From Neckera pumila (taxonomy: Eukaryota; Streptophyta; Bryopsida; Hypnales; Neckeraceae): 64,000 bases of DNA. Positions within the stretch are counted from its first letter, which is position 1; each line of letters begins with the position of its first letter. The position numbers and the translations under genes are program-made. The stretch covers positions 4,404,501-4,468,500 of the forward strand of contig OZ018417.1 of assembly GCA_963969595.1 (NCBI GenBank). The letters run 5' to 3'. The notes beneath the pieces were generated by a model. The model had not been told where the DNA came from, made no database searches, and saw only the letters and a program-made list of their open reading frames with translations. Shown piece after piece: positions 1-64,000 of this stretch.

Positions 1-770
1 CTTGGTTAAAAAGCTATTGTATAATATGTAGTTTGGTTCTCAACTTGTGCAACTTGGCATATCAGAAAAAATCACTTTTTCCATACATAAGAATTTGAAA
101 TTGGTTTTTTTACAATCATATATAAGTGGAAAGCTTTGAATCATTCCATTTTGATCAATAAATCAATAGTTATGAGGAGTTTTCGTTTGCAGGCAATTCT
201 AGATTGTTTATTCTAAAATAAACTTTGAAGTTCTTCATCTAACTCTATTTTCATTATTTTTTGGAAAAAATAAAATCATAGAATGTAGATTGTTCATTAC
301 AATATTGCAACCGTTGGATTGGTGTTTTTCAATTCCATAATTAAATTCTTAACAATTTAGTATTTTGAATCACTCTCTATTTCTTTCTACTTACCATTTT
401 TTTCCTATATGTTGTACAATTCCAAATGATGTAAAATTTTCAAGCATGTGACCAACTTGTCTAGAAAAAAATATTCAAAGAAGCACCACCATATTGGACA
501 TTTTTCATAGAAAAGTGAGCTTGTGAACTGCAATTGCACGGATTTTTGCAAGGACAAAAAAAAGATTTCCCATGAATTTGAATGCTTATATTTGCAATCC
601 ATGCAGTGGAAATTTTTGAAACTTTTATTACATGTTCTTAAGTCAGCATACTATAAGATCCTATGGTTATATATGTTAAAGAAAGTTTTTTTTCTAAAAT
701 TTGGTACTTGTTCTAAAAATGGTAGTTTTTGAGCATTTTGGATGAAATCATAGCTATGGAACTTTAGGGA
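1..770 (+). mobile_element. TTAA-flanked CCCCTAAAG element, subfamily 1, left end cut by window
   Basis: This AT-rich non-coding repeat matches, block by block and in the same order, the full copies at 15556-16475, 46247-47168 (inverted) and 51407-52323. Shared landmarks are a TCAAAAGTTATGAGG-like block, a GCACCACCATTTTGGACATT-like block and the closing ACTTTAGGG. Its right end is followed by TTAA at 771-774. The left terminus lies outside the window. No open frame of transposase length is present. Confidence 0.8.
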
Positions 771-774
771 TTAA

Positions 775-2767
775 ATACAAGAAAATTGGTGACTTGAAGT
801 CAAAAATAAGGATATGGCATGAAAACCTACAATTATTGCTTGCTACTTTTAGTATATTTTATTGGTATACATCTTAAAAAAAAAAGATTTAATTCAATTC
901 CACTTATTTTATTCTATTTTTCAATTTATTTTCATGTGTAGCCAAAATTTACAACTAAAACCCCAATATAAATAAATAGGTTCAATTGGAATTTAAAGTG
1001 AGTTTTGGTTATGTCTATTTATTAAAAGTGTTAAAAACAATTTATAGATATTTATATACAAGGTCTTTTGTAATTAGTTGAAGGTGACAACCCCCAAACC
1101 AAATTTGCCATCTAAATTTAGATTTATGAAGAAAATCAAATCAAACCCCTTATATTCTAATGTCTATTTTTACAAAAAAACACTTATTCTAGAGTATAGT
1201 TTTTTGACCAAGGTTGAATTTGATCCCTGCATAAGAATGGAAATTTGTATCACAGAACATTTTCTACTTGTATAACTACTATGGTTACATAAAAGGATTG
1301 AAAAGACAACAATGTTTAAAAAATTATCATTCTAAATTGTTAGAAAGAGAACAATTTCATTTATATTATTAAAGATAATTGAAATTTTGTTAAAAGATAG
1401 AATGGGATTTTCCATGTTCATTTGCTACTTCATGCAACTAATAGATGGAGCCTATAGTCATATAGTCTAGCTTTAAAAAAAATATCATTTTGTACATATC
1501 AATTCATTATTAGGCATAGATTATTATTTTTGTTTGATTTGTTTCCTCCAAAATTGCAATCTTATGTCTTGTATATGTTATAAAATTCTCACATTTTTCT
1601 AAAGATACCAAATTTTGTGTCTTTTTGAAGAAAAATGAAGGAAATTCTTATCAAATAGAAAATAATCTAGAATATTCAAATTTTCATCAATTATATATGT
1701 TTGTGTGTAGTATTTGTGGTTAAAAAGATTTGTATCATTCAATCTTTGAAAACTTGGTATAAATATCTAAACTTCAAATAATAATAAAGTTAGTTTGTAT
1801 GAATCTGTTATTTTTTAAAATGTAAAAATATAAATCTTTTATTCTTGTAAAAATCAATCTTTAAAGATGGAAAAGTAAAAAGTGCTAAAATATACTATAC
1901 CAATATATAATATGCCGTACTTTAGATATAAAATCTTGTATCAAATTAGAGGACAATTAATGAAACTTAATACAATGTCAATGACATGGATATTTCATTT
2001 AAGCTATTTAAAATTTGGATTAGCTTCATTCATTTCTTTAGTATAAACAATAATTGCTTGAGTCTAGTATACTATCCCATAGTATGATCCATACAATCTC
2101 AATAATTATTTGACTATGGTACATTGTAAGAATCAAGGTTCAATTCCTATCATGCTACTAAAATCATAACTCCCTATATAATATCACAATTCAATTTTGA
2201 ATAATATTATAGAAATTTAATTGCTTTTGTAAAAGCCATGGAATACTTTCTTCTATATATTATATATTCTTTTCGTGAAATATTTGAAAATCAAATGGAT
2301 ACTTCTAAGAAAATTTCAAAGAAACTTTTCATACAACAAAACTATAGATAAATTCTATGTCTTTTTAAAATGTGATATTAAAGAATAAGGAAGCACCAAC
2401 CGCTAGCATTGCTCTACATATTCAAATGTGAAGATTCTACTTACATTGTTCACTTAATTTATTTATTCTTATTGCAATGATTTCATCTTTGCAAAGGTTA
2501 GTTTGTAAAAAATATGACATAAAGATTTTCTTTAATTACTTTATATGCTCTATATAACTTTTTTCAAAGAATATTGTATGAGGATGTCTAGATTTTCATT
2601 TAAAGATTATACATACTTTGTTTATCTACATTCTATCACATGAAAAATTGATGAAAGTAATATATTTAATGTGTAGCAAAGCAAGCGCCAATCGCTAGTT
2701 ATAAAATTAAATTCTTATTGGCTTTTGTTGGTAACTAAAAAAAGATTATAAATTCTCTCAATATTGC
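775..2767. other. AT-rich intergenic stretch, no gene seen
   Basis: Very AT-rich sequence with only short chance frames. I see no conserved protein, RNA gene or clear terminal inverted repeat. A short phrase near 2387-2410 (AAGCACCAACCGCTAGC) recurs in altered form near 2682-2698, which suggests old dispersed repeat debris. Confidence 0.5.
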
Positions 2768-3432
2768 CTCCTTCCTAAAATGATCTTCCTGTTGGCTTTA
2801 ATATTTTGTCCCAAAATGATCTTCATGTTTGTGACATGGAAAGAAAGTCCCACAAAATATGAAGTGAAGTGTGATATATAGCTAATACTTCTACATGGAA
2901 GATCCAAACATATTTAGTGAGACCTACATGTATATCAAGCTTCTATATCATATGGGATTTGGGGAATGAGAGTGGTTGGTAAAAAGCACATTGGTCCTGA
3001 TTAGTTGAATTACATTGGAAGTCAAATTAGAACAAGGGAAATTGGGGGGATCAAAGTATCAAACTAGAGAAGTTGTGGAGTTGCCTATGGAATATTTCTT
3101 CTTACTACATTATTCATCTTTTATAACGAATTTTTTTGTAGACTTCTTGACTAATGCCGTGGAGAGCGTGGAAAGGGTAATAGACATCACGGGAAGGACA
3201 ATAGACAACGCGGGATTAAAGAAGTTATTGGCTAGCAATGCTCCTTAAAAATGACCAAAAAATCCCATGTACAAAAATTCCAAAATTATATTTAAAAAAC
3301 TAATCCAAAACTCAAACTTCTAGAACAATAGGAATGCATTGAACACTACTTACATCTCAAAAGGGATTTTTAAAATGTTATATTCAGTCTGAATCTGAAA
3401 CATTTTGTCAACAAGAAGATCATTAGATGTAT
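2768..3432. mobile_element. Degenerate MITE-like element related to the one at 23097-23320
   Basis: The left part (AATGATCTTCCTGTTGGC near 2778, and a second TCCCAAAATGATCTTC near 2809) and the right part (inverted AATGATCTTCTTGTTGAC near 3404-3425) form imperfect inverted ends. The block 3300-3390 resembles the interior of the MITE at 23097-23320: both have an AACTCAAA..AGGACAATA..GTTGAACTCTACTTA-like series. Boundaries and target duplication are not clean. About 380 bp in the middle has no counterpart in the shorter element. Confidence 0.35.
3142..3248 (+). pseudogene. Exon-like fragment inside a degenerate MITE, family unknown
   Basis: A 107-bp block with clearly higher GC than its surroundings begins right after a good splice-acceptor string (TTTTTTTGTAG, ending at 3141). 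It reads open to a TAA at 3246-3248. The last residues include the segments ESVERVIDITGRTID and NAGLKKLLASNAP, which look coding-like: charged and amphipathic, without A/T-driven composition. The reading continues upstream to an ATG at 3015, but that part is AT-rich. I do not recognise the family. It could be a captured terminal exon of a host gene, or chance. Confidence 0.25.
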
Positions 3433-6400
3433 TCCAAAGCAGCCACTTGACTCATTTGATTCATGTACAAATGGTGTGTATTTTGGTAGTGATCTATAGT
3501 TTTTTACCACATAAAGAAAGTCGGCATATAGTAGGTAAATGATAGACGCTTTCTTTTGTATCAGATAGCAAAAGAAGTGCATTTAAGGATTATCTCAAAA
3601 ACAACTTTTAACTATTCATCAATGATTTCACTACCATAGCTTGGTTATCATTGATGATTCATGATTTTTATATACATCTCCACATCAAGTCATGTCAAGA
3701 TGGAAAGAAGAGAACTAATTGCAAAAATGAAGACTTTTATTGGAAATCTTGTCGAAATCTTGTTGGACTTTCGTTGGAAATCTTGTTGGAATTTTTACCA
3801 AAAAACATTTTGCCTCTCTGGATCCACATTTATACACCTCCTAGAATCCTTGGGATTAGTAGCAAAATAATGATTGCAAACTCTCTTTTAAGGACATGAA
3901 TTCATTACAACTATATAAATCTATAGTTAAAATGCTAGAAGGCACCATGTAGTCTATATTTAGATCATATAGATCCTAATCCTAAAAAGATGAAATCAAT
4001 GACCAATTGAAAGTAGTCAGAAAAAAAAATCTTATTTTTAAACCAATAGGTGTATTTTTTATTTCTTTGGTATCCTTAAAAGCCATTAACCATTTTTTTG
4101 CCAAAAGAACACGTAGAAGATGAAGGGTATTACATGGTAAAGCAAAAAAAAAAAATTAAATTTTTTCCATTAGGTGTTTGGAAAGAGCTTTAAAGAGCTT
4201 TAAACACTAATTAAGGTATATATCTTATAATCAATATATATCAGCCAAAACGTGACATCTACATTTGAATAAGAAAGTGTCAAAAAAGTCTAGATATTGA
4301 TTATAGAAGATGTACACAATAAAAACATGAAAGTCTATGAAAGCCTCTTGTTGATTTTTGGTACACCAAAAAATGGTACTTTGAAAATTTATACATTGTT
4401 CATATAGAGTCCAAATAATGCATGTTCAAGTGTATTGGAATCTCTTTCAAATACCAGTAAGATCCAATAAAAATTATTTATATCAAATAATAATTTCTAC
4501 ATTCAATTGTAACTACAATTAATTATAGGTGTATATATTTTTGTTTGATTGTATGATCCTTGGAAGTTGCGTACAACAATGTGCATTAATAGTTTTGGAG
4601 GACTTTCTTGGTAAAATCTAATCATCAAAGTCTAGAGATTAGTATATTTAGTTTATATCAACAACTACAACAAACTTACTGCATACTAAGTCCCTTATTA
4701 ATTGGTTTTCTTATTTTCATTGAATTAATGGCAAACATATTTTGAAATTTAATACCTTGTACCATGTTACCTTGATTCTTCAAAATCTTTAATGTGCATA
4801 TTTGACTTTTAAGATTTTTTAATGGTACCATGAATACTTCCATCAATCCTATTTCTGGAAAAAAATTCATATAATTGTAAAAATATTGTTATTATATTAT
4901 ATTTTTGAATGTCTATTCCTTTGATAATTTGATTTTAAGTAATTTTTGAAACTTAAATGATTTCATTAGATTTTGAAATTGAATTTTTCTACTTCAAATC
5001 TAATTAAAAATTTATATGTATAGAATCTTTAAGCAATACTCAAACAACTCATCAACTAAATTTTTTGACACATTCAACACAATTGAAAGAAAAATATAAA
5101 CAATACACATATTTTATTTTCTAACTTCATACTAGGATTGGACAAATTTTAATGTGCAAAAGTGTTCAATTTCAATAGGATTTTTAAAATATTAGATTCT
5201 TGTCAAAATAATTCATTATTTATATATATTACGGAGTAGATTTACATTCTTCATCTTTTATTTGAAAAAAATTGAAAGCTCTCAGAAAATAAGAATACGT
5301 TCTACTTCAATAACTCATTTATTTTATTTTCCACGAATGATTTCACTTATATAAATAATTTGATTATTGAAATTATTTATAGAACCATAATTTAGGTGAA
5401 AAATCATAATTTTAAATTTATTATCAAAATCAAATAAATAAATAAAATTTTAAGTTTAACATCTATTATTAAATATTGAACAATGGAACTTTGTAGACAA
5501 TCCAACTAGTGAATCAATCTATAGATTGTATAGTACAAGTTTTCTTTGAATATTATTACTAAATTCTTTTATGTCATTCCACATTTTATAAAAAATCTCC
5601 ATACATTTGCAAATTTGGAGCCTAGCTTTTGACCATAGCTTTAGAATTTATCTTAATGATTGTAAATTATTTTTGTTGATGAATTTTGTATTATATCACG
5701 TATCTTTGTCAAGTCAATTTTAAAGTGATTTGTTTTATTAAGGTTCATCAAAATACAATGTCGTATCATTAATCATATAATTTTTTGGTCATAGATTAAA
5801 GTTTAGAGACTATAGTAATATATATTTAATCTACTAAATTTAGTATTTAATATAATTTATATCTCAAAAAACGTTATACTGTTTTCAATATAAAATGAAA
5901 ATATCACGGCAATTTTTTTGAAACATAAAATAGTACTATTGCAAATAAAAAATCAACTGGATTTTATTTCAAAACACAAAATACACAAAATTGCGGCATG
6001 TAAGAGAATCCTAAGGAAGTATATCATTAGTAGGGATGGATGCACATTTGTGAAATATTATACAAATAACCTTCTAGAAATAATGAAACTTAGTCTTCGC
6101 ATTGTAGCTAAAAGTTTGGAAGTTCTAAAAAATCAAAGCATAAAACTATAGTGATTAATTTTTAATAAAAAAATTTTGCACTTCAAAAATTAATTTGTTA
6201 GACCAAAAAATATTTTTTTTTCAAAAATTTACATAGCAGCAATCTACAATATACTTGGACTTTGTTGCTCTCCATGTTATTAGTGACATTTGGTTGAAGG
6301 CTTAAATTTATAGTTGAAAATGTTACAATTTGAGAAATTGTGTTAAAATCACAAATATTCAACCTATTATCAATTTTAGAAAGATGTATCCTAATTTCCT

Positions 6401-7974
6401 CAACTTCTAAAGTTCTAAGGCTATTTATAAAAAGAAATACCATTTTTGATGCAAAGAGAATTTTTTCTAAACATTTTAATTTTTGCATATCCGACTAAAA
6501 GATCTTGTTCTAGAATTATATGAAATGTATAGAAACTTTTTGGGAAACTCTAATCAGATGGATTGTAAGCTGTTTGCATTTAAAGTGAAGAGAATGAGTC
6601 CTTTGGCACCTTACTGCACTAGATTATAAGACTTTGAATGCTCTTAACTCAACATTTATGAACTAAAAATTTTGAACTAAAAAATATATATTTGAGTAAT
6701 TGAATTGAGAATTTAAAATAAAATTAGGAACTTAATTTCCATTCTTCAAAAAATTATTGAGTGGAAGTAGGTATTAGATTGAAGGAAAAAACAAAACCTT
6801 TGGCAATTTTTGAAAATTGTAAAAATCTAGTTAAGAAACGGATTTCATACCTTATTTATCTTAGAATTTGCTACAATTGACCGGAAAACAAGATGCTCCA
6901 TAACTTTCAAAATACTAAGGTGTAAACACCTAAAACCATCCTTATGCTCTCTAGTAGTGCTCCTACTAAAAGCATTTTAATTTAATAATATTATACCCCA
7001 TGCATGGCTTCAAATATTCCCTCATTATATTCCAAGCGTCAAATGATGGCATCAATGATAATTTAGGAACATGTCAAAGTCATTATTAAGTAGATTCTCT
7101 CATAATTAGAGACAACAAAGTAGTTGTCACCGTATCATTATTCTAACTAAGCAAGTACGTATTGCCATCACAAACTGCCTCCAATTGCTTAGAGGTATAT
7201 TGTAATAAATTTTGACACGATTTAAGGGCTCTAACATGCCCTTTTTGGCTTCTACAGGTAATAAGTAGCACTTAACAAGATCAAAAGTAGACAAATCTAA
7301 AGTGGATTTAGTGGTTTACTCATTTTTTTACTTTGAAAAATTATAGAATTTACATGTGTACTGGTGAGAAAAATATTCCTTCCACTAAAGACAATTTGCA
7401 ACTGTACTAAATTCATTATTTTGACGGCTTTAGGTGTTTCCATCTTAATCCAATTGGAATGAATTAATATTTTCTGTATTGAAAAAAGTATATTCAATGA
7501 GAAATAAAATTTCAAAAAATTATTTCAAATTTATGTGATTTCTTTTTGCTATTTGAGCTTGACTATTTTGAGCTTTGTGTGGCATAACTTTTATTCTTGA
7601 TAATCAATTTAAAAAAAATTAAATTCCTATAGAGTTAGTATATATTTTATTTAAAAAAAGAATCATGCCCAAAATCCATGCCCGAAATCATATGAATCTC
7701 CTAAGGACATTTGGGACTTTAGGATTAAGAAATTAATTGAAACAGAATTAATCAAATTTTTCTAAATATATATTCATCAATTCAATAAAATATAAAAACA
7801 TTTGAATTTAAAAAATAAACTTATTAATATGCTTCCATTGAGATGGAAATTGGAAGTATCTAATTCAGAGTGGCGAGGGTCTTATACATTGTCAAATAGA
7901 TGAAAAATGCTCAAAATCCCTTCAAACATTTTTTAAGATTCACTTCAAATGTGGAATATAAGGGTGGACAACAC
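3433..7974. other. AT-rich intergenic stretch, no gene seen
   Basis: About 4.5 kb of very AT-rich sequence. The longest frames (for example 5918-6151 and 6198-6488 minus) have A/T-driven composition (Lys, Ile, Phe, Asn) and no recognisable motif. I see no RNA gene and no element with clear ends. Confidence 0.5.
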
Positions 7975-9945
7975 GTGGTGCGTAAAAGTGGGAGATAGAA
8001 GTTGAAAGGTTTGTCAAATGTGAATTATGATGAGTTCCATTGGCCATGTTATGTGGCAATATCCTTTAAGTATCTCCAATTGAACATTTTCAAGATGTGA
8101 TACATTGCCAAATTGGATGAAAAGTGATTTGAGCCATTCCAAAATTTTTCCAACCACTCCATTCTATAATGCTAATGGTTGACATGCCAAATGAGAATAT
8201 ATTTTTTCACTCTATTCCACTTATGCTCATCATTTATAAAATACACATGTATTATATAAATGTGGGAGACAAGAAGTTGAAAAGATCTCTAAATCTATAG
8301 ACCTAAAATCATGACAAGTTCATTTGACTATACTGGGTGTGAAAATATCCTTTGAGCACCTCCGCTCCAACACGGCCAAGGTCAAAAACTCGGCAAAAGT
8401 GGATAAGAAGTATTATTTTTACCTCCAAAAGTTGTCCACTTTCATATTCCATCCTACAACACCAAGGATACCTACACCAAATTTAAGTTCACTCAATCTT
8501 TGTTTCCATCCTATTTATGATTAGTCAATTCACCATTTATGAAACACAATTTTTTTTGCATGAAGATAGGAGACAAGAAGTTGAAAGCCTCACAAAATCC
8601 ATGGAATTGAAATTACGGTAATTTCATTTGGATATATTGAAGTGACAATACCCTTGAGCACCTCCATTCTAATACAACTAACTTTAACATGAACATATTG
8701 GATGAGAAGTACTCTCCAAACACTCCATCCAACCATGAGGATTGATAAGGATTAGAATACCAAATCCAAGTTTAGTCTATTTTTTTTGGTCTACTCTACT
8801 TGTGATTGGTTAATTTATCATTTATAAAAGACACATTTAGTGCATAAAGGTAGAAGGCAAGAAGTTAAAAGGCTCTTCAAATCAATAGATATGAAATCAT
8901 GAAAAATTTCACTTAGCTATGTTGGGGTAGGAATGCCCTTTGAGTTTCTCCACTCCAACACTATTAATACAAAGCCAAAGTGGATGTGGGTACTTGTGAC
9001 CCCTTCTAAACATTCTCCAACCACTCTAATCAATAGTACTGATCAATTTTTTTTTCTCATTATACTTTCAATTCGTGAATTTTCCATTACAAAACACCCA
9101 ATTAGTATATAAAGGTAGAAGACAAGAAATTGAAAGGTTCTCCAAATCAACAACTTTGAAATTGCATTAGGTTCATTTGAGTATGTCGAGTGGCCATATC
9201 TTGTGAGGACTTCCACACCAATAAAGCTAAGGTTTTACATATGGCTAGAGTGGATCGAACTAGTTCTTGACTCTTTCAAATACCGTCTAGCTTCGTACTC
9301 CATCCTACATCTAAACTTGTTTAAAACTTTTGACATGCATTGTTGCGAATAGGTTTTATATATGGCTAAGGTGGATGGGATCAATTCTTGACCCTTTCAA
9401 ATACTGTCCAGCCTCGTACTCCATCCTACATCTAAACTCATTTAAAAATATCGACGTGCATTGTTGCGAATAGGTCTTACAGATGGCCAAAGTAGATGGG
9501 ACCCGTTCTTGATCCTTTCAACGCCGTCCATCCTCGTACTCCATCCTACATCCAAACTTGCTTAAAACTATCGACGTGCATCGTTGCGAATAGGCATGTG
9601 CAACTCCTTCAACAAATTTAGGAAAGATTTCTTACTCAGATCAAACGGGCATGTAAGGTTTCTCCAAACTCAAAATGAATACTATTCAGATTCCTAGTTG
9701 ACCGCGATTCAACCTATTGTACTCCATCCTACATCGTACTCCTTCCATCCTACATTCCCAGTAGTGATCAACATGCCAAACCAAACTTGAATTTGTTATT
9801 CTTCTCAATCGCACATATGATTGTTCAATTCACCAACTACGAAATACACATTTAGGAAACAAGAAGTTGAAAGGCTCTCCCCAAATCAAAAATCGTGTGA
9901 AATCATGACAAATTCATATGGCCATGATGGACCCAAAGAGCCCCC
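7975..9945 (+). repeat. Tandem array of about six diverged ~280-bp units
   Basis: The phrase GGAGACAAGAAGTTGAAAGG and variants recurs at about 7992, 8264, 8567, 8848, 9117 and 9859. It is followed each time by AAATC..ATGACAA-TTCATTTGG, then by GAGCACCTCCACTCCAACA and CACCATTTATGAAA-ACACA blocks in the same order. Spacings are about 270, 303, 281 and 269 bp. The last gap of about 740 bp is enlarged by the separate 121-bp triplication at 9231-9593. Unit-to-unit divergence is substantial, so the array is old. It ends close to the upstream side of the AT-hook gene. Confidence 0.75.
9231..9593 (+). repeat. Three tandem copies of a 121-bp unit
   Basis: Units start at 9231, 9352 and 9473 with GGTTTTACATATGGCTA or variants and end with GTTGCGAATAGG. 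Each contains TCGTACTCCATCCTACAT. The regular spacing and higher similarity than the surrounding 280-bp array indicate a later local expansion inside one unit. Confidence 0.85.
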
Positions 9946-10997
9946 AAGTAACTTAAACCAGCCCCTTGCTCCGAGAGTTGACTTCTTTTTGTTCTTATCT
10001 CAACCCAAAAGGCCAAAACATTTTTCAGACCCCTTACACCCCAGTTTCCCCTTTATCTCATTCCGTATTTTCAATTTTTTTTTAATTTTTTTTTCAATTT
10101 TTTGTTTCTGTATCCTTCCAATCTCATCGTCGTCTCCACATTACCATTTGATGTTCTCGGTCCTTTCGTGGATTGCTTTGGCTTTGGCTTTGCTTAAGCT
10201 CGTCGTTGTTTGTCTTTGTCTTCCTTCTCCCTCTTCTCTCTCTGTGTCTCTCTGTCTCTTTCTCTCTCTCTTGAGCAAGGTTTCCTCAGGTCCCTATTAT
10301 TCCCGATGGTTCTTATCTTTTTCTTCCATTGCTGGATTGGTTTTTAGTTATTGTTGAACGATTCTAGGGTCGTCTTCTCCATTTCTTCATCTTTTTCTTC
10401 TTCTTCTTCTCCAGTAGTGATCCTTCGAATGGTGAGACCGGGAGCTTGTTGCAAAGTCGGAATGTTTGAGAGAGAGAGAGCGTTTTCCTCTTGACCCATA
10501 TTTTCCTATTCAGGAGGCGAGGTTCCCTGTTGTTTTAAGAAGAGTTTGGGTGAAGCAAATTGATTTTTTGGAAGGTCATTTGGGGGGGCTCTGGAGTCGA
10601 GCTTCGATGCCGATTTGACCTACCGGACGTTACTTTGATTCTTATCTGCCGTTAACATTATTGATTTATTCTCGATAGAGCGAGAGAGAGAGAAAGTTTT
10701 GCCTTTTGGTTTTGAATTATGTGGAGAGAGTGCTGGTTGTAATTTTCAGCTCAGTGGATTAAAACAGAGGATTAGTTTTCCTTGGAAGAGCCGGCAACCG
10801 AGAGAAGTGATTTAGGGTGAGTGCGATGGAGTATGCCACTCTTTTTCGTGTGAAACCGCTCACTTATTGGACTTGCTAATGTGCATCTCAACGTTTGTGC
10901 TATCTCCACTTGCGTATCGAGGTTTTTGTGAAAGCGTTTTGATTTTTTATTTGGAAATCCTCACGGCATCTGTGCCTTACCTGCCTGGTCAATCCAG
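9946..10997 (+). promoter_or_regulatory. Promoter and long 5' UTR exon of the AT-hook gene
   Basis: Composition shifts here from AT-rich repeat to balanced sequence. The block carries a long CT-rich tract (about 10220-10275, TCTCTCT runs) and GA repeats (10469-10480 and 10681-10695), typical of plant core promoters and leaders. It ends in a strong splice donor (CCAG|GTACGT) at 10997/10998. The transcription start is not resolved. The open frame 9821-10357 here is pyrimidine-tract translation (Ser/Leu/Phe-rich) and is not believed. Confidence 0.5.
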
Positions 10998-11280
10998 GTA
11001 CGTCTCACGGATTTTCCTACAATGTTGAGATGCTGGGTTTGGAATTGGAGTAGGGGTGTTTTAGCTAAGATGTAATGCATCTTATTTTTATGTAGTTGGG
11101 TAGAGATTTGCTGGAGCTGATCTTTTGCTCTCTTTCTTTCAACCTGGAGTCGTTACATGGATTTGTGGTGAATTTGCATTAGTTCTGTGTTCAATCTTTT
11201 TTTTTTCTCTGTGCATTGTGGCGGATAAAGTGTGAGTCCGTTACTAATCCATCTCGAGTTATCTCTGTTTATGATTGCAG
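10998..11280 (+). other. 5' UTR intron of the AT-hook gene
   Basis: A 283-bp GT-AG intron: donor CAG|GTACGT, TTACTAATCC branch-site match at 11241-11250, acceptor ATTGCAG directly abutting the ATG at 11281. The spacing of branch site to acceptor (about 35 nt) is normal. An intron directly before the start codon is common in plant genes with long leaders. I infer it from signals only. Confidence 0.7.
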
Positions 11281-11682
11281 ATGGGACGAGCGAAGGTAGT
11301 TTACAAGAAGGTTGCAAATGGCCAACCTGTGGAATCCAAAGAAGTTGCTGCGAGTAGCGCCTCGAGCCCGGCTCCTGTTCCGAAAAAGAGAGGTCGGCCT
11401 CGGAAGATCCCTAAGGAAGAGGTTCCCGTTGCAGTAGTCGAGGAGAAGAAGCCTGATGTGTTGAGCAACGACATCTCGCAGCTCTCCGTTTCGGATTCGG
11501 GGAAGAAGCGGAGTCGTACAATGAATGGAGATGATTCCTCAGAAGTGATGACGGAGAATAATGATGACAACAAAAGAGACCATTCAGACGAGCCTATCAA
11601 GCCAGTGATTACCAGACGTCAGGGCAGCCGAAGAAAGAGCGAGCCCAGGCGAGCTGCAGGAGCGTTCATGGATAGCAATTGA
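11281..11682 (+). CDS. Small nuclear protein with a single AT-hook
   Basis: A 133-aa protein. I chose the ATG that immediately follows the acceptor of the leader intron; a frame extension two codons upstream lies in the intron. Residues 35-42 (KKRGRPRK) form a canonical AT-hook, whose RGRP core binds the minor groove of AT-rich DNA. A second basic cluster lies at 75-79 (KKRSR), an acidic Asp/Asn/Glu stretch at about 82-105, and a basic C-terminal patch at 112-124 (RRQGSRRKSEPRR). The rest is Ala/Ser/Pro-rich and probably disordered, with no folded domain. This composition suggests a nuclear chromatin-associated accessory protein, but the sequence does not show a specific role. Small AT-hook proteins with an SRRKSEPRR-like tail occur in plants as far as I recall, so I lean towards a conserved hypothetical. 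The stop is followed by a pyrimidine-rich 3' UTR. There is no neighbour within 9 kb on either side. Confidence 0.75.
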   Translation: MGRAKVVYKKVANGQPVESKEVAASSASSPAPVPKKRGRPRKIPKEEVPVAVVEEKKPDVLSNDISQLSVSDSGKKRSRTMNGDDSSEVMTENNDDNKRDHSDEPIKPVITRRQGSRRKSEPRRAAGAFMDSN

Positions 11683-14529
11683 TGCAGGGCTCCGAAGATC
11701 CCAAAATCTCAGTTTGTCTTTTCCTTTTCTTTTTTTTTCCTTTTTTTCCCTTATTTTCCTTTTTATTTTTCTGCAGTTTTGTTTGTGGGAGGTGAATCCC
11801 AAATCCTTCTCCAGTTTTGTAGTGATGCTTACTCGGCAGCCGCTTTGCGCTGAGGCAAAGTAACTCCTTAACAATCACTCAGACAAGGTTCAACTTATTT
11901 CTTCTCACGGGTAGGGTTTAAGTGATTTATTTTATACTCTTGGTTGTGGTATATCCTTTGGCAGCCCTTATGGGGGAAGTGAAGGGTTGGGGGAGGGGGA
12001 AGTTAGACTCGCAGACTTCAACGAGTCTCTGGGTTGACTTATAGAATGTGTCGATTTGAGTGACCTTTCTACCTTCCTTAAGCAGGCAGGCAAGGTGGGG
12101 TTGGGACTAGTTTAGCAGGCGAGCTATTCTTGGAATTGAAATTGCAGAATGTGTGTTGAGGATTGATGATAGGTCGGAAACGACAGCTTAGGTTTCAGTA
12201 TGAGACTCTGTTCATGAAAAGCCCTGTGAACTGATTGTAGGGAATCATGATGTCGATACTGCATCTCCTGGATGCTATGTTGGTTTCTCATGGGTCGACA
12301 AAATCAATACAGAGATCTTGGGGTTTTATACTGAAGTCTAGCGAAACCTTCTTGTTGTCTGTTTTCTACTTGTTTTGATATTGACCCTGTTCCTCTCCCG
12401 TGGACGGTCAGGTTGCCGGTAACTCCCTTTGTTGTTGTCTTTAAGTGCGCATTTGGAATATTTCCGTTATAATTGTTGACTTGAAAAGGTTTTGAGTTAA
12501 GTGTGTTGTCTATGTTATCCTGTACGTATCGGGGCACCCCAGAATGACGAATACAATATTGTGGAGGGTGTAGTTCAGTGTTGCAAGTTCGATGTTCCAA
12601 ATTGAAGTCAGCTCCTCTGGTCGGCCAAGTCATGATATTCAAAGATTTTAATTTTGGTATCATTCTCTTATATCACAAACACTGATCTAATTCCGTGCTA
12701 TCCTTAGATAGCCTCTTATGTTACTGCTGGTGTCAATGCTCAGTAATGGGGAGTTTTTGCAGCTTTGACATCTTTTGGGAGGTTGGAGTAGGTTCGAACC
12801 AGGAAAGCATCACGGACCTATCATCCAGGTGATCGATTCGGTACATGGCTTCTTAGCTACTACTTTCTTTTCCTTCTTTACCTGTGATTTTCTTTCTGTA
12901 GTCGATTGGAGTCTTCGTAACTCTCTCCATAGACTCTGCTTGGAAGTTTTTTTTTTTCCAAGCAGTTGCGTTGAGAAATGTCAACCACTGATATAATAAG
13001 AGCTGTTATTCTGTTGGGATGCGCTCGATGGTGGTATCTCTCATGGTGACAATTATGAGACCAGTTCGAGTAGTAGAAGTCCGTGCTGGAGCCTGGGAAT
13101 GCGAGCCGCATCTTCATAGCAGCGCTTGTGAATTGCGTTCGAGTTCATAAGCAGTGCATCTTTGATTTCTTTTTTGCACTCTTGAGGTCAATCTTAGCCA
13201 GTGACTCAGACAAAACACAATGCCTGGTTTTAGCAATGGATTGTCAGCGTAAACTATGTCTTTGTTTTCGTCACTGATACCCCCAAATGTCTGTTATGAT
13301 CATTTTGGAGGATGGATGGGGCACGCTGAGGTAGACACGGTTTCATTGCCCAACACGTACTTAGGCACCGAATCACCACGGGTGTTTGAATGTACTGCTG
13401 CGCGCTAGCCCCTCCCGTACCAAAATTTAGTGAAGCAAAGCAGGACGCTCGGTTTGACAGCCAATTTCGCATTGAGTAGCAAATAATTTCACGTCGAAGG
13501 GAATTCCGAGCTCCAGTCTCCTCGCAAGCAAGGGATCCCTTGTCTGCTGTAACCCAGTGCATCGATGTGGTTTTGGTCTAGACAACCTCCAAGAGCCAGG
13601 GGGCTTAAGACTTAATCCTTTTTGGTTGATCACGGTTGATCATTGACTGTTATAAGTTAGAAGCGTTACTTATGGGTTACAACCTTCATAGATGACACAG
13701 TTGCCTCTAAAAAAATTCGGACTCGGCCAGTTTCCTCTCGCTTCTCTTTTATTTCTGCTGAGAATGTGGTGAATCATTTCGTAGACGTTGCACTAGCCTA
13801 AATACACTGAATCTCTCTCTGGTAGCCTAAATATTTCTGAAAATGTGCATGGTTACCCTTTTTTTTTTTTTTCTCATTTCCATTCCCATTCCACATAGAA
13901 AAAATTCGTTTACCGGGTCCAACTCATCCATTTTTTAAAAATAAAATCGAAGCTCCATCCTGACCCACGAAACTAGAATCCATTCTAATGTAACTTGAGT
14001 TTAAGTATGATTATTTTGTAAGGAAGTGTGACACATGTTTTTCCAGTGTGTGTCTTGGTAAACTCAGTCGAAGCTCCATCAGTCCCCCCCTCGGTTGTAT
14101 CAAATCCGTGTAAAGTAATGGAACAGTAGAGAGGATGAGTTCCAGGTGTCCTGTTGCCACAGGTGGGTCACTACTCCTACTCTACAGTGGTCCTCCACTC
14201 CTCCCTGTAATAAGTTTTAAGTCATGTCGGAATCTCACTTACTTCTCCCTTTAGATTCTTAAGTGGGTCAATTCATTGTTTTTCCTGGTAAATGAATCCA
14301 AGGACTGGGATTGGGAATATTCGCCTCGGGTAGTGCTGTAGTGGTGCCTAGTGCCTAGTGGAGGCCTTTGCGTTTTTTTTTATTATTAGTGTAGGTATAA
14401 TCATCTTCATCTGATGCATATCCGGTATCTTGGGATTTTCGGCTTGGAAGGGCCGCGGTTTTCCACGTATGCACACGCACTGAGTCACCGAGTCACTGAC
14501 CCACCAAAAGGGGGGGTTGGGACTTGAGA
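11683..14529. other. 3' UTR and balanced-composition flank of the AT-hook gene, no further gene seen
   Basis: A T/C-rich tract at 11719-11775 follows the stop and probably lies in the 3' UTR. The remaining sequence keeps balanced composition to about 13.7 kb, so it may be transcribed or be an old gene island. Open frames here (for example 12304-12663 minus, 13254-13562 minus) show no motif and no splice context. Poly-T runs near 13859 and poly-C near 14085 are simple low-complexity sequence. Confidence 0.4.
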
Positions 14530-15553
14530 CTCTTCCATGCTCATAACTTATGCTTTTATGGGTCAAGATGAGAAGAAGAAAACTCCAAGCGGCGCTTTTG
14601 GAGGCGGGTGGGAGTGGATTAAAAGCTCACTGATTTGACCATGGTAGTGTTTGGTGGGGGTAGGGAGCTATTGGTGGTCATGGTATGGAAATGGGGCGGT
14701 TGTTTTGTTTATTTATGGGCTTTAAACAATAGAGGGAGAGGGGGAGGTTTTGCATTGAGAAAAGCTTGCCTATGTTTCAAAAATAAAATAAAATAAAGAA
14801 AAAAAACTTGCCTATTGGTTCCCAATTTTTTTTTTAAAAGTGTCCTATTTGGACCTCATGTTTGTTAACCCCTACATAATATTGTATAACCAGGCAATGG
14901 TCTTTCATATGGAAGGAAGGTTTTGCATATTGTGGAAAGCTATTGGTTTCCAATTTTATTTTATTTATAAAAGTGACCTACTTGGCCTTCATATTTATTA
15001 ACCCCAATATAATATTGTATAATCAGGCAATGGTCTTCCCTATGGTAGGAAGGTTTTGCATAATGTGAAAAGCTATTGGTCTCCACATTTTTTTTTAAAA
15101 ATGTCCTATTTGGACCTCATGTTTGTTAATCCATACATAACATTGTATAACCAGACAATGGTCTTTCCTATAGTAGGATTGAAGGTTTTGCATATTGTGA
15201 AAAGCTACACGTCTCTAGATTAAAAATAAATACAGTGTCCTATTTGGACCTCATGTTTGTTAATTCCTATATAATATTGTATAATTAGGCAATGGTTTTC
15301 CCTAGGGTAGGAAGGTAGTATGCTTTGCTACATATCTGGGAAGGACTTATAAAGTAATTTAATCCTTAAGCACCCTAAAGGAACAGAAGTATCCTCACAC
15401 AATTTCAAATCCAATTTAAAGTGTTGTAACTTTTGCATCCAATGTCTAAATTATGCTTCCATGCTAATTTATGCTTTTAGAGGTCAAAATGAGAAGAAAA
15501 AAACTCCAAGCGGCGCTTTGGGAGGTGGCAAAACCTCCCCCTCTCCCTCTTTT
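14530..15553 (+). repeat. Composite repeat, copy 1, with four ~130-bp tandem units
   Basis: Four tandem units carry CCTATTTGGACCTCATG, then GTTAACCCCTACATAATATTG, GGCAATGGTCTTCC and AAGGTTTTGCATATTG. They begin at about 14843, 14973, 15104 and 15237. They are preceded by a GTGGGAGTGGATTAAAAGC block and a GTAGGGAGCTATTGGTGG block (14605-14735), and followed by a tail with CTGGGAAGGACTTATAAAG and CTTTTGCATCCAATGTCT. The block ACTCCAAGCGGCGCTTT occurs at both edges (about 14582 and 15505). No coding potential. The second copy is at 16480-18160. Confidence 0.8.
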
Positions 15554-15555
15554 AT

Positions 15556-16475
15556 CCCCTAAAGGACCAACATGCGTTTTTTGGCATTATAGAAATTTTG
15601 GGCAAGTACCTATGACTAGAGGTTCAAATATTTTGGGCTGAAATTTTAATAGAACTTGGGGACGAGGAATATCTTTCATGTGCATTAAATTTCATGACAT
15701 TTGGAAATACGAGTCAAAAGTTATGGCCTAATATGTTACTTTTTTCACCAGGCGGGCAATTTGGGCAAATCTGAAAAAAATAATTTTTTCAGAAATAAAA
15801 ATTTGAAACTGGTTTTCTAGAATTATAAATACATGGAAAGGTTTGAATCATTCCATTCCAATCATTGAGTCAAAAGTTATGAGGGTTTTTAATTTGCGGG
15901 CAGTTATAGATTCTCTACTATAAAAAAAACTTTGTAATTGTTTATTTGACTCAGTTTTCAATATTTTTGGAAAAAAATAAAATCCTAGGATGTAGATTGA
16001 TTATTACAAAATTTCAACCGTTAGGATTGGCACTTTTTAATTCATAAATAAATTCTTAACAACTTAGTATTTTGAATCATTATCTACTTCTTTCTACTTA
16101 CTATTTTTTTCCTATATGTTGTACAATTCCAAATGATGCAAAAGATTTCAAGCATATTGCCAACTTATTTAGAAAATTGAATCCAAAGAAGCACCACCAT
16201 TTTGGACATTTTTCATAGAAAAATGAGCTTGTGAAGTGAAGCTGCCCGGTTTTTCGCAAGATTTGAAAAATGGTTTTGGAGACTTTGAATGCTTATATCT
16301 TTTGATCTTCACAGTGGAATTTTCTGAAATTTTTACCACATGTTGTTAATACATCATATTACAAGATCCTACAGTTACATGTGTCAAACTATTTTTTTCC
16401 AAAAATTTGGTAGTTGTATTAGAAATGGTAGTTTTGGAGCTTTTTTGGTGATTACATAGTCACGGACTTTAGGGG
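15556..16475 (+). mobile_element. TTAA-family element, subfamily 1, complete
   Basis: A 920-bp element from CCCCTAAAGGACCAACATGC to CTTTAGGGG, flanked on both sides by TTAT (15552-15555 and 16476-16479), a variant of the family's TTAA. It splits a composite repeat: the left flank (CCTCCCCCTCTCCCTCTTT) and right flank (AAAGCCCATAAATAAACAAA) are contiguous, in inverted form, at about 14700-14755. There the join reads TTTAAA, which contains TTAA. No open frame of useful length. Confidence 0.85.
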
Positions 16476-16479
16476 TTAT

Positions 16480-17061
16480 CCAAAGCCCATAAATAAACAA
16501 AACAGCCACCTCATTTCCAGACCATGACCACCCATAGCTCCCTACCCCACTGGTAGTTTTTGGTGCGTGGGGTCAAATCGATGAGCTTTTTAATCCACTC
16601 CCACCCATTGAGAAAAGCTTGCCTACTGGTTCCCAAATGAAAAAAAAGTGTCCTACTTGGACATCATGTTTGTTAACCCCTACATAACATTGTATAACTA
16701 GGCAATGGTCTTCCCTATAGTAGGAAGGTTTTGCATATTGTAAAAAGCTATTAGTCTCTAGATTTTAAAACAACAAAAAATCCTATTTGGACCTCATGTT
16801 TGTTAACTCCTACATATCATTGTATAACCATGCAATGGTCTTTCCTTTAGTAGGAAGGTTCTTGCATACTGCAAAAAACTGTTGGTCTTCAGATTTCAAA
16901 AGAAAAAAATGTCCTATTTGGACCTCATGTTTGTTAACCCCTACATAATATTGTATAACTAGGCAATGGTCTTTCCTATGGTAGGAAGGTTTTGCATATT
17001 GTGAAAAGCTACTGGTCTTCAGATTTTAAAAAAAAAATGTCCTATTTGGACCTTATGTTTG
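16480..17061 (+). repeat. Composite repeat, copy 2, left part
   Basis: The first 130 bp (16480-16608) is the inverted counterpart of 14605-14740 (AAGCCCATAAATAAACAAAA versus TTTTGTTTATTTATGGGCTT). It is followed by four direct ~130-bp units (CCTACTTGGACATCATG near 16648, then about 16784, 16911 and 17038). The fourth unit is interrupted at its TTAA by the element at 17066-17988 and resumes at 17993. Confidence 0.8.
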
Positions 17062-17065
17062 TTAA

Positions 17066-17988
17066 CCCCTAAAGTTCCATGACTATGTTCTCACCGAAAA
17101 CGCTCAAAAATTGCCATTTTTAGTACAAGTACCAAATTTTGGAAAAAAAACTTTTGACAGATGTAACCATAGAATCTTGTAGTATGGTGACTTGAGAACA
17201 TATGGTAAAAATTTCAGGAATTTCCACCACATGGATTGCAAGATATAAGCATTCAAATTCACTAAAACCATTTTTTTGGCCCTACAAAAAATAGGGCAAT
17301 AGCACTTCACAAGCTCACTTTTCAATGAAAAAATGTCCGAAATGATGGTGCTTATTTGGATTCTTTTTCCTACACAAGTTGTCTACATGCTTGAAAATTT
17401 TTACTTCATTTGGAATTGTACAATATATAGGAAAAAAAATAACAAGTAGATAGTAGTAGAGAATGATTCAAAATACAAAATTGTTAAGAATTTAATTATG
17501 GAACTAAAAAATGCTAATTCCAATGGTGGCAATGTTGTAATAAATAATCGACATCCTAGGATTTTGTTTTTTTCAAAAAATATTGAAAATTGAGTGAGAT
17601 AAAAGACTTCAAAGTTTATTTTAGAGTAGAGAATCCATAACTGCCCGCAAACTTAAAAATCTTCATAAGTTTTGACTCATTGATCAAAATGGGATGATTC
17701 AAAGCTTTTTACCTGTATATAACTCTAGAAAACTAATTTCAAATTTTTGTTTTCAAAAAAAGTGATTTTTTTTTTATTTGCTCGGACTGCCTAATTACAA
17801 AAAAGTAACATATTAGGCCATAACTTTTGACTTGTATTTCCAAATGTCATTAAATTTGGTGCATATGAAAGATATTCCTTGCTTCTACCTTCTATTAAAA
17901 TTTCAGCCAAAAATATAGAAATCTCTAGTTGTACGTACCTGCCCAAAAAATCTATACGGCCAAAAAACGCATGTTGGTCCTTTAGGGG
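17066..17988 (-). mobile_element. TTAA-family element, subfamily 1, complete, inverted
   Basis: A 923-bp element. Read on the minus strand it starts CCCCTAAAGGACCAACATGC at 17988 and ends ACTTTAGGGG at 17066. TTAA lies on both sides (17062-17065 and 17989-17992). It is inserted in the sequence GTTAACCCCTACATAA of a tandem unit. Intact sister units near 14863, 16674 and 16935 show the empty site with one TTAA. This is the cleanest insertion/empty-site comparison in the window. Confidence 0.92.
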
Positions 17989-17992
17989 TTAA

Positions 17993-18160
17993 CCCCTACA
18001 TAACTAGTCAATGGTCTTCTCTATGGTAGAAAGATATTATGCTTTGCTAGACAGCTGGGAAGGACTTATTAGGTTATTTGATCTTTAAATGCCCTAAAGG
18101 ACCACAAGTGTCCTCACACAATTTCAAATCCTGTTTACAGTGTTGTAACTTTTGCATCCA
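17993..18160 (+). repeat. Composite repeat, copy 2, right part
   Basis: Continues the interrupted unit (CCCCTACATAACTAGTCAATGG). It then matches the tail of copy 1: GGGAAGGACTTATTAGG, CCTCACACAATTTCAAATCC and TAACTTTTGCATCCAATGTCT parallel 15343-15450. No coding potential. Confidence 0.75.
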
Positions 18161-20321
18161 ATGTCTGAATTCAATAAACCTTATTGGAATAATTTGTGGA
18201 AAAGTTTCAGATGAATCCATGATATACTTATTTTTTGAATCCATTTGAAGTTCAAACTACATTCTAATGGCTGCAACTTTGGAGGCTTGTAGCTCTTTCA
18301 TCCAATTATCATTTTCAATTAAAAAAATTATTGGATTATGTTCCCCTTGAAGTTAGATTATTGTAGTAAAATTTTAATGTCAATCCCAGTTGTTTTCAGT
18401 ATTTGAGAGCAATTCAAAGTTCAAAATCCTAACATCTTTGGACCACAATGAACTTTGGTGGCTTATTTCTTCTTCATACAATGTCTTGTGTCTAATAAAG
18501 AAAATGTGAAAGTTGTGCATACTTTCTAGTTTGTGTGCTAAAAATTTCATATCAATCCAAGAAGGTATGAATGACTAAGAAGCATTTTAGTAGGGGGTTT
18601 AGTCTTAAATATGTTTTTTGCAACTTTTCTTGCTGTTTTTTGACATTTCAAAAGCCATTTTGCAAACACAATTAGTCAACTGAATGATATTTTCTTTCAC
18701 CAATATGTTTGTATACTGGTTTTGAATAACTTTATAGTTTAAAGTTTTTTCATCTGAGTAGGTTTAGAAATCAAATTTCACCTCCAAATGTGTTGTTAGC
18801 AAAATTTCAACATCCTTTTTCAACACTAAAACATTATAATTCTGCAATTTTATGTGGCCAAATGACTCCAAATTTGATTCATGCCATCTACAACATGAGC
18901 ACCATAAGATTGTATGGTTGAGATTTTTATATGTTAGTGACATTATATTAGATCTATAACACTTCAAAATTTTTATACATTAGATCTATAACACTTCAAA
19001 AGCAAATATGTTGAGATTTTTATACGTTAGATCTATAACACTTCAAAAGCAAATATGTTTTTAAACCTAATAAGGCCCTGGGCTTTTAGGGAGTAAGGAT
19101 TGGAGGTGATTGAAGAGCCATATAAAATAATTTTATTCACCGTAGGAGACCCTTTTGAAGGATGCAAAAGAAACCACTACTTCATTGGTAAACAATGTTA
19201 TATAAGAGAAGAAACATCTACAAGGTGGATTATGAATGTTTTCAAGAGCATTTTGTTGGAGCTACAATAAATTGAAGAAGTGCATCTAAAAAAATAGTTC
19301 TTATCTATTGTTCAATAATATGACTAGTACAATCACGGGGTGGTTCATAATTATTGTGCAAAGCTATGGATGAGTTTATATAGCCGTGATGAGAAGAAAA
19401 TGAAACTAACCAAGATGAAGATATGATGTTCACATTCTATTCGTGCAATAATTTGATTTTGCTAAAAGAACTCAAAAAAATTACATTTGCCTTTTTCTTG
19501 GGGACTCTGAGGGGATTAAGGTTGTTTTGAAAAAGGACATATAGAGAGTGCCTTTTGTCAAATTTTATTTAGGTTATGATGAACACATACAATGTTCTTC
19601 ATTGATTTTGGTGGTATAAAATTTAAGCCTTTTTGAATTATGTTTCTTCAACATGATCCATGAAATTGTTATAAAAAATTTCAACAATTTTGCAAACATT
19701 TATTTCAAGACAAAGAAAATACATTAAAGTGAATGTGAGGAAGTTTGACTAGGATTTTACTCAAATACAATATAGTTAATGCTCTATAGATAAACCTTAA
19801 AATTCTCATAAGAATAAATATATATATTTGTCCTATTAGTGAACAAGGGGGGGGGGGGAGGAGGGGGGAGATTGGTGTTACCTCAAAATTTTATTTTTGT
19901 AGAAATTAGTGCAAAAAAATAATACTTCAACTTGCACTAGTTCAAGATAGTGAAAATTATACTCTGGAGTAGTATATACTAGTGTCATGCTTACTATTAT
20001 TAAATTATGGCATACCTATTCTATTTGTTTTGGTCATTGTTGAAAATAATCTTCATAGGTGTGATTAGGCTATTTTTGTCTATAGAAATGGATGAAACAT
20101 GTGAAATACAGATAACAATTAATCTATATTCACAAAGTATCTACATTCATCATCCTAAAGCAATACCATTGCAAGATTCTATATCATTTCAGCAATATCA
20201 TTTACTGATAAAAAGTGGAATATATTGCCCATTGTATATCCTTAATATAATTTCGTCTCTTACTTCTTGAAAGAGACCTTAATATGGTAAATGCAAATTT
20301 TAGAAGTGAGAGAAAAACCTA
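18161..20321. other. AT-rich intergenic stretch with dispersed repeat fragments
   Basis: No gene seen. 18970-19060 carries a short local duplication (GTTAGATCTATAACACTTCAAAAGC twice). 19085-19200 (GGATTGGAGGTGATTGAAGAGCCATATAAA and following) is a diverged relative of the repeats at 49595 and 57022. 19848-19868 is a poly-G-rich run. 19870-19980 (GTTACCTCAAAATTTTA..AATACTTCAACTTGCACTA) recurs near 61845-61950, so it is a dispersed repeat. Confidence 0.5.
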
Positions 20322-20875
20322 CTCCCTTTGTCTCGCAATAAATCCGGGGTTTCCAAATATACTTATCTCATATTAAATTAGATATTGGCTCTCTACAACT
20401 TGATGGACAACAACTAAAGCTAGTTTGCATGCCCTAAAGCAAAAGGATCCAAAGATTCCACTCTCCAAAGACTACATAGCAATTTTATCCTTGCAAAAGG
20501 AATCAAAATGCAACCATTAACCAACCAAAGGCAAAGAATTCAACCCACAACTATATAAACACTGCTACTAACAAATCTCTTGTTGAGAATTTCCTAGACT
20601 TGGATCACAAGACATTGTCGGAATTGAATACAAAAGACAACAATGGACAGCAATGCACCAACATTGCTCAGAAAGTCATTAAAATTAATACCATTGGAGT
20701 AGTTTCAAAAAGGGCAAAAATTTGTCGCTCTTGTCGCTTGTTTTCAACATGCACCGCTTTGCCATTGACTTCCATTGTTTCCCACCTAGTGGAGTTTAGT
20801 AAAAGCCACACTAAGTCTACAATCTTTTGAAAATAAGAGCTATTCACGCATTAATCTATTGCGAGATGGAAGGAG
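20322..20875. mobile_element. Stowaway-like MITE (Tc1/mariner type), 554 bp
   Basis: Terminal inverted repeats CTCCCTTTGTCTCGCAATAA at the left and, inverted at the right, CTCCTTCCATCTCGCAATAG. A TA is present on each side (20320-20321 and 20876-20877). CTCCCTCCGT-type ends with a TA duplication are the hallmark of plant Stowaway elements. The interior holds a 76-codon frame (20600-20830) with a run NGQQCTNIAQK...VVSKRAK that vaguely recalls the helix-turn-helix start of plant mariner transposases. It is too short and diverged to call. Confidence 0.75.
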
Positions 20876-21084
20876 TAGGAATTACTAAGGACTTTTGGAA
20901 AGTTTAACCAACTATATTTGTAAAATAGCTTTAAGCAACCTTGAACAATTGATCTCTAAAGCACATCAATAGTAAATTGACTTTCAACCACAAGGTTTAC
21001 AAACTATTAGATGTCAACTTTAGAGGTTTGCTTTGAAAAGACTCTCACAAATCAACAGTTTAGTGTATGAGCCATGGTACTTAA

Positions 21085-21812
21085 CCCATAAAGGAATGAA
21101 CATTGTATTTTGGCAGTATAGTAATTTTGTGCAGCTTAGTATGAAGGAAATTTTTAATTTTTTTTTTCAAATTTTCACGCAACATGTGCCTCAGGAGTAG
21201 CTTTAAGGCCCAACAATTTTCAAAAATTTTGACCACATAGTTAAAAAGCAACGGTATGATGTGTATTTTTATTGTTCAATGTGCAATTCAAAAAACTTTT
21301 AAAAATCATTTTTTTAAGAAATAAAAATTTGAAATTAATTTTCTACTTACTATTGGTTTCCTATATGTTGTACAATTTGGTTGCATGCTTGAATTTTTTT
21401 GTGTTTTGAATCATTCACTACTTTTTTCTACTTACTATTTTTTCTTATATGTTGTACAGTTCCCAATGATCTAAATTTCTCAAGCTGCAACCAACTTGCC
21501 TTGAAGAATGAATCCAAAGAATTACCACCATTTTGGACATTTTTTCATACAAATGTGACCTTGTGAAGTGCAGCTGTCCAATTTTGTGTAGGGCCTAAAA
21601 TAAGATTTTTGTCAATTCAAACTCTAATATCTTGCAATCTGCACGATGGAAATTTCTAAAAAAATTTTGACGTCTTCTCAAATCAGCATACTATAGAATC
21701 CTATGGTTTCATGTGTCCAAAAATTTTTTTTTTCTAAAATTTTTGTATCTATATTAGAGATGGCAAGTTTTATAGTGGTTTTGGTGAAAACATAATCAAT
21801 AACCTTTGGGGA
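21085..21812 (+). mobile_element. TTAA-family element, chimeric (subfamily 3 left, subfamily 1 right)
   Basis: A 728-bp element flanked by TTAA (21081-21084 and 21813-21816). The left ~250 bp matches the arms of the foldback element at 50102-50669 (CAACATGTGCCTCAGGAGTAGC, GTTAAAAAGC). The right ~450 bp matches the right half of subfamily 1 (TTGTACAATT, ACCACCATTTTGGACATTTT, GTGAAGTGCAGCTG). Part of the middle of full copies is missing. The termini have drifted (CCCATAAAGG ... CTTTGGGGA). Confidence 0.75.
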
Positions 21813-21816
21813 TTAA

Positions 21817-22827
21817 TTATCTAAAATAGTGGCTAATAAAATTAAGTATGTTTGAGAATCAATTTCATTTAAAGGGTTATAAGCAGGAGCAATTGCTATC
21901 TATAAGTAATTGGATTTTGAAGCTGATCGACCCAATTACTTTGTTTGATTTTGTTTGGAAGAAAACTATTTTTTATTTTATTTCTTAACAAATGTTTTTC
22001 AAGCCATTACCATATTAATCAATATTCCCTTTAGGGTCCAATATGCAAATTTTGAGCAATAAACATACTTGTCAAGAAAAACCATTTTCACTTAATGTTA
22101 ATGTGATCAGATTAAATAATTCTATATGATGTGTATAAATTTGCATTCATAGTAGATAATATGCTCTTTATTTACTTTAAATCAATGTATAATGTAATTG
22201 ATTCAGAAGGATTGTGTATTATAGTTCATAATTAGGTCACATGTTGTTTATGTCACAATCATGATTAGCACACTTTTTACAATCAATCATGTCATTGCAA
22301 GCATAAACGGATGAGCTTTGTTACTTTGCTATTATGGTTTTTGAAATATGCAGATGTTATCTTGATTTGTAATTATCTTATATGCACTTTGCAATACTAA
22401 AAAAAATTATTATGTGAGAAATTTCCTTTATAGCGAAAGGGGTTTGAAAGTCAACTTTAATCTTTAGCGGTCAAAGATTATGATATATGAATCAGAACAG
22501 AGCGGTCTTTGAATTATGATTTTTCAATTGAAAAATAAAAATAAAAACAAGCGGGCAACCATTGTATATTTCTATAATGTATAGGGATATGAGGTTGTGG
22601 AATGGCATTTATTGCCACTTTTGAAGTGATTGTGTAAGAAAGTGTACAAATGCAATAGTAGGGTAATTAGAGAATACACTTTGCACACGTGGCACATTGT
22701 AATTGGCCAGAAGTGCTTTTCATTTCCTTATATTGCATGAAATGTTTTACATAAAACACAAAAAGTGTGTCAATGATTAGAATTACACTAAAAGATTGTT
22801 GTTTGCATTGTGGTCACTGTAAACCAA
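21817..22827. other. AT-rich intergenic stretch, no gene seen
   Basis: About 1 kb with no recognisable coding frame, RNA gene or element ends. It precedes, on the minus-strand reading, the 3' end of the decayed coding remnant at 22828-23784. Confidence 0.45.
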
Positions 22828-23784
22828 TTAAATATAAGTAGGAGCATATGCAGTTTTTGCAATGCCTTCACCATCACTCTCTACCAATGAGGTAGGATTC
22901 AAGGTAAGACATGCAATTCCATCTTCAATATCATCGAGCACAATGACATTGTCCACTAACTCCACTTGCTATCATGCCTCATCCAAAACAATTCCTACAA
23001 GATCCCCAAAGTCATAGCAATAATTGATATTCTTTTCTTTGTAGAATAATATATTCAAGCATTGAATAAATACAGTTATATTAATAAAATCTTGTACTCC
23101 CTCCTTGTCCCAAAATGATCTTGTGGTTCCCCTTAATTTTATTGCAAATAAGTTTAATACTGCACTTTGAAAAGGCTTACAAAACTCAAAGTTTTAGGAC
23201 AATAAGAGTGCGTTGAACTCTACTTATAGCTCAAAATGGTTTAAAATAAGTAATGTTATTTTCATCAAAAAAATCCCAAACATATCATCCAACCAAAAGA
23301 TTGTTTTGAGATAGAAGAAGTATTTTATTTTACTAAATTTTCTTTACCTTTTCAATAGCTTTTCAAACTTCCATTACAACAAGTTCAAGGTTGTGATTGC
23401 ACACATATTGATCGTCAGTAATATATCGAAGAAGACGATAATCTTCATGAGAATTTTGCAAATAAATTCAAAATCCATTTAAAATAGGATAGTCATTCTT
23501 TTCATATTGATTAACAACTAATATCAAATCAAATATATCTTAGTTAAGTTCGATAGTTGAATGTCTTTGAATAACATAAATCGAAATATATCAGTAATAA
23601 GTGCATGTCATAATATAAAATATTTTTGTAAATTGAAAACTATATAACTAATTAAATGATTAGAAATTACCATCAGTTGAATCTTTCATAAGTTAAAAAT
23701 CAGATGTAATTTCCAATTATTTTATATCTTCTTTGATAACATGAGTATCAACTTTGAAATGTACATTGTTTTTGGTGTCTACTT
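22828..23784 (-). pseudogene. Decayed multi-exon coding remnant, family unknown
   Basis: Three minus-strand blocks read like protein although each has in-frame stops. Block A (23784-23671) includes NNVHFKVDTHVIKEDIK and ends at a donor-like G|GTAATT. Block B (23564-23363) follows an acceptor-like TTCAAAG and includes FDLILVVNQYEKNDYPILNG and NSHEDYRLLRYITDDQYVC. Block C (about 23030-22828) includes NVIVLDDIEDGIACLTLNP and GEGIAKTAYAPTYI before a TAA. The visible stops (TAA, TGA, TAG) could each arise from CAA, CGA or CAG by C-to-T change, as expected for methylated, silenced DNA. A Stowaway-like MITE (23097-23320) sits between blocks B and C. I do not recognise the protein. The blocks may be exons of one dead gene or of a captured fragment. 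Confidence 0.45.
23097..23320. mobile_element. Stowaway-like MITE, 224 bp
   Basis: Left end CTCCCTCCTTGTCCCAAAAT follows TA (23095-23096). The right end, inverted, reads CTTCTTCTATCTCAAAACAA and is followed by TA (23321-23322). The CTCCCTCC start and TA target duplication fit the plant Stowaway group of the Tc1/mariner superfamily. It is inserted within a decayed coding remnant. A degenerate relative is present at 2768-3432. Confidence 0.75.
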
Positions 23785-25877
23785 TTTTTCAATATTCATC
23801 TTTTTACAAGTATTGTCGGAGACAATGAAACCACCATGTGAACATGTTCTTTAGATATTATAATAAATTAAATAAAAAAAATAAGTACTTTGATTCAACA
23901 ACTCTTATAAATTGTTGTCCATTCAATACATCAAATATCAAGATGGTAACAATATGATTTAAATAATCATTACCATTGTATAAAAAACAATTATCATTCA
24001 TATTTCATTAAAAAAATTCTTATCATTTCTACTTTTTAAATGCATTTCAAAATGTTAAGTTAAATTAGCATTTTTGAAAAGTGGTGTATTGTTTTCTTTT
24101 CAAATCGCGTGGCTGTTGATTTTTGATTTTTTTGTTTTTTTGTTTTTCCTCAAGTTAAATCTTAGAGTCATTGTTTTCTTTTTGAATTGCAAGGCTATTG
24201 ATTTTTTGAAGGTGTTGTTGTTTTCTTTTCAAATTGCATAGCTCTTATTTTTTTAACTCACATTGCACGGTAGTTGAGGGTAGTCTTAGGTTTTTTTAAA
24301 CTCATCCAATGGCTTGCTGATTTTTCACTGGGGGAGGACTCACAGGGGTGTGCATTAAGCTCCTGTATGAGAAATTTATATACTTTTGAAATGCACTTAA
24401 CCCTTAAATTTTTCAGTGACCCAAAATGGTTCGATTCACTTTTAGAACAGCCATTGGTGAACTTAAGAATGTAAAGAGTCACTTGAATTTGGACTCATTC
24501 TTAAAAGAATCAAGTTAGCTATCTAATGGTGTTTTTAGATTTAAAAGAAGAATCAAGATTAAATTTACAAACATTTCCAAAGCAAGGGTGGCCAATGAGG
24601 AAATTTAGGAAATTTTGGCCAATGACGTAGGGACATTTGTTCATGAGCGGGCACGGTCAAAATTGTATTGTCCGGTATTAGCAAGGCCGGGCCCAACCTT
24701 TGGGATGGGTGAAAGGTGGAAGAGTAATGAGGTTGGACAATGATGACGCTTAGAATTCTAATGGGTTCCTAGCGTAGACCGTTCATGATCCTTTTCATTA
24801 AGCTGCCCAATTTGTAGATGAGAACAAAAGCGGTATTGCCCTCTCCTTTTTTTTAACTTTGACCGATTTTGTGGATACAAACATTTATTGGAGTACACAT
24901 TTTGCACTTAGATTTGAGCCGTTTTTCATTTTCCCCCCCATATAGTGTCTTTTCTTGTATTCCTTCACTCTACCATGTTCAATCTTGAAATTTGGCTCCA
25001 AACTTGTGGCAAATCTTCTATTTCTTTCATAATTTTTGGAATTTAATAATGAAGTGGTCACTATTACAAGACAATTTTCTCATTCAATTTTGGTCCTAAA
25101 AATACAAGACTTATTTCCATACATGTGGAACTTGGTTACCTTGAGAATGAGTGTAGGATGCTAACTTTTTAAAATGTTAAGTGTCCAAAAGAGCTAGTAA
25201 AAGCACAATTTTGACTACTCCAAAATATTGATTTCTTTGTAGTACCTTCACTTTTTCATTATAATCTTCCAATCTATGACTTGGATGGAAACCAAACTTT
25301 GTAGAGATGATAAGGACTTGGCTTTCTACAAGATCCTACGGTTAATTTTGCCTAAAAATGACTCATCATACTTTGAGCTTCAACCCTTTGTAACTTACAA
25401 AATCAAGATCCAAAACACCTTCAAAGGGCTGGAAAATTTAAGTATAAAAGTAAAGATTGTTTAACAAATGTGAATACATTGGCACAATGAAGTCTATTTC
25501 AAATAACCATGGAAATTTTTTTTATAAGAGATTGAAGTTTTTTTCAACATTTATAGATATTTCTAATTATTACACAAATTTGATAGTATAAAAAGAAAAT
25601 TTGACCCTTGTTGCTATTGCCGTTGCCATATAAGACAAGTAGAATGAACTCCAACCTCTTTGTGAGGTTGGTATAAATTTAGAGTTTATTCATTTAGTAT
25701 CCTGGATATAGAGTCCTAAGGGACAATTATGAATAACGCAAAACCACATACTTCATTTAGGAGGGAGACAATCTTACAACTTATTATCTAAAATGCAAAT
25801 TCGAGAATTGGAATTTATAAATAGGATTTGTATGGATATTGTTTATATATTGGATATACATACATACATTCATACAT

Positions 25878-25953
<76 letters not shown>

Positions 25954-26351
25954 ACATACACGTTGCTTTAATTAATATGTGTATATATAATAATGTGATA
26001 AATATATATTTAAATTAAGATTTTTAAATAGATATTTGGAAGGTACCTATTAATTAATATTTTGAATTTTGAGCTCTTATTCTTGTTTATGGATAAAAAT
26101 TACTGAGGGATATGTTTTTGGAAGATTGGCTCATTGTGACAATTTAGTATTGTTTTCAAAGTTATGTGAATGATCAATAGGTTGTTAGTCAATGTCAATG
26201 ATTGTCTATATTTAAAAAAAGTCTAGACGATTTGGATATGTTTGATGGTTGTATTCTAGTTATTTCTACTGGAGAAAATTGTATGTAGAATATTATTTTA
26301 TCAAAATGATTGTAATGTTATTTAGAGTATTTCTAATGGGAATTTAAAAAA
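23785..26351. other. AT-rich intergenic stretch, no gene seen
   Basis: Apart from the TA microsatellite at 25856-25950, I see only short frames. 24274-24474 and its opposite-strand shadow have no motif. 24590-24800 is somewhat richer in GC but shows no open frame or element ends. Confidence 0.45.
25856..25950. repeat. Compound microsatellite (CATA/CA then TA)
   Basis: A short CATA/CA series is followed by about 31 uninterrupted TA dinucleotides from 25888 to 25950. Purely simple sequence and probably length-polymorphic. Confidence 0.95.
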
Positions 26352-26621
26352 ATGAGAAGCTCAATGGAATCATTTGTGGCGTATCAAACACACTTTCCAT
26401 ATGTTGAAGGATGTATACAAGATTGCATTGGGATCTTCCATTTGATTGGGCTTGTTGCAATTACAACATTATATGACTAGATATTCAACTTACAAGTCAA
26501 AAAAGCAATTGGAGATAGGTCTATGAAGCGTTGTTATGATGAGGGCCATCGACTTGTTGGAAGTAGGCATAAACTTGTGTTTGATGTGTTAGTGAGTTCA
26601 TATCAATTTGTTGATTGTTAA
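26352..26621 (+). pseudogene. Possible decayed coding fragment, family unknown
   Basis: A 90-codon reading from ATG to TAA with a single internal TAG (codon 43). The second half, with segments VKKAIGDRSMKRCYDEGHR and KLVFDVLVSSYQFVDC, has a protein-like residue mix unusual for this AT-rich region. The first half includes FVAYQTHFPYVEGCIQDC. No flanking splice signals are convincing and I do not recognise the family. Chance is the main alternative. Confidence 0.25.
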
Positions 26622-29600
26622 ACAGATGGTGAATAATTTAGAATAACTTCTAAAGTCCGAAGAGTTTCCTTAGGGGACTCTGGGCAAGTACTTATGATTT
26701 AAATTTTCGGCAAAAATTTCCAACCTTTTTTCAAGATAGAGAAACTTATATATACTTCATTTTAACCTTGTCTAAAATTGTCCCATTTAGTCAAATTCTT
26801 CCCTACATTGAATAGCATCTCAAAATGGAAACTTAGTGTCAATTTCGATAAATCAATATTGTGAACATTATACTTACCATTGCCAACAAATCCAATAACA
26901 AAGATAGAGGCCCCCCAACAAACATGAACAATGTTATATTCTTAGCAATAGGTAGAAATCAAGAATTTAACTTTTTCAAGAACTTGGATGAAGATTTAAG
27001 GTAATTTTGCATAAAAGGATTCAAATAAACATCTTAGCATAGTTGCTTGATGTCTTGAATTAAACTAAAGAGTGCCGCAGTTTCCCAAGAAAGGAAATAC
27101 TTCCTCCCACTAGGAACCCTAGGAACAAAATTTGCGTAGCACACAATGTTATAAAGTAGTGGAGTTGTTTTACTCTAGCCAATTCTTCAAAACCATGCTG
27201 CTATCTATTAGCTGGGATTTCAATTGTACTTTGATGTAATAAATGCGTAGCCAAAGGTTTTGTAAGCTACAATGGTATTCTGCTCACAAGTCCATGTCCT
27301 TGGTGTGTCTATTGTATTCTTGTTTGCATTCAAGAAAACATACACTGAACTCAAATGCACTAATACACCAAGCTTATATAGAAAAAAGGCTTGTCTATGA
27401 ATGCCAAATACATTCTACTACTAAGCATAAGTACAATGCATCTAGCTATGGCGGGCTTCCAAACGATCGCAACATCCTATGTCTCTATCTCTTGCACTAG
27501 TTCATTGACTGCTTTAATACTAAAGGTATACTTGCACTTGGTATTACCGAGTGTTGTTACTGAAGATCTTGAAAATACATTAGACCTACTTCTAGACCAG
27601 ATTCACATTGCAAACATCACCCCTAACACCAAGTGCGAATATACTTCATTGACCTTCGCTAAGGCTCGTTCATTTCAAACTAATATGGTATGGACTCTGG
27701 ATCACAAAAATGGGTAGAGTACAAATGTATAAAACATAAAGGTTGTACATAAAATGACAGAAAGCCACACTAATTTGTGAAAAAACATATGGCAATGGTT
27801 CATGGGCGGTAAATAATAATCAACATTATATGACATGAGAACATGAGAATATGACAATACAACGTTTTCCTTGATTTATAATACTGTAGGTTGGGTAGTA
27901 TGCTTAGTACAGTACAAACTCAGACCAGTCTCGGTGTTTTTTCTGCAGAAAGAGTTCCAAAGTGCAAGCCATCTCAGCTGCAAACTCGACAAAGGTGGGG
28001 GCAACACAACCAAAAATATGCACTTGACCTACTCAAAGTGCTAAAAAAAGGACATGAGGCCCCTCCCAAGTTGGGCTTTTTTGGTCCTTTGGGGATGGGG
28101 CCCTCAAGAAATTGAGTCTATGAGGAATTTGAGCAGTGATTTTTTTTAAATTTTTTTTGGAAAAGGAGTCAATTGGTTCTTCGATACTCATGTGATACTT
28201 GGGTGATAATTGCTGATATCTATATGAAAACTAGGTAATACGTAGGTAAAATTTGGCTACTGGTTTGTAATTACAACGGTAATATGGTTATTTTGACCCC
28301 CCGAAATGAAAATTTCCTTTACAACAAATAGCCAACATCTTTTGGCCGTAGCCAAGTGGCAAAAATTTGTGCATAAAAAAAACACTATCAGGCAATTAGA
28401 CCCAATCAAATTGTTAGTTAAAAATCTTTAGGATCCTAAACATAGATATCCCATAAAAATAAAAAATAAAAATAAAAATAGAATATATTTTGAATTGCCA
28501 GCTCATACTAATCATGCGACCTAATTTAGCGCTAACGGGATACCATTTAGGTTAGATTCAACACATTGGTGCCAAAATAATTTAATTTTAGAATTTGGAC
28601 AGTTTGATAGCTCAATTTGGATTTCTTAGCTTTTGACACTTTGCTCTTCTTAATTTTTTGACACTCCTAATTTTTGATTGATTATTTCTATTCATATGTA
28701 AATATATTCTTTTTCTAAAAATTTCTCAAGAGTATTTTTTAGATATTCAGAATTAGCAAGAATAATTTTTTTTCGACTTTTAGAAATAGTTGCTTAATTT
28801 TTAAAATTTTAGACATGTTCCAAATTTTCCCTAATTATTTACGAAATTGACCTACACTTAGGGTAGGATTGTTCAGAGGGGTACCAATAATTTATGACCT
28901 CCTATACAAACTCTTCACTTTAAAAGCAATCTTTATGTAGTTCTTATGTCCAGGCAATTATTGCCTATTTTGAGTGCATAGGCATAGTGACAGATTGCTG
29001 GATTTCTCATGATTTTCATAAAATCAGATATGAAAACTTGAGTGGGTTACACGTGTCATATAGCCATTGGTTATTAAGCTTTTGTGAAAATGCTAAAAGG
29101 TGTACACATATAACTTTTCTGCTGGTTGTTCAACTTTCACATCCAGAAATTTGAGTACATCCCCTTGAAAAATAAATTCCTGCTTTGTACTTGTAAGCCC
29201 ACTCCACCCTTATACTTGTATTCATGTGGAACCTGTGGAACTTGCAATTGATGTGCGATATTCAACCGAATTCTAATTTCTCTCATGTCTTAATGAGAGC
29301 GGCCAGCCTGATTAATTGTAGAGATGAAATGGTTCTTTTTATTTTTGAAAATGAGGTCCATGTCAAAGGTGGGGGGTCAATTTTTTTTAAGATCTGATCT
29401 ACGGGTTTTTTTTGAGGGGTAGGGCAGGGCTACTTGCATCTTTTCAAAGATAGTCAATCAAGCAAACCAAATTCTCAATTTCAAGAAATCAAATTTCTTT
29501 TTTAACAAAATTGTTGAATTTAAATTTGATATGATATTACATGAGAATAGATTGAAAAATTATTAATGAAGAGTATATAGAATTGAATTGCTTACATATG

Positions 29601-29636
29601 TTGAAAACATTGGAAGTTTTTTTTTTAGAGAGAATA
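26622..29636. other. AT-rich intergenic stretch, no gene supported
   Basis: Overlapping frames at 27243-27717 (85 and 108 codons) are the longest here. One contains STTKHKYNASSY, faintly like the RNase H STTEAEY block of Copia polyproteins, but neighbouring motifs are absent. 28450-28480 is an AAAAT run. I see no element ends. Confidence 0.4.
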
Positions 29637-29640
29637 TTAA

Positions 29641-29815
29641 CCCCTAAACGCCCAAACACCGTTTTTTGACAACATAGCAAATTTGGACAGCTCACTATGA
29701 AACATTCAAAAGTTTTTATTTTTTTCTTTGAAATTTTCACCCAACATTTTCCCAAGAAATAGCTTTAATTCTTTAAGGCCCAACAATTTTCATAACTTTT
29801 GCCTGCATGGTTTAG
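29641..29815 (+). mobile_element. TTAA-family element, subfamily 3, left-end fragment
   Basis: Begins CCCCTAAACG directly after TTAA (29637-29640). It follows the foldback arm of 50102-50289: CACCGTTTTTTGACAACATAGC, GGACAGCTCACTA, TTTTCTTTGAAATTTTCAC and GGCCCAACAATTTTC. The match fades near 29815 and no right terminus is found, so it is truncated. Confidence 0.65.
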
Positions 29816-29819
29816 GGTT

Positions 29820-30898
29820 CTCAACTAACAATATACCTAGTTACAACTGAAAGATATCTATTATACAAAATTTGGACATGCTACACTTGGGAATAGGAAC
29901 TTGAACTTGGTTGCACTCTCCATTTTGCAATGAATTATGCCTTTCATTTGCACCCAAGAATAAAAAAATAAAACAAGTGAAAAGGAAGTCTATCCGTTAG
30001 CATTGTAACATTCGGCAACTCCAGCTCCACTCACTCAAGTAACAGCAGATACGGAGGGGGGAGGTGAAATTGACTTCCAAAAGTGCACTTCAACAGTCCC
30101 ACATTCCTGGACACCTCGAATCTTCAATGCAAGCACACAGAAGCTGAACATAAAAACAATAAACCCTAATTCGATAGGCAGATATCGCTACCCCGGTGCA
30201 CGTTCACTGAGAACTCTCAATCACAATCACTTTCCTACTGGACTTAACAAACTGCTCTATACCACCCGCACCTCTAAAAACAGTATCAGTCGTATTCTAA
30301 TTCACGCTTTACAATTCAGGTCTGCATCTGCTTAGTAACAAGACAGTAATCCTCTCGGATCGAGGATCTAAAAATAAAAATGTTAACTAAATAAATTGAT
30401 TCGATTCTTCAGCCCGGAAGGTAAAATAGAGTCACCGCTGCAAAATTTCAGAAACTGACCACAACGGCCGGTCAGCCCGGGCTGCTGTGGCAATCAGAAA
30501 TCACTGTAAGAACACATGGTGCACCAGAGGAAGGATGTCACTCATGGTTTTAGGCCATCTGCAAGCATGCCACAATCGAAAGCAGCTGCACAGTCATAGG
30601 GTATGCACTCTTAAGTTTACCCTGATATATAACAAAACACTTTCAGAACACCCATGAAAGTCTCCCAGCTCGGAGAGCATAATACTTGCTACAAATTCGT
30701 CCAGCAACTCACATCACACAAGAACGAAAAATCACAACGAGCGGTGATACGTTGCTACCCACGGCAATTCGTCATATAAAACTTAGGATGACTACAGTGA
30801 AAGAGTGCCAATCCACTGAAGCTAAAAGAAACAGAGAACTCAAAAGGAGAAGGAAATTCGAGCAATTTGGCCAAAACTGTTGTAAATCAGGATCACAG
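29820..30898. other. Balanced-composition flank downstream of RPL30, no gene supported
   Basis: Base composition becomes more even from about 29.9 kb. A telo-box AAACCCTAA lies at 30161-30169, so a promoter or a transcribed region is conceivable. The one open frame of note (30686-30934) is Lys/Arg-rich without a motif. This block could be a long downstream part of the RPL30 transcript or an unrecognised non-coding transcript. Confidence 0.35.
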
Positions 30899-31707
30899 GG
30901 TAGGGTACAATACAGAAACGACCTTAAACCCTAGCGCAAAAGCACGATATTGCCACCCAGCAGGGCTAGGGGGACAGGACTGGGTCATTCATCGAAGAAA
31001 ACTCAATGCACTTGTATCACCCCCGCGGTAATCTTCCACCTCAACAAAACCATGCCATGAAACAGAAAAGAACCACCGAATCCCCAAAAAATCACAGAAG
31101 ACAAAAGAAGAGAAAATTACAGAGTTTTTGGCAGCGGTCTCCCTGAAATTCAGCAAATCTTGTAAACGCATAAGGATTACAAAATGAACTGAAAATCCCT
31201 AGAATCTCCTCGCCCTCTACTCCGTCGGCATGAGGCGGATGATATCCGAGTCCCTGGGGTCAATAATACTCAGCGTACAAACCCGGAAGTACTTCCCGCA
31301 GGAGTAAAATACAGAAGCGACCTAAAAGCCTAGCGCAAAAGTACGACATCGTCACCCCGTGATGCCAGTTCCCGAATTAGGGTTTAAAGGACCCGTCTAG
31401 GTCATTCATCTCCTAATTCTCAATGCAATGGCATCACTCCTAATCTTCACCCTCAACAACAGAATGCCATGAAACATGAAAGCTCCACCGAATCTTGAAA
31501 ATCAAAGACGACACAAGAAGAAGGAAATTACATCCATTTTGACAGCGGTCTCCCTCAACAAATTCAGCAAATCTTGAAAACCCATAAGGATTACAAACAA
31601 CGACCTTAAAACTCTAGAAGTGTCTACTCAGTCGGCATGGAACGGATAATATCCGAATCACCAGGGTCCGTAATACTCAGCGTACAAACCCTAAAGTACT
31701 TCCCGCA
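30899..31707 (-). repeat. Tandem duplication (~400 bp) of the RPL30 3' end
   Basis: Copy 1 (about 30899-31300) and copy 2 (about 31301-31707) share, in order, ATACAGAA(A/G)CGACC, CTAGCGCAAAAG, GGTCATTCATC, CTCAATGCA, TGCCATGAAACA, AGCGGTCTCCCT, AAATTCAGCAAATCTTG, CATAAGGATTACAAA and the last 27 codons of RPL30. The offset is about 400-407 bp. Copy 2 belongs to the intact gene. Copy 1 lies downstream and contains only the C-terminal coding part plus 3' UTR. Confidence 0.9.
31217..31300 (-). pseudogene. Orphan C-terminal fragment of ribosomal protein eL30
   Basis: Twenty-seven codons plus TAG encode [19 protein letters not shown] and the end IIRLMPTE. They differ from the intact gene's C-terminus at only three residues (T to I, G to R, S to L). 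The homology stops abruptly upstream at the duplication breakpoint, with no ATG and no splice acceptor (the join reads CTCCTGCGGG). It cannot make eL30 alone. It could act only as part of an extended 3' UTR of the intact gene. Confidence 0.88.
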
Positions 31708-31959
31708 AGCCGTGCCCAAATCCACATTATTCCCACTGTAGTGGTGCACGCCTGTCTTGGACAACATGGCGTAGTACTCGATCTCGGACTTGCGGAGAGG
31801 CGGGCAGTTGTTGGCGATGATGACCAGCTTGCCCTTGCCGCCCCGGAGCGACTTCAAGGTCGTGGTGTAGCCGAGCGTGTACTTCCCGGACTTCATCACC
31901 AAGGCGAGTCGGTTGTTGATCGACTCCTGCGCCTTCTTCGTCTTCTTGGTGGCCACCAT
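31624..31959 (-). CDS. RPL30: 60S ribosomal protein eL30
   Basis: A 111-aa protein of the eL30 family, a component of the large cytosolic ribosomal subunit. Family landmarks are all present: the N-terminal [50 protein letters not shown], the [15 protein letters not shown] block and the ending DPGDSDIIR. The length equals the usual eL30 length. I use the ATG at 31959, in a strong context (CACCATGG). The in-frame ATG eight codons upstream would add a tail not known in the family. The coding part is uninterrupted, although plant RPL30 genes often have introns. The gene keeps a good promoter with telo-box and TATA, so it looks functional. An intronless origin by retroposition is possible. Its last 27 codons and 3' UTR are tandemly duplicated downstream. 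Expression is probably coordinated with other ribosomal protein genes through the telo-box. Confidence 0.97.
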
Positions 31960-32078
31960 GGTGAAGGAATTGGGTGAAGACAACGTGGGGACGATGGAAG
32001 CTCGCTGGTGATGCGCAAAAGAAAGCTTCGTCGTGGAGCTTCGGGTGGATTTGGGTGTGCTCTAGCACTCTGGGCACC

Positions 32079-32122
32079 AAACCCTAATTCAGACCCTCCC
32101 GGGTATACGCCGGGTATATATA
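32079..32122 (-). promoter_or_regulatory. RPL30 promoter: TATA box and telo-box
   Basis: On the minus strand TATATATA lies at 32122-32115 and the telo-box (AAACCCTAA on the plus strand) at 32079-32087, about 120-160 bp before the ATG. The telo-box is a known signature of plant ribosomal protein and translation-factor promoters. The start of transcription is probably just downstream of it, giving a leader of about 110-130 nt. Confidence 0.7.
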
Positions 32123-33035
32123 CCTTGGCTGGTTTTAGGATAGGGAACCCTTTCCCGTGGGTTGGTTGGGTAACGAAAAATGAAATATTTTTTAATTTTC
32201 GACCCCGACTTGAATGGGATATAGGGTTTTAGGTAATCAAGTCATTTGAAAATCATCAATGCAAATGGTAAGGAAGACAGCGAGGCGAATTAAATAACTC
32301 TTGAAAGATTTGTGTGGAATTAGAATTTGAAATTGCTCTCATTCAAAGTACTTAAAAAATCACTAGAATATCATGTTTGAACTTTGGGCAATGAAAAAAA
32401 AGATTCCATAAGCAATATTTGTAAAGGTTCCATATTGCTCTTGTCAAGAAGATTTAGTCCTATTTAACTTGCATCTTCTAAATATCTTCTAATATAGAGA
32501 AGGTATGGAGGTTTTATTGTTTCAAAATAAAAACATTGCTTGGAAGAAGCAAGGTAAAAGACAAAAAGTATTGATAAATGGCTTTAAATAAATCCTTAAC
32601 TTTGTTTGATGTGAAATTAAGACTTGAGAATAATATCATTGGAAGCACATCAAAAAACACTTAAAGTAGACACAAGAATTTTTAGATTTGAAAAATGAGA
32701 AACCATAACAAATTTTGTCTAAACAACAAAAAATTAAATAGAAATTGCAATTAAATTGAAAATTGATGCATATGGGTAGAGTCAGCATTGCAATTAGGAG
32801 ATCATTTTTTACTTGTAGACAATTATAAATTATAAATTTTAAGAAAAATAAATTAAAAATATGGATAACTTTTGAAATTTTTGCAAATTTTCAAAGTCAA
32901 GATGTGAATAAATAATAAGATGTGTAATGAAACATTTTAGTTACCTATTTGAAGACATACATAAACAATAGAATGTTTTACTTGTATATTTGAAGCAACT
33001 TCAAAAAGACACTAAACCATTCATTGAAAGTTGAT
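32123..33035. other. AT-rich intergenic stretch, no gene seen
   Basis: After about 100 bp of upstream RPL30 sequence the composition returns to AT-rich. No open frame, RNA gene or element ends are seen before the repeat array that starts near 33036. Confidence 0.45.
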
Positions 33036-33930
33036 TTACTTTTCATGAGATCATCTCTATATTGATAACATGTGTGCCAAATTTCAAATTCAAAAGATTC
33101 ACACAAAAAAAATATTCTTATTCTACCAAAATGTGTAATTATGAGAATGATTTTTTCAACCTTTGGGATAGTGTCATTTTATGGGTAAAATTTCACATGG
33201 ATGTAAAAATCATTCTCACAACTATACATGTTGGTAGAATTAGAATATCTTCTTTTTGTGTGAATCTTTTGGACTTGAAATTTGGTACACATGTTATCAA
33301 CATAGACATAGTCTCAAGAAAAAAAGTTTCACAGTAAATTGTTTTTTCCTCAGCCCTTGGGATAGTGCAAAGTTGGTAGTAGTGAATTTTTTCTCACAAT
33401 TACACATTTGGGTAGATTTCAAATATCGTTTTGTGTGTGGATCTTTTGACCTTCAAATTTAACACATACGTTATCAATATAGAGATGATCTTGCAAAAAA
33501 AAATTCATTATAAATAAGCAATTTTTCAGCCCTTGGGAAGGTGTCAAAGTTGCCAGTAGTGAAATTGTTTCTCACAACTACACATGTTAGTAAATTTAGA
33601 ATATCTTTTTTGTATAGATCTTTTGAACTTGAAATTTGTCACACATGTTATCAACATAGAATTGATATCTTTTAAAAAAATTCATGGTAAAAAAATAAAA
33701 TTTAGCCCTTGGGAGGTTGTCAAAGTTGGCAGCAGTGAAATTTTTCTCACAGCTACACATGTTGGTAGTTTTTGTGTATCTTTTTTTGGATGAATCTTTT
33801 GACCTTAAAATCTGGTACACATGTTATCAGCATAGAGATGATCATGTGTAAAAGATTTCATGATAAAAAAACAATTTTCAGCCTTCGAGAAGGTGTCAAA
33901 GTGGGAAGCAGTGAAAGTTCTTTTTCTGGA
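33036..33930. repeat. Foldback followed by four ~180-bp tandem units
   Basis: Direct units contain GAATCTTTTGGACTTGAAAT, ACACATGTTATCAACATAGA and CAGCCCTTGGGA..GTGTCAAAGTTGG. The ATGTTATCA phrase falls at 33291, 33468, 33645 and 33831 (spacing 177, 177, 186). A further partial unit at 33036-33155 is inverted: TTGATAACATGTGTGCCAAA faces TTTGGTACACATGTTATCAA. The 33036-33325 segment can therefore fold into a hairpin with arms of about 115 bp. No coding role is apparent. Confidence 0.85.
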
Positions 33931-34236
33931 AATGCAAAAACGCCATTTGATTGGTACCCTACTATACAAAGTTGGAGACATTTTTACTCTAACATTTTAT
34001 AGTCATATTAGTAGCACCTCAACAAAGCCTTGTTAGATATAATTGGGAAGCAAACATAATAAGATGCTATACATGAGAATCTTTAGCACATCACACTACT
34101 GCCACAATACAACTAATGAAATTTCTCCAATGCTTCTAAAACTATTGTATAATTACCATCACTATACAAATTGTATACTTTTGGATGAAAATCCATTATT
34201 ACCATTTGGTACATGTTTCATTTAGATTTATGGATG
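33931..34236. other. Short AT-rich spacer, nothing recognised
   Basis: About 300 bp between the 180-bp array and the Harbinger-like MITE. Only a 60-codon frame without motif is present. Confidence 0.4.
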
Positions 34237-34239
34237 TAA

Positions 34240-34929
34240 GAGCATCACCACCTTTCTACCAAAATGCAAAGGCAATTTGGGTGGCAAAACAAGGGCCATC
34301 TACTTTGCAAGCCAATACAAAACTACCAACCTCACCCATAGCTTGCTAAGAGGACACCATTTTCACTGAAGCAAGTCCGTGCTTGTTGAAAAAGTGTGGA
34401 AAAATCAGAAGCTGATCCAAATGGCAACATTTCCATTCCTTGATGCAAGTCCGTGGTTGTTGAGAAAGTGCCTTAGTACTTGTCGCATGTTGTTTGCAAG
34501 CCATTCTTTGGCAAAATGGCTCGGTTTGCAAGCCACCTTAGGCTTTTGGCCCAACATTTTAACTTTAAAAGTCGGACTTGCTAATTTGGAAGCTATGCTG
34601 GCCAAGTTGGGAGGCCAAATGAATAAGAGGAGAGCGCTAATAATTTTGTCACCAAATATCCCCCCCCCCCGGGTAGCCGATTCTACAATTATCAAGGGGA
34701 AACATCCAACTCTTAACGCTAGAGAACGGGCTACTTGCTTCGGATTTTGCAATAGCGCGCGGCTACAGGTCTCACCCTCTGGGCTTGCCCATTGCCGCGT
34801 ACTGCTACAGAATCCATAGCATGTAGCCCATTCTCTAGTACAAGTTCATCCATTTTGCAAGCTGGGTGGAGCAATTTTGTAAGTTGGTGGCAATAAATCA
34901 TCCGTTTTACTAGACAGGCGGGGATGCTC
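34240..34929. mobile_element. PIF/Harbinger (Tourist)-like MITE, diverged, 690 bp
   Basis: Left end GAGCATCACCACCTTTCTA after TAA (34237-34239). The right end, inverted, reads GAGCATCCCCGCCTGTCTA. These match each other and the ends of the cleaner element at 47688-48187 (GAGCATCTCCACC). The right target triplet is AAA rather than TAA. The interior is GC-richer than the flanks, with two near repeats (GCAAGTCCGTGCTTGTTGA and GCAAGTCCGTGGTTGTTGA, 73 bp apart) and a run of Cs near 34661. The open frames inside (34379-34819 and its shadow) show no transposase motif. Confidence 0.55.
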
Positions 34930-35649
34930 AAATAAGGTCAATCAAGTTACAGAATTGAGGAGTTCTATAGAATTTGAAGCGTCCTTTACTTACTCTGAGA
35001 ATTCAGAAGCACCCATTTTCTTCCACATCCGAGAAGTTGTTCCCTGCTCATCAAGGAGCCAAGCCATAGTGATTAGGTGGTTTTGTGGTAGTTGTAGATT
35101 GGAATGGAAACTATTCAAATATGAAGTCCTTAAGAATGGACAATGGATGCTTTTAGTCTTTGCACTTTTGACCAAGCTTTCTAAAATAATTTTTAGAACT
35201 CAAGAGTGTTTTTTGGCATCTCTCACTCTTTCATTTGCCTTACATTCTATCCATTTATTTTTCACACAGGCTTCATGGTCTGCTGTGCATGGCTTAAAAC
35301 GGACGGTTTTGGGTGCTCCCACCTAAGCTTCGTCACAGCGTTCTAGATCGCAAGTTCGCAACTGGCAATGCCGTAAACAATTCAAACAAAAATCGCTGGT
35401 TGGTAGACGTCTGGTACCAGCCCCCAAAGCGAAAAGCACGGAGCCCAAGTGTCCGAGGTTGACTCAGCCCAGGAGAGCGACACGTGGATCCACCGTCCGA
35501 CGTTGGAGCGAGCAGAAGCCTTGGCAACAATGCGGAAGAAGGAGCTCTGACAAGTTAGAGATTCGCTGCAAGCATGCATGCAGGACCCCAGTCGAGAATT
35601 TTGCAGTCCTGACGCATCCCATGGTGTGCTTGCAGCTTGCTCTGTCCAA
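34930..35649. other. Upstream region of L2HGDH, no gene seen
   Basis: Composition rises to balanced from about 35.28 kb, marking the start of the L2HGDH island. Several overlapping short frames occupy 35330-35710 on both strands. None has a motif, and they reflect GC-richer non-coding sequence. Confidence 0.4.
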
Positions 35650-36470
35650 GTGCCGCTACGCTTCGTCATTTCAGGGGAGCCACCTCGCAATTCTCGATCC
35701 CTTGTAGAGCCCACTCAGATCCCAACGCAACAGCAAACAACAGCAAGAGTCGAATCGTTTGCCAGCAAATACGTTCAATAGTTTGCCAGCAAATTTTCGT
35801 GGTTTGACATTCTGGGTGGTGCATGCCGCTACTTCTTGTTATTTGGGGTGAGCCACCTCGCAATTCGCCCTCAGGGCTCACATAGATCACTTGGAGTGCA
35901 TTACTGCAACAATAGCAAGAAGAACGAGAGTCCAATTTTTTTTTTTTTTGGTTTTATTTCGATTCCTTTGCCAGCATTGTCGTTGTTTGAAATTTTGGGT
36001 GGTAGCGTGGTTTTGGAAGCATATGGAAGTGGCGAAGTGAAATTGATGGGTATTTTCTTGATTGCTTTCTGAATCTCTATGTCTGATTTGTTAATGCTCG
36101 GGGTACAGCTGCGAGGACGAGTGGGATTGCGGTTTTAGTGAAGCGATCGACTAGCGGAATTTCATCTTGATCGTAGTTACGTTTAGAGCCCATGTAGAGC
36201 TCACTTAGATTCCATTGCTGCAACAGAACAACAACGAGAGTCGAGTCGGGGGGTTGGGGGTTTTCTTCGATCGTTTGCCGGCACCTTTTCGTGATTTGAC
36301 ATTCTGAGAGGTGTGCGGTTACTGTACGCGGCGAGTGAAATTGATGGGTGTTTTCTTGATTGCTTTCTAAATAATTGTGTCCGATTGGTTAAATCTCGGG
36401 ATACAAGCGGCGAGAATGAGAGGAGTTTCTTTTTTGTAAAGCGATCGACTGGATCTTGCTCGGATTTATG
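35650..36470 (+). repeat. Three tandem diverged units upstream of L2HGDH
   Basis: Unit 1 (about 35650-35820) and unit 2 (about 35822-36180) share GAGCCACCTCGCAATT (35677 and 35850, offset 173) and TTTGCCAGCA. Units 2 and 3 (36181-36470) share GCTCAC(A/T)TAGAT (offset 323), GAAATTGATGGGT.TTTTCTTGATTGCTTTCT (36041 and 36339, offset 298) and AAGCGATCGACT. The repeats occupy the promoter/leader of the L2HGDH gene and may hold duplicated start sites or first exons. I see no single TATA box that decides the start. Confidence 0.75.
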
Positions 36471-36908
36471 TTTAGGGTTTGAGGCGCGCCCTGTTTTCTA
36501 TGTATTCTTATGCCCCGTTTTTTCTGAGCTCGTTTCTGCGCGAGTTAGTTCAGTTAGTTCATTGATTGTGTCGTTGCAGGTCTCTTCGCCGTCTTTCACT
36601 TACAGAATTAGGAATTAGAACGAACTGATTCTCACACAGGTTTTAGGGGCAAACCTTCTCCAAACCTATTTCTTCTCGTTTCATTGCACTTATCGAATAC
36701 TCTTAGAACTTCATGTTGAACACTGACCACTTTTTTCTGACAACAGGTCCAAGAACTCAAATTTCTGCGACTCATACAAGCCCCATTTGTCCAGAGTCCA
36801 ATTGTTAGGGTCCTGTGAGGCTTGCAGTCCAGTCAAGCGGTGCAGTTTTCATTGCTGCAAAATTTCGAACTGAATCGGTTTTTTCCTTTAAATTATTCTT
36901 CCACCACC

Positions 36909-39900
36909 ATGGGTCCGATTCGGAAGCTCCCGTGCACAGGAAACCAGGGATTAAGGCTCGTCCGGGCTCTGGGATTCTTCCCACAAGACCCTCACCAAAG
37001 ATGGAGTAGCACCACCACTAGCAGTGCTGTGCGAGGGGACTTGAAAGCTGGAGAGGCAGATGTAGCGATTGTGGGAGGTGGGATTGTGGGGTTGGCTACT
37101 GCTCGTGAGATTGTGACAAGGTTTCCGAGCGCCAAAGTGGTGGTGGTGGAGAAGGAGCAAGACATTGTGAAGCACCAAACTTCTCACAACAGGTGAGAGA
37201 TGATCTTCGATTGTTTATATTCATTTCTTACAACTGTTGCATGGAACTCCTGTTTGTCCCCATTCCTGGAGAGGTGGCAACTATGGACTGCATATGAAAG
37301 AGCTCGGTTGTATGTTGTCCTTCTTTAGCTTTAAGGTGTCCTTTTTTCTTGATTGAACAAGAAAAAAGTCATTGAAATTACGTCTGGTAACGTGAAAGTA
37401 GAGCCTGTTTTGGAAGTAATATCCCTTGTCACTGATTCGGCATGTTCGTCCTCATATCGAGACTCTACTCTTTCACTCTACCGAGTTCATTTTGTGCCTA
37501 CTTCAGTTGGGAATTAAATGTCGAGGTTTGGAGATGAGCGGCACAGATGAAAATTAGAGTCCATTTCTGGAGAGGTGGCAACATTCTACGCATTGCATAT
37601 AAAGAGCGTCGTTATATGTTGACCTTCTGTAGCATTAAGGTGTCCTTCTTTGAGACCTTTGATTGAACAAGATTCAGCCCTTAAGTTAACGTCTGGTAAA
37701 GTAGAGCCAGGTTATGGATTATCTGAGGCCAATACAACTATTTTGTTCTACTTGGGGTTTGATGCCATGAGCAGGACATATAAAATTTTGTGACATATGG
37801 GACGCACAGTGGAGTGATCCATGCAGGGATTTACTACGAACCCGGGAGTGACATGGCGAAGCTGTGCGTGGACGGGAATCGCCTCATGTACGAGTACTGT
37901 GAAAAGAAGAATCTCCCCCACAAGCGCGTGGGCAAGCTCATCGTGGCCACTCGAGAGTCGGAACTTCCGATTTTGGAAGATCTCTACAGTAGAGCTTCAG
38001 CAAACGGCGTGCAAGGCCTGGAGCTTCTGTCACCCAAGCAGATCGTGGACCTGGAACCCAACGTCCGGGCGCTTCGTGCTTTGCATTCACCGAATACTGG
38101 TATTGTGGACTACGCCAAGGTGGGGCGGTCGTATGCTGAGGATGTGCTTGCTACTGGACGGGGACAAATACGGACTGGGTATGCTCCCTGCAACTCTCTT
38201 GAGAAATCATGTCTCTATGCTTCATGTTATGCCTCATGTTATGCTTTATGTAGAGCATTCTTTCTTCTTTCCATTGATATATGACATGATTTCTCTTAAT
38301 GCTTCCTCAGAGAATATGAAGTGTGGTTTTCACATCATACATCATCATTCGACTTGCTCTTCTCTCTTTTGCTTTTGTGACATGAAAATTTTATACTGAA
38401 GTGCTTGAGCTATAAGATAGTAATATTGTTTTTGGAAATTTGTAAAAAATTGTACTGCAACATATCTGTATCGTATCATTGCTTTATGTAGAGCCTTCTT
38501 TCTTCTTTCCATTGAATATATTACTCCGAAGTACATGATTTCTATCGAAGCTTCCTCAAAGAATACTTATTGGATGGAGTGCGAATTTCACAACATTCAT
38601 CATCCACCGAGTGGATGGTGGAGCGCCTAGGGGTTAACGTAGCTCAGCTGATAAATCAATAACTTGTTTACAGTAGATCAGTATTCTCCTACTTCAATCG
38701 TGTTTCAGCGTTAAAATTACTGGTTGCTCTCATTACTGAAGCTCGGGCCACTTTAGATTGCAAAGGTCGAAGCACCGCGCTTGAGATAACAAGGAATCCT
38801 ACACGTATTTAGGCTGGCAAACGAAAAAACAACACAATGTCTCTCTGACTGAATACATTAAGAGTACAATATGCGTGATTGTGGTGCATTTAGGTATGGT
38901 GTTGGTTTCATTTGATTAAGTAACAAGAACGAGCATGAAGACCGGCATGAGGTGGCACTTACATGGCTTCTATGTGTTATGGTGAAAATATTTGCGATAA
39001 CAAGGTTTTCAGCTACCTATTTGAGGTGGATTGGACACTTGTTACCTCAAATGCGTCAAAAAGTATCATAAATGCAATGGATCATTTATGAGCTTGTTAT
39101 GTCACCCCTTGTCGCACATGATGTTAGTTTTTTGGTCCCAGTTTGAAGCTTGTTGCTTCAACCTGTGCAATCCTAGTAAGATTTGTCTGGTGTGTGTCTT
39201 TTTCACACTGGGTGGTGTAAAACTGTCCTGAAGAACTTGGGCTAAATCGTGATGGCACATTTTCGAGAATTGGCTTACAATCAATTCTTGCCACGTTTTG
39301 TACGTCTGTGGATCATTTATAATGTATGTACACACGGAATCTGCTATGATGCATACTCAATAAACGAAATTTATTCTTACAATAGTTGCTGATCGGTCGT
39401 CAATGACTAATGAGAAACGAACTACGCTGTGGCCCTATAGAGTTGAGCTGGGTGAACAATTGAGCTGAAGTATAGTTGCTATGGACAAGTTTGCGCATGT
39501 GCTTTCAGTAAATTTTTTCTTTCAGAAAGTGTGAAGCGATCTCCCTTAGGAACACGGTTGCACACAAAGCTGTGAGAATTAAAATGGGAAAGAGCAGTGA
39601 ATTGGGTAGATATGCTGGTCGCGTTTGCCATTTTTTTTTTAAGTAGGGTCATCACCTGGACGTTTAGTCTAGTAATTCTTGTTGGGGCTAAACATTGCCA
39701 GATTTTGGCAAAACTTTTGGTCTTGCGACAAGTCTGTAAGAAAGTTAAGGAGGAAATTGCAATTATTCTACCAGATTTCATTGATTTTTTGTTGATCTTG
39801 TTTGTAAATCACCTGAAAATGTATTGTAGCTACCAAAATAACAAGAACCGTGGAACATTCCCACTAAGTCCTCTATATTCTTGCAGCCACCTCAGCGAAA

Positions 39901-42900
39901 ATGGATGTTTTTTTTATAAAGGCTTACATAGACCTGATTCATATCTGAAAATAAGAAGGTCATGCTGTTGTCCTGCAGGTTTGAGGTGACCGGAGTTGAT
40001 GCAGATGCTGCTAGAGGGGTGACGGTGCAGAGTAGAACGGGAGAGGAGGTCAAAGCCAAGTGGCTCATTACATGTGGAGGTTTGCAGGCCGATTATGTGG
40101 GAAGGATGGCAGGAGGGGCCAAAGGCCCCACGATTCTCCCTTTCCGGGGTCATTATCATGAGCTGAAACCCGAGTACAGGAGTCTCATCACTCGCAACAT
40201 ATACCCTGTCCCTGATCCCAGGTTAGTGCTTCTTCCCAATTTTCCCTTTCTCTCTCTTTTATTCTTAGAACTCTTAACAAAGTACTTGTAGGTGTTTCAG
40301 TTGCTAATCAAAGAGGAGAGGGGTTATGACATTCAGTAGAAATTTTTTTCATTTAAGAAGGCATACAAGCATCCATAACCCTGAAAATCTGTCCATGAGT
40401 AGACCGGTTCTGTCTGATAACCAGCTTGAAGTGGCGGATGACTTGGTGCTGGTGCTCCCGCTGCTCGTCGTTCCCTCTCCTCTCGCTCGTTGTCTAGTCC
40501 ATATTTTTCCTCCTCATTCTAAGCTCGTAGATCAACCAAAAATATAGGTTTAAATGTTCTCAGATAATACTCGACACATCTGCATTGAGTAATCAACTTA
40601 GCATTATTGAACATAATGCCAAGAGTTGCCCAGTTGAGAGAGGTTTAAATCCCATAACATGTGAACGCTTTGATGAACTAAAAATGTACACTCTTAAATG
40701 TTCTCGATTCAAGAGTGCAACTTTGCATTACGTCACATAACCTTGTCAAGCCTCCTGGGCTCACAAAGGTTATCTAGTCCATAACAATTCTCATTGTGTT
40801 GCAGTTTCCTAGTGTTTTCGATACTGAGCCTGAATGAACTAGCATCATTTCGTAATGTTAGCATAACTAGGCAATGCAGATGTGTCAAGTGTTCTTTGGC
40901 TGAGAGGGCAGTTCTTTGGCTGACGACCCAGTATCCAGTGTTAAATGCGAACCCTTTTAATGAACCAGAGAGCACATTCTTGGACGCTCCTGATTCAAGA
41001 GTGCAACTTGGTATACTCCTGTAACCTCCTTGGTCCGCCCGGGCTGTTTAAGGGTATCTACACAAAATAGTAAAATTAGGTTGCCTTAACAATTAGGTTG
41101 CTTTACCCCAAGAAAGTTACTCTACAAGCCATCAAAGTCAACAAATATTGTTACAAATTCTTCCATTTGTACACATGGAGGTTCATGAGTCCCAATTACA
41201 CCAATAACTAATTCAAAAGTAGTGTATTCTTGTACAGTAAGAGTAAATATTTATTTAGTGTCAGATGTCAAGAAATTAGTGAGGGACAGCCTAATTTCAC
41301 GATTTTGTAGTTCATTTTCAATTGAAGGGATTTGAGTGTCAGATTCATGATGATGGAGCTTGAAGAAGAGGCAAATAACGCAATGGTCTTGGTGTGTTTT
41401 GTAGGTTTCCTATGGTGGGCGTGCATCTAACTCCGCGCGTGGATGGTCGTGTCCTTATTGGTCCTAACTCTGCTTTAGCATTGTCCAAGGAGGGTTACAA
41501 GTTTTGGAAGGTGAACATCAAAGACTCTCTCCTCTTCGCCATCGACAAAGGGTTGTGGAAGTTGGTCCTCGGCAACCCTGGCATCGTCTTTCAAGAGATT
41601 TGGAGAGATATCAACACTCGCGCCTTTGTGGGGGAAGCAAAAAGGTGCGGAATCTTGCCCCTTCTTTTTACTATCCCTTTCGCTGGCCTCGTTGAATTTG
41701 TTTACGTTAGCTTTGCAACCAATAGGCAACTGAATAACACGAAAATGGTAACAGACCGGGTGTTCATGTGCTAAGTGCGTAACCTCAATGGAGCCAGTTT
41801 CTGTAGATATACTATTCTTCTTGGGTTTGGAGAGCAAGGTTATATATCTCACAATCCTGTCCTTCTTTACTATTACTTCAGTATTATAGTGTCCTTTTCT
41901 GACCCTTGATTGAGCGTGATTTTAACATGACCCAATGATTGAGGTCATGTCTGGTAATTTAAAAGTGGAGCCTTGTTATGAACATAATATCCTTCACCAC
42001 TCCCGTGAGGCATGTGATTTCCCATCACGAACCTCTACTTTCATATTACAGAATTCATATTCATTGCATTCGCATAATTTCATAAATTGACGTATTTGAA
42101 AAAGGGTTCTCATCTAGGACCTGGAGTGGTTTGAGACACTCATATGAAACCTTAAAATCTATATATCATCCTAGATTTTAAGCTATGAGGTTCTAATTGG
42201 GCAACTAACAACCCATTTGAGCACTTGAACGTCACATTTTGGCACACTCCAAAGATGAGTTCCAATCAACTTCATAGCATTTATGATTAATGCAAATGGG
42301 TTGTCTTTAATGAATAGTGTAGTTGACACATATGTAGTGTGTTGGTCTCTGTGTGCTTAAGGTTAAGAGTCTACCAAGTGCAAAACATTTTGCATGTAGC
42401 CACATACTTTTAGGAACGCTTCAACATGCTTAACCCTTTTAACTCCTGAATCCTTTTTTTGAGTGATTGCACATTTATTCCCTTGTATCATTTTACAAGT
42501 ATATATTTACCCTTAATTTCATCAAATTCGTCATAAAAAAAAGGCTGTCTCTAAAATTCAAGTATTACTTTGAATGAATGAGAAGTTATTGGGGCAAAAT
42601 ACCACGATGAAGCACTGTATTCATTGTTGTCCAGAATATGGACTTTGGAGCACTTCCGGATTTCAAACCTGACGTTAGTAAGATCCTTTGCCTAAAGAAA
42701 TAACTTATCCTGGGTTTACTGATGTTACTTATGAATGCTTTGTGGTTCCATGATATAACAGGTATTGTCCAAAGTTGGAGGTGGCATACACCACCCATGG
42801 GTGGGCTGGAGTGCATGCCGTGGCAATTGATGACCATGGGAAAATCATTGGCAACTTTCTGTTTGAAAATGGGTCCTCCGGTGTTGTCCTGAATGTGCGA

Positions 42901-43023
42901 AATGCCCCTTCACCTGCCTGCACGTCCTCGTTGGCGATTGCCAACACTGTCGTGGACCGGGCTATCAAAGATTTCGATTGGGTGAACAAGAAGCCCTTCA
43001 AAACTGACAAAGTCCCGGCTTGA
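36909..43023 (+). CDS. L2HGDH: L-2-hydroxyglutarate dehydrogenase, FAD-dependent, mitochondrial (5 exons)
   Basis: Coding exons: 36909-37192, 37810-38178, 39979-40221, 41405-41644 and 42762-43023. All introns are GT-AG, phases agree, and they join to 465 aa, the usual family length. The enzyme oxidises L-2-hydroxyglutarate to 2-oxoglutarate, passing electrons to the respiratory chain through FAD, and so removes a by-product of malate dehydrogenase side activity. Residues 1-40 are basic and Ser-rich without acids before D27, like a mitochondrial presequence. VAIVGGGIVG (52-61) is the FAD dinucleotide motif, ending in VVVVEKE. HQTSHNSGVIHAGIYY (89-104), LPFRGHYHELKPEY, HLTPRVDGRVLIGPN and NVRNAPSPACTSSLAIA (423-439) are diagnostic. 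The start at 36909 has context CCACCATGG; an in-frame ATG at 36822 would add 29 residues. An oddity: the usual GPAGVRAQA block reads GWAGVHAVA (392-400). Introns carry duplicated blocks. Confidence 0.93.
37264..37720 (+). repeat. Two tandem copies of a dispersed intronic repeat (L2HGDH intron 1)
   Basis: Both copies carry CTGGAGAGGTGGCAAC (37267 and 37566), GAAAGAGC/TAAAGAGC, GTTGTCCTTC, TTAAGGTGTCCTT, TTGATTGAACAAGA and ACGTCTGGTAA..GTAGAGCC. The offset is about 299 bp. A third, more diverged copy is in intron 4 at 41823-42065. Most of intron 1 consists of this repeat. Confidence 0.75.
38240..38600 (+). repeat. Duplicated block in L2HGDH intron 2
   Basis: GCTTTATGTAGAGC.TTCTTTCTTCTTTCCATTGA occurs at about 38242 and 38481. 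It is followed in both by ACATGATTTCT, GCTTCCTCA(G/A)AGAATA and TTTCACA..CATCATC. The offset is about 240 bp. No protein signal. Confidence 0.75.
40630..41060 (+). repeat. Duplicated block in L2HGDH intron 3
   Basis: GATTCAAGAGTGCAACTT occurs at 40708 and 40991. It is preceded in both by GAACGCTTTGATGAACTA / GAACCCTTTTAATGAACCA and followed by CATAACCTTGTCAAGCCTCC / TGTAACCTCCTTGGTCCGCC. The offset is about 283 bp. Non-coding. Confidence 0.6.
41823..42065 (+). repeat. Third copy of the intron-1 repeat, in L2HGDH intron 4
   Basis: Shares with 37264-37500 the series TGTCCTTCTTT, GTGTCCTTTTCT..TTGATTGA, GTCTGGTAA..AAAGT(G/A)GAGCCT, ATAATATCC and CGAACCTCTACTTTCA / CGAGACTCTACTCTTTCA. Three copies in two introns of one gene and no copy elsewhere in the window suggest local duplication within this locus. 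Confidence 0.65.
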
Positions 43024-44659
43024 CTGCTCTACTTGTATCGGAGGTGGGTGGATACATTTACTTGGATACAGGATATAGGATACATATATGCACTTGTACT
43101 CTGTACTCTGTATTGAATAATATCTGAGCACACATGTGTCCATGTAAATGTGCTTGATTTTCAAAGTCGATGGCATTGACATACTCACTATTCGTTGTCA
43201 ACTTGGTTCCACTGATGCAAGAATGCTCAACGTCATTATGAGACTCTTGTAATTGTATGCAAGCATGTATTCAAACGTTATCTTGGATACTGGTGAATCA
43301 TGTATTTGTATTTGAATATTGAAGACATGTACCTACTGGACCCTAGAAAGAAGCACGGATTGAATTCTCCTGTTGTCTCAGGCAAGCGGGGTAATCAATC
43401 TTAACCCTGCCAAAAATCAGTGTTATTCATAGAAACATTATTCTTTAACGTGTTAAATTTGCTTTGGAGATTGAACTAGTGGTCACGCATAACATTTCTT
43501 GTGTAGTATGAAATGCACTTTGTGGAGCTAGTACACTGCTGTAAATTTGGTTCAATCTCTTTGTCTGTCAATGATATTCTAATCTGCTACGATCATGTCT
43601 GCAAGTCATCAAGTTCTGGTGCCCTTGTTGACTGACGTTTGAAAAGCTGGAGTAGAGGAGCTAAGGTAGGAACGTGTAACCGGTCACGTGTGTATTGTTG
43701 CAATGTATTGGAGGGTCCCATTTTGGCCTTGCATTTGGTGTGAATCTGCCAATTTTGAGTAAATTAAGATAGAGGAACCTATAAGGGACAGCCTCCCTAT
43801 TATGATGGCTTGATAGGGTGCCCTATAGTAGACAACAGTTGGATGTATTGTTGATTGAAAAAGATTCTCTCTTTCCCCCTTCATGTCCACTTATCTCTCT
43901 TCCCTCCTTGATTAGGGAGAAGTTCCAAGGCTAACTGTTTTAGGTGAAGCTATGAGCTTGGGATGGGTCTGGATGGAAAATCCACATTCATATTGAATAA
44001 AATACTCATTCTTAGAAAAAAAAAATCTTTTTTTTTTTGCATTCTTCTTCATTTTTATGTTTGCACACATTGAGTTCAGTTTCTCAACCAATTTCCCATA
44101 CCCTATAGGTTGACATGTTTAAGTCATTCATCATAGGTACTTCTACCTTAGATGGGCCACAATTAACGATGTAAATGTGGTACAAATAAAAAAGTTTTAA
44201 GTAATGATATTGAATGGCTTGTTGACCATAATAAATTCTCCATATTGCGTGGTTAATATAATCTTTTTGCAAACAATGCAATTTCAATATGGTCTTGATG
44301 TTAGTATCATTTTTGTGAATAGTGGAGGTAAGGTGGGTATCCCCCAAATCACTAACTTTTGCTACTATGTCTAGTTATAGGAGGTAGCCCATTCATGGTC
44401 AACCTCATCCCCTTGTTTTGGCTACGTAGGCTATTTTCTTTCCGTGAATTTTGGTGAAGGAGGAGATTAATTATGTTGTAGTTTCCGAGGGAGTTGTGGC
44501 ACATTATGATTGACTACAAGTCTCTCAATATTGCAACCAGCCTTTGGTGGATTTTGTTTTCAGTCCATGGTCGAAAATAGCAAGCCCTATATCACTTGTA
44601 TGGGAGGAATAGAATCTTCCGCTAAAAAATACACGATAATTTTGTTTTAAATTAAAAAA
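43024..44659. other. L2HGDH 3' UTR and intergenic flank
   Basis: The first ~120-350 bp after the stop is probably 3' UTR: AATAAT-like signals occur near 43114 and ATTGAATAATATC follows. Beyond this I see no gene. Frames at 43684-43890 and 44084-44347 on the minus strand have no motif. Confidence 0.5.
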
Positions 44660-44790
44660 ATTTGGAAAATTATGGAACCCTTCCAAACTCTATTTCTGCA
44701 CATGGAAAAATTTCCCCATTGAAGAAACCTGCCCTACAGGTACATGTAAGTGCTTAAGTGATCAAAAATGGATTACCTTCCTTACTATTA
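44660..44790 (-). repeat. Inverted fragment of the repeat at 45290-45690
   Basis: Read on the minus strand it gives GGTAATCCATTTTTGATCAC, TTAAG, and GGAAATTTTTCCATGTGCAG, the same order as 45305-45395. Together with the direct copies it forms a foldback about 600 bp apart. Confidence 0.65.
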
Positions 44791-45289
44791 TTATTATTAA
44801 ATTGGTAAAATTTTCATGGCAAGTGAAAGGGGGTTCCAATACACCAAAGAATGTGATATTTGGATACCGTATGCAAAAGTTATGAAGGGTCAAAGTTTTT
44901 TTTGTAGATGTTCTAAAATTATTTCTTCAACGTACGTACATATTGATTTTGGAAATGTACACAAGGTAATGATAGTGGTCTTAGGTAGGGTACAATTTTT
45001 GATGTACCCACCTTACAGCAAATGAATGAGATGACTATTATAAAAAGGATGCACTTTATTTAAGTTTTGGACTTGATTTCGTGATGTGCTACCAGTGCAA
45101 TATACTTCAAAATTTCATACCAATATATTCTTGTCAACAAAAAGATACATTGAAATCTAAATTTGTCCTTTAGAAAAAACGAATTTTTTTGTCTAAAACA
45201 TGATGTGAAACTTGCAACTTGCTGCGGATTTTGGGTGGTGTTCATTATTTTAGTTGCCTAATATTTCTTCAAAAGTCCTTGTCTTCACC

Positions 45290-45690
45290 TCTAGGTGGCA
45301 TTAGGGGAGGCAACCCATTTTTGATCACTTAAGGAATTACACATATTTGCAAAGCGGATTTCTCCAGTGAAGAAATTTTTCTATGTGCAAAAATAGACAG
45401 TATTTGAAATTTTTTTCAGATTTTTATTTCTCAAAATGTATTTACCATTAATCTTTTAGTTGAAGATTCTATTCGACCCATTTTGATCATATAGACTTTC
45501 CTACTTCCAACCAAGGGTTGATTGCAAAATTTATCAAGGATTGGTTGCAATATTGAAAGTCTTAGAGGCAATCCTAATGTGCCACAATTACCTCAGGAAC
45601 CATATCATAATTAATCACTATTCATCTCTTCCTTCACGGAAAGAGAACAACCTACGTAGCTACACATTAGAAAAAATTCCAGCCCTCCAG
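45290..45690 (+). repeat. Segmental repeat, copy A (partner at 53440-53815)
   Basis: Shared in order with 53440-53815: CACTTAAGGAATTAC.CATATTTGCAA, GGCGGATTTCT, TTTTTATTTCTCAAAA.GTATTTAC, GTTGAAGATT, TATAGACTTTCCTA, AAGGGTTGGTTGCAA.ATTGA, CATAATTAATCA and TTCATCTC. The similarity continues patchily to about 47.3 kb against 54.5-55.7 kb, so a block of about 2 kb was duplicated. Confidence 0.75.
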
Positions 45691-45984
45691 AAGGCCACTA
45701 AGGAATTGATTTATGGGACCCCTGTGGTGCAATTTTAGAATGAATAAAAAAAAAAAAAATTTTAAGAAAATATTTTTTTTTCAAAAAAAATATTAAAAAA
45801 ATATAAATCTGATGTGGCACTACTAGTGCCCCATCAGCACCCCATTTTTAAATATTAAAAAATAATTTTTTATTTTGGTTTTTTTCCATAATTGCATCGG
45901 GCGGGTGCCAAACTCGCAGCCTTCTAGAAGATTGAAATTTTTCCTAATGATGGAGCATTGATCAAGAGTGGGTTGCCTCATAAA

Positions 45985-46119
45985 ATTTAGTGCATATGAA
46001 AGATATTCCTTGTTCCCATCTTGTATTAAAATTTGGGCCAAAAATATGGGAATTTCTAGTCACATGTACCAGCTCAAAATTTCTATGTATCCAAAAAAAG
46101 CATGTTGGTTCTCTAGGGG
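45985..46119 (-). mobile_element. TTAA-family element, subfamily 1, 5'-end fragment, inverted
   Basis: The right edge reads GCATGTTGGTTCTCTAGGGG followed by TTAA (46120-46123), the inverted subfamily 1 start. The match runs leftwards through CAAAATTTCTAT, TCTAGTCACATGTACC and GAAAGATATTCCTTGTTCCC and stops near 45985. Only about 135 bp remains. Confidence 0.7.
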
Positions 46120-46246
46120 TTAAAAGTCCTTGTCTTCACCTCTAGGTGGCATTAACTTATACTCTGAATTGATTTTGGTTTTGAGATTAAACAACCAGAT
46201 TTTAGAGAGATTAAATGCCTCCCCCAGAAAGTCTATTCTTCATTAA

Positions 46247-47168
46247 CCCCTAAAGTTTCATGACTATGTAATCACCAAAAAAGCTACAAAATTGCCATTT
46301 CTAATACAACTACCAAATTTTTGGAAAAAAAAAATTTGACACATGTAACCGTAGGATCTTGTAGTATGATATTTTGAAAACATGTGGTAAAAATTTCAGA
46401 AAATTCCACCGTGTGGATCATAAGATATAAGCATTCAAATTCTTGAAAACCATTTTTTTAATCCTATGAAAAAACGGGCAGCTGCACTTTGCAAGCTCAC
46501 TTTTCAATGATAAAATGCCGATAAAGGTGGTGCTTCTTTGAATTCAGTTTCCTAAATAAGTTGTCTATATGCTCGAAAAATTTCACATCATTTGGAATTG
46601 TACAACATACAGGAAAAAAATTATAAGTAGAAAGAAGTAGAAAATGATTCAAAGTACCAAATTGTTAAAAATTTAATTATGGAATTTAAAAATGCCAATC
46701 CCAACGGTTGAAATGTTGTAATAATCAATCTACATCCTAGGATTTTGTTTTTTTCCAAAAATATTGAAAAATGAGTTAAATAAATAACTTTAAAGTTTTT
46801 TTTAGAGTAGACAATCTATAATTGCCTGCAAACTAAAAACCCTCATAACTTTTGACTCATTGATTAAAATGGAATGACTCAAAGCTTTTTAAGAATATAT
46901 AAATGTAGAGAACCAATTTCAAAAAAAAATTCAAGAAAAAAATTCTTTTTTCTGATTTGCCCAAACTGCCCAATTACCAAAAAAAATAACATATTAGGTC
47001 ACAGCTTTTGACTCGTATTTTGAAATGTCATGAAACTTGGTACACATGAAGATATTCCTTGTCCCCACCTTCTATTAAAATTTCAGCCTCAAATATGGAT
47101 GTTTCTAGTCACATGTACTTGCCCAAAATTTCTATACGGCCAAAGAACGCATGTTGGTCCTTTAGGGG
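46247..47168 (-). mobile_element. TTAA-family element, subfamily 1, complete, inverted
   Basis: 922 bp flanked by TTAA (46243-46246 and 47169-47172), with termini CCCCTAAAGTTTCATGAC and GTTGGTCCTTTAGGGG. It splits a segmental repeat. The left flank (AAATGCCTCC..TCTATTCTT) and right flank (TGTAATGTGACATCATTT) are contiguous in the partner near 54565-54625, which has no element. No coding frame. Confidence 0.9.
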
Positions 47169-47172
47169 TTAA

Positions 47173-47684
47173 CTACAATACTTTTTTTCACTGTAATGTG
47201 ACATCATTTTTGACACACTTGTGAATCTTCCACATCTTGGAAAGCAAAAAATCTTCCACCATAACATTGTATATGGTAGTCTGCTTTAAAAGCACCCATT
47301 TAAGGGCTAATATGCCTTTCTCTTGGGCTTGCACAAACAAAATGATTTTTAGCTTATTTTTCAGAGGAAGATAAATGAATTTAGAATGTAGCAGAAGTGG
47401 TTTCATATTTTTCCAAGCAATTATGAAATAGTTATGATTTTTTGAACATGTTGATTGTAGGCACCTATTTTTTACCATAGGTCTTCCAAAATGCATACAC
47501 AAGCGGTCCGTAAAGAGAGCTATAGAAATGGAAAAGAAATATGATGACCAACAATATAGAACAATTGAGCCGGGGTCTTTAATGCGACCTTCATTTTTTT
47601 AAGTATGACCCATGTTTGTATCAACTTGATTCTATAGATTTTGCATTCTTTATAAAGAGTAGTTAGTGGACCAACTCTAATTTT
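47173..47684. other. Right part of the segmental repeat, no gene seen
   Basis: 47190-47290 (GTGACATCATTTTTGACACA, CCACATCTTGGAAAGCAA, GGTAGTCTGCTTTAAAA) parallels 54608-54625 and 55635-55670. Minus-strand frames at 47188-47502 and 47520-47807 show no motif. Confidence 0.45.
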
Positions 47685-47687
47685 TAA

Positions 47688-48187
47688 GAGCATCTCCACC
47701 CGTCCGCACCACAACTGACGCGCTAGACGGCGGGTGGAGAGTGTCAGGAGCAATGAAGGGGTCGGGGAGTTGTTGCTCCCCCACCAATATCCTCCACAAC
47801 ATGTCAATTAAGGCGCAGGGTAGAGAGCTAGTTCACTCCCTAATGCTCCAACTTTATTGTTTTTTGTAGTAGCATTTAATACCCTGGCCACTCTCATCAC
47901 CAAGTCAATCACGCTCCCATCTCCAAGCCAAAACAATAGAATATAAATAATTTTATGTGGCCCGACTACACTTTGCTCTTGAGAAGCGTGCCAAATCATT
48001 GTTTTCTTTGACTGGTGTGGTGCAAGTCAAATGGGGATGACATTGCAACTTGAAGTGTCTAGGGAGTTTTTTCAAGTAGCCTGCGTTGAATATTAGCATA
48101 GATTGCAATTGGTGGGACATTTAATTTTCTTTGGACGCACCAAAACATTTGAGAGGGGCAGTGTGGCGCACCCTGGTGGAGATGCTC
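47688..48187. mobile_element. PIF/Harbinger (Tourist)-like MITE, 500 bp
   Basis: Inverted ends GAGCATCTCCACC(C) ... GGTGGAGATGCTC with TAA on each side (47685-47687 and 48188-48190). The 3-bp TWA duplication and MITE size fit the PIF/Harbinger superfamily. Beyond the first 13 bp the two ends remain similar (GTCCGCACCACAACTG versus GGGTGCGCCACACTG). Minus-strand open frames inside (47808-47999) show no transposase motif. Confidence 0.85.
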
Positions 48188-48380
48188 TAATCTTGAAAAT
48201 GGACTGGAGCACCTAATAATTTAATCCATACTACAAGCCTAATACATTACCTGACACACTTGAAAGCGCACCCACTTCATGCACAACCATTTAATGTCTC
48301 TCGCAGAGCCATTTTACAATTACGTGATGTCGATTTCAAATTTAATTACAAGGCCAATCTCTAGAAGCCAAACGCTTTAA

Positions 48381-49303
48381 CCCCTAAAGGACCGATTGTC
48401 CCCTCGGGGAACAATTTGGGTTCGGGCAGGTTCCTATGATCTCAATTTTTAGTAATCTTTTTTGGGATTTTTTGAGGTTGTGTAATTTTGCGAGATCTTT
48501 GCAAATATATGATTTTTATTTTAATTGATGCCTGGGAGCAAAAGTTATGGCATAATAAGTAAAATTGAAATTTTGCGGGCAGCACAAAAAAAATCACAAA
48601 AAGTTAAAATAACTTTTTTTCAAATTTTTTCTTCAAAGACTATATTTTTGTCTATATGTGAAGCTTTGTTTCATTCGATTTGGACTAATTATGAGAAAGT
48701 TATGGACAATCTTAGTTTTTCGGGCAATCTAAGCATCTTCTTGAAAAAATAAGTTGTAGAATTCATTTTTGAATGCAATTTTGAGAATTTTTCAAATTTT
48801 TTTGTTAGATAGGGTTAGATTTTTTCGCTAGAACAATCTCACCATTGAGATTATTTTGATTCAGTTCTCATCTAAAAGCTATTAACAATTTAGTTTTTTC
48901 TTCAATCTTGTACCCACCTCTACATAACAATTTTTTAATGAGTGAAAATTAAGTGCTTTCTTCCTAAATTTTTTTGGTAGATTCTCAACTCAACTACTTA
49001 ACATAAATAAGTAGAAAATCGAAATCAGTAGTGCAAAAACTTTGAACTAAAAAGATTCAAAGCCAAAAAATCTAGTCAAGCAAGGTGGAAAAAACTTATT
49101 TTCTTCACTTTAAATGCATATCTTGCAATCTACGTGGTCAAAATTTCTGAAATTTCTTCCACATATTCAGATACTGGTCAAATATAAGATTTTATGGTTG
49201 GATATGCAAAAAAAAAACAATTTTTTAAACTCTTTTCTCTTTGCAATAGAAATGACAGTTTTGAATGGTTTTTGGTAGGAAAATCACCTTGGTCTTTTAG
49301 GGG
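48381..49303 (+). mobile_element. TTAA-family element, subfamily 2, complete
   Basis: 923 bp from CCCCTAAAGGACCGATTGTC to GGTCTTTTAGGGG, flanked by TTAA (48377-48380 and 49304-49307). After the shared CCCCTAAAGGACC the end differs from subfamily 1 and contains a small palindrome (CCCCTCGGGG). Interior landmarks such as TCTGAAATTTCTTCCACAT and AGAAATG(G/A)CAGTTTTGA show common ancestry with subfamily 1. No coding frame. Confidence 0.88.
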
Positions 49304-49594
49304 TTAAGAGCAAACTACTATGACAAAGCAATGCATTAGAGGGGATTTGAGGCCTCCAAGAGATTGCGAGTTATCTTGTGTTCCTAGATTGCGGGAATGC
49401 AAGATAATTGTTGGCTGATGTGGCCAACCCCGTGCCACGTCATTTTCAAAAAAAATAATAATAATAATAATTGCTTAAAGTGATATTTGGGGAAGAATAT
49501 GTGTATATATATATATATCAATAAAATAATTAAATAAACCTTGCCCACGAGCACCCTAGATGGGGCCTCCAGATCCATCTCCCCATGGAAACAA

Positions 49595-50095
49595 AGCCTT
49601 ATCCCGCGGAGGGATTAGAAGAGCCATATAAGACAATTTTGTTCATATAAGACAATATTGTTCAGTGTAGAGGCCCGCTTCTCAAGTATGCAAAAGGCCC
49701 TCATTGGTAAGAATGTTTTATGCCCTCCAAATACAATCCAAATTTTGTAGAAAAAGTTCGGATTTGATGCTGTACAGTACTGTAGTAAGTGAGTGAGTGA
49801 GTCATCATTGGTGCAGCAGGAGCCTTAATTCTTACTAGTAAGTTAAGTTATCGTGATCAGAAATTTTGTGCCGTGGGATTGTGGGTAGATGAACAGCAGG
49901 GATGTGCCCACATCATTGGATTTGAGCTCCAGCCAGTAAGGCATGAGCAATTGGCTTTTGTCAGACAAGTTGGACGAATGGAATCTTAAATTTTGATCTT
50001 ACCACACCCAACAATACTTCAATCAGTAACCAAGTGGACAAGTGGAGGCTCAATGTGATGACTGATGAGGGGGTACGTGCAGGAAAGATAGTTGG
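49595..50095 (+). repeat. Dispersed repeat, copy A (partner at 57022-57560)
   Basis: Shared in order: GGGATTAGAAGAGCCATATAAG, CAGTGTAGAGG, ATGCAAAAGG, CAATCCAAA.TTTGTA, AAGTGAGTGAGT, AAATTTTGTGCCGTGGGAT, GGGATGTGCCCAC and TTTGAGCTCCAGCCAGTAAG. This copy lacks the 169-bp MITE present in the partner and so preserves its empty site (TTTTGTAGAAAAAG). A third fragment lies near 19085. Confidence 0.8.
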
Positions 50096-50101
50096 CATTA
50101 A

Positions 50102-50669
50102 CCCCCAAAGGACCAAGCACCCTTTTTTGGCAACATAGCGATTTTGGGCAGCTCACTACGAATGGAGTTTTTATTTTTTTTCTTTGAAAATTTTACACAA
50201 CATGTGCCCGAGGAGTAGCTTTAAGGTCCAACAATTTTCGTAGCTTTTGACTATACAGTTAAAAAGTTATTGCATGATATGTGATTTCATATGGTTTTGA
50301 AAGACTCCATACCTACCCTCAAACTTAAAATCTTCATAGCTTTTGACTCATAGATCCAAATTTAATGGTTCAAAGCTTCACACTTCTATATAAATCTAAA
50401 GAACCAATTTCAGATTTTTATTTTTTTTAAAGTCATTTTTAAAGAAGTTTTTTGAGCTGCCCGGACTGCCGGCCGTCCAATGAAAATCACATATCATGCA
50501 ATAACTTTTTAACTGTATAGTCAAAAGCTACGAAAATTGTTGGGCCTTAAAGCTACTCCTCAGGCACATGTTGTGTAAAATTTTCAAAGAAAAAAAATAA
50601 AAACTCCATTCGTAGTGAGCTGCCCAAAATTGCTATGTTGCCAAAAAACGGTGCTTGGTCCTTTAGGGG
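50102..50669. mobile_element. TTAA-family foldback derivative (subfamily 3) with ~188-bp near-perfect arms
   Basis: 568 bp flanked by TTAA (50098-50101 and 50670-50673). Arms 50102-50289 and 50482-50669 are inverted copies with about five mismatches that I can see (roughly 97% identity). They share GGACCAAGCACC, GGGCAGCTCACTACGAATGG, CAACATGTGCC and GTTAAAAAGTTATTGCATGA. The spacer of about 190 bp is itself related to the interior of subfamily 1 but inverted. A transcript of either strand would form a long hairpin. Confidence 0.92.
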
Positions 50670-50680
50670 TTAATCCTTAA

Positions 50681-52515
50681 CCTCTAAAGAACCATTGTCG
50701 GTTTGGCGGACATTTGGGATTTTGGGTAGATATGTACAGGCTGAATTTTTGTCCTGGTTTTTTTAAACTTTTTTGGAAGATGGAAAACTGATAAGCTTCA
50801 TGGGAATATAATTCTTTTTTCAATTGGTGCCCGGGAACAAAAGTTATGCCCAAATAAGCTCAAAACAGGGGAGAGGGGGTAACAACTTTATTTTTACAAA
50901 AAAATTTAAAAAAAATTTAGAAATTTTTTCCCATAGATTGTATTTTTGTCTATCTGGAAAGCTTTGATTCATTCCATTTCCTTTTTTATGAGAAAGTTAT
51001 GGACAATCTAATTTTTTGGGCTCTTAGAGCATCTTCTTGAAAAAACAACTTGTAGGATTCATTTCTGAATGCAATTTTTAAAATTAAAAAAAAAAAAGTT
51101 CCATGTGGTTTAGTTTTTTTGCTAGAACAATCTCACCATTGGAATTAGTGCATTTTAATACCATATAAAAAGACATTAGTATTTTAGATTTTCCTTCAAT
51201 CTTGTACTTAATTCTACTTAACAATTTCTTTTAATAATGAAAATTAAGTTTTAAAAAAAAAAATTTTGTTAGACTCTCAACTCAATTCTTCACTATAAAG
51301 ATTTAAAGCTCAAAACTCTACAGCGCAAAAACTTGAAGTTAAACATGTTCAAAGTCAAAAAATCTAGTCCCAAAATGTGCTGAAAAACTTGTTTTTTTCA
51401 CTTTAACCCCTAAAGGACCAACATGCGTTTTTGGGCCGTATAGAAATTTTGGGCAAGTACGTGTGACTAAGGATATCCATATTTGAGGCTGAAATTTTAA
51501 TAGAAGGTGGGGACAAGGAATATCTTTATGTGTACCAAGTTTCATGACATTTCAAAATACGAGTCAAAAGTTGTGACTTAATATATTACTTTTTTTTGTA
51601 ACTGGGCAGTTTGCTTAGATCAGAAAAACTAATTTTTTCTGTAAGTTTTTTTTGGAAATTGGTTCTCTACATTTATACATACTTAGAAAAGCTTTGAGTC
51701 ATTCCATTTCAATCAATGAATCAAAAGTTATGAGGGTTTTTAGTTTGCAGCCAGTTATGAATTATCTACTCTAAAAAAAACTTTAAAGTTGTTTATTTAA
51801 TTCAATTTTCAATGTTTTTGGGAAAAAAAAAATCCTAGGATGTAGATTGATTATTACAACATTACAACCGTTGGGATTGGCATTTTTAAATTCCATAATT
51901 AAATTTTTTAACAATTTAGTATTCAAATCATTTTCTACTTCTTTTTACTTATTATTTTTTTCCTGTATGTTGTACAATTCCAAATGATGTGAAATTTTTC
52001 GAGCATATACACAACTTCTTTAGGGAATTGAATTCAAAGAAGCACCACCTTTATCGGCATTTTTGCATTGAAAAGTGAGCTTGCAAAGTGCAGCTGCCCG
52101 GTTTTTTGCAGGATTAAAAAAATGGTTTTCAAGACTTTGAATGTTTATATCTTATGATCTACATGGTGGAATTTTCTGAAATTTTTACCACATGTTTTCA
52201 AAATATACTACAAGATCCTATGGTTACATGTGTCAAAAATAAATTCCAAAAATCTGGTAGTTGTATTAGAAATGGCAGTTTTGGGGCGTTTTTGGTGATT
52301 ACATAGTCATGAAACTTTAGGGGTTAAATACAGATATCTTGTAATTTGTGCGGTCAATAATTCTGAAACTTTTTCCACACATTGTCATACTAGTTAGGCA
52401 TAAGATCCTACGATTAGATGCAAAAAATTCTATTGTCAATTTTTTTTAGTCTTTGCTATAGAAATGGCAGTTTTGAATGTTTTTTGGTTGAAAAAAGGTC
52501 GTGTTTCTTTAGGGA
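50681..52515 (+). mobile_element. TTAA-family element, subfamily 2, interrupted by a nested subfamily 1 copy
   Basis: Left end CCTCTAAAGAACCATTGTCG after TTAA (50677-50680); right end GTTTCTTTAGGGA. Without the nested element (51407-52323 plus one TTAA) it is about 914 bp, the family length. The order of blocks equals 48381-49303: TGCCCGGGAACAAAAGTTAT, TATTTTTGTCTAT, GGACAATCTA, AGCATCTTCTTGAAAAA, AGAACAATCTCACCATTG. Confidence 0.85.
51407..52323 (+). mobile_element. TTAA-family element, subfamily 1, nested inside a subfamily 2 copy
   Basis: 917 bp from CCCCTAAAGGACCAACATGC to AAACTTTAGGGG, TTAA on both sides (51403-51406 and 52324-52327). The host element's sequence is continuous across it: TTTTTTCACTTTAA on the left continues as AATACAGATATCTTGTAATT on the right, matching the intact subfamily 2 copy near 49098-49130. 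This insertion is therefore younger than its host. Confidence 0.92.
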
Positions 52516-52519
52516 TTAT

Positions 52520-53401
52520 CCCCTAAAACCATAAGTACCATTGTTCCTTCGAGGGACAAATGGGAATTTTGGGCAAGTACCATTTTATCCAGAGTTTTTG
52601 AAACTTTTTTTGAAGATAGAAAAGCTAATTAGCTTTGTGTGAATATAATTTTTTTTCAATTAGTACCCGGGAATAAAAGTTATGCCCCAAACAACTCGGA
52701 ACTTGGAAGGGTGGGGGTGGGGGGGAGGGGGCAGCAAAAAAATATTCAAAATATTCAAATTTTTTTTTTCCCCCTCATAGATTATATTTTTGTATACCTA
52801 AAAAGCTTTGATTCATTCCATTTGGATTTGTAATGAAAAATTATAGACAATCTTGTTTTTTGGACAATTTGAGCATCTTCTTGAAAAGATAACTTGTAGG
52901 ATTCATTTATGAATGCCGTTTTCACAATTTTTCAGAAAACAAAATTTCACATGGTTTAGTTTTCTTGCTAGAACAATCTCATCATTGGAATTAGTGCATT
53001 TTAGTTCTATTTTAGAGATATTAATAATTTAGATTTTCCTTCTATCTTGTATCTATTTCTACTTAACATTTTTTAAAGTTTGAAAATTAAGGTTTTTTGA
53101 ATTTTTTTTCCTAGACTTTAACTCAATTCTACACTCTAAAGCTCAAAACTGTAGTGCAAAAAATTCCAGTTAAAAAAGTTCAAGTCAAAAAATTTAAATC
53201 CTTTTTCTACTTTAAACAAATATATCTTGCAATTTGTATGGTCAAAAATTTTGAATTTTTTTCCATACATTCTCATACTAGTTGGGTATAGGATCCTATG
53301 GTTAGATGTCCAAGAAAACAATTTTCAAAACTTTTTGCTCTTTGCTATAGAAATGGCAACTTTGAGTGTTTTTTGGCAGAAAAAATGCCTTGGTCCTTTA
53401 G
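52520..53401 (+). mobile_element. TTAA-family element, subfamily 2, adjacent copy with decayed right end
   Basis: Starts CCCCTAAAACCATAAGTACC directly after TTAT (52516-52519), which also borders the preceding element, so the two abut. Interior blocks match 48381-49303 (GTACCCGGGAATAAAAGTTA, AGCATCTTCTTGAAAA, GAACAATCTCATCATTGG). The right end reads TTGGTCCTTTAGGAATC, so the terminal GGGGTTAA has mutated. Confidence 0.75.
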
Positions 53402-53439
53402 GAATCAAAAGACAAAGGGGATCCTAAAAGTCATTCCTT

Positions 53440-53815
53440 TCTAGGAGAAGCAATCCATTTCCGATCATTTAAAGGAATTACGCATATTTGCAAGGCGGAT
53501 TTCTTCAGTGGAAAATTTTTTCTGGTTGCAAGAATAGAATTCGGAAGGTTTCCATTTTTCAAATTTTTATTTCTCAAAACGTATTTACTACGAGTTTTTG
53601 GTTGAAGATTATGCTCAACCCATTCTGGTTGTATAGACTTTCCTATTTTCAATCAGCTAAGTTGCAAAATCCACCAAGGGTTGGTTGCAAAATTGAGAGT
53701 CTTGGAATCAAATTTAATGTGCTACATTTCCTCGAGAACCATGCCATAATTAATCATTGTTCATCTCCTCCTTCACAAAAAGGGCATAGCCTATATAGCC
53801 ACAATAGGGCACTAA
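53440..53815 (+). repeat. Segmental repeat, copy B (partner at 45290-45690)
   Basis: See the partner for shared blocks. Here the frame 53488-53862 is longer by chance than in copy A and has no motif. Confidence 0.75.
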
Positions 53816-55009
53816 TCAAGAATGGGTTTCCCCCCCTATTACTATATGAACTATTGACTTAAGAAATAGCAAATGCATTCAGTGGAAGGCAAAGCTCTAT
53901 AGAAGACCTTCCCTTTTCACAACAAAACTCCGAGAATGAATAGGTGCACTTCTGTTCCTACATTGGAGATTGCTCTTGTCATTCATCGGCCACGAAACGT
54001 TTGCCTTGACATTTAAAGATTAAAGCTATTAACTGAATGTTATATAGCAGGTTTTTTGTTTTTGTTTTTGGACAAATGGTTATGTGGCCTTTCTTTCAAG
54101 AAAGTTATGAGTTTCTTGGCTCCTTCATTTTGGGGGTTTAAACTGAAAGAAGCCAATTTGGAGTTTTGTAATTTTTATATGAAATTTTTGTATGAATTGG
54201 CTCTACATGATGGATGAAAGGAGATTTTAAAAACAATGTGGCAATGATGTATAGGGCCATCATTACAATCTGGCATTTTAACACATTTACCTTTATTTTT
54301 TCTATAGGCTTGAAGCTACCTATTTTGGAGGGAGGAAATTGGGCAATTAATTGCCTAAAAAAACATTGTTACATAGGTGGCGTAGTACTTTGGCTTCTTT
54401 TTTTGCCATTGAGGTAAAGTTTCAATGTGAGCTAAAATATGTATAATATAAAATGTATTTATTTATAAATTTAGATTTGTATTTGGATAGAGTTACAGGA
54501 AGAGAATTCATTTAGATTTGGGCATTACTTGGATTAAACAACCATATAATCTATAATTTTAGAAAGATTGAATGCCTCCAAAAAAAAAGCCTATTCCTAA
54601 TTTGTCTGTAATTTGACATCATTTGTGAAGGACATATAATTTAAAAGATAATAAAATCATCAAAAGTTAAATGTTGTTTCCTTCATTAACTATTGTTGTT
54701 AATGTTACCCATATATTTAAACACTTAAGTGACCTTTGATGTTAAAGCATCTTTAAAAATAGATTTACCAGTACTATTTTCTATTCTAGTAGGTTTAGAT
54801 AAATTAAGCACCTATTGTTGCAATATGACATTCATTAAAACCTTGAATTCAATCCTCTCCAAGCATCCAATGGAACAATGGAACAATATAACCTAATAGT
54901 TTTTTTAGGGATTAACGTACTAAACATGTAGATCCCATATAAGATTTTAATACATGTACATCAAAATATTCAAAGTTAAAGAGTTAACTACAAAGATCTC
55001 AAAAAAATG

Positions 55010-55108
<99 letters not shown>

Positions 55109-56034
55109 TTTTTTTCAATCCATGTTAATAAAACATTGTTCTTAAAGTATATATAGTAGAAAATGAAGGTTCATTGGTGGTAATATGGTAAGCTATATTT
55201 ATGTGCATTTTTAAATTATAAGTCAAAATATTTGAGCATTAGTTAATGACTTCTTCATCTTCATTTGAAACAAAGATCAAAGCTTTTTCCCCCTGTGACT
55301 CAAATTTGGACTTCAAACTAGACATTCTAAACTTTCCAATGATACATTGCAAGCATACATTAAAAAAAATTGAAAGGTATTGAATATCAACAGTAAAAAA
55401 AAAACTCTATATGTTTCTAAGTGTAGGGTTACACATGCCTTTATCACTTACTCATGCACTTAATACAAAATTGAAATGTCAACCCTTGTAGCTAAACTTC
55501 AACTTCATGATCTTTGCAAACAGCATTAACAATATGCAATATTATGTTATCACAATTTAGCATACATTGTAATATACTTGTGTATTAGCATATGACTAGC
55601 ATATGATAATGATAGTATTTGGAGAGCTTCTACATCTTGGAATGCAATAAGTCTTAAGGTAGTTTGCTCTAAAATCAACCGTCCTCTTGAAATCGACCAC
55701 TTTAGCCATTGATTGAATCAAGAGTTTTATTTTATTTTATTGCAAGACCCAATCATTAGCCTTGATTTCTTCAAATCACTATAGAAGTTGCAAAGTGGTT
55801 GCATTTGGGGATACCTGAGGTCACAAATAGTATCTAAATATAAATCTTTAATAACTCATAAATAATTCAAAGATGCTTCAAAAAATATGAAACCACTTGT
55901 ATAACGTTCGGCATCTATTTTTCTTTTTAAAAAAAATGAGTTGAAAATAATTTTGTTCATGTAAACCTATGAAAAAGATGGGCCAACCCTCAAATGGTCT
56001 GGCTTTTAGAGCAGATCACCTTACACCATTTGAT
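53816..56034. other. AT-rich stretch, right part of segmental repeat, no gene seen
   Basis: 54500-54630 (GGATTAAACAACCA, AAAGATTGAATGCCTCC, TTTGACATCATTTGTGAAGG) parallels 46170-46240 plus 47195-47220 and is the element-free version of that locus. 55635-55670 parallels 47225-47285. The remainder has no recognisable gene. A long TA/T tract is listed separately. Confidence 0.5.
55012..55115. repeat. AT microsatellite (~38 units) followed by a 27-nt T run
   Basis: Uninterrupted AT dinucleotides from 55012 to 55088, then T from 55089 to 55115. Simple sequence, expected to be unstable in length. Confidence 0.95.
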
Positions 56035-56112
56035 CCGCATAACATTTGGTATAACCAGGCAGTGGTCCTTCCCATGCAAGGAAGGTAGTACATTTAGAAG
56101 GAACTAATCAAT
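56035..56112 (+). repeat. Fragment of the 130-bp composite repeat unit
   Basis: Contains ATAACCAGGCAGTGGTCCTT and GCAAGGAAGGTAGTA, matching the units at 14530-15553. It directly precedes the TTAA element at 56121, whose insertion site corresponds to the AATTTAATCC of the composite tail near 15358. Confidence 0.65.
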
Positions 56113-56120
56113 TAATTTAA

Positions 56121-57016
56121 CCCCTAAAATACCAGCATGCGTTTTTTGGCTGTATAGAAATTTTGGGCAGGTACGTGTGACTAGAGATTTCCATATTTTA
56201 AGCTGAAATGTTAATAGAAGGTGGGCGCGAGGAATATCTTTCATATGCACTAAAATTTCATGAAATTTGGAAATAAGAGTCAAAAGTTATGGCCAAACAT
56301 GTTATTTTTTTCGTAACTGGACAGATAAAAAAAATCAATTTTTTCAAAAATAAAAATTTGAAATTGATTTTCTAGAGTTATATATACATGGAATGCTTTG
56401 AATCATTCCATTTTGACCAGTGAGTCAAAATTTATGAGGGTTTTTAGTTTGCGGATAGTTATAGATTCTCTACTCTAAAATAAACTTTGAAGCTGTATAT
56501 CATACTTAATTTTTAATATTTTTTGAAGAAAAAATTCATAGTGTGTATGTTGTTTATTACAATGTTACAACCATTGGGATTGACTTTTTTCAATTTCATA
56601 ATTAAATTCTTAACAATTTAGTATTTTGGATCATTCTCTACTTCTTTCTACTTACTATTTTTTTTTGTATATGTTGTAAAATATCAAATGATTTGAAATT
56701 TTTTATGCATGTAGCAAGCTTGTTTAGGAAAACAAATTCAAAGATGCACCACTATTTTGGACATTTTTTTATACAAATGTGACCTTGTGAAGTGCAGCTG
56801 CCCTGTTTTTCGCAGGGACAAAAAAAGGATTTATGCCAATTCAAATGCTAATATCTTCCAATCCGCATGGTGGAAAATTCTGAAATTTTTTCCACTTCTT
56901 CTAAAAATAGTTTACTATAAGATCCTGCGGCTACATGTGTCAAAAAGTGTTTTTTTCAAAAATTTGGTACTTGTAATGAAAATGGCAGTTTGGGAGTGTT
57001 TTCGGTGAGGACATAG
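56121..57016 (+). mobile_element. TTAA-family element, subfamily 1, near-complete, right end decayed
   Basis: Starts CCCCTAAAATACCAGCATGC after TTAA (56117-56120) and follows subfamily 1 throughout (GTCAAAAGTTATGG, GCACCACTATTTTGGACATT, GTGAAGTGCAGCTGCCC). The right end stops at GGTGAGGACATAG, followed by TTAA at 57017-57020. The CTTTAGGGG terminus is missing or mutated. About 896 bp. Confidence 0.8.
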
Positions 57017-57021
57017 TTAAG

Positions 57022-57560
57022 AATTAAGGATTGGAAGAGCCATAGAAGACAATTTTGTTCACTGTAGAGGTCCTTTTTCAAGGATGCAAAAGGGCCTCGT
57101 CTCATTGGTAAACACTATTATGCACTTCAAATACAGTACAATCCAAACTTTGTACACTAAATAGGGATATAAAGGGGACCAAAAAATTAAGGGGACTTGC
57201 TCACCGTGAATACATGCAGAACATAACTAGTGAACATGTGTAACTAGCGAACATGTATAAATATTTATATAATGTGAAACGTCAATTAATTAATATGGGT
57301 CCCCTTAAAACCCCTATTCAGTGTAGAAAAAGCTATGATTTGATGTTGCAATAAGTGAGTCATTAGTCGCATCAGTGGTAACCGTCCTGGCAGCAGCCGG
57401 AGCCTAAATTTTACCAATAAGTTATCACTGATCAGAAGTTTTGTGCCGTGGGATGGTGCCGGGAGGTTGAATGGCTAGGATGTGCCCACGTCCTTTGATT
57501 TGAGCTCCAGCCAGTGAGGCATGAGCCAGTTCTCAAGGAAAAAGTTGGCTTTGTCAGAAA
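57022..57560 (+). repeat. Dispersed repeat, copy B, containing a MITE
   Basis: Same block order as 49595-50095 (GATTGGAAGAGCCAT, GCAAAAGGGCCT, GTGCCGTGGGATGG, TTTGAGCTCCAGCCAGTGAG), interrupted by the 169-bp element at 57155-57323. Function unknown. Confidence 0.8.
57155..57323. mobile_element. 169-bp TA-duplicating MITE with CACTRAATAGGG ends
   Basis: Inverted ends CACTAAATAGGG ... CCCTATTCAGTG, with TA on each side (57153-57154 and 57324-57325). Further inside, AAAGGGGACC and GGGTCCCCTT keep the inverted symmetry. The paralogous empty site at about 49755-49765 reads TTTTGTAGAAAAAG with a single TA, so both boundaries and the TA duplication are confirmed. The TA target suggests Tc1/mariner (Stowaway-like) mobilisation. 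The CACTA start is likely coincidental because CACTA elements duplicate 3 bp. Confidence 0.88.
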
Positions 57561-57777
57561 ATGGAATCAGAGAGCCAGAGAGAATTTTGTGTTCTTAAGT
57601 AATTTGTTTAAAATATGGAATCTTATTCAAATTTAGATCTTACCACATAATATTTTGTTCCTGCAGCTGCCCAATGACAGAGTGACAGCCAGTGATAACG
57701 GTGACGATGGTGCCAAATTTAGACACTCAGTGTTTTGGTACAGTGAAAGGAAACACTGTTTGCACTTTACCTTTAGG

Positions 57778-58285
57778 ATCCCAGAAAAGCCCAAAGTTCC
57801 GGAAGTCACTTGAAGCATGTGAATTTTAAGAAATTGGAATTAATCAAGATCTACTAGAACTTCATGCAAACTTAAACTTATATAAGGAGATGGGTGGTAG
57901 AAATTTTGGGTAAATGGATAATATTGTTTACGAATGAGGTAGGGGCCCTTTAGATCCTCGAAAAGTCCAAAATTTCGGAAGTCATTCTAAGTATGTGATT
58001 TTAATAATGTGAAATTAATCGAGATCTAAAACTTCATGCAAATGTATAGGGTTGTGATGATAGAAATTTGGGCAATAGATAATATTGTTTACCAATGAGG
58101 TAGGGGGCCCTTTAGATCCCCCCGAGCCCAAAGTTCTAGAAGTCACTCGAAGCATGTAAATTTTAACAATGTGAAATTAGTGGATATTTAGAACTTCATG
58201 CAAACTTAAGGGGATGGATGGTAGAAAATATGGGGCAATAGATAATATTTTTTAATCAATAATGTAGGGGATTTTTTTGCATCTT
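57778..58285 (+). repeat. Three tandem ~170-bp units
   Basis: Units begin near 57778, 57955 and 58116 with CCCAAAGTTC..GAAGTCACT. They continue with AACTTCATGCAAACTTAA, GGTAGAAATTTTGGG, GATAATATTGTTTA and AATGAGGTAGGGGCCCTTTAGATCC. Spacing is about 177 and 161 bp. No coding potential. Confidence 0.8.
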
Positions 58286-60439
58286 TGAAAAGGTCCCCCC
58301 CAACAAACAAAATTGTCTTATATTGGTTGGCTCCTCAACCAACCCCAATCTTTACATTAACAGATAAGTCCTTCCTATGGATTTAGAAAAGCGCAAATAT
58401 TAGTAGGAAATGTTCCATTCATTTCCCAAGTAGATTTTGGGCCGTAACTAGGGTTTCTTGTTTGATTGCGTGATTTTGTCCGCATAATCGAGCATTGTAC
58501 GTTTGTCATTCAATTAAATTTTGTTCATCACATTCTATTCGTTCCCCTCGGTTTAGGATTTACGCTGAGCAATGCCGCTCGTCGTGAGCAATTTTACGAA
58601 AAAAGTGTCTCCTCGTTGGACTCTACCTTTCTTGTCAATGTTTTTTTCCACAAAATCCACTCCTCCTCGAGCATTGCCCTATACATAGTACCTACCACCA
58701 TTGGTAGGACCATTACATCATTATTTTTCAGATAGTGTGACTTTGATAAATTGCACTAGTGCAAATAAAATGTTGGTAAGTAGATAGGCAAACATGGAAT
58801 AGCGTGAATGAATCTGAAGCCGCCATATCAGTGGCAATTTACCCTGTCTGCTGATTTTGCCACCTGTCAATTTTCCTGCCACATCAGCAAGGTCAGTAGC
58901 ACCAGGTCACAACCCTCTGACCAACCCTCTGCGTGACAGCTAATGAAACTATTTTATTCTATGGAATCCGAGCACGTAGATCGACGGTGGAGATGGTGTA
59001 GTGAAATTATTTTATTCTCTCTGGCAATGAAACAAAATTCATCTGCTTCAAGAAAAAAAAAAATTATTTTGTTCTATGAAATCCGAGCACGTAGATCGAC
59101 GGTGGAGATGGTGCAACGTCAGTGGGTACGGGACTACGGGAAATGGGGCAACTTGTTCGTCCCCTAAAAGGCATTTTTTGGAGGCTAGCCGGAATTGCAT
59201 GCAATGCTGGTCTGGTCAACCCACCGGCCCAATGCAGTCCAGCCATTTAATACAAGATGCCCCTGGTAAAGGCCAAAAAGACCAAAAAGGCCCAAAAGGC
59301 CCAAAAGTGTAAAGGTAAGCTCAACTGGGGGTTCAGGTCAGCTGTCAGGTACTCAGGTAATCAGGTGCACCGATATGAAATTTGGCTCTTGTTCCAAAAA
59401 AAAGAAAAAGAAATTTGGCTCAAGTTGATAACCTTCAAAAGAGAGGGAAATAGTGTGGGCAGACCTCTTGGAGGTTCCTGCAGTGTTTTTCTTTGGTTTT
59501 CGGAGTAGTGTCGAAGTGGCGACAAACAAAAAAATGATGTTGCCCAAATATTTAGTACTCATTTGTATTTTGGATAGAATTTTTTTTTCATCCATGTATT
59601 TGGATGAATTTCATTAAAGTTGGCGACTTCATCTAATCTATTTCAAAAATTGAAACAACTTAGGCGATTTATAGTCTTTTTTCTTTGATTTTTTTGTATA
59701 GCCTTGGTGCCAAGGAAAAAACTTGATGCAATTTTTCTCCAAATCGCCAGAAAAAACAACATTAGGTTCTTGGACTGATGTGGCATGCCATCCAATGTAA
59801 AAGAAATATTGGTTATATGCTTAGAATTTGTAGCACTCAAATGAGAAACCGCCTATGCCTTATTTGAGACTTGTTTTTTAAAACCAACCAAACGAATTCG
59901 TAACTAAAATGTATAGTCTTTATTCACGAGAGTGTAAAATTGATTTTGAATACAATGATTTTCAACATTGATTTTCAACACTGATTTTCAACATTTATAG
60001 TTTGTTCATGCAAACTGATTGAAAAAGAGTGTGATGAAAATCTCCCATTGATCTCCAACAAGACCCCTCTAAAATTTAGTTGATATAAATTTGAACAAAC
60101 AAAGCCTATTGCCAATTATTGAATGAATGAGACATTCTTGGTTTTTACAAGAGCACTAAAAGAAAGAATTATTCATTAGACATTCCTTTAATTTTGTTGC
60201 AACATTACAAAAATAATATTAGCAACCATAATAAATTGATTAGGATGATTGTAGGTATATTCAATATACTCATTTATTCTACTAGTGAATGTGGGGCTAA
60301 TTTATAATATTGTTAACTAGTTGAATGTTCACCTCCTAGGTAGAGGTATAATTCCTTCCTAGATACCTAAGGGAGAAATTTAGTTATAATATGAAAGAGG
60401 TGATTGGTTGAGCTAAGGTGATTTCTTATTGGAAGACAA
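58286..60439. other. Intergenic stretch with a short exact-like duplication, no gene seen
   Basis: 58961-58999 and 59076-59114 carry the same ~39-bp string (AATCCGAGCACGTAGATCGA, CGGTGGAGATGGTG) 115 bp apart, each after ATTTTATTCTATG-like sequence. 59262-59310 is an imperfect AAGGCCCAAAA repeat. The frame 58466-58735 (89 codons) has no motif. The rest is AT-rich. Confidence 0.45.
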
Positions 60440-61740
60440 GTTTCATCAGTTGGTCCATCCCTTCTCCCCACGTAGATTTCTTTAGCAATAAACAAAAGTG
60501 ATTTCATGTTGGGTTGTCAATATTGGGAGATATATTTTGTCAGTTGGCATCCCCTTCCTCTACGCAGATTTCTACAACAATGAGCAAAAGTAATTTTTAT
60601 TGGATTGTCATTGTTGGAGGATAGATTTCGTCAGTTGGTCCATCCCCTCTCCCACGTGGATTTCTACACCAATGAACAAAAGTGATATCCTGTTGGGTTG
60701 TCAGTGCTTGAGGATAGGTTTCGTCAATTGGTCCATCCCCTCCCCCCATGTGGATTTCTACACCAATGAACAAAAGTGATATCCTATTGGGTTGTCAATG
60801 TTGGGGAACAAGTTTTGTTAGTTGGTCCATCTCCTCTTCCCATGTGGATTTCTACACCAATGAACAAAAGTGATATCCTATTGGGTTGTCAATGTTGGGG
60901 AACAAGTTTTGTTAGTTGGTCCATCTCCTCTTCCCATGTGGATTTCTACAGAAATAAACAAAAGTGATAACATGTTGGATTGTCAGTATTAGGAGACGGT
61001 TTCGTCAGCTGGTCTATCTCCTCTTTTCATATGGATTTTTGCGGCAATAATCAAACGTGACTCCTATTGAATTGTCAATGTTGAGGGACAAGTTTTGTCA
61101 GTTGGCCCATCCTCTCCTTCCCATGTGGATTTTTGCAGCAATGATCAAACATGATTCTTGCTGAATTGTCAATGTTGGAGGACAAATTTTGTCAGTTGGC
61201 CCATTCCCTCACCCCTATGTGGATTTTTGCAGCAATGATCAAACGTGATTTCCTATTGAATTGTCAATGTTGGGGGACAAGTTTCGTCAGTTGGCCCATC
61301 TCTTCACCCCCATGTGGATTTCTACAGCAATGTCCATATGGATTTTTGCAGCAATGATCAAACGTGATTTCCTATTGAATTGTCAATGTTGGAGGATAGG
61401 TTTTGTCAGTTGGCCCATCCCCTCCCCCCATGTGGATTTCTACAACAATGAACCAAATGATTTTTGTTAGATTGTCAATGTTGGGGGACAGGTTGCGTTA
61501 GCTGATCCATCCCCTCTCCCCCATATGGATTTCTATAGAAATGATCAAACGTGATTTCCTATTGAATTGTCAATGTTGGAGGACAAGTTTTGTCAGCTTG
61601 TCCATCCCCTTCCACCATGTGGATTTCTACAACAATGAACAAAAATGATTTTCTGTTGGGTTGTTAGTGCTAGGGACAGAACTGTCACCTAACCTATGTC
61701 CTCCTCCACTTGGATTTCTACAGCAATAGATTAGTAGTTT
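60440..61740 (+). repeat. Minisatellite: about 14 units of ~93 bp
   Basis: Each unit reads approximately GTCAGTTGGTCCATCCCCTC, CCATGTGGATTTCTACA, CAATGAACAAAAGTGAT, CCTATTGGGTTGTCAATG and TTGGGGGACAAGTTT. The GTGGATTT phrase recurs at about 60655, 60748, 60842, 60937, 61030, 61123, 61218, 61312, 61430, 61525, 61617 and 61710. One truncated 25-bp unit lies near 61337. Two neighbouring units (60748 and 60842) are almost identical, so homogenisation is recent in part. Short frames along it are repeat translation. Confidence 0.9.
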
Positions 61741-62475
61741 CATGAACTTTCAACATTAAGGGGCTCTTGCTTTCTTCATAAGCAAAAGAAGACCCCTAAA
61801 GCTTGGTAACCAATGTTATCTTTGCATCACTTAGAAAATTAGTGTCACCTCGAAATTCTAGTATGCGGAAATTGATACAATAGTACACTACAATAATATT
61901 TCAACGTGCACTATTTAAAAATAGTGTGACTATGGTAAATTAGTCACACTTATAGGACAAATCAGTGCGGTTACTTTCCAGGTATCCAACAAAAGTCTAA
62001 CCCCCGACCTACAGCATACATGTATTTCCAACCAAAACTGAAGCACGTTTATAATCAAAGATTGGAATGCATTTTTTCTCCTTTTCAATTTTGAAACTAA
62101 AAATGTCATGACACATGTCCTAAAGTGTTATAAAGTATGCTGAAAGTAGTGAGTGGGAAAGTAGTCTCTTAAAAGACTCTAAACCTTGGGTATGGATATA
62201 CGTTTGACCTACTTTTTGGCTTCCAAAAATCACAATAATTTCAGTTTTAGAAATAAAATCACCAAAAAATTACAGTCTCCATATTTCCTATCTTCCTACT
62301 TGGGAAAATTTTGCATTGCTTCATACTGTTCATGATCTGTTTCAAAATCGCTTAAATGATCGGGTATGGGTGCAGTTACCTTAGTACCGGTACTGTTCAC
62401 GACTGCATGTAGAGAGTAATAAAAGCAAATGGCAGCAGAGAATAATATTAATGAGTATGGCGTGCATGAAAGCAG
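61741..62475. other. Intergenic stretch upstream of the DREB gene
   Basis: 61845-61950 (GTGTCACCTCGAAATTCTA, AATATTTCAACGTGCACTA) is a diverged copy of the dispersed repeat at 19870-19980. No gene seen. Composition becomes balanced from about 62.4 kb. Confidence 0.45.
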
Positions 62476-63272
62476 ATATTTAAGGCTGTTCGTTGGGACG
62501 CCTCTTCCCAGTTCCCACGGTCTCCTGCACCAACGCGCTCACTCCATCGCCGTACTAAGCTCGCCATTACAAAATCGCGATCTTGGGATTCAGTTGCACT
62601 CCAAATTCAGCTTGCGAATTCGACTCGCATCGCCGTGTACAATCAAGCTTATAGCCTCCTGTTCTACTCGCAATTTCAGAACATTGCGATTCCAATTTGT
62701 ACGTGGCTGGAGCTGCAATATATGAGCTGGCTCCCACGCTCCTCCTCGACTTCGTAGTACAGGACACGAATTGGATTTTCGGCCCGGGAGCTCTTCAATT
62801 TGAAGTGAAATCAGTCCGAGCATTGAGAAGGATCGATAGTAGAGTGTTGAGGTCAGTTCAATTTGATTTCGCAATTTGGGTTATGCATTCGTTGTTTCAA
62901 TAGACTTGAGTTGTTGTACGTGCACAAGCAATTCTCGATTCGCAATCATCATGCTTGGTTTCCTCTGTTTTTTCACAGCATGCTGTCAATGTGCGTGTTT
63001 TTTCTTACCATTTTCTCGTCTGGTTGATCCAATTTTTGTTCGAGTAGCTGGTGTTGTGTGTATATATTAATTGGCGTATTTGCTATTCCTTGCAGAGCAG
63101 AGAATTATTACTAGTCCCAGGGAGCTTCGATTCGTTCCCGAGTGACGAATCCCCTGTTTCGATGCAGGATGCGGTAGCCATAGCCCGAGATTGACGCAGA
63201 GTAGTTAGAGACGGAATTTGCTAAACTCTGCGAGCTCCAGCTTCATGAGCAGAGTCGTCGCCGTCTTCGACT
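62476..63272 (+). promoter_or_regulatory. Promoter and 5' leader of the DREB gene
   Basis: A TATA-like TATTTAAG at about 62477-62485 precedes a balanced-composition leader. A splice acceptor CCTTGCAG ends at 63095, and possible donors (TTGAGGTCAGT near 62851, TTGTACGTGC near 62917) suggest a 5' UTR intron, but I cannot choose between them. Small upstream ORFs occur at 63162-63194 and 63245-63283. The frames at 62429-62903 on both strands have no recognised motif. Confidence 0.4.
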
Positions 63273-63283
63273 ATGGTGGATAA
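63245..63283 (+). CDS. Upstream ORF overlapping the DREB start codon
   Basis: Twelve codons ([12 protein letters not shown]) then TAA. The main ATG (63273) lies inside its TAT-GGT codons in another frame. Ribosomes starting here terminate 8 nt after the main ATG, so this uORF could reduce translation of the transcription factor. Its context (TTCATGA) is weak, allowing leaky scanning. Regulatory function is inferred only. Confidence 0.4.
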
Positions 63284-64000
63284 GCAACGACTCCACACAA
63301 GCTCACGAGGCTCCGAGCTAATGAAATCGAGGAAGAAGAGGAAGAAGAAAACTTGTGCAATCTCCGAAGTGGGAACATCGTCTTCGTCGTCATCGTCGTC
63401 GTCCAGTCCCAGCAAGACGTTCAAGGGGGTGCGCAAGCGAGCATGGGGCAAATGGGTGTCCGAAATCCGAGAACCGAACAAGCGGTCGCGCATTTGGCTG
63501 GGCTCCTTCCCCACGGCGGAAATGGCTGCGCGCGCTTACGACGCCGCCGTGGTGTGTCTGCGGGGCACCAAGGCGGAGCTCAACTTCCCCGACTCGCCTC
63601 CTTCCTCCCTGCCCCTCTGCCCGTCGCGGGAAGAAATCCAAGCCGCGGCTGCCGCTGCGGCTGCCGCAACCCCCTGCTCGCGGCTCCCTTCACCACCAGA
63701 CGTCACGGATGCCCCTGACGCAAGCCTGTGTGCGCGGCTACCCCCTGGCACTGAGCTCCTTCATCCAAGGGAACCGACCATTCATCTGAGGGAGCAGCCC
63801 GAGCTTATTCCAGGGATGAAAGAGCACATTCATTCGACCATTAATCCTCTTGAAGTTTTCATTCATTTGATCGACGAATTCGTTCATCCAACTCAAGTAC
63901 ACATTCATCCAAACGAGGAATACATTCATCCGAACTCTATTGACGGGTCGAAGCTGGTGAAGAGTGAGGTTATGGAGGAGGAGGAGGATCAGCTTCAGGG
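63273..64000 (+). CDS. AP2/ERF transcription factor, DREB subfamily (A-4/A-5-like), 3' end outside window
   Basis: At least 242 codons, open to the window edge and intronless so far. Residues 18-26 (KSRKKRKKK) are a nuclear localisation signal; 36-45 is a run of ten serines. One AP2 domain at about 50-107 includes [39 protein letters not shown] and [10 protein letters not shown]. Val and Glu at domain positions 14 and 19 (V62, E67) define the DREB branch, which binds the DRE/CRT core in promoters of drought-, cold- and salt-responsive genes. A nine-alanine run is at 124-132. From about residue 158 an unusual stretch repeats Ile/Val-His-Pro/Leu/Ser (for example [18 protein letters not shown]), not typical of DREBs. 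An acidic segment (VMEEEEDQ) near the edge may belong to an activation region. The start has context CTATGG; a uORF overlaps it. Confidence 0.93.

Follow-up and report, generated by a model that had tools for sequence, protein, structure and literature searches.

Introduction

A 64,000-nucleotide stretch of the genome of the moss Neckera pumila (contig OZ018417.1, positions 4,404,501 to 4,468,500; hereafter the window) carries many related elements that adjoin the tetranucleotide TTAA, which raises the question of what kind of transposon this family represents and which type of enzyme moved it. TTAA-specific insertion is ascribed to two named superfamilies, piggyBac and Kolobok, with RR...YY termini given for Kolobok and not for piggyBac (PMC9587614). 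Descriptions of piggyBac elements give CC[C/T]T ends and TIRs of 12–19 bp, and coral CMITEs have been attributed to this superfamily (PMC2872659). A mining study of piggyBac records TIRs of 4–24 bp, a few non-TTAA sites and starts of CACTA, CCCTC, CCCTT and CCCAT; because starts such as CCCAT and CACTA are on record, the start motif is not strict (PMC10813416).

The first-pass annotation of the window considered such elements rare or undescribed in land plants, and the literature is divided on this point. A MITE survey of 207 plant genomes, four of them from bryophytes, agrees with it: the survey distinguishes five superfamilies plus a special group termed Micron, with neither piggyBac nor any other TTAA-duplicating superfamily among the five, and the word “piggyBac” is absent from its main text (PMC12550479). 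Disagreement comes from repeat tables in which a piggyBac label is attached to 1,230 pieces (122 kb) in a fern (PMC6890710) and to 1 piece of 75 bp in a grass (PMC8319324), and from two insect papers that mention piggyBac in plants in passing (PMC10813416, PMC10140906). Among the matches listed from the open literature (subscription journals and Repbase lie outside this scope), TTAA elements of mosses are the subject of no title or abstract.

A family of TTAA-flanked elements

All 13 stretches that had been listed in the first-pass annotation as one family are real copies, although a decayed fourteenth copy at 6414–7724, with a probable 516-bp insertion at 6924–7439, had been overlooked and several borders needed correction (Table 1). 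Profiles derived from copies of the family itself match each of the 13 (nhmmer --max), a procedure that demonstrates kinship and is not an independent discovery. Measured lengths of full copies bear out the range of 914–923 bp given earlier. Together, the 14 copies span 10,999 bp, or 17% of the window. Full copies have the termini CCCCTAAAG...CTTTAGGGG. The window has 11 occurrences of the motif CCCCTAAAG, compared to a mean of 0.47 in 100 shuffled sequences, none of which reaches 11, and all occurrences except that at 61793 (10/11) are element ends. Likewise, a search for TTA[AT]CCCCTAAA followed 500–1000 bp downstream by TTTAGGGGTTA[AT] returns 5 pairs in the window and none in 20 first-order Markov shuffles.

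Table 1. Copies of the element family in the window, with flanking tetranucleotides (left/right).
Feature	Position	Strand	Flanks and remarks
A copy, left part cut by window edge	1..770	+	right flank TTAA
Decayed B-like copy	6414..7724	-	found with nhmmer; left flank TTAA, right TTGA
Full A copy, 920 bp	15556..16475	+	TTAT/TTAT; unfilled relative at 14657-14753 (-)
Full A copy, 923 bp	17066..17988	-	TTAA/TTAA; within 131-bp tandem array
Internally shortened copy, 728 bp	21085..21812	+	TTAA/TTAA
Left-end piece	29641..29815	+	TTAA at left; right border indistinct
A-type left-end fragment	45978..46119	-	TTAA adjoins CCCCTAGAG end; start corrected from 45985
Full A copy, 922 bp	46247..47168	-	TTAA/TTAA
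Full B copy, 923 bp	48381..49303	+	TTAA/TTAA
Foldback derivative, 568 bp, two left ends	50102..50669	+	TTAA/TTAA
Full B copy, 914 bp without nested copy	50681..52515	+	TTAA/TTAT
Full A copy, 917 bp, nested in B copy 50681-52515	51407..52323	+	TTAA/TTAA
B copy, right end damaged (near 53402-53404)	52520..53404	+	left flank TTAT common to 50681-52515
A copy, right end short by ~17 terminal bases	56121..57017	+	left flank TTAA

Element ends are strongly associated with TTAA. Among 21 scored ends, 17 adjoin TTAA and 4 adjoin TTAT, while TTAA begins at 0.8% of window positions. The count covers ends with a placeable terminal motif, with bases 52516–52519 counted twice because they serve two elements; outside it are both ends of 6414–7724, the window-cut left end of 1–770, and the far ends of 29641, 45978, 52520 and 56121, which are damaged, missing or unclear. 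Eight copies have two scored ends, with flanks of TTAA/TTAA in 6, TTAT/TTAT in 1 and TTAA/TTAT in 1; the same four bases thus stand on both sides of 7/8 copies, and the single copy with unlike flanks counts against a 4-bp target duplication. Intact ends read CCCCTAAAG, with a CCC start and a fourth base that is C rather than T. TIRs are short, at 9 bp perfect or 9–14 bp with two mismatches in A-type copies, and 8 bp perfect or 13 bp with one mismatch in the B copy at 48381.

Unfilled sites and the length of the duplication

The flanks of seven elements were joined and searched within the window for related DNA that spans the insertion site. Such unfilled relatives exist for three of them (17066, 51407 and 15556); none was found in the window for 46247, 48381, 50102 or 21085. 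At the 17066 site, TTAA stands once in each of the seven sister units of the 131-bp tandem array that align across it, and the right flank lacks 10 bases that are present in the sister units a few bases beyond the site. At the 51407 site, all three B-type sister copies read TTTAAA, with TTAA present once, and alignment gaps lie away from the site. The joined flanks of 15556 align without gaps over 97 bp, at 91% identity, to 14753–14657 (-), where TTGT lies opposite the single TTAT of the joined flanks; this relative is rearranged further left, and its next part matches 14532–14607 (+). Insertion duplicated 4 bp at these three sites.

The 15556 site also bears on an alternative that had been raised from the outset, namely a TA-duplicating element, here taken to be of Tc1/mariner type, that has ACCCC...GGGGT ends and a preference for TTAA. 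Such an element would yield the same string at TTAA sites, and Physcomitrella has Tc1-like elements with TA duplications; these moss elements, however, end in CAGT (PMC4054914). At 15556–16475 the duplicated bases are the non-palindromic TTAT, and all four occur once in the gaplessly aligned unfilled relative, so that TA duplication cannot give that copy. The TA model is therefore rejected for the TTAT/TTAT copy, which upholds the earlier view that this copy favors a 4-bp duplication, and for the family it is hardly credible. The family is almost certainly one of non-coding, non-autonomous, TTAA-targeted DNA transposons that duplicate 4 bp; in this respect, the TTAA-type duplication included, the first-pass reading is supported.

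Subfamilies and amplification history

Two deep subfamilies are recognized. Subfamily A comprises six copies (1–770, 15556, 17066, 46247, 51407 and 56121) plus the A-type fragment at 45978–46119, and has a consensus of 923 bp; subfamily B comprises three copies (48381, 50681 and 52520). A tree built from the nine copies separates A from B with 100/100 support, and the two consensus sequences share 59% identity across 890 columns present in both. K2P distances are 0.09–0.31 within A, 0.27–0.42 within B and 0.67–0.78 between A and B. In their left parts, 21085, 29641 and 50102 share 72–79% identity with each other, and mostly 66–73% with A copies, rising to 75–82% in stretches of 33–124 bases; these left parts possibly represent a third subfamily. 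In 21085–21812, this diverged left part is joined to an A-like right part that is 80% identical to the A consensus.

The order of some insertions can be read from the window. Positions 50681–52515 form a single B element split by the A copy 51407–52323, which was therefore inserted later. In the foldback derivative, each arm is a left end of 186 bp; the two arms differ at 5 positions and are 97% identical, compared to 91% for the closest two family copies, and the folding of the derivative is far stronger than that of shuffles (z −35). Since TTAA lies on both sides, a pair of left ends was enough for insertion. Arms so alike suggest either a late origin or correction between them. The two deep subfamilies, the nested copy and the foldback with two left ends show that amplification was repeated.

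Coding capacity and other window content

Hidden coding in the element is rejected, as stops interrupt each of the six frames of the A consensus and mismatches between A and B are distributed evenly over codon positions (p 0.54 overall and 0.86 in the right third). A 92-aa frame at 17107–17382 (-) matches two short metagenome ORFs (P0121 and P0122) at 71% identity, with query coverage of 60% and 45%; the JGI contigs that carry these ORFs are 3,244 and 1,280 bp long. The same frame carries stops in several copies; for this reason it is rejected as a protein, and P0121 and P0122 are read as ORFs probably called inside other copies or pieces of related elements.

Across the window, 102 closed ORFs reach 75 aa from stop to stop; 49 of them, plus an open-ended ORF at 63249, were compared with Pfam, and no transposase was detected among these. 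Among these 50 scanned ORFs, Pfam cut-offs were passed only by an L7Ae/L30e domain, pieces of FAD/NAD-binding oxidoreductase and an AP2 domain. On the evidence of this window, the family is non-autonomous. An uninterrupted eL30 frame lies at 31624–32061 (-). Among the best 120 of 3,372 matches, the eL30 proteins of the mosses Physcomitrium patens and Ceratodon purpureus agree with it at 99% identity over 111 aa, followed by a liverwort (94%), four further matches (95%) and other named plants (80–89%). The top-scoring record among the same 120 is from a sturgeon, at 80% identity, and is marked contaminated. The frame points clearly to a moss host, although a single conserved gene gives limited evidence. 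The window yielded no Rfam family at gathering score and no tRNA gene with ARAGORN (bacterial code).

Several possible functional features of the element interior were considered. Internal windows conserved between A and B reach 23/25 identical positions. No selected function is claimed for these blocks: clustering reaches only p 0.02, the same test applied to agreement within A also gives p 0.02, and alignment itself clusters matches. RNA folding of a full copy gives z −2.0, with 1/20 shuffles as good or better, and no claim is made from it. No sub-repeat in the A consensus exceeded z 3.5 in a shuffle test, and BLAST finds one pair (137–170 with 293–326). A 21-base internal motif has no matches in public genome contigs, from which records near the window's own genome were possibly left out; its single match, in a viral contig, was judged to be chance by eye from the surrounding 1.5 kb, not by alignment.

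Which transposase moved the family

The family can be explained by the following mechanism. A transposase that is presumably encoded elsewhere in the genome would recognize the CCCCTAAAG ends in trans, excise the element, probably by cut-and-paste chemistry, and join it at TTAA, or rarely TTAT, with a 4-bp stagger; repair would then double the four target bases. The enzyme would be of piggyBac type. As a best single guess, a TTAA-targeted, 4-bp-duplicating transposon moved by a piggyBac-type enzyme is somewhat probable, and membership in piggyBac is putative. Greater confidence is withheld because the enzyme is unseen, the start is CCCC and the TIR is short. The first-pass annotation had proposed a non-autonomous piggyBac-like family on the grounds of TTAA duplication and CCC ends, both of which stand; its piggyBac-like enzyme is a candidate, given that none is found among the 50 ORFs, that ends begin with CCCC and that the A-type TIR is 9 bp. 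Likeness to piggyBac and to TTAA MITEs extends to TTAA duplication, CC-starting ends, rare non-TTAA sites and non-autonomous derivatives. Differences from piggyBac lie in the fourth base, which is C here versus the CC[C/T]T pattern, in the A-type TIR (9 versus 12–19 bp) and in the land-plant host.

Sola transposons also duplicate 4 bp of target, a feature with which the duplication seen here agrees, and a Sola-type transposase acting on the same kind of element is the main named rival. A tabulation of plant transposons records Sola1 from the moss Physcomitrella (PMC9033089), and moss host and duplication length are the two features on which the comparison was made. With no Sola enzyme among the scanned ORFs, this origin appears unlikely. 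Kolobok is TTAA-specific too, with a matching 4-bp duplication, and has been reported in chlorophytes and rhodophytes; its termini, however, are 5'-RR...YY-3' versus 5'-CC...GG-3' here, and no land plant is among the hosts named in that account (PMC9587614). It is rejected on its termini, and its probability is very low.

A further possibility is a TTAA-duplicating lineage that lies outside all described superfamilies. The CCCC start, the 9-bp TIR of subfamily A and the land-plant host fit such a lineage, as does the lack of a TTAA superfamily in the plant MITE survey (PMC12550479), but TTAA duplication with CC ends is otherwise a piggyBac habit; we regard this origin as doubtful, slightly more so than a Sola-type one. 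In its fullest form, which is equally doubtful, this reading would give mosses a long-lived TTAA-duplicating lineage of their own, whose ends are CCCC...GGGG and whose enzyme differs from those of animal piggyBac, Kolobok and Sola; its ~920-bp non-coding element would have gone on spreading while subfamilies drifted to 59% identity.

Implications

Returning to the favored piggyBac-type reading, the closest comparison among non-coding elements is with coral CMITEs, which are likewise non-coding TTAA elements and share sequence across families in both interior and ends, but are ~100 bp long versus ~920 bp with short TIRs here (PMC2872659). Size also bears on whether such a family is picked up by a plant survey. 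The plant survey defines MITEs as non-coding elements of 50–800 bp with a TSD (PMC12550479). The present family is non-coding and has a TSD, and its full copies (914–923 bp) exceed that range, with only the 568- and 728-bp derivatives below 800 bp. An 800-bp ceiling would pass over 920-bp elements. The family fills about a sixth of the window, and the element ends given here provide a substrate for an enzyme test. If a piggyBac-type enzyme is truly responsible, this superfamily, which is also a widely used genetic tool, would reach into land plants, with the moss family as a concrete and testable case.

Repeats and coding frames around the transposons

The decayed B-like copy of the TTAA-targeted transposon family (6414-7724, minus strand) contains a 516-bp stretch (6924-7439) with inverted ends, AAACACCTAAA...TTTAGGTGTTT, which is probably a second TIR element unrelated to the surrounding family; no clear target duplication was found around this stretch. 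Sequence related to the flanks of the full A copy at 15556-16475 occurs at 14532-14753, where one part lies in inverted orientation relative to the other. Tandem arrays are also present (see the table), and the array with the 131-133-bp period is broken up by two TTAA-family transposons. Close to this array, CCCTAAAGGACCA at 18090-18110 is a solitary sequence with 13 bases that resemble a transposon end, and a related stretch near 15380 has CCCTAAAGGAACA.

Tandem arrays and coding frames in the window
Feature	Position	Strand	Details
Tandem array	14812-17071		period ~131-133 bp
Tandem array	33213-33916		period ~176 bp
Tandem array	57884-58270		period ~162 bp
Tandem array	60435-61658		period ~94 bp
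Ribosomal protein eL30 reading frame	31624-32061	-	uninterrupted; 99% identity to moss eL30
FAD-dependent oxidoreductase (DAO) pieces	36819-40288	+	three ORFs, pieces in order
AP2-domain (ERF-type) transcription factor frame	63249-63998	+	continues past window edge

The eL30 frame may be either an ordinary gene or a retrocopy lacking introns. The DAO pieces are probably exons of an L-2-hydroxyglutarate dehydrogenase gene.
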